A stretch of DNA of 64,000 bases, taken from Cliona cf. orientalis (taxonomy: Eukaryota > Porifera > Demospongiae > Clionaida > Clionaidae). The position numbers and the translations under genes were made by a program. Positions 1-64,000 of this stretch are shown piece by piece. The DNA is taken from assembly GCA_963930775.1 (NCBI GenBank), contig OZ005689.1:1922001-1986000 (forward strand), written 5' to 3'. The number at the start of each line of letters is the position of its first letter. Within the stretch, counting starts at the first letter, position 1. Below the pieces are notes generated by a model. That model saw nothing but the letters and a program-made list of their open reading frames with translations, was not told the DNA's origin and did no database searches.

Positions 1-811
1 GGGAAATTACTGTTCCGATAACTCAGGAGACACCCATCACTGATCATCCAGGTATAATGAAGTATCAATGGTATTTTTATGGATTTTAATGAAGTATTGT
101 AGGCACCATTGCGGATTATAATGAAGTATTGAGGGGACATGGCAATGAATAACGAGTATTGATGGGATAGCTCATCCAGGGTGTGGAGAAATTATTATCA
201 GTTTTATAGGGTAAAATGAGGATTTTGATTAATTTTATGGGATAAATCAGAAAATTGATTAGTATCGATGATGATTTTGTGAATTTTAAGTAGTATTTAG
301 GGTAGAAAATGCAAATGATCCCTTCCCCCACAGGGGTGTACGCCCATTATCTGGAATAGCCCAAGGAAATAGATCTACAGGCTGGCATACCAAAATGTTG
401 ATGGGTTGATTAATTTTCTTGATGCATTGGGGTATATACAGCTAGGTGAAGCTAGGTGACAACGAATTCTCGGATCTGGAGCCTGATTATCATGTACTAT
501 CCTTAATATCTTTAGATTAATCAATTATCAGTGTCAGAAAGCCTCATGCAGAAGCACTCTGGGGGAGCATGCATGCTTTAAGGCCCCCCCCCCCTAGCCC
601 TATATAGATGCATGGATATTGGCTGAAACACTACATGAGACCCTCACTTTAATTTGCAGAGCATTAATTTTTCTACCCTTGTATATTATGCAAGTAGGGA
701 AGGTTTGATGGTTCCTTGTATATGGTTTATGTCAGTGTATTATAGCTAAGTTCTTAATAAATAATTATTATTGGCTGCATGGCCTACACATTAACAAAAT
801 TAATTATTATA
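1..811. other. Intergenic, AT-rich, no gene seen
   Basis: I see no convincing exon here. The first 330 bases contain a degenerate short motif (AATGAAGTATT and variants) repeated several times. A C tract lies near 583-593. The small open frames lack conserved features. Confidence 0.5.
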
Positions 812-1423
812 TACCGTATAGCTCCAAATTTTCGTGGCACAATATTTTCGTGAATTTCGTGATTTGACTTCTGATCACGAAAATTTTCCTCACGAAAATT
901 TAGTATTATTGTGGGCGTGGCCACGTTCTGCATAGCCTTGGCCCAACATCTACGTATGCGATACTAGTGAACGTGTGAACTGTCTGAAACGAAGTGTTAA
1001 ATCGCTGCTAACGATGTACAGACTCTGTACGTTTACTTTCAGGAAAGGAGCAAAAGTTCCTACCAAATCCGCAATGATCTTTGTCCAACACGACAATTTC
1101 CTTCTTGTATCGAATACGCCAGCAACCACGTTGAAGAGATGGCCAAACGGACGACAGCAGAAGGCGCTAAAGGCATAAAAAAAAGGCCCGTATAAGTCTT
1201 GTCTAGTTTCTTTCTCTTCATACTAGCGTGCTAGTCCAATACCGAGCCACGTGCAATTGTGGGCGGGGCGACAACGTGAATTGTCCGCACAGGGGCCGAG
1301 ACACGGCAGTATTCACGAAAAAATGTGGCGATCACGAAATTTTTATCACGAAATTTTTCATTCATGGGATTTTCAGCAATTTCACGAAAATTTTGAACCA
1401 CGAAAATTTGGAGCTATACGGTA
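812..1423. mobile_element. Non-autonomous TIR element (MITE), CCGTATAGC family
   Basis: The left end reads TA-CCGTATAGCTCC at 812 and the right end is its exact reverse complement, finishing GGAGCTATACGG-TA at 1423. The TIR is at least 26 bp, and the flanking TA is the expected Tc1/mariner-type target. The interior carries many copies, in both orientations, of the subterminal motif CACGAAAATTTT. Small open frames inside show no transposase, so it would have to be moved in trans. Confidence 0.8.
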
Positions 1424-1716
1424 GTCATTGTTAATATTGCGACCAATTATGGCATTGTCAGTGAATTTAGCTTAAGCAACCACTATTATGATGTGCAGAT
1501 CATGCATGACATTGCAAAAATTATTGTGATATCGGGGAGTATAGTACAATATATAGCTAGGATCAAGCAACAAACACAGTGTGTTCTGGGGACTAAATAT
1601 GGTGGCCGAGAGAGACACATGTACACTCCATATGTCTACGACTGTATCACTGTTAAGTGATTCGAACTGTAAGTGGTTCAATCTCAACTGTGGGCAAACT
1701 CTATCATGGTACTGGT

Positions 1717-1948
1717 GACCCACTGTGGTCACCATGACAGAAATTGCCCATTGAAACTCCCACTTAGGGTGACCACTCACTCAGCAGTCTCTGATCATGC
1801 AAACATTTGTAAATAGGTTGCATGGGTGAAATTCCACAAATTGCAAGCCAAACCAAGTGTTGTGTCTGTCATTATCAAGGAACAGATGTTCCCTGCATGG
1901 CCAATATGCATGGCAAGCTAGTTAGTTCCTGACCTCTTGAAGCATTAA
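1717..1948. repeat. Direct duplication, copy 1 (partner at 2567-2790)
   Basis: The stretch from the CTGTGGTCACCATGACAG region to the TTCCTGACCTCTTGAAG region is repeated about 850 bp downstream, diverged but collinear. The MITE at 1954-2174 lies between the copies. No exon was recognised in either. Confidence 0.6.
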
Positions 1949-1953
1949 TATAT

Positions 1954-2174
1954 TACCGTATAGCCGGAAATATTGGCAGGAATTAAATTTGGCAGTTGAG
2001 CCCAAAATCGCTATTGGAAAAATAATGGCGGATTTAAATTTGGCGGTTCGGTACAGGATCACCATATGTATATATACGAGTAGGAAATTTTGGCGGATTT
2101 TAATTTGGTGGTTGTAATATGGACCGCCAAACTGCCAAATTAAATTCCCCGCCAAATTTTCTGGCTATACGGTA
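1954..2174. mobile_element. MITE, TA-CCGTATAGCC family
   Basis: The termini are TA-CCGTATAGCCGGAAA and its partner ending GGCTATACGG-TA, giving 221 bp with TA flanks. The interior is built from repeats of the TTTGGCGG / CCGCCAAA type. This is the same layout as the element at 812-1423 but with a different internal word, so it is a sister family and not a copy. Confidence 0.75.
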
Positions 2175-2566
2175 TTATAGATTGTTCTGGGAACATTAGT
2201 ACTGTAACATCTATGCAATCAGTGAAGTTAAGTGCATGGTGGAACCTGTCTGTAGTGGTCACCATGCCAGCCAAAAATTAGTGGCTATATGGCTGCTTTA
2301 AAGAGGTGTGTTAGGTATGGAGTTTTGCCACTTGGAGCTTGAACTACGTAATAAGCTTAAGGAGGTGGATGGCTGCCTTCCATATACGTGAATATTTCGA
2401 TGTTAAAATATTTTTGGACAGCATGGCTTGTGTGAAAATTAAAAGCACAAAATGCATGCGCAATATTAACGACAATGCGGTTTCCTACGGCTCTGTATAT
2501 TATATACCTAATCGTACAGAGTTGCATGACTTCCACCCCTTATTAAGATCTTCATACCTGACACTG

Positions 2567-2790
2567 TGGTCATTGACAACATGATAGAGATTGCCCACTG
2601 CCACTGAAAGTCCACTTATCATGATGACCACTCACTGAGTCAGCAGAGTGAAGTATGTAAACATTGGTCATATGAATGTGTGTTGGGTGAAATTCTACAA
2701 ACTATGAGCCAAGCCACTGTGTCTATCACTATCAAGGAGCAGATGTTCTCTGGTCAATAGATGTGGTAAATTCCCTGGCCACTTGAGAAA
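2567..2790. repeat. Direct duplication, copy 2 (partner at 1717-1948)
   Basis: Collinear with 1717-1948, sharing for example the GGGTGAAATTC and ATCAAGGA-CAGATGTTC segments with scattered differences. No gene recognised. Confidence 0.55.
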
Positions 2791-2825
2791 CATGTGCCAA
2801 CAAGCATAAAAACGATTGAATAGAA

Positions 2826-3149
2826 TTGAAGGATGAAGTAGGAATGGCAGGGTCAAAAACAAGATTTTTAGGGATAATCATATCCACTATACATCCCTAT
2901 GCTTGCTTTTCTCAATTGTTATGCACTTATTGATGTCGACTTGTTTGTGCTATCCTTTAGTGAGTGTTCTTGACTCGCATGCAGGAGAAAATATCCCCTA
3001 TGGCTCAGGATAGTCAGCTTTGATTCAGTCACATTACTTTTGCACCCCATGCTCAAAAAGCAAGCGTAGGGATGTTTAATGGATATGATTATCCGTACAA
3101 ATCTTGTCTGTGTACTTTTTGACCCTGCTATCCCTACTTCATCCTTCAA
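2826..3149. mobile_element. Inverted-repeat element, TTGAAGGATGAAGTAGG ends
   Basis: TTGAAGGATGAAGTAGG at 2826 matches the reverse complement of CCTACTTCATCCTTCAA ending at 3149. The inverted homology continues inward through the GGGATAATCATATCCA region for about 100 bp. A related end occurs at 52578, with a hairpin of the same family at 52923-53004. Confidence 0.65.
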
Positions 3150-3335
3150 CTTGCTCCGATGTCTTGCTGAAGTAAGCTCCGAAGCTTGGTCGAACTCGCT
3201 CACAAGCTTCGCTGAATTCAGCTCTGATGCTTCGCCGATGCTTTGCCGATGCTTCGCTGAAGTCACTTCTGAAGGTTCTGCAAAGTGTTCTCCGAACTCA
3301 TCCGAAGCTTTCCCCGATACTTCAGCTGTACATGT
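3150..3335. repeat. Degenerate tandem repeat, GCTTCGCTGAAGT-type
   Basis: About eight imperfect copies of a 15-24 bp word like GATGCTTCGCTGAAGTCA are strung together. Both strands stay open across it because the repeats lack stops, so the reading frames here are probably not genes. Confidence 0.55.
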
Positions 3336-3665
3336 ACACACATTTCAAGTATAATTTATCGTGCTAGCGCTGTTGTATGGTTACAGTCGCCTGGTACCTA
3401 CTCCTGCATTCAAGTAAATGTCATTAGTCTCTTCCCCAGACCCCACCCTCAAACATTTGGCCGGAAATTCACTGATTCAGGTATCCCCATCATGTAGTGT
3501 ATTATGGGGGTGGGGTCTGGGCTTCTCGGCTTCCATACATAAGGGGTAACTGGAATGTTAAAGCAGTGGCATGGTGTAATGGTGCATGCATGTCCTGGAG
3601 ATTCACGTCAGAATATTGTCATAATATGTTTGATGGTAGCTATAGTCATAATGCATCAAGTTTAC

Positions 3666-4680
3666 CAATTATTAACCCTCGGCGCATGCGCGAGGGTTAC
3701 GGTAGTCGTTCTGTGTGTGTGTCTGTCTGTTACCACGCTAGCTGCTACATACCTCGTTTACGAGTCCAAACTGCTGTGTTGCAAGGTTCCTTATGGCGTT
3801 CCGAACGCATGATTTGTGTGGATTTCGCAGAAAACGTTTTGTTCTCCAGTTTTGGCGTCATTTGCTGATTTAAGCTTCTTGACTTTCTCAACAAGCGGTA
3901 GCATGGACTTTACTTATAAATAGAACGTTGTATGTTGCGCGCTATATACGGTATAGATTATACGCATGCGCGCACGAGGGCTATGGTTAACGTTCGCCCA
4001 GCGAAGTTAGCCTCGAGCCTGGGTAGCTACCTTGGGCTACCAGCGAAGTGTGTATCATTGACGAGCTTACTTTTTTCAAAGGCCTTTCTGGTTACGAAGC
4101 GTCCTCTATTAATAGTTGGTTGTCTACCACGCTTGCTGCCACACCCCTCAAATTCATCATAATTATTATGCACAGGTAACTATAGTCATGCCAACCTAGG
4201 AAATGAATGCAGCACTAGTTTGCATGGCCTAATATTGTACTCTTGCCTGGTTGTGAGGCAAGTGCCATAAAACGCGCCGAGGGTTTTGGGCTCTAGGGAG
4301 CTCTAGTTGTAATAGTATTATAACTAGAGCTCTCTAGAGCCCAAAACCCTCGGCGCGTTGTATGGCACTTGTCTCACAATTAGGCAAGAATACAGTATTA
4401 GGCGATGCATGCAAACTACATTGACTCCCTAGGTTAGCACAAGTAGTTGCACATGCATTAGTTCTCCTATTTTGATCAATGAGGGGTGTGGCAGCAATCT
4501 AGCTACGCTCGCTCTAGCATCTATGCATGGTTTGCCCAGTGAAGCGTGTTTGGAACGCAATAAGGAATGTTATAACACCGCCGTTTGGACTCGCAAACGA
4601 GGTAAGTAACAGTTAGCGTGGTAACAGACAGACACACAGAATGACTACAGTAACCCTCGCGCATGCGCCGAGGGTTAATG
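3666..4680. mobile_element. Nested foldback element, TAACCCTCGGCGC ends
   Basis: The outer arms (about 3666-3810 and 4537-4680) are inverted copies starting TTAACCCTCGGCGCATGCGC. Inside lies a second near-perfect palindrome (about 4190-4440) whose arms contain the word GCCGAGGGTTTTGGGCTC. The paralogous segment at 33600-33800 reads straight through the junction without the element (an empty site), which proves insertion. There is no transposase frame. The CG-rich end resembles the ACCCCGCGCGCATGCGC repeats at 7986, 51772 and 56588. Confidence 0.75.
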
Positions 4681-4691
4681 ACCTCTACATG

Positions 4692-4897
4692 TATACCGTA
4701 TAGTGGGAAAATTTTGACGGAGAAAACTTTTGTGGATTGGTAGGAACGGAGCATTTCACGGAGAAAATTTTTGCGGAATATTAAACTGATTACATAATGG
4801 CCGTGGCATGCCTAAAATTTGTGGAGAAAACTTTCGCAGGTGGTGGTAAAATTGCGAAATTTGTGAAGATTTTCTCCCTCGAAAGTTTCTGGTATGT
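4692..4897. mobile_element. MITE, TA-CCGTATAGTGGG family, decayed right end
   Basis: It begins TA-CCGTATAGTGGGAAAATTTT just after the foldback element and is filled with GGAGAAAACTTT-like words. The right end, near 4890-4897, is degenerate. The paralogous segment at 33770-33805 lacks it, so it is an insertion immediately upstream of the CARD exon. It may have supplied some 5' sequence of the adjacent gene. Confidence 0.6.
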
Positions 4898-4909
4898 ACT
4901 GTACTTGAT

Positions 4910-7900
4910 ATGGCTACAGGTCCTGATCAAGAAATAACTCCGGAAGAGAGGAGAGAATGGGGGAGGATTATTGCCACAGCTCTGCGGGATAATTACGTAC
5001 AGTTGATAAAAACCATCGATGTGCAAGAAGCTGCACATTGCCTTTTTGAAGCATGGATCGTAACAGATAACGAACATGAAATGGCTGTCACCACCGGATA
5101 TGAAAGTTCACAGACCAGAGCTGGCAAATTGATTGCGATATTGATTAAGAGAGTGGAGGCCAATCCACACCAATTTAAGGCAGTTTGTCAAGCCTTAGAG
5201 CAGGCAGGAGCAGAGTCAATTATTGATGAAATAAAAGGTATACACAATAAATTTTGAGAGTAGAAGGTTCAGTAAGCTTTATGATTTTTTTTAATAGCTG
5301 AAGTACAAAGAAAGAAAACATCGTCATCAAAGGGTAACATATTCAATATAATATGTGTGTACCGGGTATGTAGATCTAGCCCTGACCTGAATCTTCAGAG
5401 ATGGTGCAGTAGTAGCTACAGGTTTCCCCAATTCCCAAACCTAAGGAGCAACCATCCTATTATTGCCTGCTCAAATCCCAGCAAAGCTAGGGCAGAGCCA
5501 CTTGAAAACTAGGGGTGGTAAATAAGGCGTGATCAATACTTTTGCATGCAATGGCTTCTACATAAAATTCTTGATCTCTAGCTTATACTGGCAGTGGATG
5601 TTGATAATGAGCATTATTAAGAATGGTGTTAATATTATACAGCCACATCTGAAGGGAGTGGTGAGCAGCTCAAAATGCAGTGTGTGGGTGGATCTGATCA
5701 TTCCCCGCCACAATCTTCGGAGCTGCCCGGATGTTTTACCGAGACTGAGTTGGTGAGCTATATACATTATTATACTATAGGTATAGAGATAACATGAGTA
5801 CCGTAAATCTGGAAATTTTCGTTGTAAAAATATTTTCGTAGTCGATGGCGGCTACGAAACTTAATCTTACGAAAATTAGCATGCACTATTAACGCTAATG
5901 CGGTAAGGGGTCGTTCCTACGAAAATTTTTTTACACGAAAATTTATCATACGAAAGTTTCTTGACACGAAAATTTCCAGATCTACAGTATGTAAAATTTA
6001 ATATTGCCTCAATATGTTGTTAACTAACTGGTAGCAAACCTTCATGATCATCAGTGCAGCAGTATAATACATCCAAAATCCATCTAATCCATCTAATTAG
6101 ATGGATTTTGGATGTACTATACTGGGTAAGCGCCCATGAGCGCTTAAACAATAATTCACGATTTTGGGCTGCATGGGTGCTTATCCGGGATCAAAATTTC
6201 ATACGCTTGTATAGAAGCTGCTACAGTGGCCCTGGTGAAGGGGGGTGGCTAGCCACCTTATCCATCCCCCCCTCCCCCCCCCCCCCCCCCCCCCGGATCA
6301 GCCCCTGAATTGTAGACCGATTCCCAAACTTCCACCCATTATCATATGATTATTATTTGCAGAACATAGCTCCAAGTCCTCTTCACATTATCTGTGGTGC
6401 AATTCCAAAGGTAAGGATTGCTAGCTCAGATTCACATGACAGTGTAATAATGATAATATTGTAATATCTGCCATCATAATATCATGCTTGTAGGATACGA
6501 ACGAGGTCACTAGAAAGAAAAGAAAGGATGACCTGGCTGAGCTACAACGGCAACTAAATGAAGGTGCAAATTGTGGATGCAAAGATGAAGTAGGTCCCTG
6601 CTTCCAGTCCTTATGCAGTACCATATGCAAATGCATAGTAATGAGCATGGTCACGGTGTCACTGTTTAAGTTGTAAAACCACATCACTCACTCAAGATAA
6701 GCTGTGTAGTACAGTACAGCATAACATATAAGGGGCATCCCCAGCTTCCACCATCAAGGAGAGAAATCTGACGAACTTTGGCTGAATATTCAGTTCTTGT
6801 TCTCGACGAGGCCATGCAAAGCTTGGATCTGATTGGTCTATGCGTGTGCATGCAATTGCAATCGGCAGTTAAGAAAACCTTGGACCTGATTGATCAGTAC
6901 ACTAGCATAGCTTATATGGCTAGCTATAAGGCCAAACAAACTTAATTACTAGTTTCTCAGGCTTTCAAATTTCAAAACCCATGCGGGAGGCGGCTTTTTA
7001 TTTTATTTTTTAATGAAAAATGGGCGTGGCGATAATGGCCACGCCCATTTTCGCTAGTGCTGCACGTGGTGGATACACAAGCTAGTGCTGAAATGCAAGT
7101 ATTGAAGTTCAACCAGAGAGAATATCTAGCCTAACAATCAAGTTTAGCTTTCTATTTAGTAGAGAAAAGTTTCATCAGTTGTACTAACCTTGCAAGATGA
7201 CAAGATTTAGCCTGCAACAGATGACGTCATCATCTTTGAAGAAAATAGCTAGCTAGCTGCTGGCTAAATACCACTTTCACGGGGACTTCAGTTGTGAGAT
7301 GTCAACCAAACAGTCTCGAGATGCCAGAAAACAGTTAGTTTCATGAACTCTTTACCGTGTATATTCCAATTTTTGTCTGTTAATTAAATTAATTAGCACG
7401 TGACTGCTCACGTGAGAAATAAATAAAAAAGTCTTGCTTTCTCAAAATTTGATGCGGGCGGGCCTGAGAAACTATTAATTAACTTTGCTTGGCCTAACTA
7501 CAGCAAGTATAGTGATGTTGCATTCCTAGGCTTGTCATGTGACTGAAGCAGAGCTGCGATCTCATTCCTCAGTGCAGGCCATTTTCCTCTTTGCAATTGG
7601 AGGTGGGGTCTGGGTAGCCCCCCTCCCCCACCCCACCCCAGGCACCTCGATCTTTTCAACACACATGAGACTAAACTAGGGGACTGATAAAGAAATTCAA
7701 AATGGGTATGTAATTTTCACACACACTTGCAGGATGGCAACACACCTCTACACATTGCTACCAGCAGGGGAGATACTGAAGTGGTCTGTATTATCTTAAG
7801 TCATATCCAGCGCAACGGTCCAGTGGATGTTATCAATTATCGAAACAATGTAAGTCAGCCAGCTGCATGCATAGTAAAGTACTGTCATAATAATGCTGTA

Positions 7901-9791
7901 AAAGTGCATTCTCTCGCCAAATGATTTTTTGTTGGATGCTGCTTTAATTTGTTGTACCTAATTTCTTCTAAGATAATATAGTAATTACCCCGTGCTCATG
8001 TGCAAGGGGTAAAGTAGCCAGTTTTGTCTGTCGTTGTCTGTTGCTAGGACAAAAATCGCCAGATCTGGAGATCTAGGCATCTGAGCAACTCATAAATACA
8101 GCGTATCCATCAAAATCACCAATAAACTGGCTTCAGTATACTTTGAATCGTTTGGCAAGGCCCACAAGCATCGCAAATACTGCATTTTGTTGGTCAGCCT
8201 ATGGACACTACCCACTATTATGTGCTTTCTACTCATGTGCACAACCTGGCACAATATGTAGGTAAAGGTCGTCAACAGGCTGCTCGCATCATCGAGCTCT
8301 AGCTCTGACTATAGACACAAGGGCGGAGAACAGTTAGCCAAAGTGGGGGGGCTCAGACCTTTGACTGTGTACTGTGACAACCGTAAGGCTGTGGGCATAT
8401 GCCCACAGCCATCTAGGGGGATCTGGGGGCATGCTCCCCCAGAAAATTTTGGAAATTTCGACTGTCTGAGAGCGTTTCTGATGCAATCTGGCACCAGTTT
8501 TTGGACTGATTTTAGTAGCAATTTTTACTTTAGCACTCTTTGCAAACACCTAGAATTATGACAGAACTATGTTTCTATAATTTTGTAGTATGGGCAGGTG
8601 ATAAAATGGGGGGGCTCAGCCCCCTTTGTTTCCAAAGTGGGGGGGCTGAAGCCCCCCTGCCCCCCCTATTTCTCCGCCCCTGAGACATGGTCTGAGTTTT
8701 CAATGTCACGCAGCACGCAAGAAGGAGGGAGGGCCTGGTATCTAAAGTCATGTGTGTGATGTATCATGTAGAGAGACTAGGCCACTAGAGTGCAGCAAAA
8801 GTCGCTGAGATTTGAAGGGCTCTCGTTTCCAATGATCGAGAGGTATGGCCCAAACGCTTAATATTGCTGAGTGTAGCACGATCCTTTTAGTTCACAAACG
8901 AGTGGGGATCGAGCTGCTCGTATAGAAATTTAGCTCAGAACGGTAGCTTTGTTTTGTGGCCATTTGTTTTTGGTTTTAATGTGTACAACAATCGACATCA
9001 CGCACGTGAATTTAGCTAAGTGCTATCCACATCTATTACAACATATGTAGGAATTCCAGACCGTGTTACACATCAGTACAATGAACAACTTTCCCGGAGT
9101 GACATCCTTAGTGTGTGAGCAAATGAGCTGTACTTTTAACATGTCTGATAAGGTTAGCAATAATTACAATGATAAGATAATTATCATGAAAATTATTATG
9201 CTCTATTACTTTTAGGCAATGAGAACCCCTCTGCATTATGCTTGTTCTTCAGGCGTATTAGATTCAGTGAAGCCATTACTAAAGTGTTGCAGCAACGAAA
9301 GGTTTGTGAACGCAACTGACGAGAATGGGGACACTGCTCTACATCTTGCCACACGGAGTGGCTTCACAGAAATCATGAAGCTGCTACGAAAGAACAAAGC
9401 TGATCTTAAAATAACAAACCATGTAAGTATTATAATATTATAATCTACAAATTTTGATGCTAGTGCTGCATTCTTAGTCGGTAGAGGTGACTAACTACCA
9501 TTCAGGTGTATAAATGTTCTATACATGCAGGATAACAAATCGCCGATTGATATTGCACATGATTGTTTACCGTGGCACCCAAAACCATACAAAGTTTTAA
9601 CCAAACCAAAGTACGGTCGCATTTCACTGCCTTGGCCTAAGAGGAATGCCAGCAAAATGAGAAATAGCTCCAGCTCTTCTGGGATTTCCTCACGTAGATC
9701 TGAGTCTACAAACTCTGTCAGCTCATTTGCCTCAAAATCTTCTACATGTTCAGAAATTGCTAGATATAGCTCCAAGAGTAAAAAGACTTAA
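4910..9791 (+). CDS. CARD-coiled-coil-ankyrin protein, copy A (9 exons, 434 aa)
   Basis: Exons by splice signals and frame continuity: 4910-5237, 5298-5333, 5643-5752, 6363-6410, 6494-6589, 7733-7849, 9051-9152, 9216-9422, 9531-9791. They join without a stop to 434 codons. Residues about 25-107 fit a CARD (pattern AWIVTDNEHE, then RAGKLIAILIKRV). Residues 175-206 are basic and coiled-coil-like. Residues 207-360 hold ankyrin repeats (DGNTPLHIA, TPLHYACSSG, NGDTALHLATRSG). The tail is Ser-rich. Repeat order and spacing recall the IkB/Bcl-3 type, which would suggest a cytoplasmic adaptor or inhibitor; that is inference. The start is uncertain: copy B has no ATG there, and the CTACAG just inside could be an acceptor for an unseen upstream exon. 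It lies directly 5' of a type I receptor gene. Confidence 0.78.
5799..5989. mobile_element. MITE, TA-CCGTAAATCTGG family, in intron 3 of CARD-ANK A
   Basis: The ends TA-CCGTAAATCTGGAAATTTTC and CCAGATCTACAG-TA are inverted, 191 bp in total. The interior repeats ACGAAAATTT in both orientations, like the 812 element. A decayed relative, lacking clear ends, seems present near 2380-2520. Confidence 0.7.
6070..6115. repeat. Short hairpin, CATCCAAAATCCATCTA arms
   Basis: ACATCCAAAATCCATCTA and its inverse TAGATGGATTTTGGATGT are separated by only a few bases. It sits in an intron of CARD-ANK A. A lone arm-like word, GGATTTTGGATGCA, recurs at 35525. Confidence 0.5.
6950..7474. mobile_element. TIR element, TAGTTTCTCAGGC ends, in intron of CARD-ANK A
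   Basis: TAGTTTCTCAGGC at 6950 pairs with GCCTGAGAAACTA at 7474. Both flanks carry TTAATTA, consistent with a 7-8 bp target duplication (hAT-like). Copy B lacks it at the matching position (near 36655), so it inserted after the gene duplication or was lost there. The interior has a hairpin around TGGGCGTGGC. No transposase. Confidence 0.65.
7986..8300. mobile_element. Repeat of the ACCCCGCGC...GCATGCGCAAGGGGTAA family, truncated
   Basis: It starts TACCCCGTGCTCATGTGCAA and follows the 56588-56953 copy (words ATCGCCAGATCTGGAGATCT and GGTCGTCAACAGGCTGC) but ends before the usual terminal GCGCGGGGTATGTGCTC. It lies in an intron of CARD-ANK A. Confidence 0.6.
8319..8682. mobile_element. hAT-like MITE, CARGGGCGGAGAA ends
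   Basis: CAAGGGCGGAGAA at 8319 pairs with TTCTCCGCCCCTG at 8682. AGACA flanks both sides, suggesting a partial target duplication. The interior has a GGGCATATGCCC palindrome and short G tracts. The same family is at 46164-46562, inside a type II receptor intron. Confidence 0.65.
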
Positions 9792-10363
9792 TTCAGTGAA
9801 TAATGCTAATAACTATTAATTGTATTATTCTGTCTTATTATTATGCCTCAAAGATTGCTGATGATATCCCATGGCGCATGTACAATCATTGTGGTATCTT
9901 GATACATAATATAAAGCCTTTAAGGTGAAGGAAAAAGCTAAAATTAATGGTTGTGGACGGTAGCTAAGCAGAGATTTGGAGATGCCAGGCAACAATGGGC
10001 CAGGTCAGATAATATAGGAGGGCAGGTGCGCGTGGAACCTTGCAGGATTGGGAGGAACTGTTTTTTATAATTGTATGCCATGGGAACACCTGGATTGGAA
10101 AGAGCCTGCATGGGCAATAGTGACCATAATACTATTGTGCAAGGGATCATAGATACTATGATACCTGCGTGGACACACGTACACTAGGTGGCTATATATG
10201 GTCATGTGACTCACGTGATAAACATATTGACATTGTGTTAATTATATTATGTGTGTGTCTGTATCACATCATAATATTATGTACAATGTCATGAGATTAG
10301 TACATATTAGCTATTACATATTAAACTGAAAGTCAACAACCATAATACACTATAGCTGTCAAC
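9792..10363. other. Intergenic spacer conserved among three module copies
   Basis: No gene. The sequence (words GGGAGGAACTG, CATGGGAACACCTGGAT, AACTGAAAGTCAACAAC) recurs upstream of type I copies at 29700-30780 and 39300-40230. The three copies therefore arose by duplication of a block spanning the CARD-ANK 3' end and the receptor promoter. The last 40 bp before the receptor ATG are nearly identical in all three. Confidence 0.6.
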
Positions 10364-11999
10364 ATGATCGCCAGATTAGTGTACTATCAGTCACAATATA
10401 TTATAGCTATAGCTACTATGGCTCTTACAGCTGGTGTATATTTTCTCCTGGTAGTGGCATGCAACGGTACAAAAATAGCAGTAACTAGCTATAAATAATT
10501 TAATGGTGAGCAATAGCCTGTTTATGATTTCTACAGCTGCAACTATCACAACAAATATCAATGGTGAGGCTTGCCGAGGAGAAACATGGATTCTAAATTG
10601 TACAGGTCGTAGCCCTACCCATCGATGGATACTGGAAACAGAAGGCAGTCATGATCAGCCTACAATGAAGAGCTATACAAGTGGAAGTATGCCAGGAACT
10701 AGTCATATGGGACCATACAATTTTACGTTTGTATCAGTACCTAATGATCGGTTTGAATCAATCGTTTCAGCAGTACTTACACCAGTACTGAATAATACAG
10801 TGGCTAAATGTGTTGACATTCAATCTGAAGCTGAAGTCACTATAAGACTAACAGGTCCAATAGTTTATCATATTATTATGCACTAAAATTACAATAATAA
10901 TGCTGCCACATGCATGTATGCCACAGTATTATTAATCCTTACAGCACCACCTCCACCTCCTCAAGCACTAAGAAGTAGATTATTGGAATCTGACACTCAG
11001 TCTAATCATTCGACAGTTGAAGTAACATGGGAACCACCAAGTAATGATACAAGGGTGGATTTCTATCACTTCAAAGTTGTTGCTGAGTCAGAGGGAACAA
11101 ACGGCACATTGTATACTGTCGAAACACCAAACACTACCGTTATAGTTTCAATTTTTCCTTACAATGTCAACATAACACTCTTTCTCTCTGCCACAGACAA
11201 CTGTGGAACAAGAAGTGTTCCGGCAGTTCTTTTTGTAAATTACATTGGCTCAGGTATAAGCTTTAATAATAATAATTGTTATTGACGCATGCATGCTCCT
11301 ACAATGTCATAGTATAGGCAGAAGGAAGCTTAAGAGCATTAAGTCTTGGGGGGAGGGGGTGCTATAACGGTTGGTCATCAAACTTTTTCCCAGCAAGATC
11401 ATAGTGACCAGAAAACTAAATTATGGGGCCCAAACTTGATTTTAATTAATGTTGGGAGGGCTTAGCCCCAAAGCCCTAAGTATGCATGGCTATAATATTA
11501 TGTGGACCTATATTATAGCTTATGATCTGACTATATACTAAATCTTATTGTAGATATGGTAGATCTAGATGTATTGGATCCGGATACTGTGACACCAACA
11601 AGTAACTTTGACACGATTAAACCATCTGATCCGATCGTAATTATTATGCCATCATCGGCTACAAAATTTAGCACTAGCACATCGATACCACCACAAAAGA
11701 AGTCACAAACTCTTCTTATTTCCATTTCTACGCTCTGTGGAGTTATTATTTTGTCCCTTGTGTTGATAATCATGTGCTTAGCCATGGCCTTGAAGCACAT
11801 TGTGCGATCTGAGTCTCGGACACTTTCGGCTACATGTTCGTCTGATTCTATTAATGTGTATGCTGAACTAGAGTCCAGTTTCCCCCACGAGAGTGATGCT
11901 GTTGAAGGGGATAGTCAGCTCAGTGCTCCAAACGAATCTCAAGATGAGCAAGATGTTCCTGGACCAGGAGTTTATGAAAGAATATCAATATTATTATAA
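10364..11999 (+). CDS. Type I receptor, copy 1: signal peptide, Ig-like, FN3, TM, Tyr tail (4 exons, 391 aa)
   Basis: Exons 10364-10466, 10537-10854, 10945-11253 and 11554-11999 join cleanly, with every intron in phase 1. Residues 1-34 form a hydrophobic leader. Exon 2 is one Ig-like domain (ACRGETWILNCTG, W, later KCVD). Exon 3 is one FN3-like domain (VEVTWEPPSND, YNVNITLFLSATD). Residues about 296-323 are transmembrane. The tail has VYAEL (Tyr 346) and VYERI (Tyr 384), YxxL/I motifs of the kind SH2 domains or adaptor complexes bind. Several NxS/T sites suit a surface glycoprotein. It is followed 0.5 kb on by a type II receptor. The ligand is unknown. The Ig assignment is by pattern and could be another beta-sandwich. 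Confidence 0.82.
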
Positions 12000-12312
12000 T
12001 AATAAGACTTAAATGCATGATGCTGCTTCAGTTAATGTACGCTCTTACTATTATAGCTATTATGATAATATCATGTCTTGCACTGATTCTTGGTACTTAA
12101 ACTGACATGTGAACTGCAAGAATCTATGATATTGTAATTGCCTATTTACAAAACATTGCTTTATACTATGATGATAACAATTGCCAACTATTATCATATT
12201 ATTATAGAGCCATTATATGTACTAGTACTCATACAGAGTCTGTTTACTCCCTATAGCAGTTTTCCCAAAGGAACAGTGAGATTGGACGTATAATGCGCAT
12301 GCGCAGGTGTGT

Positions 12313-12404
12313 ATGCTAGCCTCGTCCCGCCACTCCCACGTTTTCAATGTTGCACGTGCAACATTGAAAACGTGGGAGTGGCCTGGGGACGAGGCTAGCT
12401 ACGT
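12313..12404. repeat. Near-perfect hairpin upstream of type II receptor copy 1
   Basis: Arms CCACTCCCACGTTTTCAATG and inverse meet at TTGCACGTGCAA, bounded by GCTAGCCTCGTCCC / GGGGACGAGGCTAGC. It ends about 120 bp before the ATG at 12526. A shorter relative lies about 35 bp before the ATG of copy 4 (45125-45183), and another at 52645-52715. It is followed at 12405-12441 by a CGTACGTACG palindrome. Confidence 0.75.
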
Positions 12405-12525
12405 GTATCCACGTACGTACGTCGATCGTACGTACGTGTACCGGAAAAGGGTGTGGCTATAATGAGAAGCTATAATAATACATGTAGCCAGATGTTCATA
12501 CCCATGAACTCTTGACTCTGCAAAT

Positions 12526-13782
12526 ATGCCTTCAAGACGTCTACATAGGTGGCTACTACTCTTCTACGCCACATTTCTTGAGCATACAAGTGAATCTGCC
12601 GTGATTTCTCCGAATTGTGGAAGAGGTAAGATGGGCAGGGAGGGACTGGCTAGCCATATTATTTATTATCGATTTTATTTATTTGTGTATACTTAGACAT
12701 CGATGAACATCAGGCTAGGAGATGTTACAATCTGGCTAATCGAACTGATCTGGCCCCACCACCACTCCCAGTCGTGCTTGAGTCAACCGTCACTGAAAAT
12801 GGATTCATCTGTAAAGATAAGTCCATTTTATACAGTTTTTCTTGTAAGGCCCATGCCTCGGACATGGTCTGGTACATCAATAATGAAATAGTGACAGCTT
12901 TTCTACCATTTGATACTGTCGGTACCATATTCCGGAGTTCCTATCCAGCCTTAGCACCCATCTATAGCATCACAACAATACTCACGGAACAAACTTCAAT
13001 GTCATTCGGAGGATATCGGCTCCCAGTTGTGTCGTCCACTTTAACCATACAATCGTTCAATGAAAGTCAGAATGAAGTGATTTCCTTCACAGTATCTTGC
13101 CAAGCCCATTGTGAAGATGAAAGTTACACTGAAGTGTGCCAAAGCAGACAAATGAATGTTGCAGGTTGGTATTATACGTTCTTATTAGCATACCATTATC
13201 AATTAAAATTTATTGCATGATTACAAGTTAATTAATTTGATAAATGCAGCTAAACCCATGAAGCCAAGCAACATTTATGGCAGCATCCAAATTATTGACA
13301 ATATTTCCCTTTCATTATTAAATTGGAACTCGCCACCAAATCAGAACGAAACTGATATTAGTTTTTATGATATAAGTCTATCAAGAAACCACAGTGATGA
13401 ATCAAATGGCACTGGCACTAGCTTAAAGTCAATCCATGTGGCTGCATCGAGGCAAACACTGTCATACAAGTACGTAGTGTCAAACAGTGGAAACTCTACC
13501 CAAGCAAGTATTACAGCTGTTGATTTCTGTGGACAAAGAAGTGAAGCATCTGAATTTCAGCTCAATGACATGCTAGTAACAGATGGTAACATCACTGACA
13601 CAGAATTAAACGATCATCATCAGCAAACCATCAATATCCTTGCTGGTGTACTCGCACTTGCTTTTGCAATAATTATTGCACTACTTATAGTTTTCATTCC
13701 TGTCATGATATACCAATGTATTGTGATCCAACGAGAAGCTGAAAAATATAGACACAGTTACACAATGAATAATCTAGTATAG
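12526..13782 (+). CDS. Type II receptor, copy 1: signal peptide, Ig-like, FN3, TM, short tail (3 exons, 366 aa)
   Basis: Exons 12526-12625, 12697-13164 and 13250-13782 join in frame with both introns in phase 1. Residues 1-25 are a leader. Exon 2 encodes a Cys-rich Ig-like domain (FICK, FSCKAHASDMVWY, FTVSCQAHC, EVCQSR). Exon 3 encodes an FN3-like domain (LLNWNSPPNQNETD, ITAVDFCGQRSEASEF) fused in the same exon to a transmembrane segment (about residues 318-347) and a tail of about 20 residues. The tail has no YxxL pair, unlike type I. It would act as a surface receptor or ligand, perhaps pairing with type I, but that is inference. The 5' flank shares GGGTGTGGCTATAAT with copy 2. Confidence 0.82.
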
Positions 13783-14746
13783 ACTAAGTATGATAATGTA
13801 TATAGTTTCTAATCATACATGTATCCTAAGACTGTATTCAGACTTAGTCTTTTGTGATTAATTATTTTTATATAGCTAATGGTACAATAAACTTACTAAT
13901 ATTATCATTATCATTGTATACGTTATATAGTTACACACCCTACTAGTGCACGAGCGTATGCAGTAACCACATACGGCACAAGGGTGAAGCCTGATGGCTG
14001 TATAATAATATTATGGTTACACACATGTCTCGTGTAAGTATTCCATAGAAGGGCTGGGGTGATTTGTAATAGCACTACATGCATGTGTGCTTGTTAGTAG
14101 TTGCCTAGCAGCCAAAGTTTTTATAGGCAATTTGCCGGCTATGGGAAGGGGTTGGGTCATCATAAAGTAGGCCAATGATGAACAGAGCTCGAGGTCAACT
14201 ACCAACAAAAATTAATTATCAGCCAGTAGCATTGTATCTGTACTGTAGAATAATTATTCTGTCATTAGTTACCTAGGTAACATCTAACAAATAATATTAT
14301 GTAAGTATAGCGATGTCTGACTCAGCAAATATATTAGTGTAGCATGATGACTGGGCAGTCAAGAATGGCTGACTCATTATATTTACTATGGCATTGCTAT
14401 GATAAAGCAAGATTATAATTATTATGTGTGCATGATGCTGCATGCTATAGTTATGTATACTCACATGTAGCTTCAATGGGATTCTGTGTCATTAAATTTT
14501 GGCCGAACGGACTTTGAAACATTCCATGCATGCATGCACAAGTAATAATAATATTATTATTATAGCTATTTAATAATTCAATAATATAGTCCCAGAGGAA
14601 TTAATTATGCAACCTCACCACCTCTATGAATAATTTTAAACTTATTAAATTCATTGTGCATAAATCAGCTAGTGTGCAGATAATAACGTCAACATGCAGC
14701 CAGCATTCTATCAATAACTATTCTCATTATTAATTATCCTCCATGT
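13783..14746. other. 3' flank of type II copy 1, no gene seen
   Basis: AT-rich. Bases about 13900-14000 (CACATACGGCACAAGGGTGAAGCCTG and nearby) recur downstream of type II copy 4 at 47390-47470, marking the duplicated block. Nothing else was recognised. Confidence 0.5.
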
Positions 14747-14900
14747 ACTCATAAAAAATACAGCACCACCGTTGCTCTTCCTGATGCCTTTTCTCTTTTT
14801 CTTCTCTGTGTCTTATCTCGGCATCAAATTTAAGTACAACTCTCCTCCTTGTGGCTTCTTCTTCTCTACATCTTCTCTCTTCGGGGCAATACAAGACAGA
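14747..14900 (-). pseudogene. Relic of CaaX kinase 3' end
   Basis: The reverse strand matches the last 40-50 codons of the kinase at 48528-49684: a Glu/Arg-rich helix followed by a WCCI-F ending equivalent to WCWIL there. The catalytic domain is absent. Its place after a type II receptor and its strand match the position of the complete kinase in the other module, so a kinase once stood here. Confidence 0.55.
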
Positions 14901-15600
14901 CAGTGCCTCCGCTTACGATGAATTTCCGTCTAATTCAAATTCTTTCAGATTCCCTACATACAGCTAATACATAAATTTGAATTGGTCTTTTCTCTTAATT
15001 AGAAAAATTACAGCCAGCCTTAGCATACAAAAGTACACATATTTATATAAATATAGAACATAGATCACATGGAGATCACTATAATCCTCCTTGAGATGTG
15101 AAACTATAAGTATCTATTACCTAAATCACTCTCAGAACAATTCTAAAGCTTCATATATGGCTGAATGCTCCACTAATTAATAAGCATTGCAAGGTCTCAA
15201 TACAGTAGTTTATATGGATCTCTGTAATTCAAATTTTCATTAATTTTAATTCAAATATTTTTCATGGATTTTGAGATTCGATTTAAGTGGACTACACTGT
15301 ATAACATACAAGACAGTGGCTGCCATGTTGACATAGGAATTTAATTAGCTAAGAGAGGGAAAGGCCCTGGGAATCTCCCCACTTTGAACTTTAGTTGCAG
15401 CTATATAGCTTATGAATATTCTCCAATATACAGAGGAACATCAGTATTATAGTCTCATTGATAAACAGGTTCATGTTAGTGTACACAGTGACACCGTGGG
15501 CAACATGCTCAATATAAAAGAATAGGTACCCAGTAAAAAGGTAAACAATGCCTTGTAAGCAATCCTTATGCTATGAATATTAGCTATGTATCAAGCGTAG
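14901..15600. other. Residual kinase 5'-flank sequence, no gene
   Basis: Bases 15535-15600 (GGTAAACAATGCCTTGTAAGC) match the region upstream of the kinase at about 49793-49860. Bases 15354-15390 (CCCTGGGAATCTCCCCACTT) match 49737-49775 inverted. This supports deletion and rearrangement of a kinase copy. The rest is AT-rich with no exon seen. Confidence 0.45.
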
Positions 15601-15619
15601 CTAGCTGGTGCTACAAATG

Positions 15620-15990
15620 TTTACGTAAAAGTAGGAAAAATGCCATGATTCTATCATGGGACGATTTTACGTGACTTCTCCCTTGGGTTAATCATGGGGA
15701 GATTTTACGTGACTTCTGCCATGATCTAATCATGGGAGGATTTTACGTCACATGTAAAGTATTCCCAATGTTTACATTCTACTTTATATGGGAAGATTTT
15801 ACGTAAGGTCAAAGTTCTTACGTAAAATCTTCCCATGTAATACTGATTTACCAACTCAATAATTAGGGGGGTGTTTTATGTGTGACCTCTGACCTCACGT
15901 AAAATCTTCCCATGTAATACTGACTTACCAACACATTAATCAGGGGGTGATTTATGTATGACCTCTGACCTCACGTAAAATCTCCCCAGA
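15620..15990. mobile_element. Inverted-repeat element with repeated GATTTTACGT words
   Basis: The left half has ATGGGAAGATTTTACGT-type words and the right half has their inverse ACGTAAAATCTTCCCAT, six or more in total, arranged around a centre near 15805. Two direct copies of a block with TGACCTCTGACCTCACGTAA lie on the right. It looks like a MITE with multiplied subterminal repeats. Exact ends were not fixed. Confidence 0.5.
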
Positions 15991-16487
15991 TATAAACAAT
16001 GCATAGATATGTGAGCTGATAATACTGCAACAACACACTGCTCATACAGATAGACTTTACATTAATGCCAGCAAAAGATATATGCTTAAGTGAGCTATAG
16101 CTATGTAGGCTGATCTTTGACCCCAAGATTCCCTTTAGGAAGACATACATACCATAAACTCATCGGGCACATTGATATTAGCTAATTTCAAGTTTGCAAA
16201 CGCAGCAATGATCCGACTTGCTGTAGCCAAATAAATTCATGATTGCATAAAATGTAATACCTGAGTCAGAATTTACTTGTCGCGGCGTCAGAGGGAAGGG
16301 ATTTGTATAAGTAGCTACGAGGTGTTCTATAGTTTTGTCCCATGGGAATGGTCTATGAGCAAGGCTGGACCGGAGTCAGGGGCTGACCCAGCGGGGTGGA
16401 TGCGGTGGCCAGGCTAGCCACCCCCGCTTCGATCATGTAACAAGTGCCTGACTGACTCTGTGTATTCTGTATATTAACTGAATCAAT

Positions 16488-17090
16488 ATGGAGTCTTCAG
16501 CTGCGAGAGAAAAAAAACTCCAACGTAGAAGAGAAAGGGAGCGAGCTCATCGAGCAGCTGAAACTGCAGCTGAAAAAGAAGAAAGGTTAAGAAAATGTAG
16601 AAAGAGAGACCAGGAAAGGAGAGCTGCAGAAACACAAGAACAGAGACAGACAAGGCTTCAGAGAAAGCGCTCTAGGCAGAGCGAAAGTTTTTCATCAGAA
16701 ACTGAAGAACAGCGAGGGATCAGATTGATTAGATTAAGTAATAACCAAAGGGAGAGATTGGCAAGAGAGTCTCAGGACGAGTGTGATGCCAGACTGGACA
16801 GAACGAGCGCAAATCGAAGGGAGAGATTGGCGAGAGAATCTCAAGACGAGCGTGACACCAGACTGGACAGAATGAGCACAAATCAAAGGGAGAGATTGGT
16901 AAGAGAATCTGACAATAAAAAAATTCTAAATGCATACTTAGCTATGCTTACATACGTTAACACAAATTGCGAATGCTTATACTGCTGTGTAGGTGTACAA
17001 CTGTTACTTGAGATAAGTAACTACTTTACAATTCTTCATCATCACACTAAATACACTCACTATAGGAACATATGCACAATCATAATATGA
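16488..17090 (+). CDS. STPR-repeat (23-residue) protein fragment
   Basis: The first 145 codons are highly charged and helical, with at least three near-exact 23-residue units of the form NQRERLARESQDE-D-RLDR, spaced exactly 23 residues. This fits the score-and-three (STPR) repeat known from FMBP-1-like DNA-binding proteins and, in many invertebrates, from the N-terminus of Helitron-type proteins. After residue 145 the repeats stop and the remaining 55 codons look like read-through of non-coding sequence. It may be a first exon or a transposon-derived scrap; no helicase was found nearby. Confidence 0.5.
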   Translation: MESSAAREKKLQRRRERERAHRAAETAAEKEERLRKCRKRDQERRAAETQEQRQTRLQRKRSRQSESFSSETEEQRGIRLIRLSNNQRERLARESQDECDARLDRTSANRRERLARESQDERDTRLDRMSTNQRERLVRESDNKKILNAYLAMLTYVNTNCECLYCCVGVQLLLEISNYFTILHHHTKYTHYRNICTIII

Positions 17091-18123
17091 ATTCAGCAAC
17101 TTTGTAGAACAACAGACAGCTGTGAAATATTATCCGAACATGGAACTAGCCTATTGAAAATTCCACTTGTGTGGGGTTCGCGGAGGCTTCCGCCCCATTG
17201 ATGTTGAAACATCTTCTCTAGTATTATAATACTGTGTGGTTTACATAGGGGGCTGGGCCGTGCGCCTATGGCGCGCGGGTTTCGGGTACATTCATTAATT
17301 TTTGTCCGTCCGTCCGTACGGTAAGGGTCGTCTGAGAGAACGTGCTCATCCGAGGATTACCCTTGCAAGAGTGGTCACGTTAAGGTACCATTAAATTGCG
17401 TGGGTGTGAGGTGGGGGAAATGACACCTAAACCACATCAAAGTCATTAGTGAGGTGCATGTTGTGTAACCACGCCCTTTTAATTGCCCAGATATCAGGGG
17501 TGTGGCTGCTAGAGCCGGAAGTGTTCATTTAATATCCTCAATGGACTGGAAGCCGAGCCGGAAGGGAGGGGCCAGGCCACGCCCAAAACAGCACCACCCT
17601 GTGCCTCAAGGGCCACCATTCTCAATCAAGTGCCGACTGGCCACCGGATGTCCACTGGAAGCCCACAATCAATCCCAATTAAAACACACAGCTTCCTCAA
17701 GGCCAAAACACACACAAACACTTGGAGGCCGTTCTGCCACACCGCCCACACAAGAGCTCACCTCATTTCCTGTGTGGGCGGGGCAACAACACGTCATCGC
17801 AACCACATCCACTTCAAACCATCGTCAGCTTCCGTCCAGCCGTACGGTCCCCTCCATCGCACCGGCGTACAGTGCCTCATTAACAGACATGGCCTCACCT
17901 TTGACCTCCTGCCACGCCCCCAAAGCCTCCTCGCGGGGTTCAAAGGTCACCACCGCTTCCGGGACACGCCCACCTATCGCCGAGGCCAAGTCTTAGGCGC
18001 CGATATCCAAGCACTGGCCCGTGAAGCCACGCCCAATCGGAAGCAATAAAACCTGCATTAACGCACACGCACACACTCCACACAGTGCCAGGAACACGCC
18101 CACATGCTTAATTAGGCCTAATT

Positions 18124-19350
18124 AGCTTTTTTTTTTTTTTTTTCAAGGGGACCACACACTAAGCAGAAAAAAAAATGGTCCAAAAACCACCACACAATCG
18201 AGTCGGATGCATAGTAGAGCCATACAATGCAAGCAGGCATCCAAATAGCAATATATACAATGTTTGGTAAAGGGTCGTCAACGTACCCCGCGCGCCCGTT
18301 ATTTTTTTTTTGGGCAAACATTGCAAGTGCATGGCTTCCTATACAAACATATGGGAACACTCTAGGGGGTGTATCTTTAATTTAAAGGCGTGAATCAAAA
18401 ATCCAAAAAGATTAAACTTCTTGTTTCGATCCATTCTGCGTACCCATATCAAAATTATGGCCTGAAATGCTTCCTAGTTCTCTAATCTTTTTTCGGTTTT
18501 AAGATCTTTTTTTTTTCTACTTAGTGTGTAAAGTGTGTAACAAGGAGACCAGAACACTAAGCAGAAAAAAAAAATTGTCCGAAAACCACCACATAGTCGA
18601 GCTGGATGCATAGTAGAGCCATACAATGCAAGCAGGCAGCCTATACAACAATTTTGACCAAAGCGGGTAATGGTCGTCACGTTGATGTGCGCGTGCCCCT
18701 GCCCCTCACGTAGCGCGTGGGCGGAAAACATTGCAAATGCATGGCTTCCTATACAAACATATGGGGGTAACTTCAAAGGGCCGTAACTTTAATTCTAAGG
18801 CGTGAATCAAAATTCCCCAGGGTCAAATCTCTAGTTTCGACACATTCTGCGTGCCCATATAAAAATTATCTCCCCAAGTGCTCCCAAACCCCACAAACAT
18901 TAATTAATTATTTAAATCTTTTTTTTTCAAGCTAGCGTGCACACTAAGCAGAAAAAAATTGTCCAGAAAACTGCATAATACACTTAGGATGCACAGTGGA
19001 GCCATACAAAGCAAGCAAACAACCTAGGATGCACAGCAGAGGCATACAAAGCAAGCAAACAACCTATACTCCAATTTTGAGAATTTTCTAAATAACGCAC
19101 ACCACGGGTATTCCCCGTTTTTCACGTAGCGCGTGGGCGGAAAACATTGCAAACGCATGGCTTCCCTATACAAACATATGGGAAAACTTTAAAGGGCCGT
19201 AACTTTAATTCTAAGGCGTGAATCAAAATTCTACGCCATCAAATTTCGTGTTTCGACCCATTCTGCGTGCCCATATAAAAATTATGTCCCCAACTACTCC
19301 CAGTTCCCCCACGAATTATTTTATTATTTTTTTTTCTACTTAGTGTGTAA
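18124..19350. repeat. Three tandem ~400 bp units bounded by ACACTAAGCAGAAAA and TTTTCTACTTAGTGTG
   Basis: Units start near 18154, 18550 and 18947. Each starts CACTAAGCAGAAAAAAA, continues TGGTCC-AAAACC and GAGCCATACAA-GCAAGCA, then GCATGGCTTCC-TATACAAAC, and ends in a T tract followed by CTACTTAGTGTG, the inverse of the start. This is a head-to-tail array of one TIR element, each copy 10-20 percent diverged. Confidence 0.65.
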
Positions 19351-19361
19351 TTTTTCTACCA

Positions 19362-20090
19362 GGAGCGCATAATTGAAAAAAAGGGAAGGGGGAGGGAGCG
19401 TGAAACGACCACGCATTTGATTAAAATCCCAGTTTTTACCCACGCTAGTCGTGTTACTAAATTTAGCGCGTTTATTTTAAGACGAAGGCAGAGAAGCTTG
19501 GAGTTTCGACTTGTACAGCCAGATGACAAGGCTTTGGGAGCCTTCCCGTGGATCTGAGATCGTGTCGAAGCTTACCGAAGGTCCAAAGAACAGACTTGAA
19601 GCTTTTTGTGGAGTATTGAGATCGTCTGTAAGTTGTTCTAGCCGTGCCGGGCTCAGCCATTCGCGTCGATCGGCCAGAAACGATGCTTGATGATCAATTC
19701 TAGTAGCTTTGATGACTCTAAGCTCTCTTTCAAGGGAGCCAAGGGTCGAGGCTATGCTAGAAGAACGATCAAGTATCCGATCGACGCGAATGGCTGAACC
19801 GGCGCGGCTAGAACAACTTACAGACGATCTCAAGACTCCACAAAAAGCTTCAAGTCTGTTCTTTGGACCTTCCGTAAGCTTCGACACGATCTCAGATCCA
19901 CGGGAAGGCTCCCAAAGCCTTGTCATCTGGCTGTACAAGTCGAAACTCCAAGCTTCTCTGCCTTCGTCTTAAAATAAACGCGCTAAATTTAGTAACACGA
20001 CTAGCGTGGGTAAAAACTGGGATTTTAATCAAATGCGTGGTCGTTTCACGCTCCCTCCCCCTTCCCTTTTTTTCAATTATGCGCTCCTGT
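19362..20090. mobile_element. Large foldback with ~315 bp near-identical arms
   Basis: Bases 19362-19675 are repeated inverted at about 19775-20090, nearly identical (for example AGACGAAGGCAGAGAAGCTT and its inverse), around a centre of about 100 bp. Because of the palindrome, both strands carry the same open frame of 87-153 codons ending in QASLPSS. That symmetry explains the frames better than a gene does. Flanks carry the TTTCTACTTAGTGT word of the neighbouring array. Confidence 0.7.
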
Positions 20091-20380
20091 TTCTACTTAG
20101 TGTATAATTAAGTCGTTGCGGTTAATAGTTAAGAAAGAATGCTTTGATCTTGCTTTGATGTGGGCAATTACCGGTGTTTTCTTCAGGGGCCACTTCCGGT
20201 CGCTAATTACACGCGCATAATCATTCCTGGCCGATTCTGGACACGCCCACCTTCGACCAAAAGCACTCGTATGGCCACTCCGGCCACGCCCCCTCACGAT
20301 TCGCTAATTAAATTAGCAATTCCTGACGCTCACGCCCACGCAATTTAATGGTACCTTAAGTCCTGCCCAGTAGTATGCAG

Positions 20381-20877
20381 TGTAACGACGCAAATACGAT
20401 CCCGACCCGTTCGCGATACGCCGGTACGTACGCCGCCGCGATCGCTGGACGATATGGATGGGAGGGGCTGGGAGGTCAGGGGATGGGTTGCGAATGGTTA
20501 GTGTGGGGGGGGGGGGGGGGGGGGGGGGCCTCTGGGAGGTCTGGGGATGGGTTGCGAATGGTTAGCAGGGTTAGTCTCTAGGGTTTGCGTATACGTGGAC
20601 TGGAGGGGCTGGGAGGTCTGGGGCTGGGTTGTGAATGGTTAGCAGGGTTAGTGTGGGAGGGGCTGGGTTGTGTAGGGTTTGTCTATAAAATAGTTGAAAT
20701 AATGGCTGGCAACAGCAACAACGGTGGTGGCCGAGTGGTTGGGCTCTTATGTATGGGCGGAATAGAGCGGGTTCAAATCTATCCGTACACTTTGAATTTT
20801 TTTTTTCCCTGTCGAATTTTTCTAAGTGTTGATAGCTAGATCGCATTTGCGTTAGATCGCATTTGCGTCGTAACATG
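20381..20877. mobile_element. TIR element carrying a tRNA-like promoter, copy 1
   Basis: The left end TGTAACGACGCAAATACGATC is inverted at the right end GATCGCATTTGCGTCGTAACA. Inside are G-rich degenerate repeats (GGTTAGCAGGGTTAG, GGGAGGGGCTGGG), a 24-base G tract (20505-20528) and a tRNA-like block near 20722-20795. The second copy is inverted at 42348-42812, and a lone end sits at 25293-25325. Confidence 0.7.
20722..20795 (+). other. tRNA-like block (Ser/Leu-type A and B boxes), not a functional tRNA
   Basis: TGGCCGAGTGG fits an A box of the Ser/Leu type and GGTTCAAATCT a B box, 32 bp apart. In the other copy the B box is GGTTCGAATCT. ACGG at the start can pair with CCGT at the end, but no convincing anticodon arm forms. 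It is probably a tRNA-derived pol III promoter carried by the mobile element. Confidence 0.55.
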
Positions 20878-21275
20878 CAGCTGTGGTTGCCATTCTGTGC
20901 CTTGCTGGTCAGTTATCAATGCAGTGACAGTGTAAACAGGCAATAGCTCTCAAGTGCATGCATAATAATTTTTAAGTTATATAGTCACAAAGGCTTTCAG
21001 TGACATAGTCAGGTGCTTTCCCCCTACATGGCATGCATTGACTCTGCATGAAGAAAACTCGAGTATACCTCAGGTGCAGGGTATGTAGCTAATTCAATAC
21101 TCCTGATATTGAGCAGGCATACACATTGAGACATGCTATAGATCGATCTACATGTGCATGAGTCATGCACTGCATGTAGCGGTGAGGGTTCTGCACTCCT
21201 GTGCATTCATTTTTAAACTGTATATGTATGCACACTATTCTTATAATATAGCTTACCATGTGTGTGTGTGCTCTG

Positions 21276-21612
21276 TCAGTGGCGGATCCAGGGGTAGTTC
21301 GTTTGGTTCGTTCGAACCCCCCTGACCCCAAGCCTACCACGAGTAATAATATAAAAAAATCGACTGTACCAGTGATTCTTGATTTGAAACTACATTATTT
21401 TGGGATTCTTGGCCTTGTTTACTACAGCTACAATCAGGAAACTTACAGGTTCTTCCGTTGTCTGTCTAGCGGCTGCACGGTTCAGCGGCAAGCGCGATCG
21501 AAAAGGGGGCGTGGCCAACACAAAAGTGGGCGTGGTCGATGAAATTTTTCGCGCGCTTCGCGCGCACATTAAAAAGAACCCCCCTTCACAATATCCTGCA
21601 TCCGCCCCTGTC
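21276..21612. mobile_element. MITE, CAGTGGCGGATCC ends
   Basis: CAGTGGCGGATCCAGGGG at 21278 is inverted as ATCCGCCCCTG near 21601-21611. TCTGT lies on both sides. It resembles the widespread hAT-type small elements with CAGKGGCG ends; another such family member is 57581-58028. Confidence 0.55.
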
Positions 21613-22320
21613 TGTCCAAGTAAAAACTGGCTGTGGTGAAAGTGTAGGGTACCCCAGCTTGGCCAGCTTCAAACAATAGGGCTTACAAAGGGTCTTTGGA
21701 TGTATGCCTTCCTTGTCCTTGCCTACATCTACTCCAAAACAGCCCTACAGCTGGCCGGGTCAGTGTACTCACAGCAGTTGTACACTGTAGACTTCCCTTT
21801 GGCCTTGCTCAGCCTTGACTCTTGCCACAGACTCTGCAGTGCTTGGCTAATTGCTCTGCCAGTGTTATATTCCATTCTGTGTGTTGTGATTAATGTAATT
21901 TTATTGTATTTTTGTATGACTGTAAGTCCAGGGAAAAAATAGTACCACTTCAAATTTTGTGCTATCTGTTACTACTACGTATCTTTACTGCTTCTACTGA
22001 CCTCTGAGTCCAATCAAGAAGCGCTTCCTGTCACTGTCAAAACTTTCTCACACGCAAGTACGGATTAAATCTTTGAAGTTGATCCCTAGCGTGTGGCAGC
22101 CGCAGTGCGCAGTAAATGTGTGGGCAAGTTCAGGCAGCTCATTTGAGCGAGCCCCGAATACAGGAGAGACAGGAAGCGGTTTTATATATTATTATGCAGA
22201 TAGGGTCACGCACGTGACATAATAGTGCAGCCTAGCCACAATCGTTCGAAGGGTGTGGCTATAATCAGCTCAGATTTAGGTCGTTGATAAGAACGCTCTT
22301 GACTGCATGTAGCAACAAAT
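21613..22320. other. Upstream region of type II copy 2
   Basis: An open frame at 21700-21942 is hydrophobic but has no homologue here and no splice support, so I do not call it. The last 80 bp before 22321 contain GGGTGTGGCTATAAT and CTCTTGACTGCA, shared with the flank of type II copy 1, and are likely promoter or 5' UTR. Confidence 0.4.
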
Positions 22321-23636
22321 ATGGGTTCAAGGCGTCTACATAGTTTTCTACAATTTAAAGTGCTACTCTTCTATTCGTTCATTGCCACCGTGATATTATT
22401 TCTTGTACGTACAACTACAAGTGAATCCGGCGTGATTTCTCCGAGTTGTGGAAGAGGTAGGCTGAGCTAGCTAGCTACAGCTAAATAATAATATTCTATT
22501 TTTGGATCATCATGAGAATAGCAGTACTAACTATAATAATATTATTAGTTGAGTCACCTTAAGGCTTACGTAAGATTTATCAGTGAGGAATGTTGTTTTG
22601 TTATCTATGGCTACATTCATGCAGACATTGGTGATGAACATGAGGCTAGGAGATGCTACAATCTGAGTCGGACTGATCTGTCCCCTCCACTCCCAGTTGT
22701 GCTTGAATCAACCACTGAAAATGGATTCATCTGTAAAAACAAAACCTCTTCGTACAGTTTTTCTTGTAAAGCCCATGCCTCAGACATGGTCTGGTACTTC
22801 AATAATAAAATAGTGACCGCTTTTCTACAATTTGACACTGTTGGTACCATATTCCGGAGTTCCTATCCAGCCTTAGCACCTGTGTATACCATCACAACAA
22901 TACTCACAGAACAAACTTCAATATCGTTCGGAGGATATCGGCTTCCACTTTTGACATCCACTTTAATCTTAAATGGGAGTCAAACTGAAGCGATTTCCTT
23001 CACAGTATCTTGCCAAGCCCATTGCAAAGATGAAAATTACACTGAAGTCTGCCAAAGCAGACAAGTGAATGTTGCAGGTTGGTATAATATTATGTTCTTA
23101 TTAGCATACCATTATCAATTTAATTATTGCATGATTGCTTATTAATCAATGCAGCTAAACCCATGAAGCCAAGTAATGTTTATGGCAGCATCCACATTGA
23201 CAATAATATTAATTTTTCTCTTTTGCTATTAAATTGGGATTCACCACAAAATTGGAATGAAACTGATATTAGTTTTTATGATATAAGCCTATTAAGAAAC
23301 CACAGTGATGATGGCACTAGCTTAAGGTCAATCCATGTGGCTGCATCGAAGCAAATACTGTCTCTGGCATACAAGTACGCAGTGTCAAACAGTGAAAACT
23401 GTACCCGAGCAAGTATTACAGCTGTTGATCTCTGTGGACAAAGAAGTGAAGCTTCTGAATTTCAGCTTATGCTAGTAGCAGATTGTCACATCTCAAATGC
23501 AGAATCGGGTGATCGTTATCGGCAAACCATGGATATTCTTGCTGGCGTACTCGCAGTTGCTATTGCAATAATTATTGCACTACTTATAATTTTGATTTCT
23601 ATCATGATGTACACCAATGCACATGCAGTGTCCTAG
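22321..23636 (+). CDS. Type II receptor, copy 2 (3 exons, 356 aa)
   Basis: Exons 22321-22456, 22625-23077 and 23155-23636 join in frame, both introns phase 1. The leader is longer than in copy 1 (hydrophobic run VLLFYSFIATVILFLV). The Ig-like exon keeps FICK, FSCKAHASDMVWY, FTVSCQAHC and EVCQSR. The FN3 exon keeps DLCGQRSEASEF. The TM (ILAGVLAVAIAIIIALLI) is followed by only about a dozen residues, ending MMYTNAHAVS, so the cytoplasmic tail is even shorter than in copies 1 and 4. It has no adjoining type I gene on this strand; the next downstream relic is a kinase scrap (24752). Confidence 0.8.
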
Positions 23637-24527
23637 TAGTATAATTTTGATGTACTTTCCTTGAATATGACATAATAGTGGTTTCTAGTCATGTGTAGCT
23701 ACTTTTGCTGTTTTACAACAAACTTGCTGTAATAATTCAGTATGGTTATAAGTTAAATATTATTATCATAATCGAATAGTTATTTACTTGCCCTATATAA
23801 TATTATACTTTTCCCTATTATAATATTATTCATTGACAAGTATTGATTATTGTACTCAAGTTATTTCCTGGGACATGCATGGTTCATAATTATTGTACTC
23901 TTATTTCAAGCATGGTGCGCAGAAACAGTGACAGAGTTGTTGGCAAGATTTATCATTCTTGACAATGTCCATTACTGTCTGTCCTAGTTGTCAACTAAAA
24001 GGAGACTTACGCCTTCATCTTGTCGTTCTTGCCTTCATTTTTATCTATATGTCTCTGTTGTGGAGCACAATAGCACCAATGGCATTCATAATTACCATAA
24101 TTATGCGCAAAGGAACTTGAACTATAATATTATACATATAAGTTAGACACTTTAGCCAAGGGATCTACAGGATTTAGAATACTAAAGACACTGATATAGT
24201 AAAATCCCGAAGGAAAAGCCTGAGGTTTTATAAGTGTCTACTAATAATAAGTGTCTAATAGCTACGCCTCGTCCAATTTTGACTATTACTATAGTACAAT
24301 AATTATTTCCCTAATTGGACTCGAATGTATATGATTATCATAATAAAATTATTATACTTATCATTGTTGTTTTTATACCAGTTTTGATTGCTTCCCTATG
24401 CAATTATCACAAAATATTAGCTATGTCAAGTCAGCATGCAGTATTTCATCAGTATGCATGTCTGCAATGCCCCTGATCTACATAATATTATTATTGTATA
24501 CTATATATATAGCTATTATAGTATAGG
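23637..24527. other. 3' flank of type II copy 2, AT-rich, nothing recognised
   Basis: I see no exon, RNA gene or clear inverted-repeat element here. Confidence 0.4.
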
Positions 24528-24735
24528 TGTCGTAGGTGCCCTTGGTGATATAGGTTCATACCCTTTGTGTCCCAGGTGCCCTTGGTGACGTAGGTGTCCT
24601 AGCTAAGTGTCTTTAGTGCTCTTGGTGTCTATATATAGCTGTTGTTTGTGTCCCAGGTGTCTTGGATGCCCTGCATAGTGCCATAGGTGCCTTGGTGTCC
24701 TAGTGCATGTATAAGACACCTAGGGCACCTATGTC
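24528..24735. repeat. Minisatellite, TAGGTGCCCTTGGTG-type
   Basis: About ten degenerate copies of a 14-20 bp word such as GTAGGTGCCCTTGGTGTCC run in direct orientation. The last part turns to the inverse sense (ACACCTAGGGCACCTA). Confidence 0.6.
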
Positions 24736-24751
24736 ACCTACATCAACAAAT

Positions 24752-25085
24752 TCAACTTGCCCATGAAACCTGTGCAGAAAGTAGCTAGCCTAAATAATCT
24801 TCGTGTCCTTCATACTGTATAATGGGCAACAATTTTGGACCAGTCCGCCGAGGATTACGGTATATATTATGGAAGATCACAGATCACAAATTTCACCAGA
24901 CCCATAGAAAATATATCACTGCATATGGTGTAGTGACGTCTGGAGCCATTATAAGGACTCGTAAGTAGCTACCAATTGCTGTTTCCATGTACTCCTGGTA
25001 AGATCCTCGGGCTTGTTAGGTGATCATATAGGGCCTTTGCAATTCTGATATCAGCTATTTGACTAATGGGAAGGACTTAGCCTAG
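24752..25085 (-). pseudogene. Fragment of CaaX kinase catalytic domain
   Basis: The reverse strand matches the central and C-lobe part of the kinases at 48.5 and 53.9 kb (the TPYMAPE and SSDVFSMGL regions, and the segment with PRRTGAKL), with indels and a break near 24855 and 24955. N-lobe and C-terminus are absent. Its position behind a type II receptor, on the reverse strand, matches the module order. Confidence 0.65.
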
Positions 25086-25292
25086 CTGAGTCAAGTAGGT
25101 GATGTCAGCATTGCATCCCTAGTGGTAAACCAATTACGGTTCAGGTGAAGGAATGGAAACGCTCTTTAATATTAAGAGTGCTTCCATGGCATGGTTTGTG
25201 GTCCTTTAGGGGGCTTGTCCAAAGTCCTTGTGGAAAAATTAACGTCATTATCATGACGTTAGGGGGGAGGGGGTCTTGGCCCATGACGTTTT

Positions 25293-25500
25293 AAAGTGTT
25301 GATAGATCGCATTTGCGTCGTAACACATGCGCACAATGACATTGCAGTTGATTGTGATCGCAATAATATTATTATAGTTTATCCTTTCCGAATTTAGGTT
25401 GAGGAAAATTGGCCCAGGCGGGATTTGAACCGGTGCTCTCACTTGGCTGAGCTTGGCAGACGCTGAGCTTAGCTATACTAGACCATCTGGACAATAGCAT
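25293..25500 (-). repeat. Solo end of the tRNA-like TIR family, plus a second tRNA-like block
   Basis: GTTGATAGATCGCATTTGCG at 25297 is the right end of the 20381 family. On the reverse strand, 25495-25410 carries TGGTCTAGTATAGC (A-box-like) and GGTTCAAATCC (B box) followed by CGCCTGGGCC. The acceptor and T stems pair poorly, so I call it a tRNA-derived relic and not a tRNA gene. Confidence 0.45.
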
Positions 25501-26011
25501 GGTTATGGCTTGACAAGGACATTTTTACTTAATATAACTTGACAAGGAAATTAAGTAAATCTGGAAGGTGTAAACTTTAGGGTTTTATGCTGGTCTTTGA
25601 ATTATGTCTGTAGCATGTTCTGGGGCTGAGCTGAATTATATTATTTACTGATTGATTTTTTTTTTTCCGAGTTAGGATGTAATTTAACAAATGTTAATTT
25701 CCTACTTGTAGGATAGGGCAAAATTTACTACACTACATGTTCATATAATTCTGCATGTCCTATCCGATCCTCTGCCAGATGAACACAGGAAATATGAGAA
25801 AATATTATCATGTTTTAGTAAGCAGGACATGCATGTTAATAGGAATCTCCATAAAACACAAAAATATTATAATTACTGACGATAATTAACTTACTCTCTG
25901 AATCTATCATCTAAAAAATAATGGAACACTATATAATTATCAGTATTAAAATTAATGATCAGTTACTGATCATGGTTAGCATCCTCATTTCTGCATGTTG
26001 CTGTACGTACT
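25501..26011. other. Intergenic, nothing recognised
   Basis: AT-rich, downstream (3') of the reverse-strand type I receptor. No gene or repeat was identified. Confidence 0.4.
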
Positions 26012-27788
26012 CTAGGAGTCAAAGACGTTACCCACGTAGGAATCACCCTTACTCTGTACAGTGACTCGCAAACATTCTGAATCAGTTGTAGTATTCGTAC
26101 AAGGATTTTCCAAATCAATTGCATGATCACCTAAATTGCCCTGTTTCTTGGTATCATCTGAGTGATCAGCAACATTGGGAAAGTATAGATGATGACCAGC
26201 TTGATATGTCAACCTGTTTTGCTTTACTGGTACTACATTATACGCCTCATTGCTTGTTATGTTGATTCCCGTAGAAGAATGAAATTGAATGTATGCATCA
26301 TTATTTGTCATCGTGATTTGTATCCCCAAATCTTCATTTGATGTGTTTATTGTCTCATAAATGGTGTCAACAACCTCATTTGAATCTCTACGTACGCTCA
26401 TGCTGGTTATTTGTCGTTTTGTTATCGTTATCTTGCACACCACCGCAAATCCCACTAGTACTATTACACACAGTCCGATAAAAACAGCAGAACTCAAGAC
26501 ATAGATAGGAATCAGAAACTTAGCGGATGATGGCTGACTTGTTCCAATAGTAATGGATGTAGGTGACTCACTTTCAAGGCTCAATGTGTTGATGGGTAAT
26601 ACATAATATGTACTGATCTGATCATCTGATGGTGTTACATGTACAGTACTTGTATCTAACAATTGAGTTACAGAAACAATAATAATATTGTATATGCATG
26701 ACCGGGCCGCTTAGAGACGTTGCAATTGTGTATTCTCAGAACCCAGCCCAGACTTCCAATCAGGCATGCATAACTTGAGATTGAATGAGCCTATAACATG
26801 AGGTCAGTCTTATCTATCTATTATTGCCTAGAAGTAATCAGATTATAAACTATAGACATGCATCAATTTTAACTTACCTGTTCCAATGTAACTCAAAGAA
26901 AGAACTATTGGAACACTTCTTGTTCCACAGCTGTCTGTTGCAGAGAGAAAGACTGTTACGTTAACATTGTAAGGAAAGATTGAAAGTATAATGGTAGTGT
27001 TTGGTGTTTCGACAGCGTACAATGTGTGGTTGATTCCCTCCGACTCGGCAACAACCTCGAAGTGATAGAAATCCACGCTTGAATCATTATCAGGTGGTTC
27101 CCATGCTACTTCAACTGATAGTGTATCTTCAGATTCAAATACTCTACTCCTTACCACTTGAGGTGGTGATGGTGGTGCTGCAAGGATAATAATATTATTA
27201 ATTTTGTGAATTATCCATGGATACACACGACCATTGATATTAGCTGCATGTACAATGCGATATGCAACACTAATTGTGCAATTAGTATAAATATACACAT
27301 TATTGAACCTGCTATTCTTATGGTGACAGGCTGTGCTTCAGATTGAATGTCAACACATTTAGCCACTGTATTATTCAATGCTGTCATAAGTACCGTTGAA
27401 GCGATTGATTCAAACCTATCATTAGATGCTGATACCAGTGTAAAATTGTATGGACCCTGATGAATAGTTCCTAGCACACTTCGTCCTGCTGTATAGGTCA
27501 TCATTATAGTATCAATAGACTGATTGCCTTCTGCTTCAAGTGTCCATCGATGGGTATGGCTACGACCTGTACAAGTGAGGATCCATATTTCTCCTTGACA
27601 AGCCTCACCATCAATGTTTGTTGTGAGAGTTGCAGCTGTCCAGATTATAATAGATAACATCACTCACCATTTATAGTTAAAACTAGCTAGCATTTCATAC
27701 CATTACATGAGGATATTGCCACTATAAGAAGATATACATGTAAAGTAGCTGTTACAGTAAGAGCTGGTAAAATGATTACTTTGGCCAT
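26012..27788 (-). CDS. Type I receptor, reverse-strand gene with long Tyr-rich tail (4 exons, 452 aa)
   Basis: Exons on the reverse strand: 27788-27701, 27635-27309, 27177-26878, 26655-26012, all introns phase 1, joining to 452 codons. Leader MAKVIILPALTVTATLHVYL. Exon 2 is Ig-like (ACQGEIWILTCTG, KCVDIQSEA). Exon 3 is FN3-like (VEVAWEPPDNDSSVD, YNVNVTVFLSATD). TM is about residues 285-314. The ectodomain is close to copy 1, but exon 4 is unrelated in its tail: Tyr motifs TIYETI (338), DAYIQF (360) and EAYNVV (377). It could therefore recruit different SH2 proteins. The frame is open upstream to 27887, but I chose 27788 by the leader. Inverted relative to the other receptors. Confidence 0.82.
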
Positions 27789-29269
27789 CGATTGATCTAT
27801 AGTTCCTTTAACTCTAATCTGAACAACACCACAGTAGCACACTATATATATAATTGAATAGGGTACGTATTGGTCGTTAGTTTTCAATTTATTATTATAT
27901 TGGGTGACACTGTGTCACACTGCATGCATACACAGAGTCTGATCTATAATATTATATATTCATCAAGTTGGGAGCCGAATTAAAATTTCTTCAGTGATAT
28001 AGAACTAGAGATGTTGGAAACTAGCACAACTGTTACAGTTATTGTGACACTTAGTAAATAATATAATCATTTAGAGATGAACTTCCCAAACTTTATTAGA
28101 CTAGTGGCACAAGAAGAAGTCCCAACTCAAAAGGGTTTATAAGTTTGAAAACACTAACATGCTATGATAATGAAGTTTAAATAATGGTTGTTTGTGGCTC
28201 TAGAGATAATCATGTACAAGATAAAAATATATAGCTATAGTTAGCTATAGCTCTAATAATAATTGGCATGCATGCAATTAATACTGCCGGTGGTTCGAGT
28301 AAATTTTTAGCAGCAAACATATACAGTGCACACACTGAGAGATTAGACAGAAAATTGACAAGAGAATCAACTGACTGACTTCACAACTGAATATTTACTG
28401 ATATCAGGGAAAAACCGGTCAAACTGGTACAATAAAGGAAATAAACTAAATCACAAAAATCATAATATATAATTGGTGCCAAGGGGTAATTACACATGCA
28501 CGCTAGTTAGCACTTAAAAGCATTGGTTGCCATGGATACCTGGCATGCACTGTGTAATTTTTTAGAATCAGCTTATGTATGGCCTTGGCTATAGAATTCG
28601 AGTGTCAACCCCGCTTTCTTTCGACATGCACTGCTATACTACAAATAATATGATTGAACTGGGGCAGCCTGCATTGATTACCGGTCAGTTCTATTTCTCA
28701 GAATATTAATGGCATAGATTCTGAAGCTTCTGAATCAATCTCTCGTGATCAGTATTGCAATGGAACTCACAACTCTAAAGATGGTTCAAACTGTGAACTT
28801 GGCCTCTCCCTACCAACAGTAAGTGTCATGGGGAAGACAGCTGGGCACAAGGCTGCACTGGAGTAGAGAACCATCAGCAGTCACATGATAGTTTCAACTG
28901 GAGAACTCAGTATGAATCTGATCATTCCTGAAGGTATATTTTGATCTTACGTGCGCAACATAAAAGAGACTGAGGGGAAGAAAACCACAAATACATTTGC
29001 ACCCATTTGAAACTCACTTGGATTTTGTGAATCTTCAGCTATAGATATTTGCCACACTTATGAAGTCAATCGTGGTCAGCTTCACACCCAGTATGGAGAG
29101 CAGCTACTTTAACTGATCGATCTTAGATTCGGTTAATATTATGGTTTTCAGTGCCACGGTAAACAATCATGTGCAATATCAATATAATATTATTGGTGAT
29201 TTGTTATCCTGTGCATGCCATGGAATCCGATGTTTATTGGAAGGAGGTATTTGAATATATTAATTATTC
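27789..29269. other. Intergenic, nothing recognised
   Basis: AT-rich region between the reverse-strand receptor and the CARD-ANK relic. I see neither coding exons nor clear terminal inverted repeats. Confidence 0.4.
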
Positions 29270-29430
29270 CAGTAAAATGAGCAATAGTTCCAGTTCTTCT
29301 GGAATTTGTCTCACACATATATATCCGAGTCTATATATAGACAAACTCTGTCAGCTCATTTGCCTCGAAATCTTCAATATGTTCAGAAATTGCCAGATAT
29401 AGCTCCAAAAATAAAAGACTTAATTCGGTG
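29270..29430 (+). pseudogene. 3' relic of a third CARD-ANK copy
   Basis: It matches only the Ser-rich last exon of the CARD-ANK genes (KMSNSSSSSGI, then the LCQLICLE and MFRNCQI frame equal to SVSSFASKSSTCSEIARYSS in another frame), with small insertions. All upstream exons are missing. It is followed, as in the other two modules, by the conserved spacer and a type I receptor copy, so this is the left boundary of a partial module. Confidence 0.7.
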
Positions 29431-29957
29431 AATAATACTAATATCTTTTCTTGTAATTCTATCTTAATGGGTCTAGCTACAATTATTATATCTCTATGAA
29501 AACATTTTCAGTCATGATCACTTATTATTAATAATAGACAATGTGCAAGAGTCTATCTATTATAATATTATAGGTGCCTTAATCTTCTGATTATTATGTC
29601 TCAAATTAAGGTCTGACTCACTGATATCCTATAGTATGGCACAATAATAATTTGTGGTATATCTTGATACATAATACAAAACCTATAAAAGGTGAAGGAA
29701 AAAGCTAAAACTTAAGGTGGTGGATGAAATATATAAACGAATATTCTCTGCAGACAACTAGTCATCCTCAGCACCTAGAGCATGCATCTAGTCAAAATAT
29801 CGGCAATTACGTTTTACCAAACAGTTAAGTTGTCCGTAGAGACTCTTTCAATTGTTTATTTAATGCAGATGGCAACTGAGAACGATGTCACTTCAACGTG
29901 ATGGAGTACAGTATAAGCAGAGATTTGGAGATACCAGGCAATGGGCCAGGTCAGATA

Positions 29958-30331
29958 CACAGGAAAAAAAAGTGTGTTTACAACCATTGTAATGTAGAAA
30001 TTTACAGCCAATTTGCTATCCTTGAAATTTTTTGCAACCTATGTATTTCTGAAATACAATAAAAATACAATGTAGGAGAAATCTGTAGGCAATTATCACT
30101 GATTACATCCTGATTGACACATATTTTACAATGATTGTACATTGACTCTACAATCCATGTGTTTTAAATTACAACAATTTTACAATGTTCAGAGCTCTTG
30201 TGCCAAAATACAACCATCGTATTGGTACAATTTTGTTAAAATTTAGCAATGTAAAAGTATTGTATTTTTGGTAAATTTACATCAAATTTGGATGATATTG
30301 CAATGGTTGTGAACTGAAAATTTTTCCTGTG
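29958..30331. mobile_element. TIR element, CACAGGAAAAA ends
   Basis: CACAGGAAAAAAAAGTGTG-TTACAACCATTG at left is matched inverted by CAATGGTTGTGAACTG-TTTTTCCTGTG at right. The paralogous spacers at 10003 and 39396 read CAGATA-TAGGAGG straight through, so this 374 bp is an insertion specific to this copy. Confidence 0.75.
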
Positions 30332-30786
30332 ATATATAGGAGGGGCAGGTGCACATGGAACCATGCAGGATTGGGAGGAACTGTCTATATAATAATAATA
30401 TTATATGCCATGCATGGGAACACCTGGATCAGACATGGGAAGGAACCACGCATGCAGGATTGCGAGGAACTGTCTATATAAATATTATGCCATGGGAACA
30501 CCTGGATCTGAAAGATCCTGCATGGGAATTAAGGGCATGCAATAGTGACTATATAGCTATATTGTGCAAGGGGTCATGGATACTATGATACCGGCCTGGA
30601 CACACGAGGTAATATAAATGATTTTGGTCACGTCATAATCATTATAACATTGTGTTATATAGTTAATATTATGTGTGTGTGTGTGTACATCATACGTACA
30701 TGCAATGTCATAAGATTAGTACATACATAATTATTAAACTGAAAGTCAACAACCCTATATGCACTATACTATAGCTAGCTGTCAAC

Positions 30787-31311
30787 ATGATCGCCAGATT
30801 TAGTGTGTTATCAGTCACAGTATTATAATAGCTATAGCTACTATGGCTCTTACAGCTAGTGTTACAGTATTATCTTCTGGTAGCGGCAGTAACCCCATGC
30901 AATGGTACAAAAATAGCTGTAACTTTAGCTATAAATTTATTAATGGTGAGTAATAGCCTATTTATGATTTCTACAGCTGCAACTCTCAAAACAAACATCA
31001 ATGATGAGGCTTGCCAAGGAGAAACATGGATCCTCACTTGTACAGGTCGTAGCCCTACCCATCGATGGACACTTGAAGCAGAAGACAATCAATTGATACT
31101 ATAATGATGACCCGTAGTATACAGCAGGACAAAGTGTGCCAGGAGCTAGTCATAAGGGGCCATACAATTTTACATTGGTATCGGCATCTATAAATAGGTT
31201 TGAATCAATTGTTTCTACGGTACTTACACCGGCACTAAATAATACACTGTTACAGTGGCTAAATGTGGTGACACTCAATCTGAAGCACAGCCAGTCACCA
31301 TAAGAATAGCA
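30787..31311 (+). pseudogene. Type I receptor, copy 2: leader and Ig exons only, broken
   Basis: The leader exon starts at 30787 (MIARF) but quickly frameshifts to a stop. The Ig exon (from 30978; ACQGETWILTCTG, THRWTLEAED) has a stop near 31103 and further indels, up to the donor after RIAG at 31311. The FN3 and TM-tail exons are absent. The next receptor sequence downstream is a type II FN3 exon (32393), so a deletion has fused the front of a type I gene to the back of a type II gene. Confidence 0.75.
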
Positions 31312-31404
31312 GGTTCAATAACATGATTGTATGAAACCGTTAATTAATGTTGCATGTTTTATCGTACAGCTAGCTAATATCAATGGCTGTATATATGTAC
31401 AATC

Positions 31405-31968
31405 GTAATAATCATAGAGTCGGTAGACTCTATAAGTAGGGATGGCCCGGATATGCCATATATATAATACAAAACAAAAACGTTAATAACTCAGAGCAGA
31501 AAAATTTTGAACAACCGTAAAACTAAGCCTAACTAACTTTATGCCACGTTTCAGCACGAGTAAACGATCGTACACGGCTAGCGATCGTAGCCACACCCAC
31601 TGAATACGGCTGCACTCAACGACACACAGTGAAGTATTGCAGCTGCCCTTGCTCTGGATTGAACCGTGCTTGAATAAGGCTGAAATCAATAGTAGCCGCT
31701 GCTACTATTAAAATTATGAAGCTAGCGTGGGTAACTTACCTGGGCGCTCTTTCGAGTATAAACGCGATACTGATACCTTGAATATTGCCCCATCCCCCAA
31801 TCTTGGCCCAGTGTAAGGTGCACCGCCCATGGGCCCTCTTTCGCAAGGGTACGGAAATTCAATACTATAGTACCCCTGATATTGAACAAGCATAGCTACA
31901 CAGTGAGCTATGCTTATCACTACTATACACACGCATGACAGGGTTCTGCACTCCTGGACCAATGCATT
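31405..31968. repeat. Mixed repeat tract in the receptor deletion scar
   Basis: Starts with the hairpin word AGAGTCGGTAGACTCT (also at 37879). Bases 31858-31964 match 21088-21215 (TTCAATACT...CCTGATATTGA, GGGTTCTGCACTCCTG). The stretch between has scattered CG-rich words and no exon. Confidence 0.45.
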
Positions 31969-32366
31969 TACCGTAGAATCCCGCGATTACGCCCCCCTCG
32001 CGCATAAGTCCCTCCCCTGCATTTTTAGCTCAAGTTCCTGCATTGGTACATGTGTCTCGCGTATAAGCCCCCCCCTCCCTGACTGTAAATAGAGTCCATA
32101 AGCCAATAAAAACAGTAGCTACAGCTAGCAAACTAGCTATTTGTGTCGTATTATGCCTTACTTTTGAATCGCCGTTTTTCTCGAGTTTTGCCCACCAAAC
32201 AGCCAGAGAAAGTGCAGAGATCGCGCGCCCACGTGGCAATCGACGGTCGGTAATGGTTGTCACACAGAAATGTAAGGATCCCGCGTATAAGCCCCCTCCC
32301 CACTTTTGCCCAATCCTATAGCATGCAAAAGGGGGGGGGGGGGCGTAATCGCGGGATTCTACGGTA
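31969..32366. mobile_element. MITE, TA-CCGTAGAATCCCGCG family
   Basis: TA-CCGTAGAATCCCGCGATTA at 31969 is inverted as TAATCGCGGGATTCTACGG-TA at 32366, 398 bp. The word GCGTATAAGCCCCC is repeated three times near both ends. It ends 27 bp before the type II FN3 exon. Confidence 0.8.
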
Positions 32367-32392
32367 TTATTAATTAATTTTAATCAATGCAG

Positions 32393-32902
32393 CTAAACCA
32401 ATGAAGCCAATTAACGTTTATGGAAGTATTCACGTTGACAACAATATTTCCCTTTCATCATTAAATTGGGATTCACCACAAAATCAGAATGAAACTGATA
32501 TTAGATTTTATGATATAAATCTATTAAGAAACCATAGTGATGATGGCATGTCAATCCATGTGGCTGCATCGAAGCAAACATTATCATACAAATACGCAGT
32601 GTCAAGCAGTGGAAACTATACCAGAGCAAGTATTACAGCTGTTGATTTCTGTGGACAAAGAAGTGAATTAAGCTTCTGAGTTTCAGCTCATGCCAGTAAC
32701 AGATGGTAGCATCTCTGATGGAGAATCGAGTGATTGTTATTGGCAAACCGTTGATATTAATATTCTTGCTGGTGTACTTGCAGTTGCTATTTCAGTAATA
32801 ATCGTGCAATTTATAATTTTCGTCTCTATCATAATTTGCATTATTCTGAACCGACAAGGTGCTAAAAAAAGTGGCGCTGCTAGCGCTGAATACAAATTAT
32901 AA
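32393..32902 (+). pseudogene. Type II receptor, copy 3: FN3-TM exon only, frameshifted
   Basis: Acceptor TGCAG then KPMKPINVYGSIHVDNN: FN3 exon equivalent to exon 3 of the other type II genes. A 4-base insertion near 32668 (GAATTAAGC versus GAAGC) shifts the frame and gives a stop at 32679. The TM part (NILAGVLAVAISVIIVQFII) is intact in another frame and ends with tail NRQGAKKSGAASAEYKL. The leader and Ig exons of this copy are missing. Confidence 0.8.
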
Positions 32903-33599
32903 TTTATTGTAAGGTACAATGACACTCATTATACTTATATTATGCTTATATAACTCATGATTATTATGGTGGTTGCATGATCTCATCAAAGAGAGACACG
33001 TAGAGAGACACGTAGAGAGACATGTAGCGCATGTACTCAGAACAGGTTAAGTACAATTATTATACATGCATACATGTTTATAGCTATACCTATTATTATT
33101 ATTATACATGCATGCATGGCATTGTATATTATAATAGTATACTTAATCTATATATAGTATAATTATATATATTATTGCGGCAATATCGATTCGTATTATA
33201 TCTTTAATAATTTATAATAATTATTATGCATGGCATTGCAGCAATGGTGCCAGTATTATAATATTATATTATACTAGTACACGTTGCTACTATGTTTAAC
33301 TTATCGGGTCTTGGTTAGCTAGGTATACTGTGACAGATAAACATGCATGCATGTGAATGTCACTGAATGCCGGTACTTAATAATAATATTCTCTCTTTGT
33401 GAATACATGTAGCTCTAAGAGTTATGAATAACTTTATGTCCTAATTGTCAATAATTGAGTCAGCAATAGCATGCTACCCTCTATATCACCTCTAAGTATC
33501 CCACAATTTGGGATTGAAAATTATGTTGCTATGGTAACTGCTACCAACACCCATTATCACAGCGTATGTAACTACAGTGGAACACATAGGTAGCTGGCA
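32903..33599. other. AT-rich intergenic tract with short tandem repeat
   Basis: GAGAGACACGTA occurs three times in tandem near 32990-33027. The rest is AT-rich with many ATAATATTAT words and no gene seen. Confidence 0.45.
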
Positions 33600-33804
33600 T
33601 GTATGTGGGATTGCGTAAGGGTAACTGGACTGTTAAAGCATGTAATGGTGCCTGGAGATTCACACTGAGTACATTAGAATAATGTCGTCGTGTTTGATGG
33701 TACTGTAACAGTGTATAGTTACATAATGCATCAAGTTTGCCAATTATAATAGTATTACAATGACCTCTACATGTACATGTATTTTACTTGATATATTATA
33801 TAGC
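33600..33804. other. Empty-site paralogue of 3530-4905
   Basis: The segment from GGGTAACTGGA-TGTTAAAGCA to CTTGATATAT-AGCTACAGG aligns with 3548-3668, skips the foldback (3666-4680), continues through GACCTCTACATGTA, skips the MITE (4692-4897) and rejoins at the CARD exon. It preserves the pre-insertion state of copy A's upstream region. Confidence 0.75.
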
Positions 33805-34569
33805 TACAGGTCCTGATCAAGAAATAACTCCAGAAGAGTGGAGAGAATGGGGAAGGAGCTCTGCAGTATTACTATGTACAGCTAATGAACACAATAGATG
33901 TGCAAGTAGCTGCACCTCACCTTTTTGGAGCACAGATGGTAACTGACAACGAACGTGACATGGCTATCACCACCGGACTTGAAAGCTTACGGGCCAGAGC
34001 TGGCAAATTGATTGCAACATTAATTAAGAGAGTGGAGGTCAGTCCACACAAGTTTAAAGAAGTTTGTGAAGCCTTTCAGCAAGCAGGAGCAGAATCTATT
34101 ATTGATGAAATAAAAGGTACTAATTTTGAGAGTAGAAGGTTGTTCAGTAAGCTTTATGATACTTTTTAATAGCTAAAGTACAAAGAAAGAAAACGTTGTC
34201 ATCAAAGGACAAAAAATTGATTCAGAATACATGTGCACACGTAGATCTAGTCCTGACCTGAAACTTTGGGGATGGTGCAGTATTACAAATTTATCTTCTA
34301 CTGCCAATCCCAAAACTAAGGAGCAACCATCCTATTGCCTGCTGAAATCCCAGGTGCTAGCCTTGAAAACTAGGGGTGGTAAACAAGGCATGATTTGACC
34401 ACTCCCAGTAATACTGTATAAACTTTCTGAGGCTAAATAGGATGAAATAATTATAATACACAAAATTAGCTAGTAATGATGTGACATTATTACTATTCTT
34501 TCTTTACAGCCTGGATATCACGGACAATATCTAAGGAAGCTAGTACTTACACAAACGCAGCGTGAGTCT

Positions 34570-34788
<219 letters not shown>

Positions 34789-35427
34789 CATATTGGCATA
34801 CACGTCCTAGTGAATACACACACAGTCATATTCACTAATAATATTATCATAATTAGTACATTTATGTGCATGGCTTCTACATAAAACTAAACGTTTGATC
34901 TCTTATACATGGATGTTGACAATGAGTATTATACTAAGAATGGTGCAATTAATACAGCCACATCTGAAGGGAGTGGTGAGGAACTCGAAATGCAGCATGT
35001 GGGTGGATCTTATCATTCCCCTTCACAATCTTTGGAGCTGCCCGGATGTTTCACCGGGACCAAGCCGGTGAGCTGAAGTTACTGTATGTACAAGATTACC
35101 TCAATATGTTGTTGACTAATAATGTAGCAAAACTTCATGGTCATCTTTAAGGGTGTAGCTATAGCTAGGATCAAATTAAATTTTTAGTGAGGTAGTTAGG
35201 ATACCTGGGCCTGCACGAAAAATTTGGGCCACGCCCATTTTGTATAAACCATGCCCATTTTTGCGTTAATGCAATAGCCGACGGCCACGGTACATTGCAT
35301 TGTTTCAACCACTTTCTTGGAGAAATGCCAATTGTAGCTGAGTTTCTCAACCATCTTCTACAGTTACTAGGCTATAATAATTTTAACATTGGAATGTAAG
35401 TTACTCTGCTCACTTCAAGACTTCATA

Positions 35428-35514
35428 TGAGGCAGCTGCCTCAGTTGCCTCTATGATTGCATAGAGGCAACTGAGGCAGGCATAGCTACCGTATGGTAGC
35501 TATGCCTCTGATCT
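35428..35514. repeat. Twin hairpins in intron of CARD-ANK B
   Basis: GCCTCAGTTGCCTCTATG and its inverse, then GGCATAGCTACC-GTA-TGGTAGCTATGCC directly after. No corresponding sequence in copy A. Confidence 0.6.
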
Positions 35515-35916
35515 CAAGTTAGACGGATTTTGGATGCATATAATAATATTATTATACATGTAGCTTTCCAAACTTCCACCCACTAACATGATTATTATTA
35601 ATTTTGCAGAACATAGCTCCAAGTCCTCTTCATGCACATTATCTGTGGTGCAATTCCAAAGGTAAAGATTGCTAGCTCAGATTCACATGACAGTGTAATA
35701 ATGATAATATTGTAAGATCTGCCATCATATCATGTTTGTAGGATACGAATGAGGCTACTAAAACGAAAAGAAAGGATGACCTGGCTGAGCTACAACGACA
35801 GCTAAAAGAAGGTGCAAATTGCAGATGCAAAGATGAAGTAGGTTCCTGGCATGTGCGAGCACCTAAAATGCTTCTGGTCTCACTCATGCATTACATACCA
35901 TTGTACTATTCTATAT

Positions 35917-36316
35917 ACTGTTCGAATAGAAGCTGCACCCTGATTAGTAGCCGACCTCGAGTAGTAGCTGCACGTGGTACTCTGCGAAAGAAATAGTAGC
36001 CACCCTCGAATAGTAGCCACACACATGCGCGAACATAATTGAGTGGGCATGGCCATGATTGTAAGCCACGAACGCTCGTTAGTTTGGGGCAAAAATATGG
36101 CAGAAAACGTACCTGGCTTGGTTCTGCTGCTTAATTTTATCAATCATGAAGTTTGAATATCCATTCTGAAAAATAAGTCTACCGTGTCAATGTTACCAAA
36201 ATTTAATGGTGTCACTTCAAAATAATAAAAGCCATCCTTGAATAAGAGCCGCCCTCGATTAGTAGCCACACTCCAGCAAAGGCTAGTAGCTGTGGCTAGT
36301 ATTTGAATAAATACGG
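35917..36316. mobile_element. MITE, TA-CYGTATTYATTCRAATA family
   Basis: Left end TA-CTGTTCGAATAGAAGC, right end inverse TA-CCGTATTTATTCAAATAC, 400 bp with internal TCGAATAGTAGCC words in both halves. Absent at the equivalent position (6590-6625) of copy A. Confidence 0.65.
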
Positions 36317-38031
36317 TATGTACTGCCTGGTGTGCAAATGCATAGTAATGAGTGTGGTGGTATCACTGGTCAAGTTGTAAAACCACATCACCCACTCGAG
36401 ACAAGCTGTGGTGCTTGTTAGAGTGCCTGTTACCAGCATATGCATTTATAGGGGGCTAGTCTTGTCCCCAAGCTCCCACCCTCAAAGAGAGAAAGAGTCT
36501 GTAAAGAACTTTGGCCGAATGTTTAGTCGACAAGGCCATGTAATGCTTGGGTCTGATTGGTCTATAATATTATGACTGTGTGTGCATGTGATTATAATCG
36601 ACAGTTAAACCTTATTGGTCAGTACACTAGTATAGCTAGTTTATACAGCTAGCTATACTATAGTTGCATTCCTAAGGCTTGTCATGTGACTGAGCCAGAG
36701 CTGCAATCTCATTGGCATATGGAAATTCCTCAGCAAAGGCCAGACTGAGTTTCCTCCTTGCAGTTGAAGGAGGGATCTGGGCATGCGACTAAATTAGGGG
36801 GCTGGTAAAGGAAATCAATTTAAAATGAGTATATAATTTTTACGCACACTTGCAGGATGGCAACACACCTCTTCACATCACTGCCAGCAGGGGAGATACT
36901 GAAGTGGTTAGTATTATCTTATGTCATATCCAGCGCAACGGTCCAGTGGATGTTATCAATGATCAAAACAATGTAAGTCGGCCAGCTGCATGGTAGCCAT
37001 AGGGTACCATCACAACAATGCTGTAAAAAGCATCCTCTTACCAAATGATTTTCTATTGGGTGTTGCTTTATTGTGCCAAACCTCTAGCCCTAAATTTATG
37101 TTGAAAAGCTGGGAGGTTCTGGGGACAAGGCTATTTAATTATTACAATAGATGTAGTGTGCAGGGTATGTGCTCTATAGAGCTCTTTAGACTAGTTAAAA
37201 TTTGCGGGCGGGGGGGGGGGGGGGGGGGGGGGGGGTGGGGGCAATGTCATACTAGGTGCATGTGTGGAGATTGATTACCAATTATTTTAGCCAGAACAGT
37301 TTACCAGTTTCGCCACCTGCTCTCATTGGTGAAAATCATATCACATTATTTTTTTGTCCCATGTTAAAGAGGATATGGTAGCCTATACCACATTGTCGAA
37401 AAATTTTCCCACTAAGTTAAATTTTCAAGTATACAGGACGGCTTCTTCAGCTATTACAGTAACTATCCACATCTAAATGTATGTAGGAATTCCAGACTGT
37501 GTTACACATAAGTACAACGAACAACTTTCCTGGAGTGACAGCCTTAGTGTGTGAGCAAATGAGCTGTACTCCTAACATGTCTGATAAGGTTAGCAATAGT
37601 AACATAATATGATAATAAAATTAATACTATGCTCTATATAATCAAACTTTAGGCGATGAGGACCCCTCTGCATTATGCTTGTTCTTCAGGTGTATTAGAT
37701 TCAGTGAAGCCATTACTAAAGTGCTGTAACTATGAAGGATTTGTGAACGCAATTGATGAGAATGGGGACACATGCAGCTCTACATCTTGCCACACAGAAT
37801 GGCTTCACAGAAATTATGAAGCTGCTACGAAAGAACAAAGCTGATGTTAAAATAACAAACCACGTAAGTATTATCATAGAGTCGGTAGACTCTATAAGTA
37901 GGGATAATAATAATATAATAGGGCCATGCATGCATGTATGATCAAATCTTGCTAGTGTGATTGTGCATGCAATAGTATATTCTACAAGTTTTGATACTAA
38001 ATTAAATGCTGCATTCTTAGTTGGGTAACTA

Positions 38032-38623
38032 TACCATATTGCCTCTAATTTAACGGACATCTCTAATTATCCGGACACCATTTCGAATTTTTTTTTTGCC
38101 TCTAATTACGAACTATCCTGCAGCTGTTTTCAAACCCTTCCATACAAAACCCTATACCAAACCCAAACCCCGCCCCTTCACGTGACCAATTTTAGCTGAT
38201 TTGACCAATTAGAAGCGACCTTTGAAATGAGCTGCGATATTATACCTAATTACACCGGACAGTCAATAAAGTTTGAAATTTTGTTGTTCTAATTATTATT
38301 TGGACATCGTTGTTCTAATGTGGACAGCTTGCGCTAACTGCTCGAGCAAAATTTGCAATGGACAGCTGCTTCTTTGGTGGTACTGAAGGAGGCGAGTTGT
38401 TCTCTTTCCCACCATGAACAGGGAGCTCCAGATACCGTCTCATTTTCTCAATCTCTGCAGCTGCTTGATCGCACGTCCATTTGACCGAATTCGCATGCGT
38501 GAAAGTATGTTCTAATTCATCGGACATTTCGAATGCTAACTATTTTCGTGTGCTCTAATTATAGTGGACATTGGCCAAAATAATTATTTTTCTGGTGTCC
38601 GTTAAATTAGAGGTAATACAGTA
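38032..38623. mobile_element. Tc1/pogo-like TIR element in CARD-ANK B intron
   Basis: TA-CCATATTGCCTCTAATTT at left, inverse TAAATTAGAGGTAATACAG-TA at right, TIR about 25 bp including CTCTAATTTAACGGACA. Copy A reads through the site (9477-9510) without it. A 70-codon reverse frame at 38315-38527 (DQAAAEIEKMRRYLELP) might be a scrap of a transposase tail but is unassigned. Confidence 0.75.
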
Positions 38624-38912
38624 ACTACCATTCAATTATTTATGTTCTATGTACATGCAGGATAACAAATCACCAATTGATATTGCACACAATTGTTTAC
38701 TGTGGCACCCAAAACCATATAAAGTTTTAACCAAATCAAAGTATGGTTGCTTTTCATTCAAGAGGAATCCCATCAAAATGAGAAACAGCTTCAGTTCTTC
38801 TGGGATTTTCTCGCGCAGATCCGAGTCTACAAACTCTGTCAGCTCATTTGCCTCGAAATCTTCAACATGTTCAGAAATTGCCAGATATAGCTCCAAAAAT
38901 AAAAAGACTTAG

Positions 38913-39648
38913 TTCGGTAAATAATGCTAGTAACTATTAATATAGTTTCCTTATTTGTAATTCTGTCTTAATGGGTTTAGCTATTATATGAAAATGTCTT
39001 CTTTCATGATCACTTAATAATAATATTATAGCTATTATTGATAAAGAGTCGTACTCTATCAGATTCATTCTATAGCTGTCTTAATGATGATTATAATAAT
39101 ATTATTAATAATAATTTAATATGTGAACACTGGTGTTAATAATGATTATTATACTCATGATCATTACATGCAGCTATTTTTAATTACTATAATATCATAA
39201 TAATTATTATTATTATTATGCATCAAAGATTGCCGATATCCCATGGCACGTACAATAATAATTTATTGCGGTACATTTATATTACCTTGATGCATAATAC
39301 AAAGCCTTTAACTTGGGATGAAGGGAAAAGCTAAAAGGTTGGTGGTGCGTACGTGATTTAGAGATGCCAGCTATAGGTAATGTATGCATGGGCTGGGTCA
39401 GATATAGGAGGGGCATGCATGCATGCAGGTGCATGTGAAACCATGCAGGATTGGGAGGAGCTGTCCATGCCATGGGATCGGAGCACCTGCATGGATCTAT
39501 AAAAAGAGCTAGCCTGCATGGGAAGAGCATGCAGCAATAGTGGCTATAGCTACTGTCCAAGGGGTCATCCAGATCTTCAATAATACTATACAATGTCATA
39601 TTATAGATAGCTATCATGTGTACAACAGGAAACTTCATGATCATAATT

Positions 39649-39679
<31 letters not shown>

Positions 39680-40230
39680 GCATGGGATATCAATGATTGA
39701 TAATTATTTATACTACCGTAACGATGCTTGGACACACTGTATAATGTTTGTATAATATTATTAGCATTATAGTATAGGTATAATTATTATGAAACGATTA
39801 CCACATCCCTAGTAGCGTCATCGTATAACATGGTAAAGGGTCACTATGCATGTAAGTAGCATACTTAAGTTATGCAACGGTACGTAATCATCAAAATTAC
39901 TTTGAAGTGGAATAACTTGAAAATGAAAACAGATGACAAACTTTAAAGTATTTACATGACCGTTTTCCATATTCACCTATATATCTGTGCCAAATTTCAC
40001 GATTCAATACCCTTACTGGGCAAATATTGCTTGTTTCAGAAAAGGAAATTGCCACTAGAAGTGACTGTGATCATGTGACAATCATTATGACATAATATTA
40101 TTATGTTACAGTATTATGTGTATCACAATATCATTATACGTACAGTGTCATGAGATTAGTACGTATACACAAGTTTTCACATACGTAATAAACTGAAAGT
40201 CAACAACCATTATGCACTATAGCTGCCAAC
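38913..40230. other. Spacer between CARD-ANK B and type I copy 3
   Basis: No gene. Bases 39300-39560 and 40140-40230 correspond to the spacer before type I copies 1 and 2. Bases 39640-39690 are an ATTATTATAATAA tract. Bases 39780-40070 have no counterpart in copy 1 and were not recognised. Confidence 0.5.
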
Positions 40231-41252
40231 ATGATCACCAGATTAGTGTGTTATCATATCAGTCACAATATAGCTATAGCTACTATGGCTCTTACAGCTG
40301 GTGTATATTTTCTCCTGGTAGTGGCAATAATCCCATGCAACGGTACAAAATAGCAGTAACTAGCTGTAAATTTAATGGTGAGTAATAGCCTATTATGACT
40401 AATTTTCTACAGCTGCAACTATCACAACAAATATCAAAGGTGAGGCTTGCCAAGGAGAAACATGGATTCTCAATTGTACAGGTCATAGCTATACCCATCG
40501 ATGGACACTTGAAACAGAAGGCAGTCATGATCAGCCTACAATGAAGAGCTATACAAGTGGAAGTATGCCAGGAACTAGTATTAAGGGACCATACAATTTT
40601 ACGTTTGTATCAGTACCTAATGATTGGTTTGAATCAATCGTTTCAACAGTACTTACACCAGTACTGAATAATACAGTGGCCAGATGTGTTGATACTCAAT
40701 CTGAAGCTGAAATCACCATCAGAATAGCAGGTTCAATATTAATATTACTGTTAATAGTATGACATCATTATTACCTTATTACAGCTACTGCATGCATAAT
40801 TACTATGATAATAATTTATTTAATTTTCAGTGGCTATGTATACGATCTGAATCCATCACAATAATAATCATTTAATATCCTTACAGCACCCCCTTCACCA
40901 CCTAAAGCACTAAATTGAGTAGAGTATTGGAATCTGACACTAATTATTCCACAGTTGAAGTGACATGGGAACCACTGGGTAACGATTCAAGGTATCACTT
41001 TGAGGCTGTTGCTAACTCAGACGGAATAAGCTACACATTGTATGCTGTCGAAACACCAAACACTACAGTCATACTTTCAATCTTTCCCTACAATATCAAC
41101 ATAACAGTCTTTCTCTCTGCCACAGACAGCTGTGGAACGAGAAGTGTTCCGGCAGTTCATTTTATGAATTACATTGGCTCAAGTAAGCTGAACTGATGCA
41201 TGCTCCTAAATGATATAGGCAGATAAAGCTTAAGGGTGTTTAGTTGTTTTTT

Positions 41253-41283
<31 letters not shown>

Positions 41284-41891
41284 GCTAACAATTTGCCAAG
41301 GTTATCAATTTTTTCCCAGCAAGAAAGTGACCAGAAAGCTAGCTTAAATTGGTAGGGCTTTAGTCCAAAAGCCCTACGTAAGGGTTCCTCCACCTATTAT
41401 GTGGACCTATAGCTTATAATCTGACTATATTATAATATACTTACTGTAGATAGGATAGATGTATTGGATCCGGATACTGACAGTGTGACACCAACTAACT
41501 ATGACACAATAAACCATCTGATTCGATTGTAATTCCATCATCAGCTACAAAATTCAATTCCCATAGCAGCACATCGATACCACCACAAAAGAAGTCACAA
41601 ACTTTACTTATCTCTATTTCAACACTCAGCGGAACTATTATTTTGTCCCTTGTATTGATAATCATATGCTTAGCCATGACATTGAAGCAGATTGTACATG
41701 TGCGATCTGAGTCTTAGACACTATCAGCTACATGTTCATCTGATTCTGTTAATTTTTATGCTGAACTAGAGTCCAATTTTGCTCACGATAGAAATTCTGT
41801 TGAAGGGGAAAGTCAGTTCAGTGCTCCAAATGAATCTGAAGATGAACAAGATGCTTCCGGAGCTAGCACTTATGAAATAATATCAATATAA
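40231..41891 (+). pseudogene. Type I receptor, copy 3, multiply broken
   Basis: Exons equivalent to copy 1: 40231-40342 (leader, intact), 40413-40730 (Ig-like, intact), about 40890-41182 (FN3) and about 41451-41891 (TM-tail). The FN3 exon gains two bases after KAL and meets a stop at once. The TM-tail exon loses one base near 41508 (TIKP region) and has a stop in place of the Arg after RSES. Tail motifs FYAEL and TYEII are still readable, showing that the two YxxL/I sites are conserved between copies. A G tract of 30 lies in the last intron. With the intact first two exons it could still make a secreted Ig-only protein. Confidence 0.75.
41255..41284. repeat. Poly-G tract, 30 bases
   Basis: Uninterrupted G run in the intron before the TM-tail exon of type I copy 3; copy 1 has only GGGGGGAGGGGG there (11350). 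Confidence 0.9.
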
Positions 41892-42227
41892 GGCTTATGA
41901 AGTGCATGATGAAAGTTCAACTGCACAATGCGTGTGTATAGCTATATACCAAATTTATACTCTTACAATATTATGATCATGTCTTGCACTGATTCTCCAT
42001 AATAATATAATACTGAAACTGTGAACTGCAAGAGTCCATGTAATCAAAACATTGCTTTACTATGATGATAACAGTAGCCAATTATCATTATATTATCATC
42101 ATATTATTTATATTAGATCATCTGTATATGTATCGATAGTACTGACACAGAGTCTGTTTACTCCCTATAGTATTCTTGGCTTGATAGCGATGTGATGGAT
42201 ATATATAAAATTAATGTGCATACACAG

Positions 42228-42345
42228 GTGGGTATACATACACATACATGTGTACGTGCGTGTGTGCACCTTACGTATGTATACGTATGTGCATATACAC
42301 ATACACGTATGTACATGTGTAGCTACGTACGTACACATCCTATGT
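42228..42345. repeat. Alternating purine-pyrimidine tract
   Basis: Over 100 bp of TGTACGTGCGTGTGTGCAC-like and ACATACACGTATGTAC-like words, a candidate Z-DNA-forming stretch. It abuts the tRNA-like TIR element. Confidence 0.5.
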
Positions 42346-42347
42346 CA

Positions 42348-42812
42348 TGTTACGACGCAAATGCGATTTAACGCAAATGCGATCTATCAACACTTAGAAA
42401 AATTCGACAGGGAAAAAAAAGAAAAAAGTCAAAGTGTACGGCAAGATTCGAACCCGCTCCATTCCGTCCCATACATAAGAGCCCAACCACTCGGCCACCA
42501 CCGTTGTTGCTGCCGACAGCCGTTATTTCAACTATTTTATAGACAAACCCTACACAACCCAGCCCCTCTCACACTAACCCTGCTAACCATTCACAACCCA
42601 GCCCCTCCAGTCCACGTATATATACGCAAACCCTAGAGACTAACCCTGCTAACCATTCGCAACCCATCCCCAGACCTCCCAGCCCCTCCCACACTAACCA
42701 TTCGCAACCATCCCCTGACCTCCCAGCCCCTCCCATCCATATCGTCCAGCGATCGCGGCGGCGTACGTACCGGCGTATCGCGAACCGGTCGGGATCGCAT
42801 TTGCGTCGTAAC
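42348..42812. mobile_element. TIR element carrying a tRNA-like promoter, copy 2 (inverted)
   Basis: Ends TGTTACGACGCAAATGCGAT and GATCGCATTTGCGTCGTAACA. Reverse-complement order matches 20381-20877: G-rich repeats, tRNA-like block (reverse strand, about 42507-42435; TGGCCGAGTGG and GGTTCGAATCT) and the GTCGAATTTTTCTAAGTG segment. There is no long G tract here, so the tract in copy 1 is an expansion. Confidence 0.7.
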
Positions 42813-43022
42813 ATGTCATGCACATGACATTCTAAGGGTGTGGCTATTTGTTGACTGTTTGTGTTGATGGTCCCCCCTGACTGTCCTCTGTGCCATATTT
42901 GGTCCCTCTCCAGGATAAAACCCTGGAGACTAGCTAACCGTCCCTATCATACATACCATTGAGACTAACCTTGCTAACCATTTATATCCAAAACCCAGCC
43001 TGACTCACCCCTCTCATAAACG

Positions 43023-44098
43023 GGAATATGAATTCGGTGGACTGGAATGGTGGAATGGAACGGTGGAGTGGACTACTGGAGTGGAGTACTGGACTGGATT
43101 ACCAGGAGTGCCACGCCCATAAATGCACAATTTGGTCCAATTTCCATGGCTACAAATTTGACGCTAAGAGGCTGGCAGGGGATGGATGAGTTAAAAACAT
43201 CACTTGGTGACCAAGTCTACCTAGCTAGTCATGGTGTCAGAATGAGGCTGCCATCAGAGACTCACTTGCTGACTTGTATAGCTGGATCTCTATAAATAGA
43301 CCGTGAAGTGGTAATTAATCAGGACATGGGTACCATGCAGGTATTAACCTATTCCTGTTCACAAAGAGGATATCAAATTACTCAATACTGAATCAGATGA
43401 AGCCTGGGTGGCTGAACACGTCACTGACATGTAGCGGGTACATGTATTACAGGACATGCCTCCAGGGTCGGGACTCGGAGTGTATAGACAGCGGACTGGA
43501 CTAGGTCTGACCGAGAAATACTACTTTCTCTAATACAAATTTGACACTGAACAATAGTAACAGACCTTCATCTAATCTATGCTCAGATCATGATCAGATT
43601 ATGCTTCTGGCAGCAGTCTGTGACAACAGGTTGGGTAGTTAGCATAATCCCTGGTTCATGCTCAAGTTTATGAGTTCCCTGAGGTATAGTCTACCATAAT
43701 AATGATATGGATGAATCCAATGAGCCTCTTTCAGGCTCTGGGGCTTGTAGTACTCCAGACCACCTCAAGCTCCATTGTATCATGTGACAGAGTTGTGTTT
43801 TATATAATACAGTAGCTAGCTACTGTGCCTCCGAGTCCTGCCACTCTCTGAGCATACGAAGGGGAAGCTATAGCATTTACAAGTGCATTGTCTAGCTAGA
43901 TGATTGCCGATGGGGAGATTTAATGGCAGCCTTTTAGTGTTGGATTAGTCTAATTTCGATCTAGCCATGACCAATTGTACGTGTATTTGTGGGCGTGGCA
44001 CTCCAGTAATCCAGTCCAGTACTCCACTCCAGTAGTCCACTCCACCATTCCATTCTACCATTCCAGTCCACCGAATTCACATACCCCGGGAGGACCAT
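43023..44098. mobile_element. Foldback element with GGAGTGGA-rich arms
   Basis: Arms 43023-43110 and 44010-44098 are inverted copies (TGAATTCGGTGGACTGGAAT at left), each itself made of a tandem GGAGTGGACTACT / GGAGTACTGGACT word. The interior of 840 bp has no recognisable gene. Confidence 0.7.
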
Positions 44099-44107
44099 GC
44101 ACAGTTG

Positions 44108-44226
44108 CTATAGACAGTCCGTGGGGACCGCTTTTAGGGGGGACCACTCACAGTATGACTGACCAACTATAGACAGTCCGTGGGGACCGCTTTTAGGGGG
44201 GACCACTCACAGTATGACAGACCAAC
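44108..44226. repeat. Two tandem copies of a 59 bp unit
   Basis: The unit beginning CTATAGACAGTCCGTGGGGA is repeated immediately, with one or two differences. Directly adjoins the foldback on its right. Confidence 0.8.
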
Positions 44227-44619
44227 TGCATCTCCTACTCAGGAATGAACTTCAATATCTGACACCGAGACGCCTACGGAGTCTAAGGGGGATAATACCA
44301 TACCCTGACATTCAAGTTTACTAATTATGTGGAGACTCGGGATAAGTCAAATAGCTAGATCTATAGAACCATGCATCTAGCTATATAGCTACAATCCATG
44401 ATAGGATACTGACAAAAGGTCTGCATGTAGGAACTTGATCTATGAGGTCATACAGTGGAGAGGCTAACCCTTCATATTCTGTAATCCTGAGATGGCGTCT
44501 TCTTTAACCCAAGCTACATGCATGCTGAAGCTACCTCAGCCTAATGTGCAGTGAAATCTACCGATTGATCTAGTTTCATACTTCACTTGCGGCCATGAAA
44601 CTATCAACTGATACGAGTC

Positions 44620-44740
44620 TTTGTTGAAATCTCAAAATCTCGTCTGAAATCTTGAAATTTTAAGTGAAATCTCAAATGAAATCTTGAATCTCTGGAGAAA
44701 TCCAGAAATCTTTGGAGATATCTAGAGATTTCGAAATCTC
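44620..44740. repeat. GAAATCT minisatellite
   Basis: Around twelve GAAATCT or inverse AGATTTC words within 120 bp, mixed spacing. Confidence 0.6.
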
Positions 44741-45124
44741 GTACACTATTTTGGGGGGTGTTGGACTCCTTGGGCCTTTCTCTGCATCTGAGTCACACTG
44801 AAGTGACTTCGTCCTGAGGAGATGCACCCCTCACCAATTTTCCATGAGCTCTACCTTTACATGCTTATTCTATCATGTTTATCCGCCTCCAAGAGTTTTT
44901 TTTCTCTATAATGTTTCTGCATTGAATATGCATGGACACACAAGTAGCCAATAGGCTAATAAGTAAGTGTACCCTATAATTATATACTAGAATAATTAAA
45001 GCTATTACAGTTATATATAGTGTTATAAAAATGAAATGGCATACTTTTAAAAGTGTGGATGGAATTGATAATTGGAAATGGTCGTCATTGAACTGCCTCA
45101 GTCCAGAGTCCAGATTTTAGTAAG

Positions 45125-45183
45125 CTACTCCCCAGGCCACTCCCACATTGTAAACGTGGGAGTGGCCTGGGGCGTACTAGGCT
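45125..45183. repeat. Hairpin just upstream of type II copy 4
   Basis: CCCCAGGCCACTCCCAC and its inverse GTGGGAGTGGCCTGGGG around ATTGTAAAC. Same family as 12313-12404. It lies 33 bp before the ATG and so probably in the promoter or 5' UTR. Confidence 0.65.
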
Positions 45184-45215
45184 AAAGCTCCCTGGAAGAG
45201 CTATTGACTCTAAAT

Positions 45216-46457
45216 ATGCCTTCAAGTAGGTTACTACAACTTGAAGTGCTACTCTTCTATTTGCTCACTATCGTAGTTCTTGAACGTACAAGTGAATCCG
45301 CTGTGACTTCTCCGAGTTGTGGAAGAGGTACTAGTATTGATATGAGTCACCAGCTATAATACACATAGCGGCTAACTTTATGATGACGCGACGTATTATA
45401 CTATCTGTATATATATAGTGTAAGGCTTCAGTGAGGAATGTTATTTTATCATTACATACACTCAGACATTGATGATGAACATCAGGCTAGGAGATGTTAC
45501 AATCTGGCTAATAGAACTGATCTGGCCCCACTACCACTCCCAGTTGTGCTTGAATCAAGCTGTGAAAATGGATTCATTTGTAAAAATATATCATCCACTT
45601 TATACGGTTTTTCTTGTAAGGCCTATGCCTCGGATATGGTCTGGTACATCAATAATGAAATAATGACCGCTTTTCTACCATTTGACACTGTTGGTACCAT
45701 ATTCCAGAGTTCCTATCCGGCCTTATCACCCGTGTATAGCATCACAACAATACTCACGGAACAAACTTCAATGTCATTCGGAGGATATTTGCTTCCATTT
45801 TTGACGTCCACTTTAATGGTTCAACCATTCAATCGGAGCCAAACTGAAGCCATTTCCTTCACAGTATCTTGCCAAGCTCATTGTGAAGAAGAAAATCACA
45901 CTGAAGTGTGCCAAAGCAGACAAGTGAATGTTGCAGGTTGGTATACATTCTTAGTTATAGTTAGACTATAGCCTTGAGTGGTTTATTTGAATTCAAATAA
46001 ATCACGATAAGGCTTATAGTCTAAGTGGCTTGTACTATGACCGCCAACCGTGGTATATGGAAGTTATGCCACGGCTCTATGCCCATAGTAAATACAAGTG
46101 TTATCTGCCAGCTGTGGTATATATGGCAGCTATACCATGGCTGTGGTTACTCTACAGTTTGCACAGTGGGCAGACAGTGGTTTTACATTGCGGGGGCTCA
46201 GACCTTTGACTATGTACTATGGCAACTGTTTGGCTGTGGGCATATGCCCACAGCCCACCTAGGGGGGTCTGACGGCATGCTCCCCCAGAAAATTTTGGAA
46301 ATTTTGACTCTCTGAGAGCGTTTCTGATGCATTCTGGCAGCAGTTTTTGGACCGATGTAGTAGCAAATTTTACTTGAGTACTCTTTGCAAACATCTATTA
46401 GTAGAATTATGACAGAACATGTTGCTGTACTATTGTAGTATGGGCATGTGATAAAAT

Positions 46458-46494
<37 letters not shown>

Positions 46495-47197
46495 CTCAGC
46501 CCTCCTTGTTTCCAAAGTGGGGGGGCTGAAGCCCCCCCTGCCCCCCCTATTTCTCCGCCCCTGCTACAGGCGGTACCTTTGATCTTTACTCTAGTCATAG
46601 TACAATTTAATAATATAGCATACCATTATCAGTTTATTGCATGACTATTATACAAGCTACTAATTATTAATCAATGCAGCTAAGCCCATGAAGCCAAGTA
46701 ACGTTTATGGCGGCATCCATATTGACAATAATGTTTCTCTTTCGTTATTAAATTGGGATTCGCCACAAAATCAGAATGAAAGTGATATTAGATTTTATGA
46801 TGTAAGTCTATTAAGAAACCACAGTGATGATGACATGTCAATCCATGTGCACGTGGCTGCATCCAAGCAAACACTATCATATAAGTATGCAGTGTCAAAC
46901 AGTGGAGACTATACCAGAGCAAGAATTATAGCTGTTGATTTCTGTGGACAAAGAAGTGAAGCTTCTGAGTTTCAGCTCATGCATATGGCAGTAACAGATT
47001 GTAATAATATCACTGACACAGAACCAAATGATCGTTATCAGCAAACCATTGATATCCTCGCTGGTGTTCTCGCAGTTGCTATTGCAATAATTATTGCACT
47101 ACTTATAATTTTCATTCCTGTCATGATATACCAATGTATTGTGAACCGACAACAGGCTAGACGCAGTTACACTGTGACAATGAGTAATGTAGTATAG
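45216..47197 (+). CDS. Type II receptor, copy 4 (3 exons, 366 aa)
   Basis: Exons 45216-45327, 45466-45936 and 46680-47197 join in frame (366 aa), introns in phase 1. The leader holds VLLFYLLTIVVL. The Ig-like exon keeps FICK, FSCKAYASDMVWY, FTVSCQAHC and EVCQSR. The FN3 exon keeps LLNWDSPQNQNESD and DFCGQRSEASEF. TM ILAGVLAVAIAIIIALLI, tail about 20 residues ending TMSNVV, much like copy 1 (TMNNLV). Intron 2 is swollen to 743 bp by a hAT-like MITE with a 37-base G tract; in copy 1 it is 85 bp. The kinase follows 1.3 kb downstream on the other strand. Confidence 0.82.
46164..46562. mobile_element. hAT-like MITE in receptor intron, with 37-base G tract
   Basis: Same family as 8319-8682 (shared CTCAGACCTTTGACT, GGGCATATGCCCACAGCC, and the end TTTCTCCGCCCCTG). 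G run 46458-46494, where the other copy has seven G. The left end is less clear than the right. Confidence 0.65.
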
Positions 47198-47778
47198 ACT
47201 AAGTATGATGATACTGTTATACTTTAATGTATATTATAGTATATAGTTTCTAGTCATAATAATATTATATGCATGTATCCTACTTAGACTATAATAATAA
47301 TAAATATTATTATTAAGACTTTAAGTTAGACTTTTGTGATTATATAGCTAACGGTACAATAAACTTGCTAATAATATAATTATCATCATTGTATACGTTA
47401 TAGTTACACATCCCTACTATTGCATGAGTAGCTACAGCAACCACATACAGCACAAGGGTGAAGCCTGCGGGGGCAATTAATTTTAATAATTATATTATAT
47501 CCAGTATCTTACTCTGGCTAATTATAACTGTTATTGCTGACTCATGATCAGTTGACTATAGCGCTAACCAATATAATAATAATTATTATGAAATCATCAG
47601 TTATTTTTAGTCATCAGATTGACTATATAGTATTAGCTAAACACTGAGACTATAGTATAAGATTTGACTGGGCAGTATATAAAATGATATAGTGTGTATG
47701 CATGATGAGTTCTAATAATAATATTAAATTTTTATTGTATAAGTACATAGCTGGCCACATGCAGTCTAAAATTTCACA

Positions 47779-48135
47779 GTCATACGGTGCATTGCTGCCT
47801 TCCTAGTGATATCATTAGGAAGACAGCAATGCACCGCTACATTTAATTAATTTTTACAATGCATGTGACATCGATGTCACATGCATTGCAAAATTGAAGG
47901 GCTCAGAACCAGAGTGGCCTAACCCACAAATTATGAGTTAGCCCCCCTAATCTTGAAAACATGTTTAAAATGCATTTCATGAGCTACAGAAAATTCACAT
48001 TTTTGAAAATTTGAGTGATTTGGTAGAGTAGGGTGTTTGGTTTTTAGTCCATTTTTGAGCTTTTTAGACAATTTCCCACATTCAATTTGGGGTTAGGCCA
48101 CTCTGGTTCTCGACCCTTCAATTAATGTAGCATCA
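47779..48135. mobile_element. Nested inverted repeats with a MITE at 47891-48123
   Basis: Inner element: AATTGAAGGGCTCAGAACCA and inverse TGGTTCTCGACCCTTCAATT. It is inserted in an outer hairpin set (CGGTGCATTGCTGCCTTCCT and inverse, then TGCATGTGACATCGATGTCA palindrome). The TACATTTAATT at 47840 is inverted at 48121. Confidence 0.6.
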
Positions 48136-48527
48136 TACGTAACATATAATATTATAATATAATATAATTATAGCTACTCATGGCATTGCATGGAATATTT
48201 CAGGCCCATTCAGCCAATAATATTGAAGCTATATATACATGTAAGTAGCATGCATGGGAACATCATGGCTATCCATGCATGCATGTGCATGCATAATAAT
48301 CTAGAAGTTAATGATTCAAAATTCTCTGAGGAATTAATTTTGCAACCTCACCAGCAAGTTGCTAAACAGTCTATGAATATAATTAGCCAAAAATTAAACT
48401 CATCATGAATAAATTAGTTACAATTGTAAGTGTGTAGATAATAATATTATAATCAGTTAACGTCAACATACATCCTGAAATCATACAGTATTAATTCCAT
48501 CAATTCTCATTGTTATCCTCCATGCAC

Positions 48528-49636
48528 TCACAAAATCCAGCACCAAGATTTCTGTGCTTCTTCTCTGCGTCTTCTCTCAGCTTCAAGTCTCCTCTTGGCT
48601 TCTTCTTCTTCTCTGTGTTTTCTCTCAGCTTCTTCCCTTCTCTGTTTCTCAATACTTGTTAGCTTCTCCAAAACTTCACTTGCTGTGGGTCGATCATGAT
48701 AGTCATACTGTAGCATACTATCAAATAGTTCCCGCTCATCTGATGGGCAATGCATTGCATTCATCAGTGATGTTGATTTCTGATTGAGATATCTAGCCTG
48801 CCCACGAAATCTAGATGTGTGCAGAAAGCGGCCAAGATAATGTTCTTCATTTTCCTTATATACAATGGGCAACAATTTTGCACCAGTCCGCCGAGGATTA
48901 TATGGAAGCTCACAGATCACGAACATCACCAAACCCATAGAAAATACATCACTGCTTTCGTTGTAACGTTCATTGAAGACTTCTGGAGCCATATAAGGCT
49001 CAGTACCAATCACTGTTTCCATGTACTTCTGGTAAGATCCTTGGGGTTGTTGGTGATCATATAGGATCTTTGCAATTCCGACATCAGCTACTTTCAGTTG
49101 GCCATCACCTCCTATAAGGATATTCTCTGGTTTTAAATCCCTGTGTGCAATCTTCTCATGAATGAATACTAAAGCGGATGCAAGCTGCTTGAACCATGAA
49201 AGACGTCCTTCCTCACTATAGTGCGCTCACCTCGGACTGCAAGCCCCTCAAGATGTTTTTGATGGTCTCCTCCTGGACAGTATTCCATCACTATAGCCAA
49301 GCCAGATTTGAAGGCAGATTTTCTGAATTTAAAATGGTCTCGAATAGCAGTAATGTTTTCGTGCTGAAGATCTGTTAGTATGAGCACTTCCTTTCTTCCT
49401 TGCTTAATGGAAGCGGAAGTCTTGAAGAACAAGATTTGTTCAATTACTGATTTCTTGGCTTTTATAATTTTAACAGCCACATCTTCATCTGTTGACTTGT
49501 CAGTAGCTTTTAGCACACTACCAAAACTTCCTTCTCCAAGTACAGCTTTGTAAGCATAACGTCCACTATTTGTGGCTCGATTATTTGCCTTGCTCACTTT
49601 TTTTGAACTTTTGGCATCGCTGATCACAGTACTCAT
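48528..49636 (-). CDS. Ser/Thr protein kinase with CaaX-type C-terminus, copy 1 (one frameshift)
   Basis: Reverse strand, no introns. N-lobe: glycine loop LGEGSFGSVLKA, VAVKII lysine; then EYCPGGD. A 2-base gain near 49218 (CACTATAGTGAG versus CACTACTGAG in copy 2) shifts the frame. The next frame continues with HRDLKPENILIGG, ADVGIAK (DVG where DFG is usual), TEPYMAPEVF and SSDVFSMGLVM, then a Glu/Arg-rich coil and the end SWCWIL. CWIL fits a CaaX geranylgeranylation signal, so membrane anchoring is likely. I start at Met 49636, aligned with copy 2; the frame is open to 49684. It is a pseudogene unless the frameshift is an assembly error. It sits behind a type II receptor, convergent with it. 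Confidence 0.75.
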
Positions 49637-49684
49637 GACTATTGATTCCGATTTGAAAGGTCCTGGTAGCCTAATCTGAGTCAC

Positions 49685-50330
49685 AGAATGCCTTGTTTAC
49701 TAGTAAATAAAATTATAGCTACCTGCCACCAAAATTCAAAGTGGGGGATTCCCAGGGCCTCTCCCTTTCCTAGCCTCATGACTCACTCCAAAGAAGGTAA
49801 ACAATGCCTTGTAAGCAATGTATATGATTATTGTCAGTATGTATCAAGAGTAGCTACATTAGCATTAGCTAATTGCCCCTAACCCTCAGGTCTAATGTTG
49901 AACTCCCACGCACCACCTATGCACGCACAAACATACATCTTCATGAGACGACCATTACCGACCAGTGAGTGAGCTCAGGAGAGTTGGGAGCTATTGTAGC
50001 CACTACTTTTACCAAGGCACATTTTTGTTTAGCCCCCAAAAATTAAAAATGTGTTTTGTGATTAGTCCAAGAGCATACACCACGTTCACAATTGCATTTT
50101 TTCAGCCATGCAGCACTTCATGATTAGGTACAAATCAGCTTATTATAGCTGAATTATAATATGCAAGAAATTCCAATCAACAACACATCTAGTCAAAATT
50201 ATTATCAGTTTAAGTTGATGGTGTCATGTTACACCGGGTACCGTATCTTAGTTCTTTACTGCACTGCATTGTGATTAATCATTTAATATCTTTTATGTTT
50301 ATGCTCTGCTTCTCACAACAGAGCTCTGGC
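49685..50330. other. 5' flank of kinase copy 1
   Basis: No gene. Bases 49730-49870 recur near kinase copy 2 (55125-55190) and at 15354-15600 (kinase relic), so this flank belongs to the duplicated block and may hold the kinase promoter. Confidence 0.45.
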
Positions 50331-51300
50331 TCATGGATCCCCTCGTGCATATTGTTGTGGCTCAGATGTTACCACGGTCAAACCGTAACTGGCTGACTTG
50401 TTAATGTTTATGTCAACACTCGATTGCCCTGCGCCCTGAAAATCCACTTGCTCATCGCTTTGGGGTGAAGGAGCATTGGTTTGAATAATCACTTGTTGAA
50501 TGTGTTTATTTAATGTAGTGTGACTGTGTTTCATAACCTTCGTGTGTACTGGTAGCCATAGGCCTCTCCGGAACACAGTTGAAGGAAGCTGCTTGATAAG
50601 ACTTATTATGGTCCATTTGCAATACATCTACTTCGGAAGTGTTGTGAATGTATGCTTCATTGTCCATAGTGTTTACACTTGCACTTTTATAAATATTCTT
50701 GTTTTCTGTTCTAAGTTGTGTCCCAGGGTGATTTGGGTCAACTGTTATACTGGTAACTGTTTCATAAACTGGATCAATAGCATCGTATTCATGGTTAATG
50801 TTGCTTTCTCTTAAACTTCTTTTCTCAGTCTAGCATACAGTCAACTTAAAGATGCAGCCAGTGATAACACATGTAACACCTGTCAGTGTGCATAAACCAA
50901 CTGTTATTAAGGCTGCAGTGGTATACAGGATGGGCATTAGGGGACGCCCTGGCACAGGTAGCTACAATGGGCATAGAGTAGTTCAGTGTAACAAACGAGT
51001 CAAATTTGGAGTCTGTGACTGTATGTGCATGTTCACAAATAAGATGCATGGTGTTACATTGATGATTATTCACTATTGAAATTGACTATACATGTATATT
51101 AATTTTATTATACTAGCTAGCTAAGTACCTTGACATAGTCCACTGCTTGGATCTGGTTCCGACCTTCCATCATCCTGACAGGTTGAGTATATAGATAATT
51201 TCAGAATTTTCTCCACATGTCACCGGTGTTACACAAAATCAAAATTTCTGTTTCAGGTGCTTGGCTGAATGTCGAAGCATTTACCATACACTGAAAAAAT
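50331..51300 (-). pseudogene. Relic of a type I-like receptor: Ig end, TM and Tyr-rich tail
   Basis: On the reverse strand, about 51300-51220 resembles the end of the Ig exon (KCFDIQPS, compare KCVDIQSEA). Bases 50950-50820 encode a TM (ALITVGLCTLTGVTCVITG). A stop follows just inside. The tail 50820-50506 reads DPVYETVTSI, NEAYIHN, EGYETQSHYIK, matching in style the tail of the 26012 gene (TIYETI, NEAYNVV). A second frame (50627-50331) continues with a plausible tail end. The FN3 exon was not found. It shows that the YETV/AYI tail type once had at least two members. Confidence 0.6.
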
Positions 51301-51771
51301 TATCATCTATTTTACTGCACCCAACTGCATAAAATGAAAGTATAATAGTTATTATTATTAGCTCTGAAAAATGATGATAATTATTATGGCTGAGCTACAT
51401 AACAATAATATGTGTACATGTACGTAAGTAGCTGTTACACTATAGTATGTCCTATTTACTGTAGTGTATGCAAGAATCAGTAGATACTTGGTTTATAATT
51501 ATTATAATACGTTTAGCATAAAGCATGCAGCAAGTAATAATCTGAACATATACTCCTTCATTGAATAGTGTGATGTATTACTATCTGAGGTGTGGCTATT
51601 CCACGAGGCCAAAGGCCAAGCGGAATATTCAACACTAATTGAGGGTAGTAAACACACTATTCAATGAACAGAAGGAATGTGTAATCATTGTTTTATTGTA
51701 TACCAGTCGTGAGTTCAAAAAATAATTGAAAAAAAAAGAACAGAAACAAGTATAAAAAGCAATGTAGCTAA

Positions 51772-52575
51772 TTACCCCGCGCGCATGCGCAAGGGGTAAA
51801 GCAATCGGTTTGTCCGTCTGTCGTCGTTACCCCGCGTGCATGCGCAAGGGGTAAAGCAATCGGCGTCTGTCGTCGTCGGCACGAAAATCGCCAGATCTCG
51901 AGTTCTAGGCGTCTGTGCGTGCTGTAAGCACAACCAATCGTTAGATATCGGTGAAAAACTGGTTTATACGCGCTTCAAACTTCACAAAAAGGCTTACTAG
52001 TGCTACAAATCGTGCATTTTCTGTTCGGCATGCCTGTGGTTTATCGACCACACCCACTCTTTTAGCATAATAGTGTGCAGATGCGACTGCGCATGCTCAA
52101 GCACGGTGTTGGAAAGGGTCGTCACGTCATGAAACAGCTACATATGTATGCCTCAGAATGTTGCAATACTACAGTGGCTACAGAGCGAGCGGGGTATGTG
52201 CTCTATAGAGCTCTAGTTGTCGTTGTCGTCGGCACGAAAATCGCCAGATCTCGAGTTCTAGGCGTCTGTGCGTGCTGGAAGCACAACCAATCGGTAGATA
52301 TCGGTGAAAAACTGGTTTGTACGCCCTTCGAATTTCTCAAAAAGGCTTACTAGTGCTATAAATCGTGTATTTTCTGTTCAGCATGCCTGTGGTTTATCAA
52401 CCACACCCACTCTTTTAGCATAACGGTATTCAGATGCGACTGCGCATGCTCAAGCACGGTGTTGGAAAGGGTCGTCACGTTATGAAACAGCTACATGTAT
52501 GTCTCAGAATGTTGCTATACGACACTAAAGTGGCTACAGTACAGAGCGCGCGGGGTATGTGCTCTACAGAGCTCT
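51772..52575. mobile_element. Two to three tandem ACCCCGCGCGCATGCGC elements
   Basis: Starts near 51774 and 51829 (TACCCCGCG-GCATGCGCAAG) and ends near 52215 and 52577 (GGGGTATGTGCTCTA-AGAGCTCTAG). The second unit lacks its own start, beginning with GTCGTTGTCGTCGGCACGAA. Other copies: 7986 and 56588. The ends are partly palindromic but the two ends are not a simple TIR. Confidence 0.65.
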
Positions 52576-52577
52576 AG

Positions 52578-53004
52578 TTGAAGGATGAAGTAGGGATGGC
52601 AGGATCAAAAAATACAGATTTGTAGGGATAATCACATCCACTATACATTAGCCTCATCCCCAGGCCTGCAACATTGAAAAGGTGGGATTCAGAGTGGCCT
52701 GGGGACGAGGCTAACTATAAATCTGTATACGCTTGTTTTTTGAGTAGGTACAGGATTTGACTAACCAGGCAGTAATGTGACGGTCAAAGCTGATTATTTC
52801 TGCACCCACTGTGAACATAGTACATAAGATGAATTTATCCCACATGCATAGAAGATTCGAATTAAGGATAGCATCATGAATAGGCACATGATAATTGAGA
52901 AAACCAAGCGTAGGGATACAAAAAGTACAAAAAGCATAATAATATAATCACATCCACTATACATTGATATATAGTGGATGTGATTACATTATGCTTTTTG
53001 TACT
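52578..53004. repeat. Relics of the TTGAAGGATGAAGTAGG family with two hairpins
   Basis: One left end at 52578. A hairpin TTAGCCTCATCCCCAGGCC / GGCCTGGGGACGAGGCTAA (52645-52715) of the receptor-promoter hairpin family is inserted in it. A hairpin AATCACATCCACTATA / TATAGTGGATGTGATT lies at 52923-53004. Confidence 0.55.
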
Positions 53005-53934
53005 TATGTACCATGATTGTATTAAGTCTAAAGATGTGTATCTACCTAGGACAAGGTGTGCAGCCAGAGCTGTCTCGTTCAGAGTAAGTGATCAGATGTG
53101 GAGCAAGTGTGCTGCCCTCACTCCAGGGATCGAGCTAAGGTTTGGGTTCACCTCTTAGTAGTCAATGTGCTTCGGTGTGCCTGTGTAACATGCTTAGCCT
53201 AGTCTTTTCACCATCAATGCCTTAGAAATGGATCGAAGAATGTGTCACCACGGGAGCTATAAGTATACTATCAATATCATAATGGTTTACTAAGGTGTAT
53301 GGGTATTGTACTCTGAATGTGGTGTAGCTAATGGTATTCAGACTCATACACCCTAATGTGGAGCTCACTTAGGCTCGCCCCAATAATAGTAAAGCATGAC
53401 AGAAAACACACCCTAATATCTGGTCCTAGTACAAGTCAGCTGTACTATGGTTTTCTAAAGTGTATGGCCTGGTTTGTAGGTATAATATCTTGGGCTTCAC
53501 TGGAGCATAATAATATGTGGTTTGTACTAGCTGTTTTTTTTCCTTTGAAGTGTGGTTTCATCATAGCTAGTACAAATAAATTTGTTATATTATTGGTATC
53601 ACAATACAAATTTTATGTAGCTGCTAGTCTAATAGCTGCATATCCTCCTGGGTCAGAAAGACTCAATATCCAAAGCAACCAGAAAATCACTATCACAAGG
53701 GTACTACTCTCTCTGAGTGTTACAATTTTAATTTTTTAGGCAAATTTTTCATATTGAAAGAATTTGCAATAATTGTCAGACAGTTTATTGCATAAATTTA
53801 ACTTGAAACATTAATTTTTTTCATTATAATATTATGCAATCAAAGGATGAAGATATAATTAATATCAAAATTAGTGCAACATGCACCCTAAATCACACAG
53901 CGCTATTAGAATTTTCATTGTTATCCTCGTGCAC
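53005..53934. other. Intergenic, nothing firm
   Basis: A 127-codon open frame (53356-53739) has no recognisable domain, and its hydrophobic composition is typical of AT-rich chance frames, so I do not call it. Confidence 0.4.
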
Positions 53935-54946
53935 TCATGAAATGCAGCACCAAGGTTCAGGACTCCCACTTCTCTGCCTCTCAATGCTTTCTAGCTGCTC
54001 CAAGACTTCATTTGCAGTGGATCGTTGATGATGGTCATACTGTAGCATTCTATCAAACAGTTCCAGCTCGTCTGATGGGCAATGTATTGCATTCATCAGT
54101 GACGTTGATTTCTGATTGAGAAGTCCAACCTGCCCATGAAAACTATGCAGAAAGTAGCCAAGACAATCTTCCTTATATCCTTCATATTTTGCTATTGGCA
54201 TCAATTTTGCACCCTTACGCTGAGGATCATATGGAAGCTCACAAATCACATACATCACCAAACCCATAGAAAATACATCACTGCTTATGGTGTAGTGCTC
54301 GTTAAATACTTCTGGAGCCATATAAGGATAAGTGCCAATCGCTGTTTCCATGTACTTCTGGTAAGATCCTTGGGCTTCCAGATGATCATATAGGGTCTTC
54401 GCAATGCCGACATCAGCTACTTTCAGTTGGCCATCACCTCCTATAAGGATATTCTCTGGTTTCAAATCTCTGTGTGCAAAGTCTTTGTGATGAATGAACG
54501 CTAAAGCGGATGCAAGCTGCTTGAACCATGAAAGACGTCCTTCCTCAGTAGTGCGCTCACCTCGGACTGCAAGCCCCTCGAGATGTTCTTGAAGGTTTCC
54601 TCCTGGACAGTATTCCATTACTATTGCCAAACCAGAAGTCCAGGCGGATTCTGAAATGATCTCGAATAGCTGTAATATTTTCGTGCTGCAGATGTGTTAG
54701 TATGAGCGCTTCCTTTCTTCCTTGCGTCAAGGAAGCTGGAGTCATGAAAAACATGATTTTTTCAAACAATGATTTCTTGGCTTTTATAATTTTAACAGCC
54801 ACATCTTCATCTGTTGAATTGTCAGTTGCTTTTAGCACTCTACCATAAGTTCCTTCTCCAAGTATGCATTTGTAAGTGTAACGTTCATTATTTGTGGCTC
54901 GATCATTTGCCTCACTCACTAACTGTTTATGACTGTAGCTAGCCAT
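53935..54946 (-). CDS. Ser/Thr protein kinase with CaaX-type C-terminus, copy 2 (one frameshift)
   Basis: Reverse strand, intronless. LGEGTYGRVLKA, VAVKIIKAKKS, HLQHENITAIRDHF; then an 8-base loss relative to copy 1 near 54640 shifts the frame. It resumes with LAIVMEYCPGGN, FAHRDLKPENILIGG, ADVGIAK (DVG for DFG), IGTYPYMAPEVF, SSDVFSMGLVMY, and a short tail ending EPWCCIS. CCIS fits a CaaX farnesylation signal, whereas copy 1 ends CWIL. The Glu/Arg-rich coil of copy 1 is missing here. HRD and the VAVK lysine are kept, so the family should be catalytically active. The lesion differs from that in copy 1, so the two broke independently, or each has a sequencing error. Confidence 0.75.
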
Positions 54947-54955
54947 CTCTGGCAC

Positions 54956-55546
54956 TAACGGTTCTGAATTCGTTTGAAAGGTCCTGCTATAATAATATAC
55001 TAATGTAACAGACAGTCACGGGGTCCTGCTACAATTGCAAGAGATGGTCATGAGATGCCTTTATTATAATATTATATAGTTGCTATAGCTACATGCAGTG
55101 CATGTAGAATATAATACATAATATCATAATTCAGAGGGGGATTCCCTGGGCCTCTCCCGTTTCCAGGTGCACTCAAAAGAAGTAATACAGTGGAATCTTG
55201 CTTAATAGATCCATGGACAACAGTGGACATATCTGCGACATAACGGACAATCATACTACATATAAAGGATGTGATATTGGCTCCTGGTACATCTGGAGTG
55301 TTGGAGATAATATTTGGAACAGTGTGTGAGCCAGGGCAGACTATTTTAATACCAAGACCGCATTTTACCATATATGGATGTTTGGCTGGTGCACTGGATA
55401 TCAGCTATTATTGACTCATCCATGTCGATACATGTAACATGTATTAGCTCTACTATCTCCCTAGCTTCTTTAGTCTTTTATGTTGCTTTCTAGCTGATTG
55501 TCTACTATTAGCACATTTGGTAAATTTGGTCACTCTGTCCTGGATT
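54956..55546. other. Flank of kinase copy 2, no gene
   Basis: Shares GGGGGATTCCC-GGGCCTCTCCC (55131) with the copy 1 flank. Bases 55380-55520 recur at 58583-58670 as part of the aminotransferase repeat unit. Confidence 0.4.
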
Positions 55547-55880
55547 ATGAAGTTGTTTCCAGAGTTTGAGGATGATATTGAGTTTGCTAAGCAACTGATA
55601 GTGGAACAAGAAGTGACATGTCTACCAGGATCGATCTATGCATGAGTATTGATCACTTTCCTTTCATCATGATGCTTGCTTTACCACTTCTTTCTCTTTC
55701 TCTCCCCCCGCTCTCTCTCTCTCTCTCTCTGCACACACACATGTGCACACACCTCAAATTGTAGATATTTGGTTATCCAGATGCCTTTTGTGTTGCCCTC
55801 ATCATGCCCAATGACAAACTGAACATAGCATCATGCCATGCAACAGAATAATTCAATTCTGTACCAACCTTAATGGTGCA
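55547..55880 (+). pseudogene. Tyrosine-aminotransferase-like C-terminal exons, broken
   Basis: Exon 55547-55635 encodes LFPEFEDDIEFAKQLIVEQE then VTCLPGS, the pattern of the class I aminotransferase C-lobe in tyrosine aminotransferases (F-NDVEF--LV-EQSV-CLP). After an acceptor at 55764 comes FGYPDAFCVALIMPND, then a one-base frame change before NRIIQFCTNLNG, the usual R-I-EFC helix. Exons before it are missing from this unit. Cytosolic PLP enzyme family; this copy cannot be functional. Confidence 0.65.
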
Positions 55881-56155
55881 CTGATCACTCTATATACTGT
55901 GCAGATGTGTATTTCACTGTCAAGGAACTATCTGACTTGTATCACCACGCTAGCATGTTACTGCATGAGCCTTACCACTCACATATTTTGGGTTACTGCC
56001 CACCTACCACAAATCTCACCATAATGGGCAAATTGATGTAATTGTACTGTACTCAGGCTTTGTGGCAACTACATGTACAGCTTGGGATCTGATGCATTAA
56101 GCACAAATTGACTCTGTGTACATTCCCTTATCACCTGGAGGTCAGGAACAGCTTA

Positions 56156-56562
56156 GTCTATCAAGCTAGACCCCTTTTTCGCCCGACGACCTTTACCCAC
56201 TATCCACACGCGAAAAGGGGTCTAGCAAAGGTCAGTGTTGGAATGCAATTCGTTTGGTGAAGCCATACGAGTGCGCGCTTGGCTCAAGAGCAAGAGAACA
56301 GCAGCAGATGGCCCAGTCTGATGTTATCATGTTTGAAAGTAAGCTCTAAAACACTAAAAGTATAGTAGGCCTAGTCTAGTGCCCGTTTTTTGCCAACTGC
56401 TACTCTACACCCACGCATAAATTGCTTGCATGAATTTCAAAAGCTGAATCTGATTGGCCAGACAAAATTTGATTAAACCTGACCTTTGCTAGATCCTTTT
56501 TCGCGTGTGGATAGAGTGGGTAAAGGTCGTCGGGCGAAAAAGGGGTCTAGCTTGATAGGCTA
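56156..56562. mobile_element. TIR element, CTATCAAGCTAGACCCC ends
   Basis: Arms of about 70 bp (through TTTCGCCCGACGACCTTTAC) are inverted at both ends. AGGAACAGCTTAG stands on both sides, and the paralogous unit at 60646 has this word once, with no element: a clear empty site. Confidence 0.75.
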
Positions 56563-56587
56563 GGAACAGCTTAGACCAGCCCTTATG

Positions 56588-56953
56588 TTTACCCCGCGCG
56601 CATGCGCAAGGGGTAATGTAATCGGTTTTGTCTGTCGTTGTCTGTCGTTGTCTGTCGTTAGCACAAAAATCGCCAGATCTGGAGATCTAGGCATCTGAGT
56701 GACTCGTAAATATAACGTGTCCGTCAATGTCGCCGAAAAACTGACTTCAGTATGCTTCGAATCGTTTGGCAAGGCCCACGCGCGTTGCAAATACTGCGTT
56801 TTGTTGGCCACGCCTATATGGACACTACCCACTATGTAATCTCTGCTCATGCGCACAACCTCGCACAATATGTAGGTAAAGGTCGTCAACAGGCTGCTCG
56901 CATCATCGACCTCTGCAGCGCGCGCGGGGTATGTGCTCTATAGAGCTCTAGTT
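56588..56953. mobile_element. Best-preserved ACCCCGCGCGCATGCGC element
   Basis: TACCCCGCGCGCATGCGCAA at 56590 to GCGCGCGGGGTATGTGCTCT and TAGAGCTCTAGTT at 56953. The paralogous sequence at 60655-60665 (CAGCCCTTGTTTT-TTTGAG) runs through without it, so the element boundaries are set to a few bases. No coding capacity recognised. Confidence 0.7.
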
Positions 56954-57133
56954 TTGAGAAAGTGGTCACTATCAGATGGTCAAGTCAGGTATCTGGGCTT
57001 CTTTATGTAGCTAGACTAGTTGACACAGGGATCTTTCCTATTGTGCAAGTATGCATATATGCATGCCATGATGTGCTTTGTTGCTGGGCAAAGGATAGTG
57101 TGGTGTCACCCATGCAGCTTAGCCTATACAGGT

Positions 57134-57198
57134 TATAGTTACAAGACCTTAATTGGGGTGCATGGTCGAATGCACCCCAATTAAGGTCTTATAACTAT
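57134..57198. repeat. Perfect hairpin with AAGACCTTAATTGGGGTGCA arms
   Basis: ACAAGACCTTAATTGGGGTG-CAT and inverse ATGCACCCCAATTAAGGTCT with a loop of about six bases. Confidence 0.7.
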
Positions 57199-57472
57199 CT
57201 TATTGGCCCATGACCCCCTCTCATCATTGGCCTACCCTATGATCACCCACACCCCTGTGGTGGCCGGCAATTTTCCTATAAAAACTTTGGTTGCTAGGTG
57301 ATGGCCAATAATGGTCATTATCAGCCCATGATAAAAATTAGCATGATATCTCTACCAAAACAGAGGTGGTATATAATAGATCAAAAAACATTCCCATTAC
57401 ACCTCATAATTGATATTGTACAGAATTATTACGATCAAGCTTGGTGAAAGTATTACTCAATGTACATGCGTG

Positions 57473-57474
<2 letters not shown>

Positions 57475-57544
<70 letters not shown>
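57475..57544. repeat. (CA)n microsatellite, ~70 bp
   Basis: Uninterrupted CA dinucleotides; reduced to a few units in the paralogous segment at 59115. Confidence 0.95.
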
Positions 57545-57548
<4 letters not shown>

Positions 57549-57580
57549 TTGAATCTGTTCAGCCATATAATACTATGTGG

Positions 57581-58028
57581 CAGTGGCGTATCTAGAGAGT
57601 TTGTGTTAGTAGAGCTCCAAGTAGGGCTCCAAAGAGGCCCAACTGAGGTGTGCTTTAGCATACCCAAAGTAGGGAGGTCTGGGGGCATGTCCCCCCCCCC
57701 CCCCCCCAGGAAATTTTTGAAAATTAGCTCACATGAGAGCAATTCTGGTGCATTCTGGGTGGTATATTCTAGCCTAGCACACATTATCTGCAAACAATAA
57801 AAAAAAAATTAATGGACTGTAAAAAGTATCCTTCAGTGACTTCAACACATTAGAGATATGCTCCAAATTCAACTTTCTATCCAAGAGTTTTCTTTTCTAA
57901 GAGGCCAAAGTATAGAAAACTGGCAAATTATGTATAACCCCTTCTTCCCCAAGGTTTTTGGCCAGAGGAGTAGGTAAGCACTTTGCAGGGGCCCTGCCCT
58001 GCTAGGCCCTGCCTTAGATACGCCACTT
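57581..58028. mobile_element. hAT-type MITE with intact 8 bp target duplication
   Basis: CAGTGGCGTATCTAG at left, inverse TAGATACGCCACTT at right, flanked by CTATGTGG at 57573-57580 and 58029-58036. Paralogous units at 59155 and 61365 read through TATGTGGAGAATG or a variant without it. The interior has a 17-base C tract and CTGGGGGCATG, shared with the 8319 family. Confidence 0.85.
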
Positions 58029-58329
58029 CTATGTGGAGAATGTTCAGTATAGTCTCAGCAGTGGCAGTTCAGCACAACTTTTTCATTAATTTGCACCTCA
58101 GTTCTGGCTACATTTCAATGGATGCATACTGTATAACTGGTTCCAAACCTTCTGAAGGCCGGAGTTGTCCCAAATTTAACAGTAATTTTAATCTTCTCCT
58201 TTTCCATGACCACAGGCTAGAAGAACCACATTCTGCAAATATAAGGGATTGTATGTACTGTGCATGCGGTACAAATTTACTAATATTCACTTACAGCATT
58301 ATTATTGTATGCTTGTACATGTACTGTAG

Positions 58330-58543
58330 GTTCGTCTTGGCCTGTTTCAAATGGCCATGAGGCTCCTGAACCCTGCCTCAGTCGTTCAGGCAGCCATTCC
58401 AAGCATCTTCAACAACGTCCCCCAGTCATTCCTCTCTGAGATGATGGAGGTGTTTGAGAGAAATGCCAAGACAAGCTACTTCATCTTCTCCTGCCAGGAC
58501 TCAAGCCAGTCATACCTGGGACTCGAGCTATATGTACCTCATG
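58330..58543 (+). CDS. Tyrosine-aminotransferase-like exon, intact frame
   Basis: Acceptor TGTAG at 58329 and donor GTGAG at 58544; 71 codons: VRLGLFQMAMRLLNPASVVQ, AAIPSIFNNVPQSFLSEMME, VFERNAKTSYFIFSC, then YVPHG. This fits the segment of tyrosine aminotransferases after the PLP lysine (G-CT-VQGALPSIL---P-EF, later PHG/PSG). It is GC-richer than its surroundings and has no stops, unlike the other aminotransferase scraps. Partner exons in this unit were not found, so it may be an isolated survivor of a tandemly duplicated gene or part of a gene with very long introns. Confidence 0.6.
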
Positions 58544-59787
58544 GTGAGATATTATAAGTATAAATATCATTGCTGCACATAGTACTATTGACTCATCGAT
58601 ATCGATACATGTAATACCTCTACTACGTATCTCCCTAGCTTCATTAGTCTTTCATGTGGATCACTCTATATGTACTGTGACATATTATGTACTGTGTAGT
58701 ATCGATGTGTAGAATAGCAGTTCACTGTCAGGAACTGTCTGATTTGTATCACCATGCATATAGCATGCAGTCAGCATGAGCCTTACCACTTAGAAAGGTT
58801 TCATACTGCCTACCTACCACAAATCTCACCACAATGGGCAAATTGATGTAATTTTACAGTACTCAGGCTTTGTGGCAACTGCATGTACAGCTTGGGATCT
58901 GATAAAAACTTTGGTTGCTAGGTGATGGCCAATAATGGTCATTATCAGCCCATGATAAGTATTAGCATGATTTCTCTACCAAAACAGAGGTGGTATATAA
59001 TAGATAAAAAAACATTCCCATTACACCTCATAACAGAACATTATAAAGGTTATATTGTACAGAATTATTATGATCAAGCTTGGTGAAAATATTGCTCAAT
59101 GTACATGCGTGCATACACACACACATACTAATTAAATCGATCTGTTCAGCCATATGGAGAATGTTCAGTATAGTCTCAGCAGTGGCAGTTCAGCACAATT
59201 TTCTCATTAATTTGCACCTCAGTTCTGGCTACATTTCAATGGATGCATACTGTATAGCTGGTTCCAAACCTTCCGAAGGGTGTCCCAAATTTAACAGTAA
59301 TTTTAACCCTCTCCTTTTCCATGACCACAGGGTAGTCACTATTAATACTAATTATTATTATAGGTACGTGATTATAAAGGAACCGGTCTCCCTGGTTGTT
59401 GATATTTAAATTTGAGATTTATTTTACATATGTATACTATAGCTGATGATGATAAAAATTAATGGGACTACATGTAGTTTACCCCCATTGCATACTTATA
59501 TAAAAATAGTGACATTAGACCTGTGAACTTCCTACCTGTCTGAGCTCTAAGCAGGATGGCCATTTCATAAGAGTTCAACCAATATGAGCACCAACATCGT
59601 TCTCAGCAGCTAGTTTCAAGCTTCCTGAGGTTGACTCCAGCATTTCCCAGTACTATGTGATGGTATCTTATGCATATTAATTATACAATCTCTTAAGCCC
59701 CCCTCCCCCCTCCAGGGTTTTGGGACTTATAGTGTCAGAATAATGATAATAATACCATAATAAATAAATGTGTTGACGCCCCTGGGT

Positions 59788-59912
59788 CAGCACCTGCTAC
59801 ATATCTTGGCCGTGGCAGAGAGAAGAGATTGAGTACCCATTATTGCAGATGAAGTCTATACTAGAATAGCATTCACTAAATATCTGGGATTCAGTGTACC
59901 ATTACAGTGTAC
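59788..59912 (+). pseudogene. Tyrosine-aminotransferase-like exon (ADEVY region) with stop
   Basis: HLLHILAVAERRD, stop, VPIIADEVYTRIAF: matches HL-KIL-VA---CVPILADEIYGDMVF of tyrosine aminotransferase, where the D and Y bind PLP. The in-frame stop makes this copy non-functional. Confidence 0.6.
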
Positions 59913-60139
59913 ATGAACATGGCTACCTTTCTTTTACTCTCTCCCTCTCTCCCTCCCTCTCTCACTCCTTCACTCTATTCCTTGAGTCTTAATATAGAGC
60001 AAGTGTTTACATGTATATAAAAGATATTTAGCATCTTGGTAATAGAAGCACCCCAGCTAGTGATGTGTGATGACCTTTTTATTCACCACCCCTGCACTGA
60101 AAATAGGTATTCAATGGTCATGAATACCATTCCATGGGC

Positions 60140-60240
60140 CACCTCTCAGAGAGGGTACAAGTCATCAGCTGTGGAGCACTGAGTAAGCCGCTACCTCGTC
60201 CCGGGACTGAGGTGTGGATGGCTGCATGGTCATTTACGAC
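60140..60240 (+). pseudogene. Tyrosine-aminotransferase-like exon (PLP-lysine region), frameshifted
   Basis: VQVISCGALSKPL then, one frame over, LVPGLRCGWLHGHLRQ: corresponds to [20 protein letters not shown] and onward, including the Schiff-base lysine. One frame change near 60192. It follows the ADEVY exon in the expected order. Confidence 0.6.
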
Positions 60241-60384
60241 AGGCTATAATATAGCTAGGCCTATTAAAGGACTCTGTATGTTAAAAAAATACCACATTCT
60301 GCAAATTGTGCACATAATAGGGGATTGTATATACTGTGCATGCATGCTACAAATTTACTATTATCAGTTAGCTACAGCATTATT

Positions 60385-62010
60385 ATGTAGTTCACTGTGT
60401 GGAATTATCTGACTTGTATCACCTGCATGCTAGCATGCTATCTGCATGAGCCTTAATTACCACTGGTTTCATACTTTGGGTCATTGCCCACCTACCACAA
60501 ATCTCAGGATAATGGGCGAATTGATGTACTTAAACTGTACTCAGGCTTTGTGGCAACTGCATGTGCAGCTTGGAGTCTGATGCATAAACCACAAATTGAA
60601 TCTGTGTATATTAATTCCCTTATCACCTGGAGGTCAGGAACAGCTTAGACCAGCCCTTGTTTTTTTTGAGAAAGTGGTCACTATAATAATATATATCAGA
60701 TGGTCAAGTCAGGTTATTTGGGCTTCTTTATGTAAACTAGTTGACACAGGGATCCTTCCTATGCAAGATGCATCACGCGGCCATGATGTGCTTTGTTGCT
60801 GGGCTAAGTGTAGTGTGGTGTCACCCCAGCTTAGCCTACACTGGTTATTATCAAACCATGATAAAAATTAGCGTGATTTCTCCACCACAACAAAGGTGGT
60901 ATATATAATAGAAAAAAAAACAAAAAACGTTCCCATTACACCTCATAACAGAGCAATTATAATTTAGGTGATATTGTATGCGTACGTACGTACATATATT
61001 ATATTATATATATGAATGGTCATTTTAACCTGATTTGGTTATCTTAGTTTCATGCCTCATTTCTTCATCATTAAGCATGAGGGAGTCCCACTGGCTGTAT
61101 TACATTCCATAGAGTAAACAACATCATGCCATTCTCTGGAACATTAAATAACTGGTAGTGGAATGCAGAGGAGGGTAAGTCTTGATGAATTACTTAATTA
61201 TGAATACTAATGATGCATGAAACTGAGGTAATCAAATTGAGTTGAAACAACTGTTCATTTTTTACAGTATATATATTATACAGAATTATTACTATCAAGC
61301 TTGGTGAAAATATATATTGCTCAATGTACATACGTACACTAATTGAATCTGTTCAGCCACATAATATTATTATGTGGAGAATGTTCAGTATTAGTAGTCT
61401 CAGCAGTGGCAGTTCAGTACAACTTTCTTATTTGCACCTCAGTTCTGGCTACATTTCAATGGATGCATGCTGTATAGCTGGTTCCACACCTTTCGAGGTG
61501 TCCCAAACCTAACAGCAATACAATTATACTCAAGTGGCTCTATATTGAACAATAATATTATTAATATTATTATTATGTGGCAGACATGCATGCATGCATA
61601 CATATAATTTATACTATTGCATGCACATGTAAAAAATAATAACACAGATCGATGCATAGTACAAGTATTGTGTGATATACATGTCACTGCATGTTTCCTT
61701 GGTTGTTGATATTTAAATTTGAGATTATATTATGTATACTATTATAGCTGATGATGATATTTGTATATGATTACAAGCTTAAAATGTGGTTTAATTACCC
61801 CCATTGCATACTATTGTATGCAAAAATGGTGACATTTGTGAGGTTCCTACCTGTATGAGCTCTATATAATATGCAGGATGAAGAGTTCAACTAATATGAG
61901 CACCAACATCATTCTCAGCAGCTAGTTTCAAACCTTCTAAGGTTGACTCCAGCATTTCCCAGGACTATGCAATGGTATCTTGTGTGCACATTAATTATAC
62001 AGCCATGCAC
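60385..62010. repeat. Third unit of the tandem aminotransferase-region repeat
   Basis: Bases 60385-60600 match 55890-56110 and 58672-58905. Bases 60700-60960 match 56975-57130 and later text. Bases 61350-61530 match 58030-58170 and 59150-59310. Bases 61690-62010 match 59390-59690. Units are 2-3 kb with insertions. A separate inverted repeat (61026-61245, ACCTGATTTGGTTATCTTAG and inverse) lies within this third unit only. Confidence 0.6.
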
Positions 62011-62753
62011 TATCACCTCCGCACAACCTGCCAGTGGATGAAAGATCATGAAAGGTAGTAATCACAATATCATGACTTAGTATATTATTGACATGCATGG
62101 ATAATTAGTACGTATAGCTACAATATAAGGTCTGCTGCTTCACGTGTATAGTTTCACGTTTATAGCTAACTGTCTAGTAGCCACAAGTCTCCACCTCCTC
62201 TTTTTTTTATACATGCAATTTATTTACGGTACACGAACTTAGGCTATAGGGAACTATTATTTAGGATCATTTTATCTACAGTGCAATCAGTATATAGGGT
62301 TATCAGTAATAGCTACTGAGTCAAGTCTAAATCCTAGCTGCATGGTTGACAAGACCAGTCATTTTGACAACTTTAACACATAACCACTTCCAATTTTAGT
62401 GAGGACTTTCCAATATTGCTAGGATTCCAAGTTTGCTTGATTATCTTCAATATTTGGGTGAAAATGTTGCAAGAAATAAAATTAAGACGACTTTATTACA
62501 ACGAGGTCTTTATCTGTTGATGAATGTTGAAGAAACCACTAAAATCAAACAATATGTGGAAGTTTCATAGTTATCAAGCTATTGTCTTAAAACTGCAATT
62601 AAAAATATTATGTTGCGACAATTGTTACTATAGAGGTTGAATTCAGCTTGATAGTTGCAAATTTGCTGGAATAGCAAATGATGAACATTCCAATGTTGAA
62701 TTTGATACCTTTCTATATATGCAGTCAATAATTGATACTGAATGTAGCTAACA

Positions 62754-63110
62754 GATATTGAAATTTCAATACCCAATATCTATATCTGGTTTGGAACATT
62801 ATCATTATGCACAATATCAATTTCAATGCCTATCAAGTACATGCAATAGATATTGAAATTTCAATGCCCAGTGGGAATGCACAACCATGTACGCTCAGTA
62901 GATGTTGAAATTTCAATGCCCGGGAAGTAGCTACTACTACATGTCATGCAATACATGTTGACATTTCAATGCCCAGTATGCAGCTACATAGATTCATGCA
63001 ATACAGGTTGAAATTTCAATGCCCATTATGTACAATACATACAGGTATAAGGTATACTTGCAATGGATGTTGAAATTTCAATGCCCAACAGGCGCAACAA
63101 CTAGTGAATT
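62754..63110. repeat. Interspersed palindromic repeat, ~52 bp period
   Basis: GTTGAAATTTCAATGCCCA or close variants occur at 62754, 62849, 62901, 62953, 63004 and 63065, with weaker forms near 62812 and 63103. Core TTGAAATTTCAA is a 12 bp palindrome. Spacers of about 30 bp are AT-rich and partly related. A degenerate minisatellite. Confidence 0.7.
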
Positions 63111-63260
63111 TCAACTGATGCCCAATACACTGCAATACCCAACAGCTCAAGTGGCTATATATATGTGTGTGCTGTGAATGTATGCACCACCTCCCTGTTT
63201 CAATGGGCTCAAATTGCAATAATAGCCATCACTTACAAACAAGCAGTTATTGCAGCGTCT

Positions 63261-63914
63261 CTATACACAAAGCGTACTGTACTGTTCCTTTAAATATTTG
63301 ATAGTGGCTGCTTTTAGTCTATTAGTTTTCGTTAGTTCTATGGCATAGAGTATAATAGAATCTTTACAAATGACATCTCTCCATTCTTCCAGCTTTCTGC
63401 CCTTTCTTATCTTTGCCTCCTTCCATTCCTTGTTCCACCCTCCTTCCAACCAAACCACTTCAACCGCATCATCAGTCACTGCAATGCACCTCCCTAGCCA
63501 GGGTGCCTCATCAATAGAGGATGCTCTAAAGGCAACAACATGTCCAACGGCAAGGCCAGGTAAATTGGACGTTTCCTGATTAATATAAAAATTAATGTTG
63601 CATGATATAATAATAATAATGATGTTGTGTTGTGTTATCCATACTAGATTAAATTATTATACTGCCCCTGACTTAATATAGGTATAAACACTCATCCACT
63701 TTCAAATCAGGAAAGAGAGGATCAAACTAAAGGTTATACAAGGAGTGAGCTTGCTTCACTCGCTCGCTCCTTGCTATGTTGACCCCTACGTAATCTTAGC
63801 TAGCTCTGCTTCACCAATTATTATGGTTGTCATGCATATGCATACCTCTGAATCAGTTACAGATACCGATGGTTGCTGCCTACGCCTTCCTCCTCTTTTA
63901 TTTCCTGTCTGCGC
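63261..63914 (-). CDS. 3' end of an unidentified gene, basic linker plus Tudor/SH3-like domain (partial)
   Basis: Reverse strand: exon 63914-63846 (23 codons, basic, NKRGGRRRQQPSVSVTDSE, acceptor ACAG and donor GTATG, phase 0) followed by the last exon 63575-63261 (105 codons with stop). The last exon reads LAVGHVVAFRASSIDEAPWL then GRCIAVTDDAVEVVWLEGGW, a beta-barrel-like pattern as in Tudor/BAH-type domains, and ends IILYAIELTKTNRLKAATIK then YLKEQYSTLCV. Upstream exons lie beyond 64000. A nuclear or chromatin-binding role is a guess; some transposon-derived proteins end with a similar domain. Confidence 0.5.
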
Positions 63915-64000
63915 CTGTATTATGATGTTATCATTAATTTTGTGTCAAAATTTAGTAGCAGATAACTACAAGTTTATTAGTACAAGATTGTGTAACTTTC

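Follow-up and report, generated by a model that had tools for sequence, protein, structure and literature searches.

The conserved element in this 64-kb stretch of Cliona cf. orientalis DNA (hereafter the window) is probably a pair of transmembrane receptor genes, RI and RII, and not the four-gene module of CARD-ankyrin gene (CARD-ANK), two receptors and kinase proposed in a preliminary description. RI and RII are likely to constitute a receptor unit, because they occur together far beyond the window and are mostly arranged there as divergent pairs. We favor a cluster of V-set receptor pairs that evolves by birth and death and has a probable role in recognition, in which CARD-ANK and the kinase are passengers; this reading draws on the co-linkage and orientation of the genes, the decay of their copies, the predicted folds and the tyrosine motifs. 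Evolution would keep the transmembrane pair, each member having signal, V-set-like Ig and FN3-like exons, in a cluster of ~0.4 Mb on the chromosome of the window (C1) and in a smaller group on C18. The window would be a rearranged edge of this cluster: a block with CARD-ANK and kinase genes in it by chance was duplicated there and largely decayed.

Comparison of the window DNA showed collinear repeated blocks at 4.9–14.0 kb and 33.8–47.5 kb, with further partial and inverted copies at 22–33 kb. The main pieces share approximately 76–90% DNA identity, confirming the duplication previously described. The features are as follows.

4910–9788, + strand: CARD-ankyrin copy A, open (tblastn, alignment with copy B, Pfam); CARD-like exon 4910–5239, linker exon ~5640–5740, ankyrin exons ~6363–6410, 6494–6590, 7733–7855, 9057–9150 and 9216–9428, last exon with Ser-rich tail ~9530–9788
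10418–11999, + strand: RI copy A, open (alignments, AlphaFold, fold match, tail reading); signal exon, V-set-like Ig exon 10536–10847, FN3-like exon 10938–11252, transmembrane (TM)/tail exon 11554–11999
12526–13782, + strand: RII copy A, open (alignments, AlphaFold, fold match); signal exon ~12526–12625, V-set-like exon 12696–13166, FN3-like/TM exon 13246–13782
14684–15403, no strand assigned: kinase relic A; short flank matches at 14684–14879 and, inverted, at 15348–15403
22321–23636, + strand: RII copy C, open; tail shorter than in copies A and B
24771–25061, − strand: kinase relic C, frame broken
26012–27788, − strand: RI copy C, open, inverted
29142–29466, strand not given: fragments of the last CARD-ANK exon
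30976–31308, + strand: RI copy D, Ig-exon relic with internal stops
32389–32803, + strand: RII copy D, FN3-exon relic, frame broken
33800–38909, + strand: CARD-ankyrin copy B, pseudogene (tblastn, alignment with copy A)
40285–41890, + strand: RI copy B, pseudogene
45216–47197, + strand: RII copy B, open; its second intron exceeds those of copies A and C in length
48531–49636, − strand: kinase K1, with the CaaX-type sequence CWIL at its C terminus; the frame changes once within the domain
50329–50829, − strand: isolated RI-type cytoplasmic tail
53935–54946, − strand: kinase K2, with the CaaX-type sequence CCIS at its end; the frame changes once within the domain

The set had been described as complete at 33.8–49.7 kb, but this region was rejected as a complete four-gene unit, since three of the four are disrupted. 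CARD-ANK copy B has at least four separate lesions: the start codon present in copy A is lost, the CARD exon shows an 11-bp gap, and exons 3 and 7 each change frame. RI copy B has at least two, as its FN3 exon changes frame and its TM/tail exon contains an in-frame stop. The frame of K1 is broken as well; RII copy B is open. At 4.9–15.6 kb, where a set with a relic kinase had been reported, CARD-ANK, RI and RII are indeed open and lie together at 4.9–13.8 kb without a kinase, which is represented by short flank matches only (E 1e-11 to 1e-4); the catalytic body was not found at this relic. The partial set at 22–33 kb holds for open copies of RII and RI, but RI copy C is inverted, and the pieces at 30.9–32.9 kb are broken. 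No complete open four-gene set was found within the 64-kb window. If assembly errors were behind the breaks in copy B and the kinases, an intact module would exist, and the single small frame change in each kinase copy is compatible with such errors; however, the number of separate lesions in CARD-ANK B and RI B and the plain decay of relics A, C and D make this explanation highly improbable.

As to the gene types, the ankyrin repeats (Pfam Ank_2, E 1.4e-24) and the kinase domain (Pfam, E 4e-37) are clear, whereas the CARD is weak. CARD membership was defined as a Pfam CARD or CARD_2 match above cut-off. Copy A gave E 0.003–0.004 (17.9 bits versus a cut-off of 28.2 for CARD_2, and 17.6 versus 23.9 for CARD), copy B gave no Pfam CARD match, and the CARD-ANK paralogs on C12 matched CARD_2 at E 0.02–0.03; since every match was below cut-off, CARD-ANK was rejected as a certain CARD protein. 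None of the 49 Pfam CARD matches of the genome lies in the window. In a profile comparison with the PDB, MDA5 appeared in the first row (E 0.02) without a single significant stretch, and unrelated proteins began at E 0.055. A protein database search with CARD-ANK yielded ankyrin-repeat proteins among the matches listed (120 of 183); these ankyrin matches are generic, and IkB-epsilon appears as one of many. IkB inhibitors are defined by an NF-kB-binding ankyrin domain together with a phospho-degron. For the kinase, activity was taken to imply an open reading frame with the Lys, the HRD Asp and a DFG-type Asp. The catalytic motifs are visible in K1 and K2, with DVG replacing DFG, but both change frame within the domain and lack such an open frame.

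A single signaling unit of CARD-ANK, RI, RII and kinase is very unlikely, and the earlier claim of a four-gene functional unit could not be sustained. Close kinase relatives were found nowhere in the genome outside the RI/RII cluster, which agrees with such a unit: two frame-broken copies and fragments (four DNA matches plus flank relics) all lie inside it. CARD-ANK sequence is likewise present at both cluster edges, in the window and at C1:2.363 Mb (a broken piece) and 2.377 Mb (an ankyrin exon). However, the window lacks a complete open set, both kinase copies are frame-broken, and the two other close CARD-ANK relatives are genes on C12, a chromosome on which the searches gave neither RI nor RII matches, so that CARD-ANK occurs there away from the receptors. 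Moreover, no CARD match adjoins the receptor pairs at C1:2.03–2.33 Mb or on C18, and the only kinase trace at other RI/RII pairs is a ~0.15-kb fragment at C1:2.053 Mb, near the 2055/2057 pair. CARD-ANK and the kinase may have a looser association with the receptor cluster, because of the CARD-ANK pieces at C1:2.363 and 2.377 Mb and this kinase fragment.

What has stayed together is the receptors, not CARD-ANK and the kinase. RI and RII co-occur at C1:1.93–2.33 Mb and on C18 (6.01–6.03 Mb region). We scored a pair as divergent when the nearest RI and RII had facing 5′ ends. Among genes outside the window, 12 of 15 RI lie head-to-head with their nearest RII and 11 of 14 RII with their nearest RI, whereas none of the four pairs within the window is divergent (tandem in three, convergent in one). 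The C1 pairs are duplicates of one another; therefore, the 12 do not represent 12 independent events. One of the 12 divergent RI genes is a relic sharing its partner with the next gene. Since the order is mostly head-to-head outside the window, one intergenic region could drive both genes, although some divergent neighbors are separated by 7–15 kb and are thus too far apart for a simple shared promoter. A close pair on C18 has its intergenic region at 6.0167–6.0182 Mb. All of this linkage, even that between RI and RII, might have arisen through tandem and segmental duplication of neighbors, without any functional tie. The blocks in the window are plainly local duplications with decay. RI-like V-set exons also occur on C11, C13, C2 and C16 (22 of 40 matches), for which the search with RII Ig exons gave no match, and some outside pairs have a broken member: a frame change interrupts the Ig exon of the RII at 2.057 Mb, the RII at 2.169 Mb has one broken FN3 exon, and in the RI at 2.034 Mb the tail contains a stop and the Ig exon was matched in part only. 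Nevertheless, two chromosomes carry the pair, identity between its subfamilies is low, and divergent order prevails outside the window, whereas drift should scramble order, as in the window. We consider purely neutral linkage rather doubtful. On C11, weak RII-like (2721527, E 0.005) and RI-like (2711766) matches are separated by ~10 kb.

The first domains of both receptors have a V-set-like Ig fold according to AlphaFold and fold matching, showing the features by which we assigned IgSF V-set domains (an Ig beta-sandwich, cysteines in strands B and F, and a tryptophan in strand C). The models, based on 22 and 31 sequences, reached a pLDDT of 85.9 for RI copy A and 84.5 for RII copy A (53.6–85.9 among five RI models), and all Foldseek E-values were >0.001. 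Pfam missed the ectodomains of the window receptors except for a sub-threshold FN3 in RI (19.6 bits versus a cut-off of 25, E 0.0011, in RI copy A). FN3 was matched at E<0.01 in five of 12 RI members and in none of six RII members, and a Pfam FN3 match above the curated cut-off was not reached in either receptor, so that "FN3-like" is a working name for the second domain. Profile comparison found no relationship between the RI and RII Ig exons and only faint similarity between their FN3-like exons (E 0.001, probability 21%); because of this, RI and RII were rejected as recent paralogs.

RI would act as the signaling chain. The ectodomain introns of RI copy A are in phase 1 and its tail carries two YxxPhi motifs; the tail of RI copy C is different and longer, with several tyrosines, and the isolated tail at 50329–50829 shares 77–81% identity with the RI tails at C1:2.034 and 2.055 Mb. 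Close twin YxxPhi motifs are present in seven of ten RI tails read, with a spacing of 7–8 in six and of 11 in one, where the second motif ends in V. The ITAM consensus (YxxL/I-x6-8-YxxL/I) places its tyrosines 10–12 apart; strict ITAM signaling was therefore rejected, as the spacing fits in one tail only. The YxxPhi tyrosines, once phosphorylated, would recruit SH2 proteins. RII, which is short-tailed in the window (including copy A), would serve as partner or decoy within a two-chain or paired receptor for self/non-self or microbial recognition.

Transmembrane proteins with Ig and FN3 domains commonly serve in adhesion, so RI and RII might be ordinary adhesion or developmental IgSF proteins, neither immune nor allorecognition receptors. 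The dN/dS of receptor copies (0.27–0.73) agrees with this; it stays <1 in every comparison made, and positive selection across whole exons was rejected for that reason. However, the copies are numerous, clustered and unequal, include pseudogenes and differ in their tails, a pattern more usual in recognition families, and many more variants occur on metagenome contigs, which together make ordinary IgSF proteins unlikely. The receptors in the birth-and-death cluster that we favor may have an immune or self/non-self role. We propose only tentatively, as an unlikely extension, that RI and RII are the long-tailed signaling chain and the short-tailed chain of a heterodimeric, head-to-head-encoded and turning-over V-set receptor in an early-branching animal, possibly the sponge allorecognition locus that has long been sought.

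Vertebrate FcR-like and related paired immune receptors comprise activating and inhibitory members. The sponge cluster resembles them in placing a long-tailed member with tyrosine motifs beside a short-tailed one and in its rapid turnover, but the RI and RII Ig exons show no detectable relationship by profile. Head-to-head NLR pairs of plants, which are cytosolic immune receptors, similarly consist of two different neighboring receptor genes, possibly expressed together; RI and RII are membrane Ig receptors, and the likeness is no more than an analogy. Aggregation factors of sponges belong to another class of molecule than Ig/FN3 receptors. Like the sponge aggregation factors and immune receptors treated in the excerpts of PMC5450542 and PMC8242945, RI and RII are candidate recognition molecules; Ig and FN3 domains occur there in putative cytokine receptors of Halichondria, and a paired V-set/FN3 receptor cluster does not appear in those excerpts. 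Searches of the open-licence literature gave no account of one among the titles and abstract openings listed. The layout is similar to that of the Hydractinia Alr complex (Huene et al. 2022, as relayed in excerpts of PMC11067881 and PMC11999971), in which a single region holds a few clusters of single-pass IgSF receptors that share little identity with one another, with V-set domains, IgSF membership confirmed with AlphaFold, and many pseudogenes; IgSF clustering, pseudogenes and a V-set-like fold are shared. Unlike Alr as presented in those excerpts, the sponge cluster has two chains, not detectably related by profile, in mostly divergent pairs, and its second domain looks FN3-like and not I-set, no I-set domain having been seen in RI or RII. 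Alr membership is also defined by polymorphism and genetic linkage to fusion/rejection, a linkage that is not known for RI and RII.

If the pairs prove to be co-expressed and polymorphic, they would provide named, mappable candidates for self/non-self recognition in sponges, and clustered V-set receptors of two different partner chains would have arisen outside vertebrates. Graft rejection in sponges has long been known, to our knowledge without an agreed receptor; the exact cluster coordinates make linkage to fusion/rejection and allelic diversity directly testable. Among the database matches, P0132 (for RI) and P0135 (for RII) both list a longest JGI contig of 4,428 bp; if this is one and the same contig, RI and RII would be linked there in an independent case.

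Self-comparison of the window showed that its blocks at 4.9–14.0 kb and 33.8–47.5 kb are collinear, and also recovered the partial block copies described at 22–33 kb, one of which is inverted. Gene models were built from copy alignment and translation. The CARD-ankyrin (CARD-ANK) gene is open in copy A (4.9–15.6 kb), where the CARD-like exon is followed by a linker, the ankyrin exons and a final exon rich in Ser; Pfam CARD matches, at least 49 in the genome, included none within the window. The first Ig/FN3-like transmembrane receptor type (RI) is composed of signal, Ig, FN3-like and transmembrane/tail exons, with phase 1 introns in the ectodomain, and the second (RII) of signal and Ig exons followed by a single exon carrying an FN3-like part, a transmembrane helix and a short tail. 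The two kinase copies have CaaX-type ends (CWIL and CCIS).

The preliminary description proposed a module of CARD-ANK, RI, RII and a reverse-strand kinase, present in full at 33.8–49.7 kb (copy B). This was not borne out: in copy B, CARD-ANK lacks a start codon, its CARD exon carries an 11-bp gap and its frame is broken at additional points; RI is interrupted by one frame change plus a stop, the kinase (K1) shifts frame inside its domain, and RII is open. The second kinase copy (K2, 53.9–54.9 kb) also has a frame change. In copy A both receptors are open and the kinase, rightly called a relic, is reduced to short flank matches. RII of copy C (22–28 kb) is open with a shortened tail, RI, which is inverted, is likewise open and has a signal exon of its own and a different tail, and the kinase relic contains stops; copy D (30.9–32.9 kb) holds RI and RII fragments, both broken. 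Therefore, no complete open four-gene set exists anywhere in the window. Assembly errors could in part account for these frame breaks.

Other features of the window include an STPR-repeat ORF at 16485–17087 (Pfam STPRs, E = 2.2e-15), which sits in a GC-richer stretch (16–22 kb) that parts copies A and C; a near-perfect inverted repeat at 19360–20089, about 730 bp long with 92% identity, perhaps part of a mobile element; a long CT/GA simple repeat at 34544–34838, within the CARD-ANK region of copy B; and a tandem duplication of about 360 bp at 51865–52580 (90% identical). Several repeat units with 78–93% identity and short repeated ORFs occupy 55908–62001; one of these ORFs gave no match in Pfam.

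In the assembly (216.8 Mb, 149 contigs), a CARD exon query gave six matches: three from the window copies, two on contig C12 (36% and 30% identity) and one broken piece at C1:2363338, C1 being the contig that carries the window (C1:1922001–1986000). Among the ankyrin matches scored (150 of 1329 candidates), an exon at C1:2377443 (71%) and exons of the C12 CARD-ANK genes (49%) were added. The latter form two adjoining genes related to the window gene (C12:8183900–8194547), and the C12 stretch that was fetched whole contained CARD-ANK exons, with no match to a receptor or the kinase. A kinase protein query, for which 120 of 955 candidates were scored, returned at least 32 matches at E ≤ 1e-10, four of them being K1/K2 pieces and the other 28, none of which lay on C1, having 27–40% identity. 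The four matches to a kinase DNA query were confined to C1: K1 itself, K2, the copy C relic and a fragment at C1:2052781–2052924.

All 32 RI matches lay in C1:1.932–2.329 Mb or on C18, and 33 of the 37 RII matches lay in C1:1.934–2.325 Mb, with three on C18; RII matches are thus restricted to these two contigs, bar one weak match on C11. When RII of C18 was the query, 15 of 16 matches were on C1 and one was on C18. With a distant RI Ig exon as query, 40 matches were obtained, 13 on C1, five on C18 and 22 on C11, C13, C2 and C16 (24–38% identity for these 22), which places RI in a wider V-set-like family. Nine of the 22, V-set-like Ig exons with 24–34% identity to an RI Ig exon, form a group apart at C11:8849392–8886733, near which neither RII genome query gave a match. 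At the far end of the C1 cluster, a decayed window-type RI piece (C1:2291429–2291593; 52% to copy A over residues 139–189, 76% over 139–163) suggests that copies moved within the cluster.

For pairing, exon matches were merged into genes and the orientation of the nearest partner was scored (from RI genes, the gap between matched exons was 0.7 to 14.5 kb), excluding the RI piece at C18:6.0246 Mb found with the distant Ig query. Outside the window, the nearest RII was divergent for 12 of 15 RI genes (two tandem, one convergent; one of the 12 is the 2.291 Mb relic, which shares its partner with RI at 2.293 Mb) and the nearest RI was divergent for 11 of 14 RII genes (two convergent, one tandem), counts that are not independent events because the C1 pairs are duplicates. 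Pairs inside the window comprised three tandem and one convergent. Six stretches were fetched whole, five of which hold receptor pairs agreeing with this table:

C1:2.034/2.036 Mb, receptor pair
C1:2.055/2.057 Mb, receptor pair
C1:2.167/2.169 Mb, receptor pair
C1:2.328/2.324 Mb, receptor pair
C18:6.018/6.016 Mb, receptor pair

Some members are damaged: at 2.034 Mb, the RI tail contains a stop and the RI Ig exon was matched only in part, RII at 2.057 Mb has a frame change in the Ig exon, and RII at 2.169 Mb has one broken FN3 exon, another at 2.173 Mb being open. Over the seven pairs with both Ig exons, RI and RII distances correlate (r = 0.74, equalled or exceeded in 64 of 5040 label permutations), a value to which the closeness of copies A, B and C contributes.

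As a whole, the conserved unit is the RI–RII receptor pair. The proposed linkage of four gene types holds for RI and RII, which recur together on C1 and C18, but not for CARD-ANK and the kinase, which were probably carried along in a local duplication and then mostly decayed. RI and RII would make up a paired or two-chain receptor in which RI is the putative signalling chain, within a birth-and-death cluster; the broken copies outside the window leave the odds of this reading unchanged, because copy decay belongs to it. Unlike the clustered V-set receptors of the Hydractinia Alr complex, RI and RII are distinct chains, lie mostly in divergent order and have a second domain of FN3-like type. 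In the portion of the Amphimedon graft study considered (PMC5450542), the terms immunoglobulin, Ig domain and receptor are absent; the corresponding portion of PMC8242945 names Ig and FN3 as domains found in putative cytokine receptors of Halichondria, without any RI–RII-like receptor cluster.

Among ten RI tails, a number that includes the unreadable tail at 2.034 Mb, seven carry two YxxΦ motifs, spaced by 7, 7, 7, 8, 8, 8 and 11 residues. One of the seven lies in the window, as an isolated tail at 50.8 kb, and RI copies A and C have YxxΦ motifs without a close twin pair. Judged from the motifs, this spacing would suit recruitment of SH2 proteins. By the same spacing, the motif pairs are not a standard ITAM.

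Values of dN/dS among the window copies were 0.59–0.73 for RI and 0.36–0.61 for RII, and 0.27–0.64 for RI elsewhere, with no whole-exon positive selection in the receptor copies compared. Protein databases listed 12 RI matches, two being the window's own and ten being further exons with 67–74% identity from ENA and JGI sources, and 27 RII matches, one being the window's own and 26 being further exons with 46–95% identity, three of which come from a contig equal in length to that of the window. The family, in the form of alleles, paralogues or sequences of other species, is therefore present and varied in other samples.
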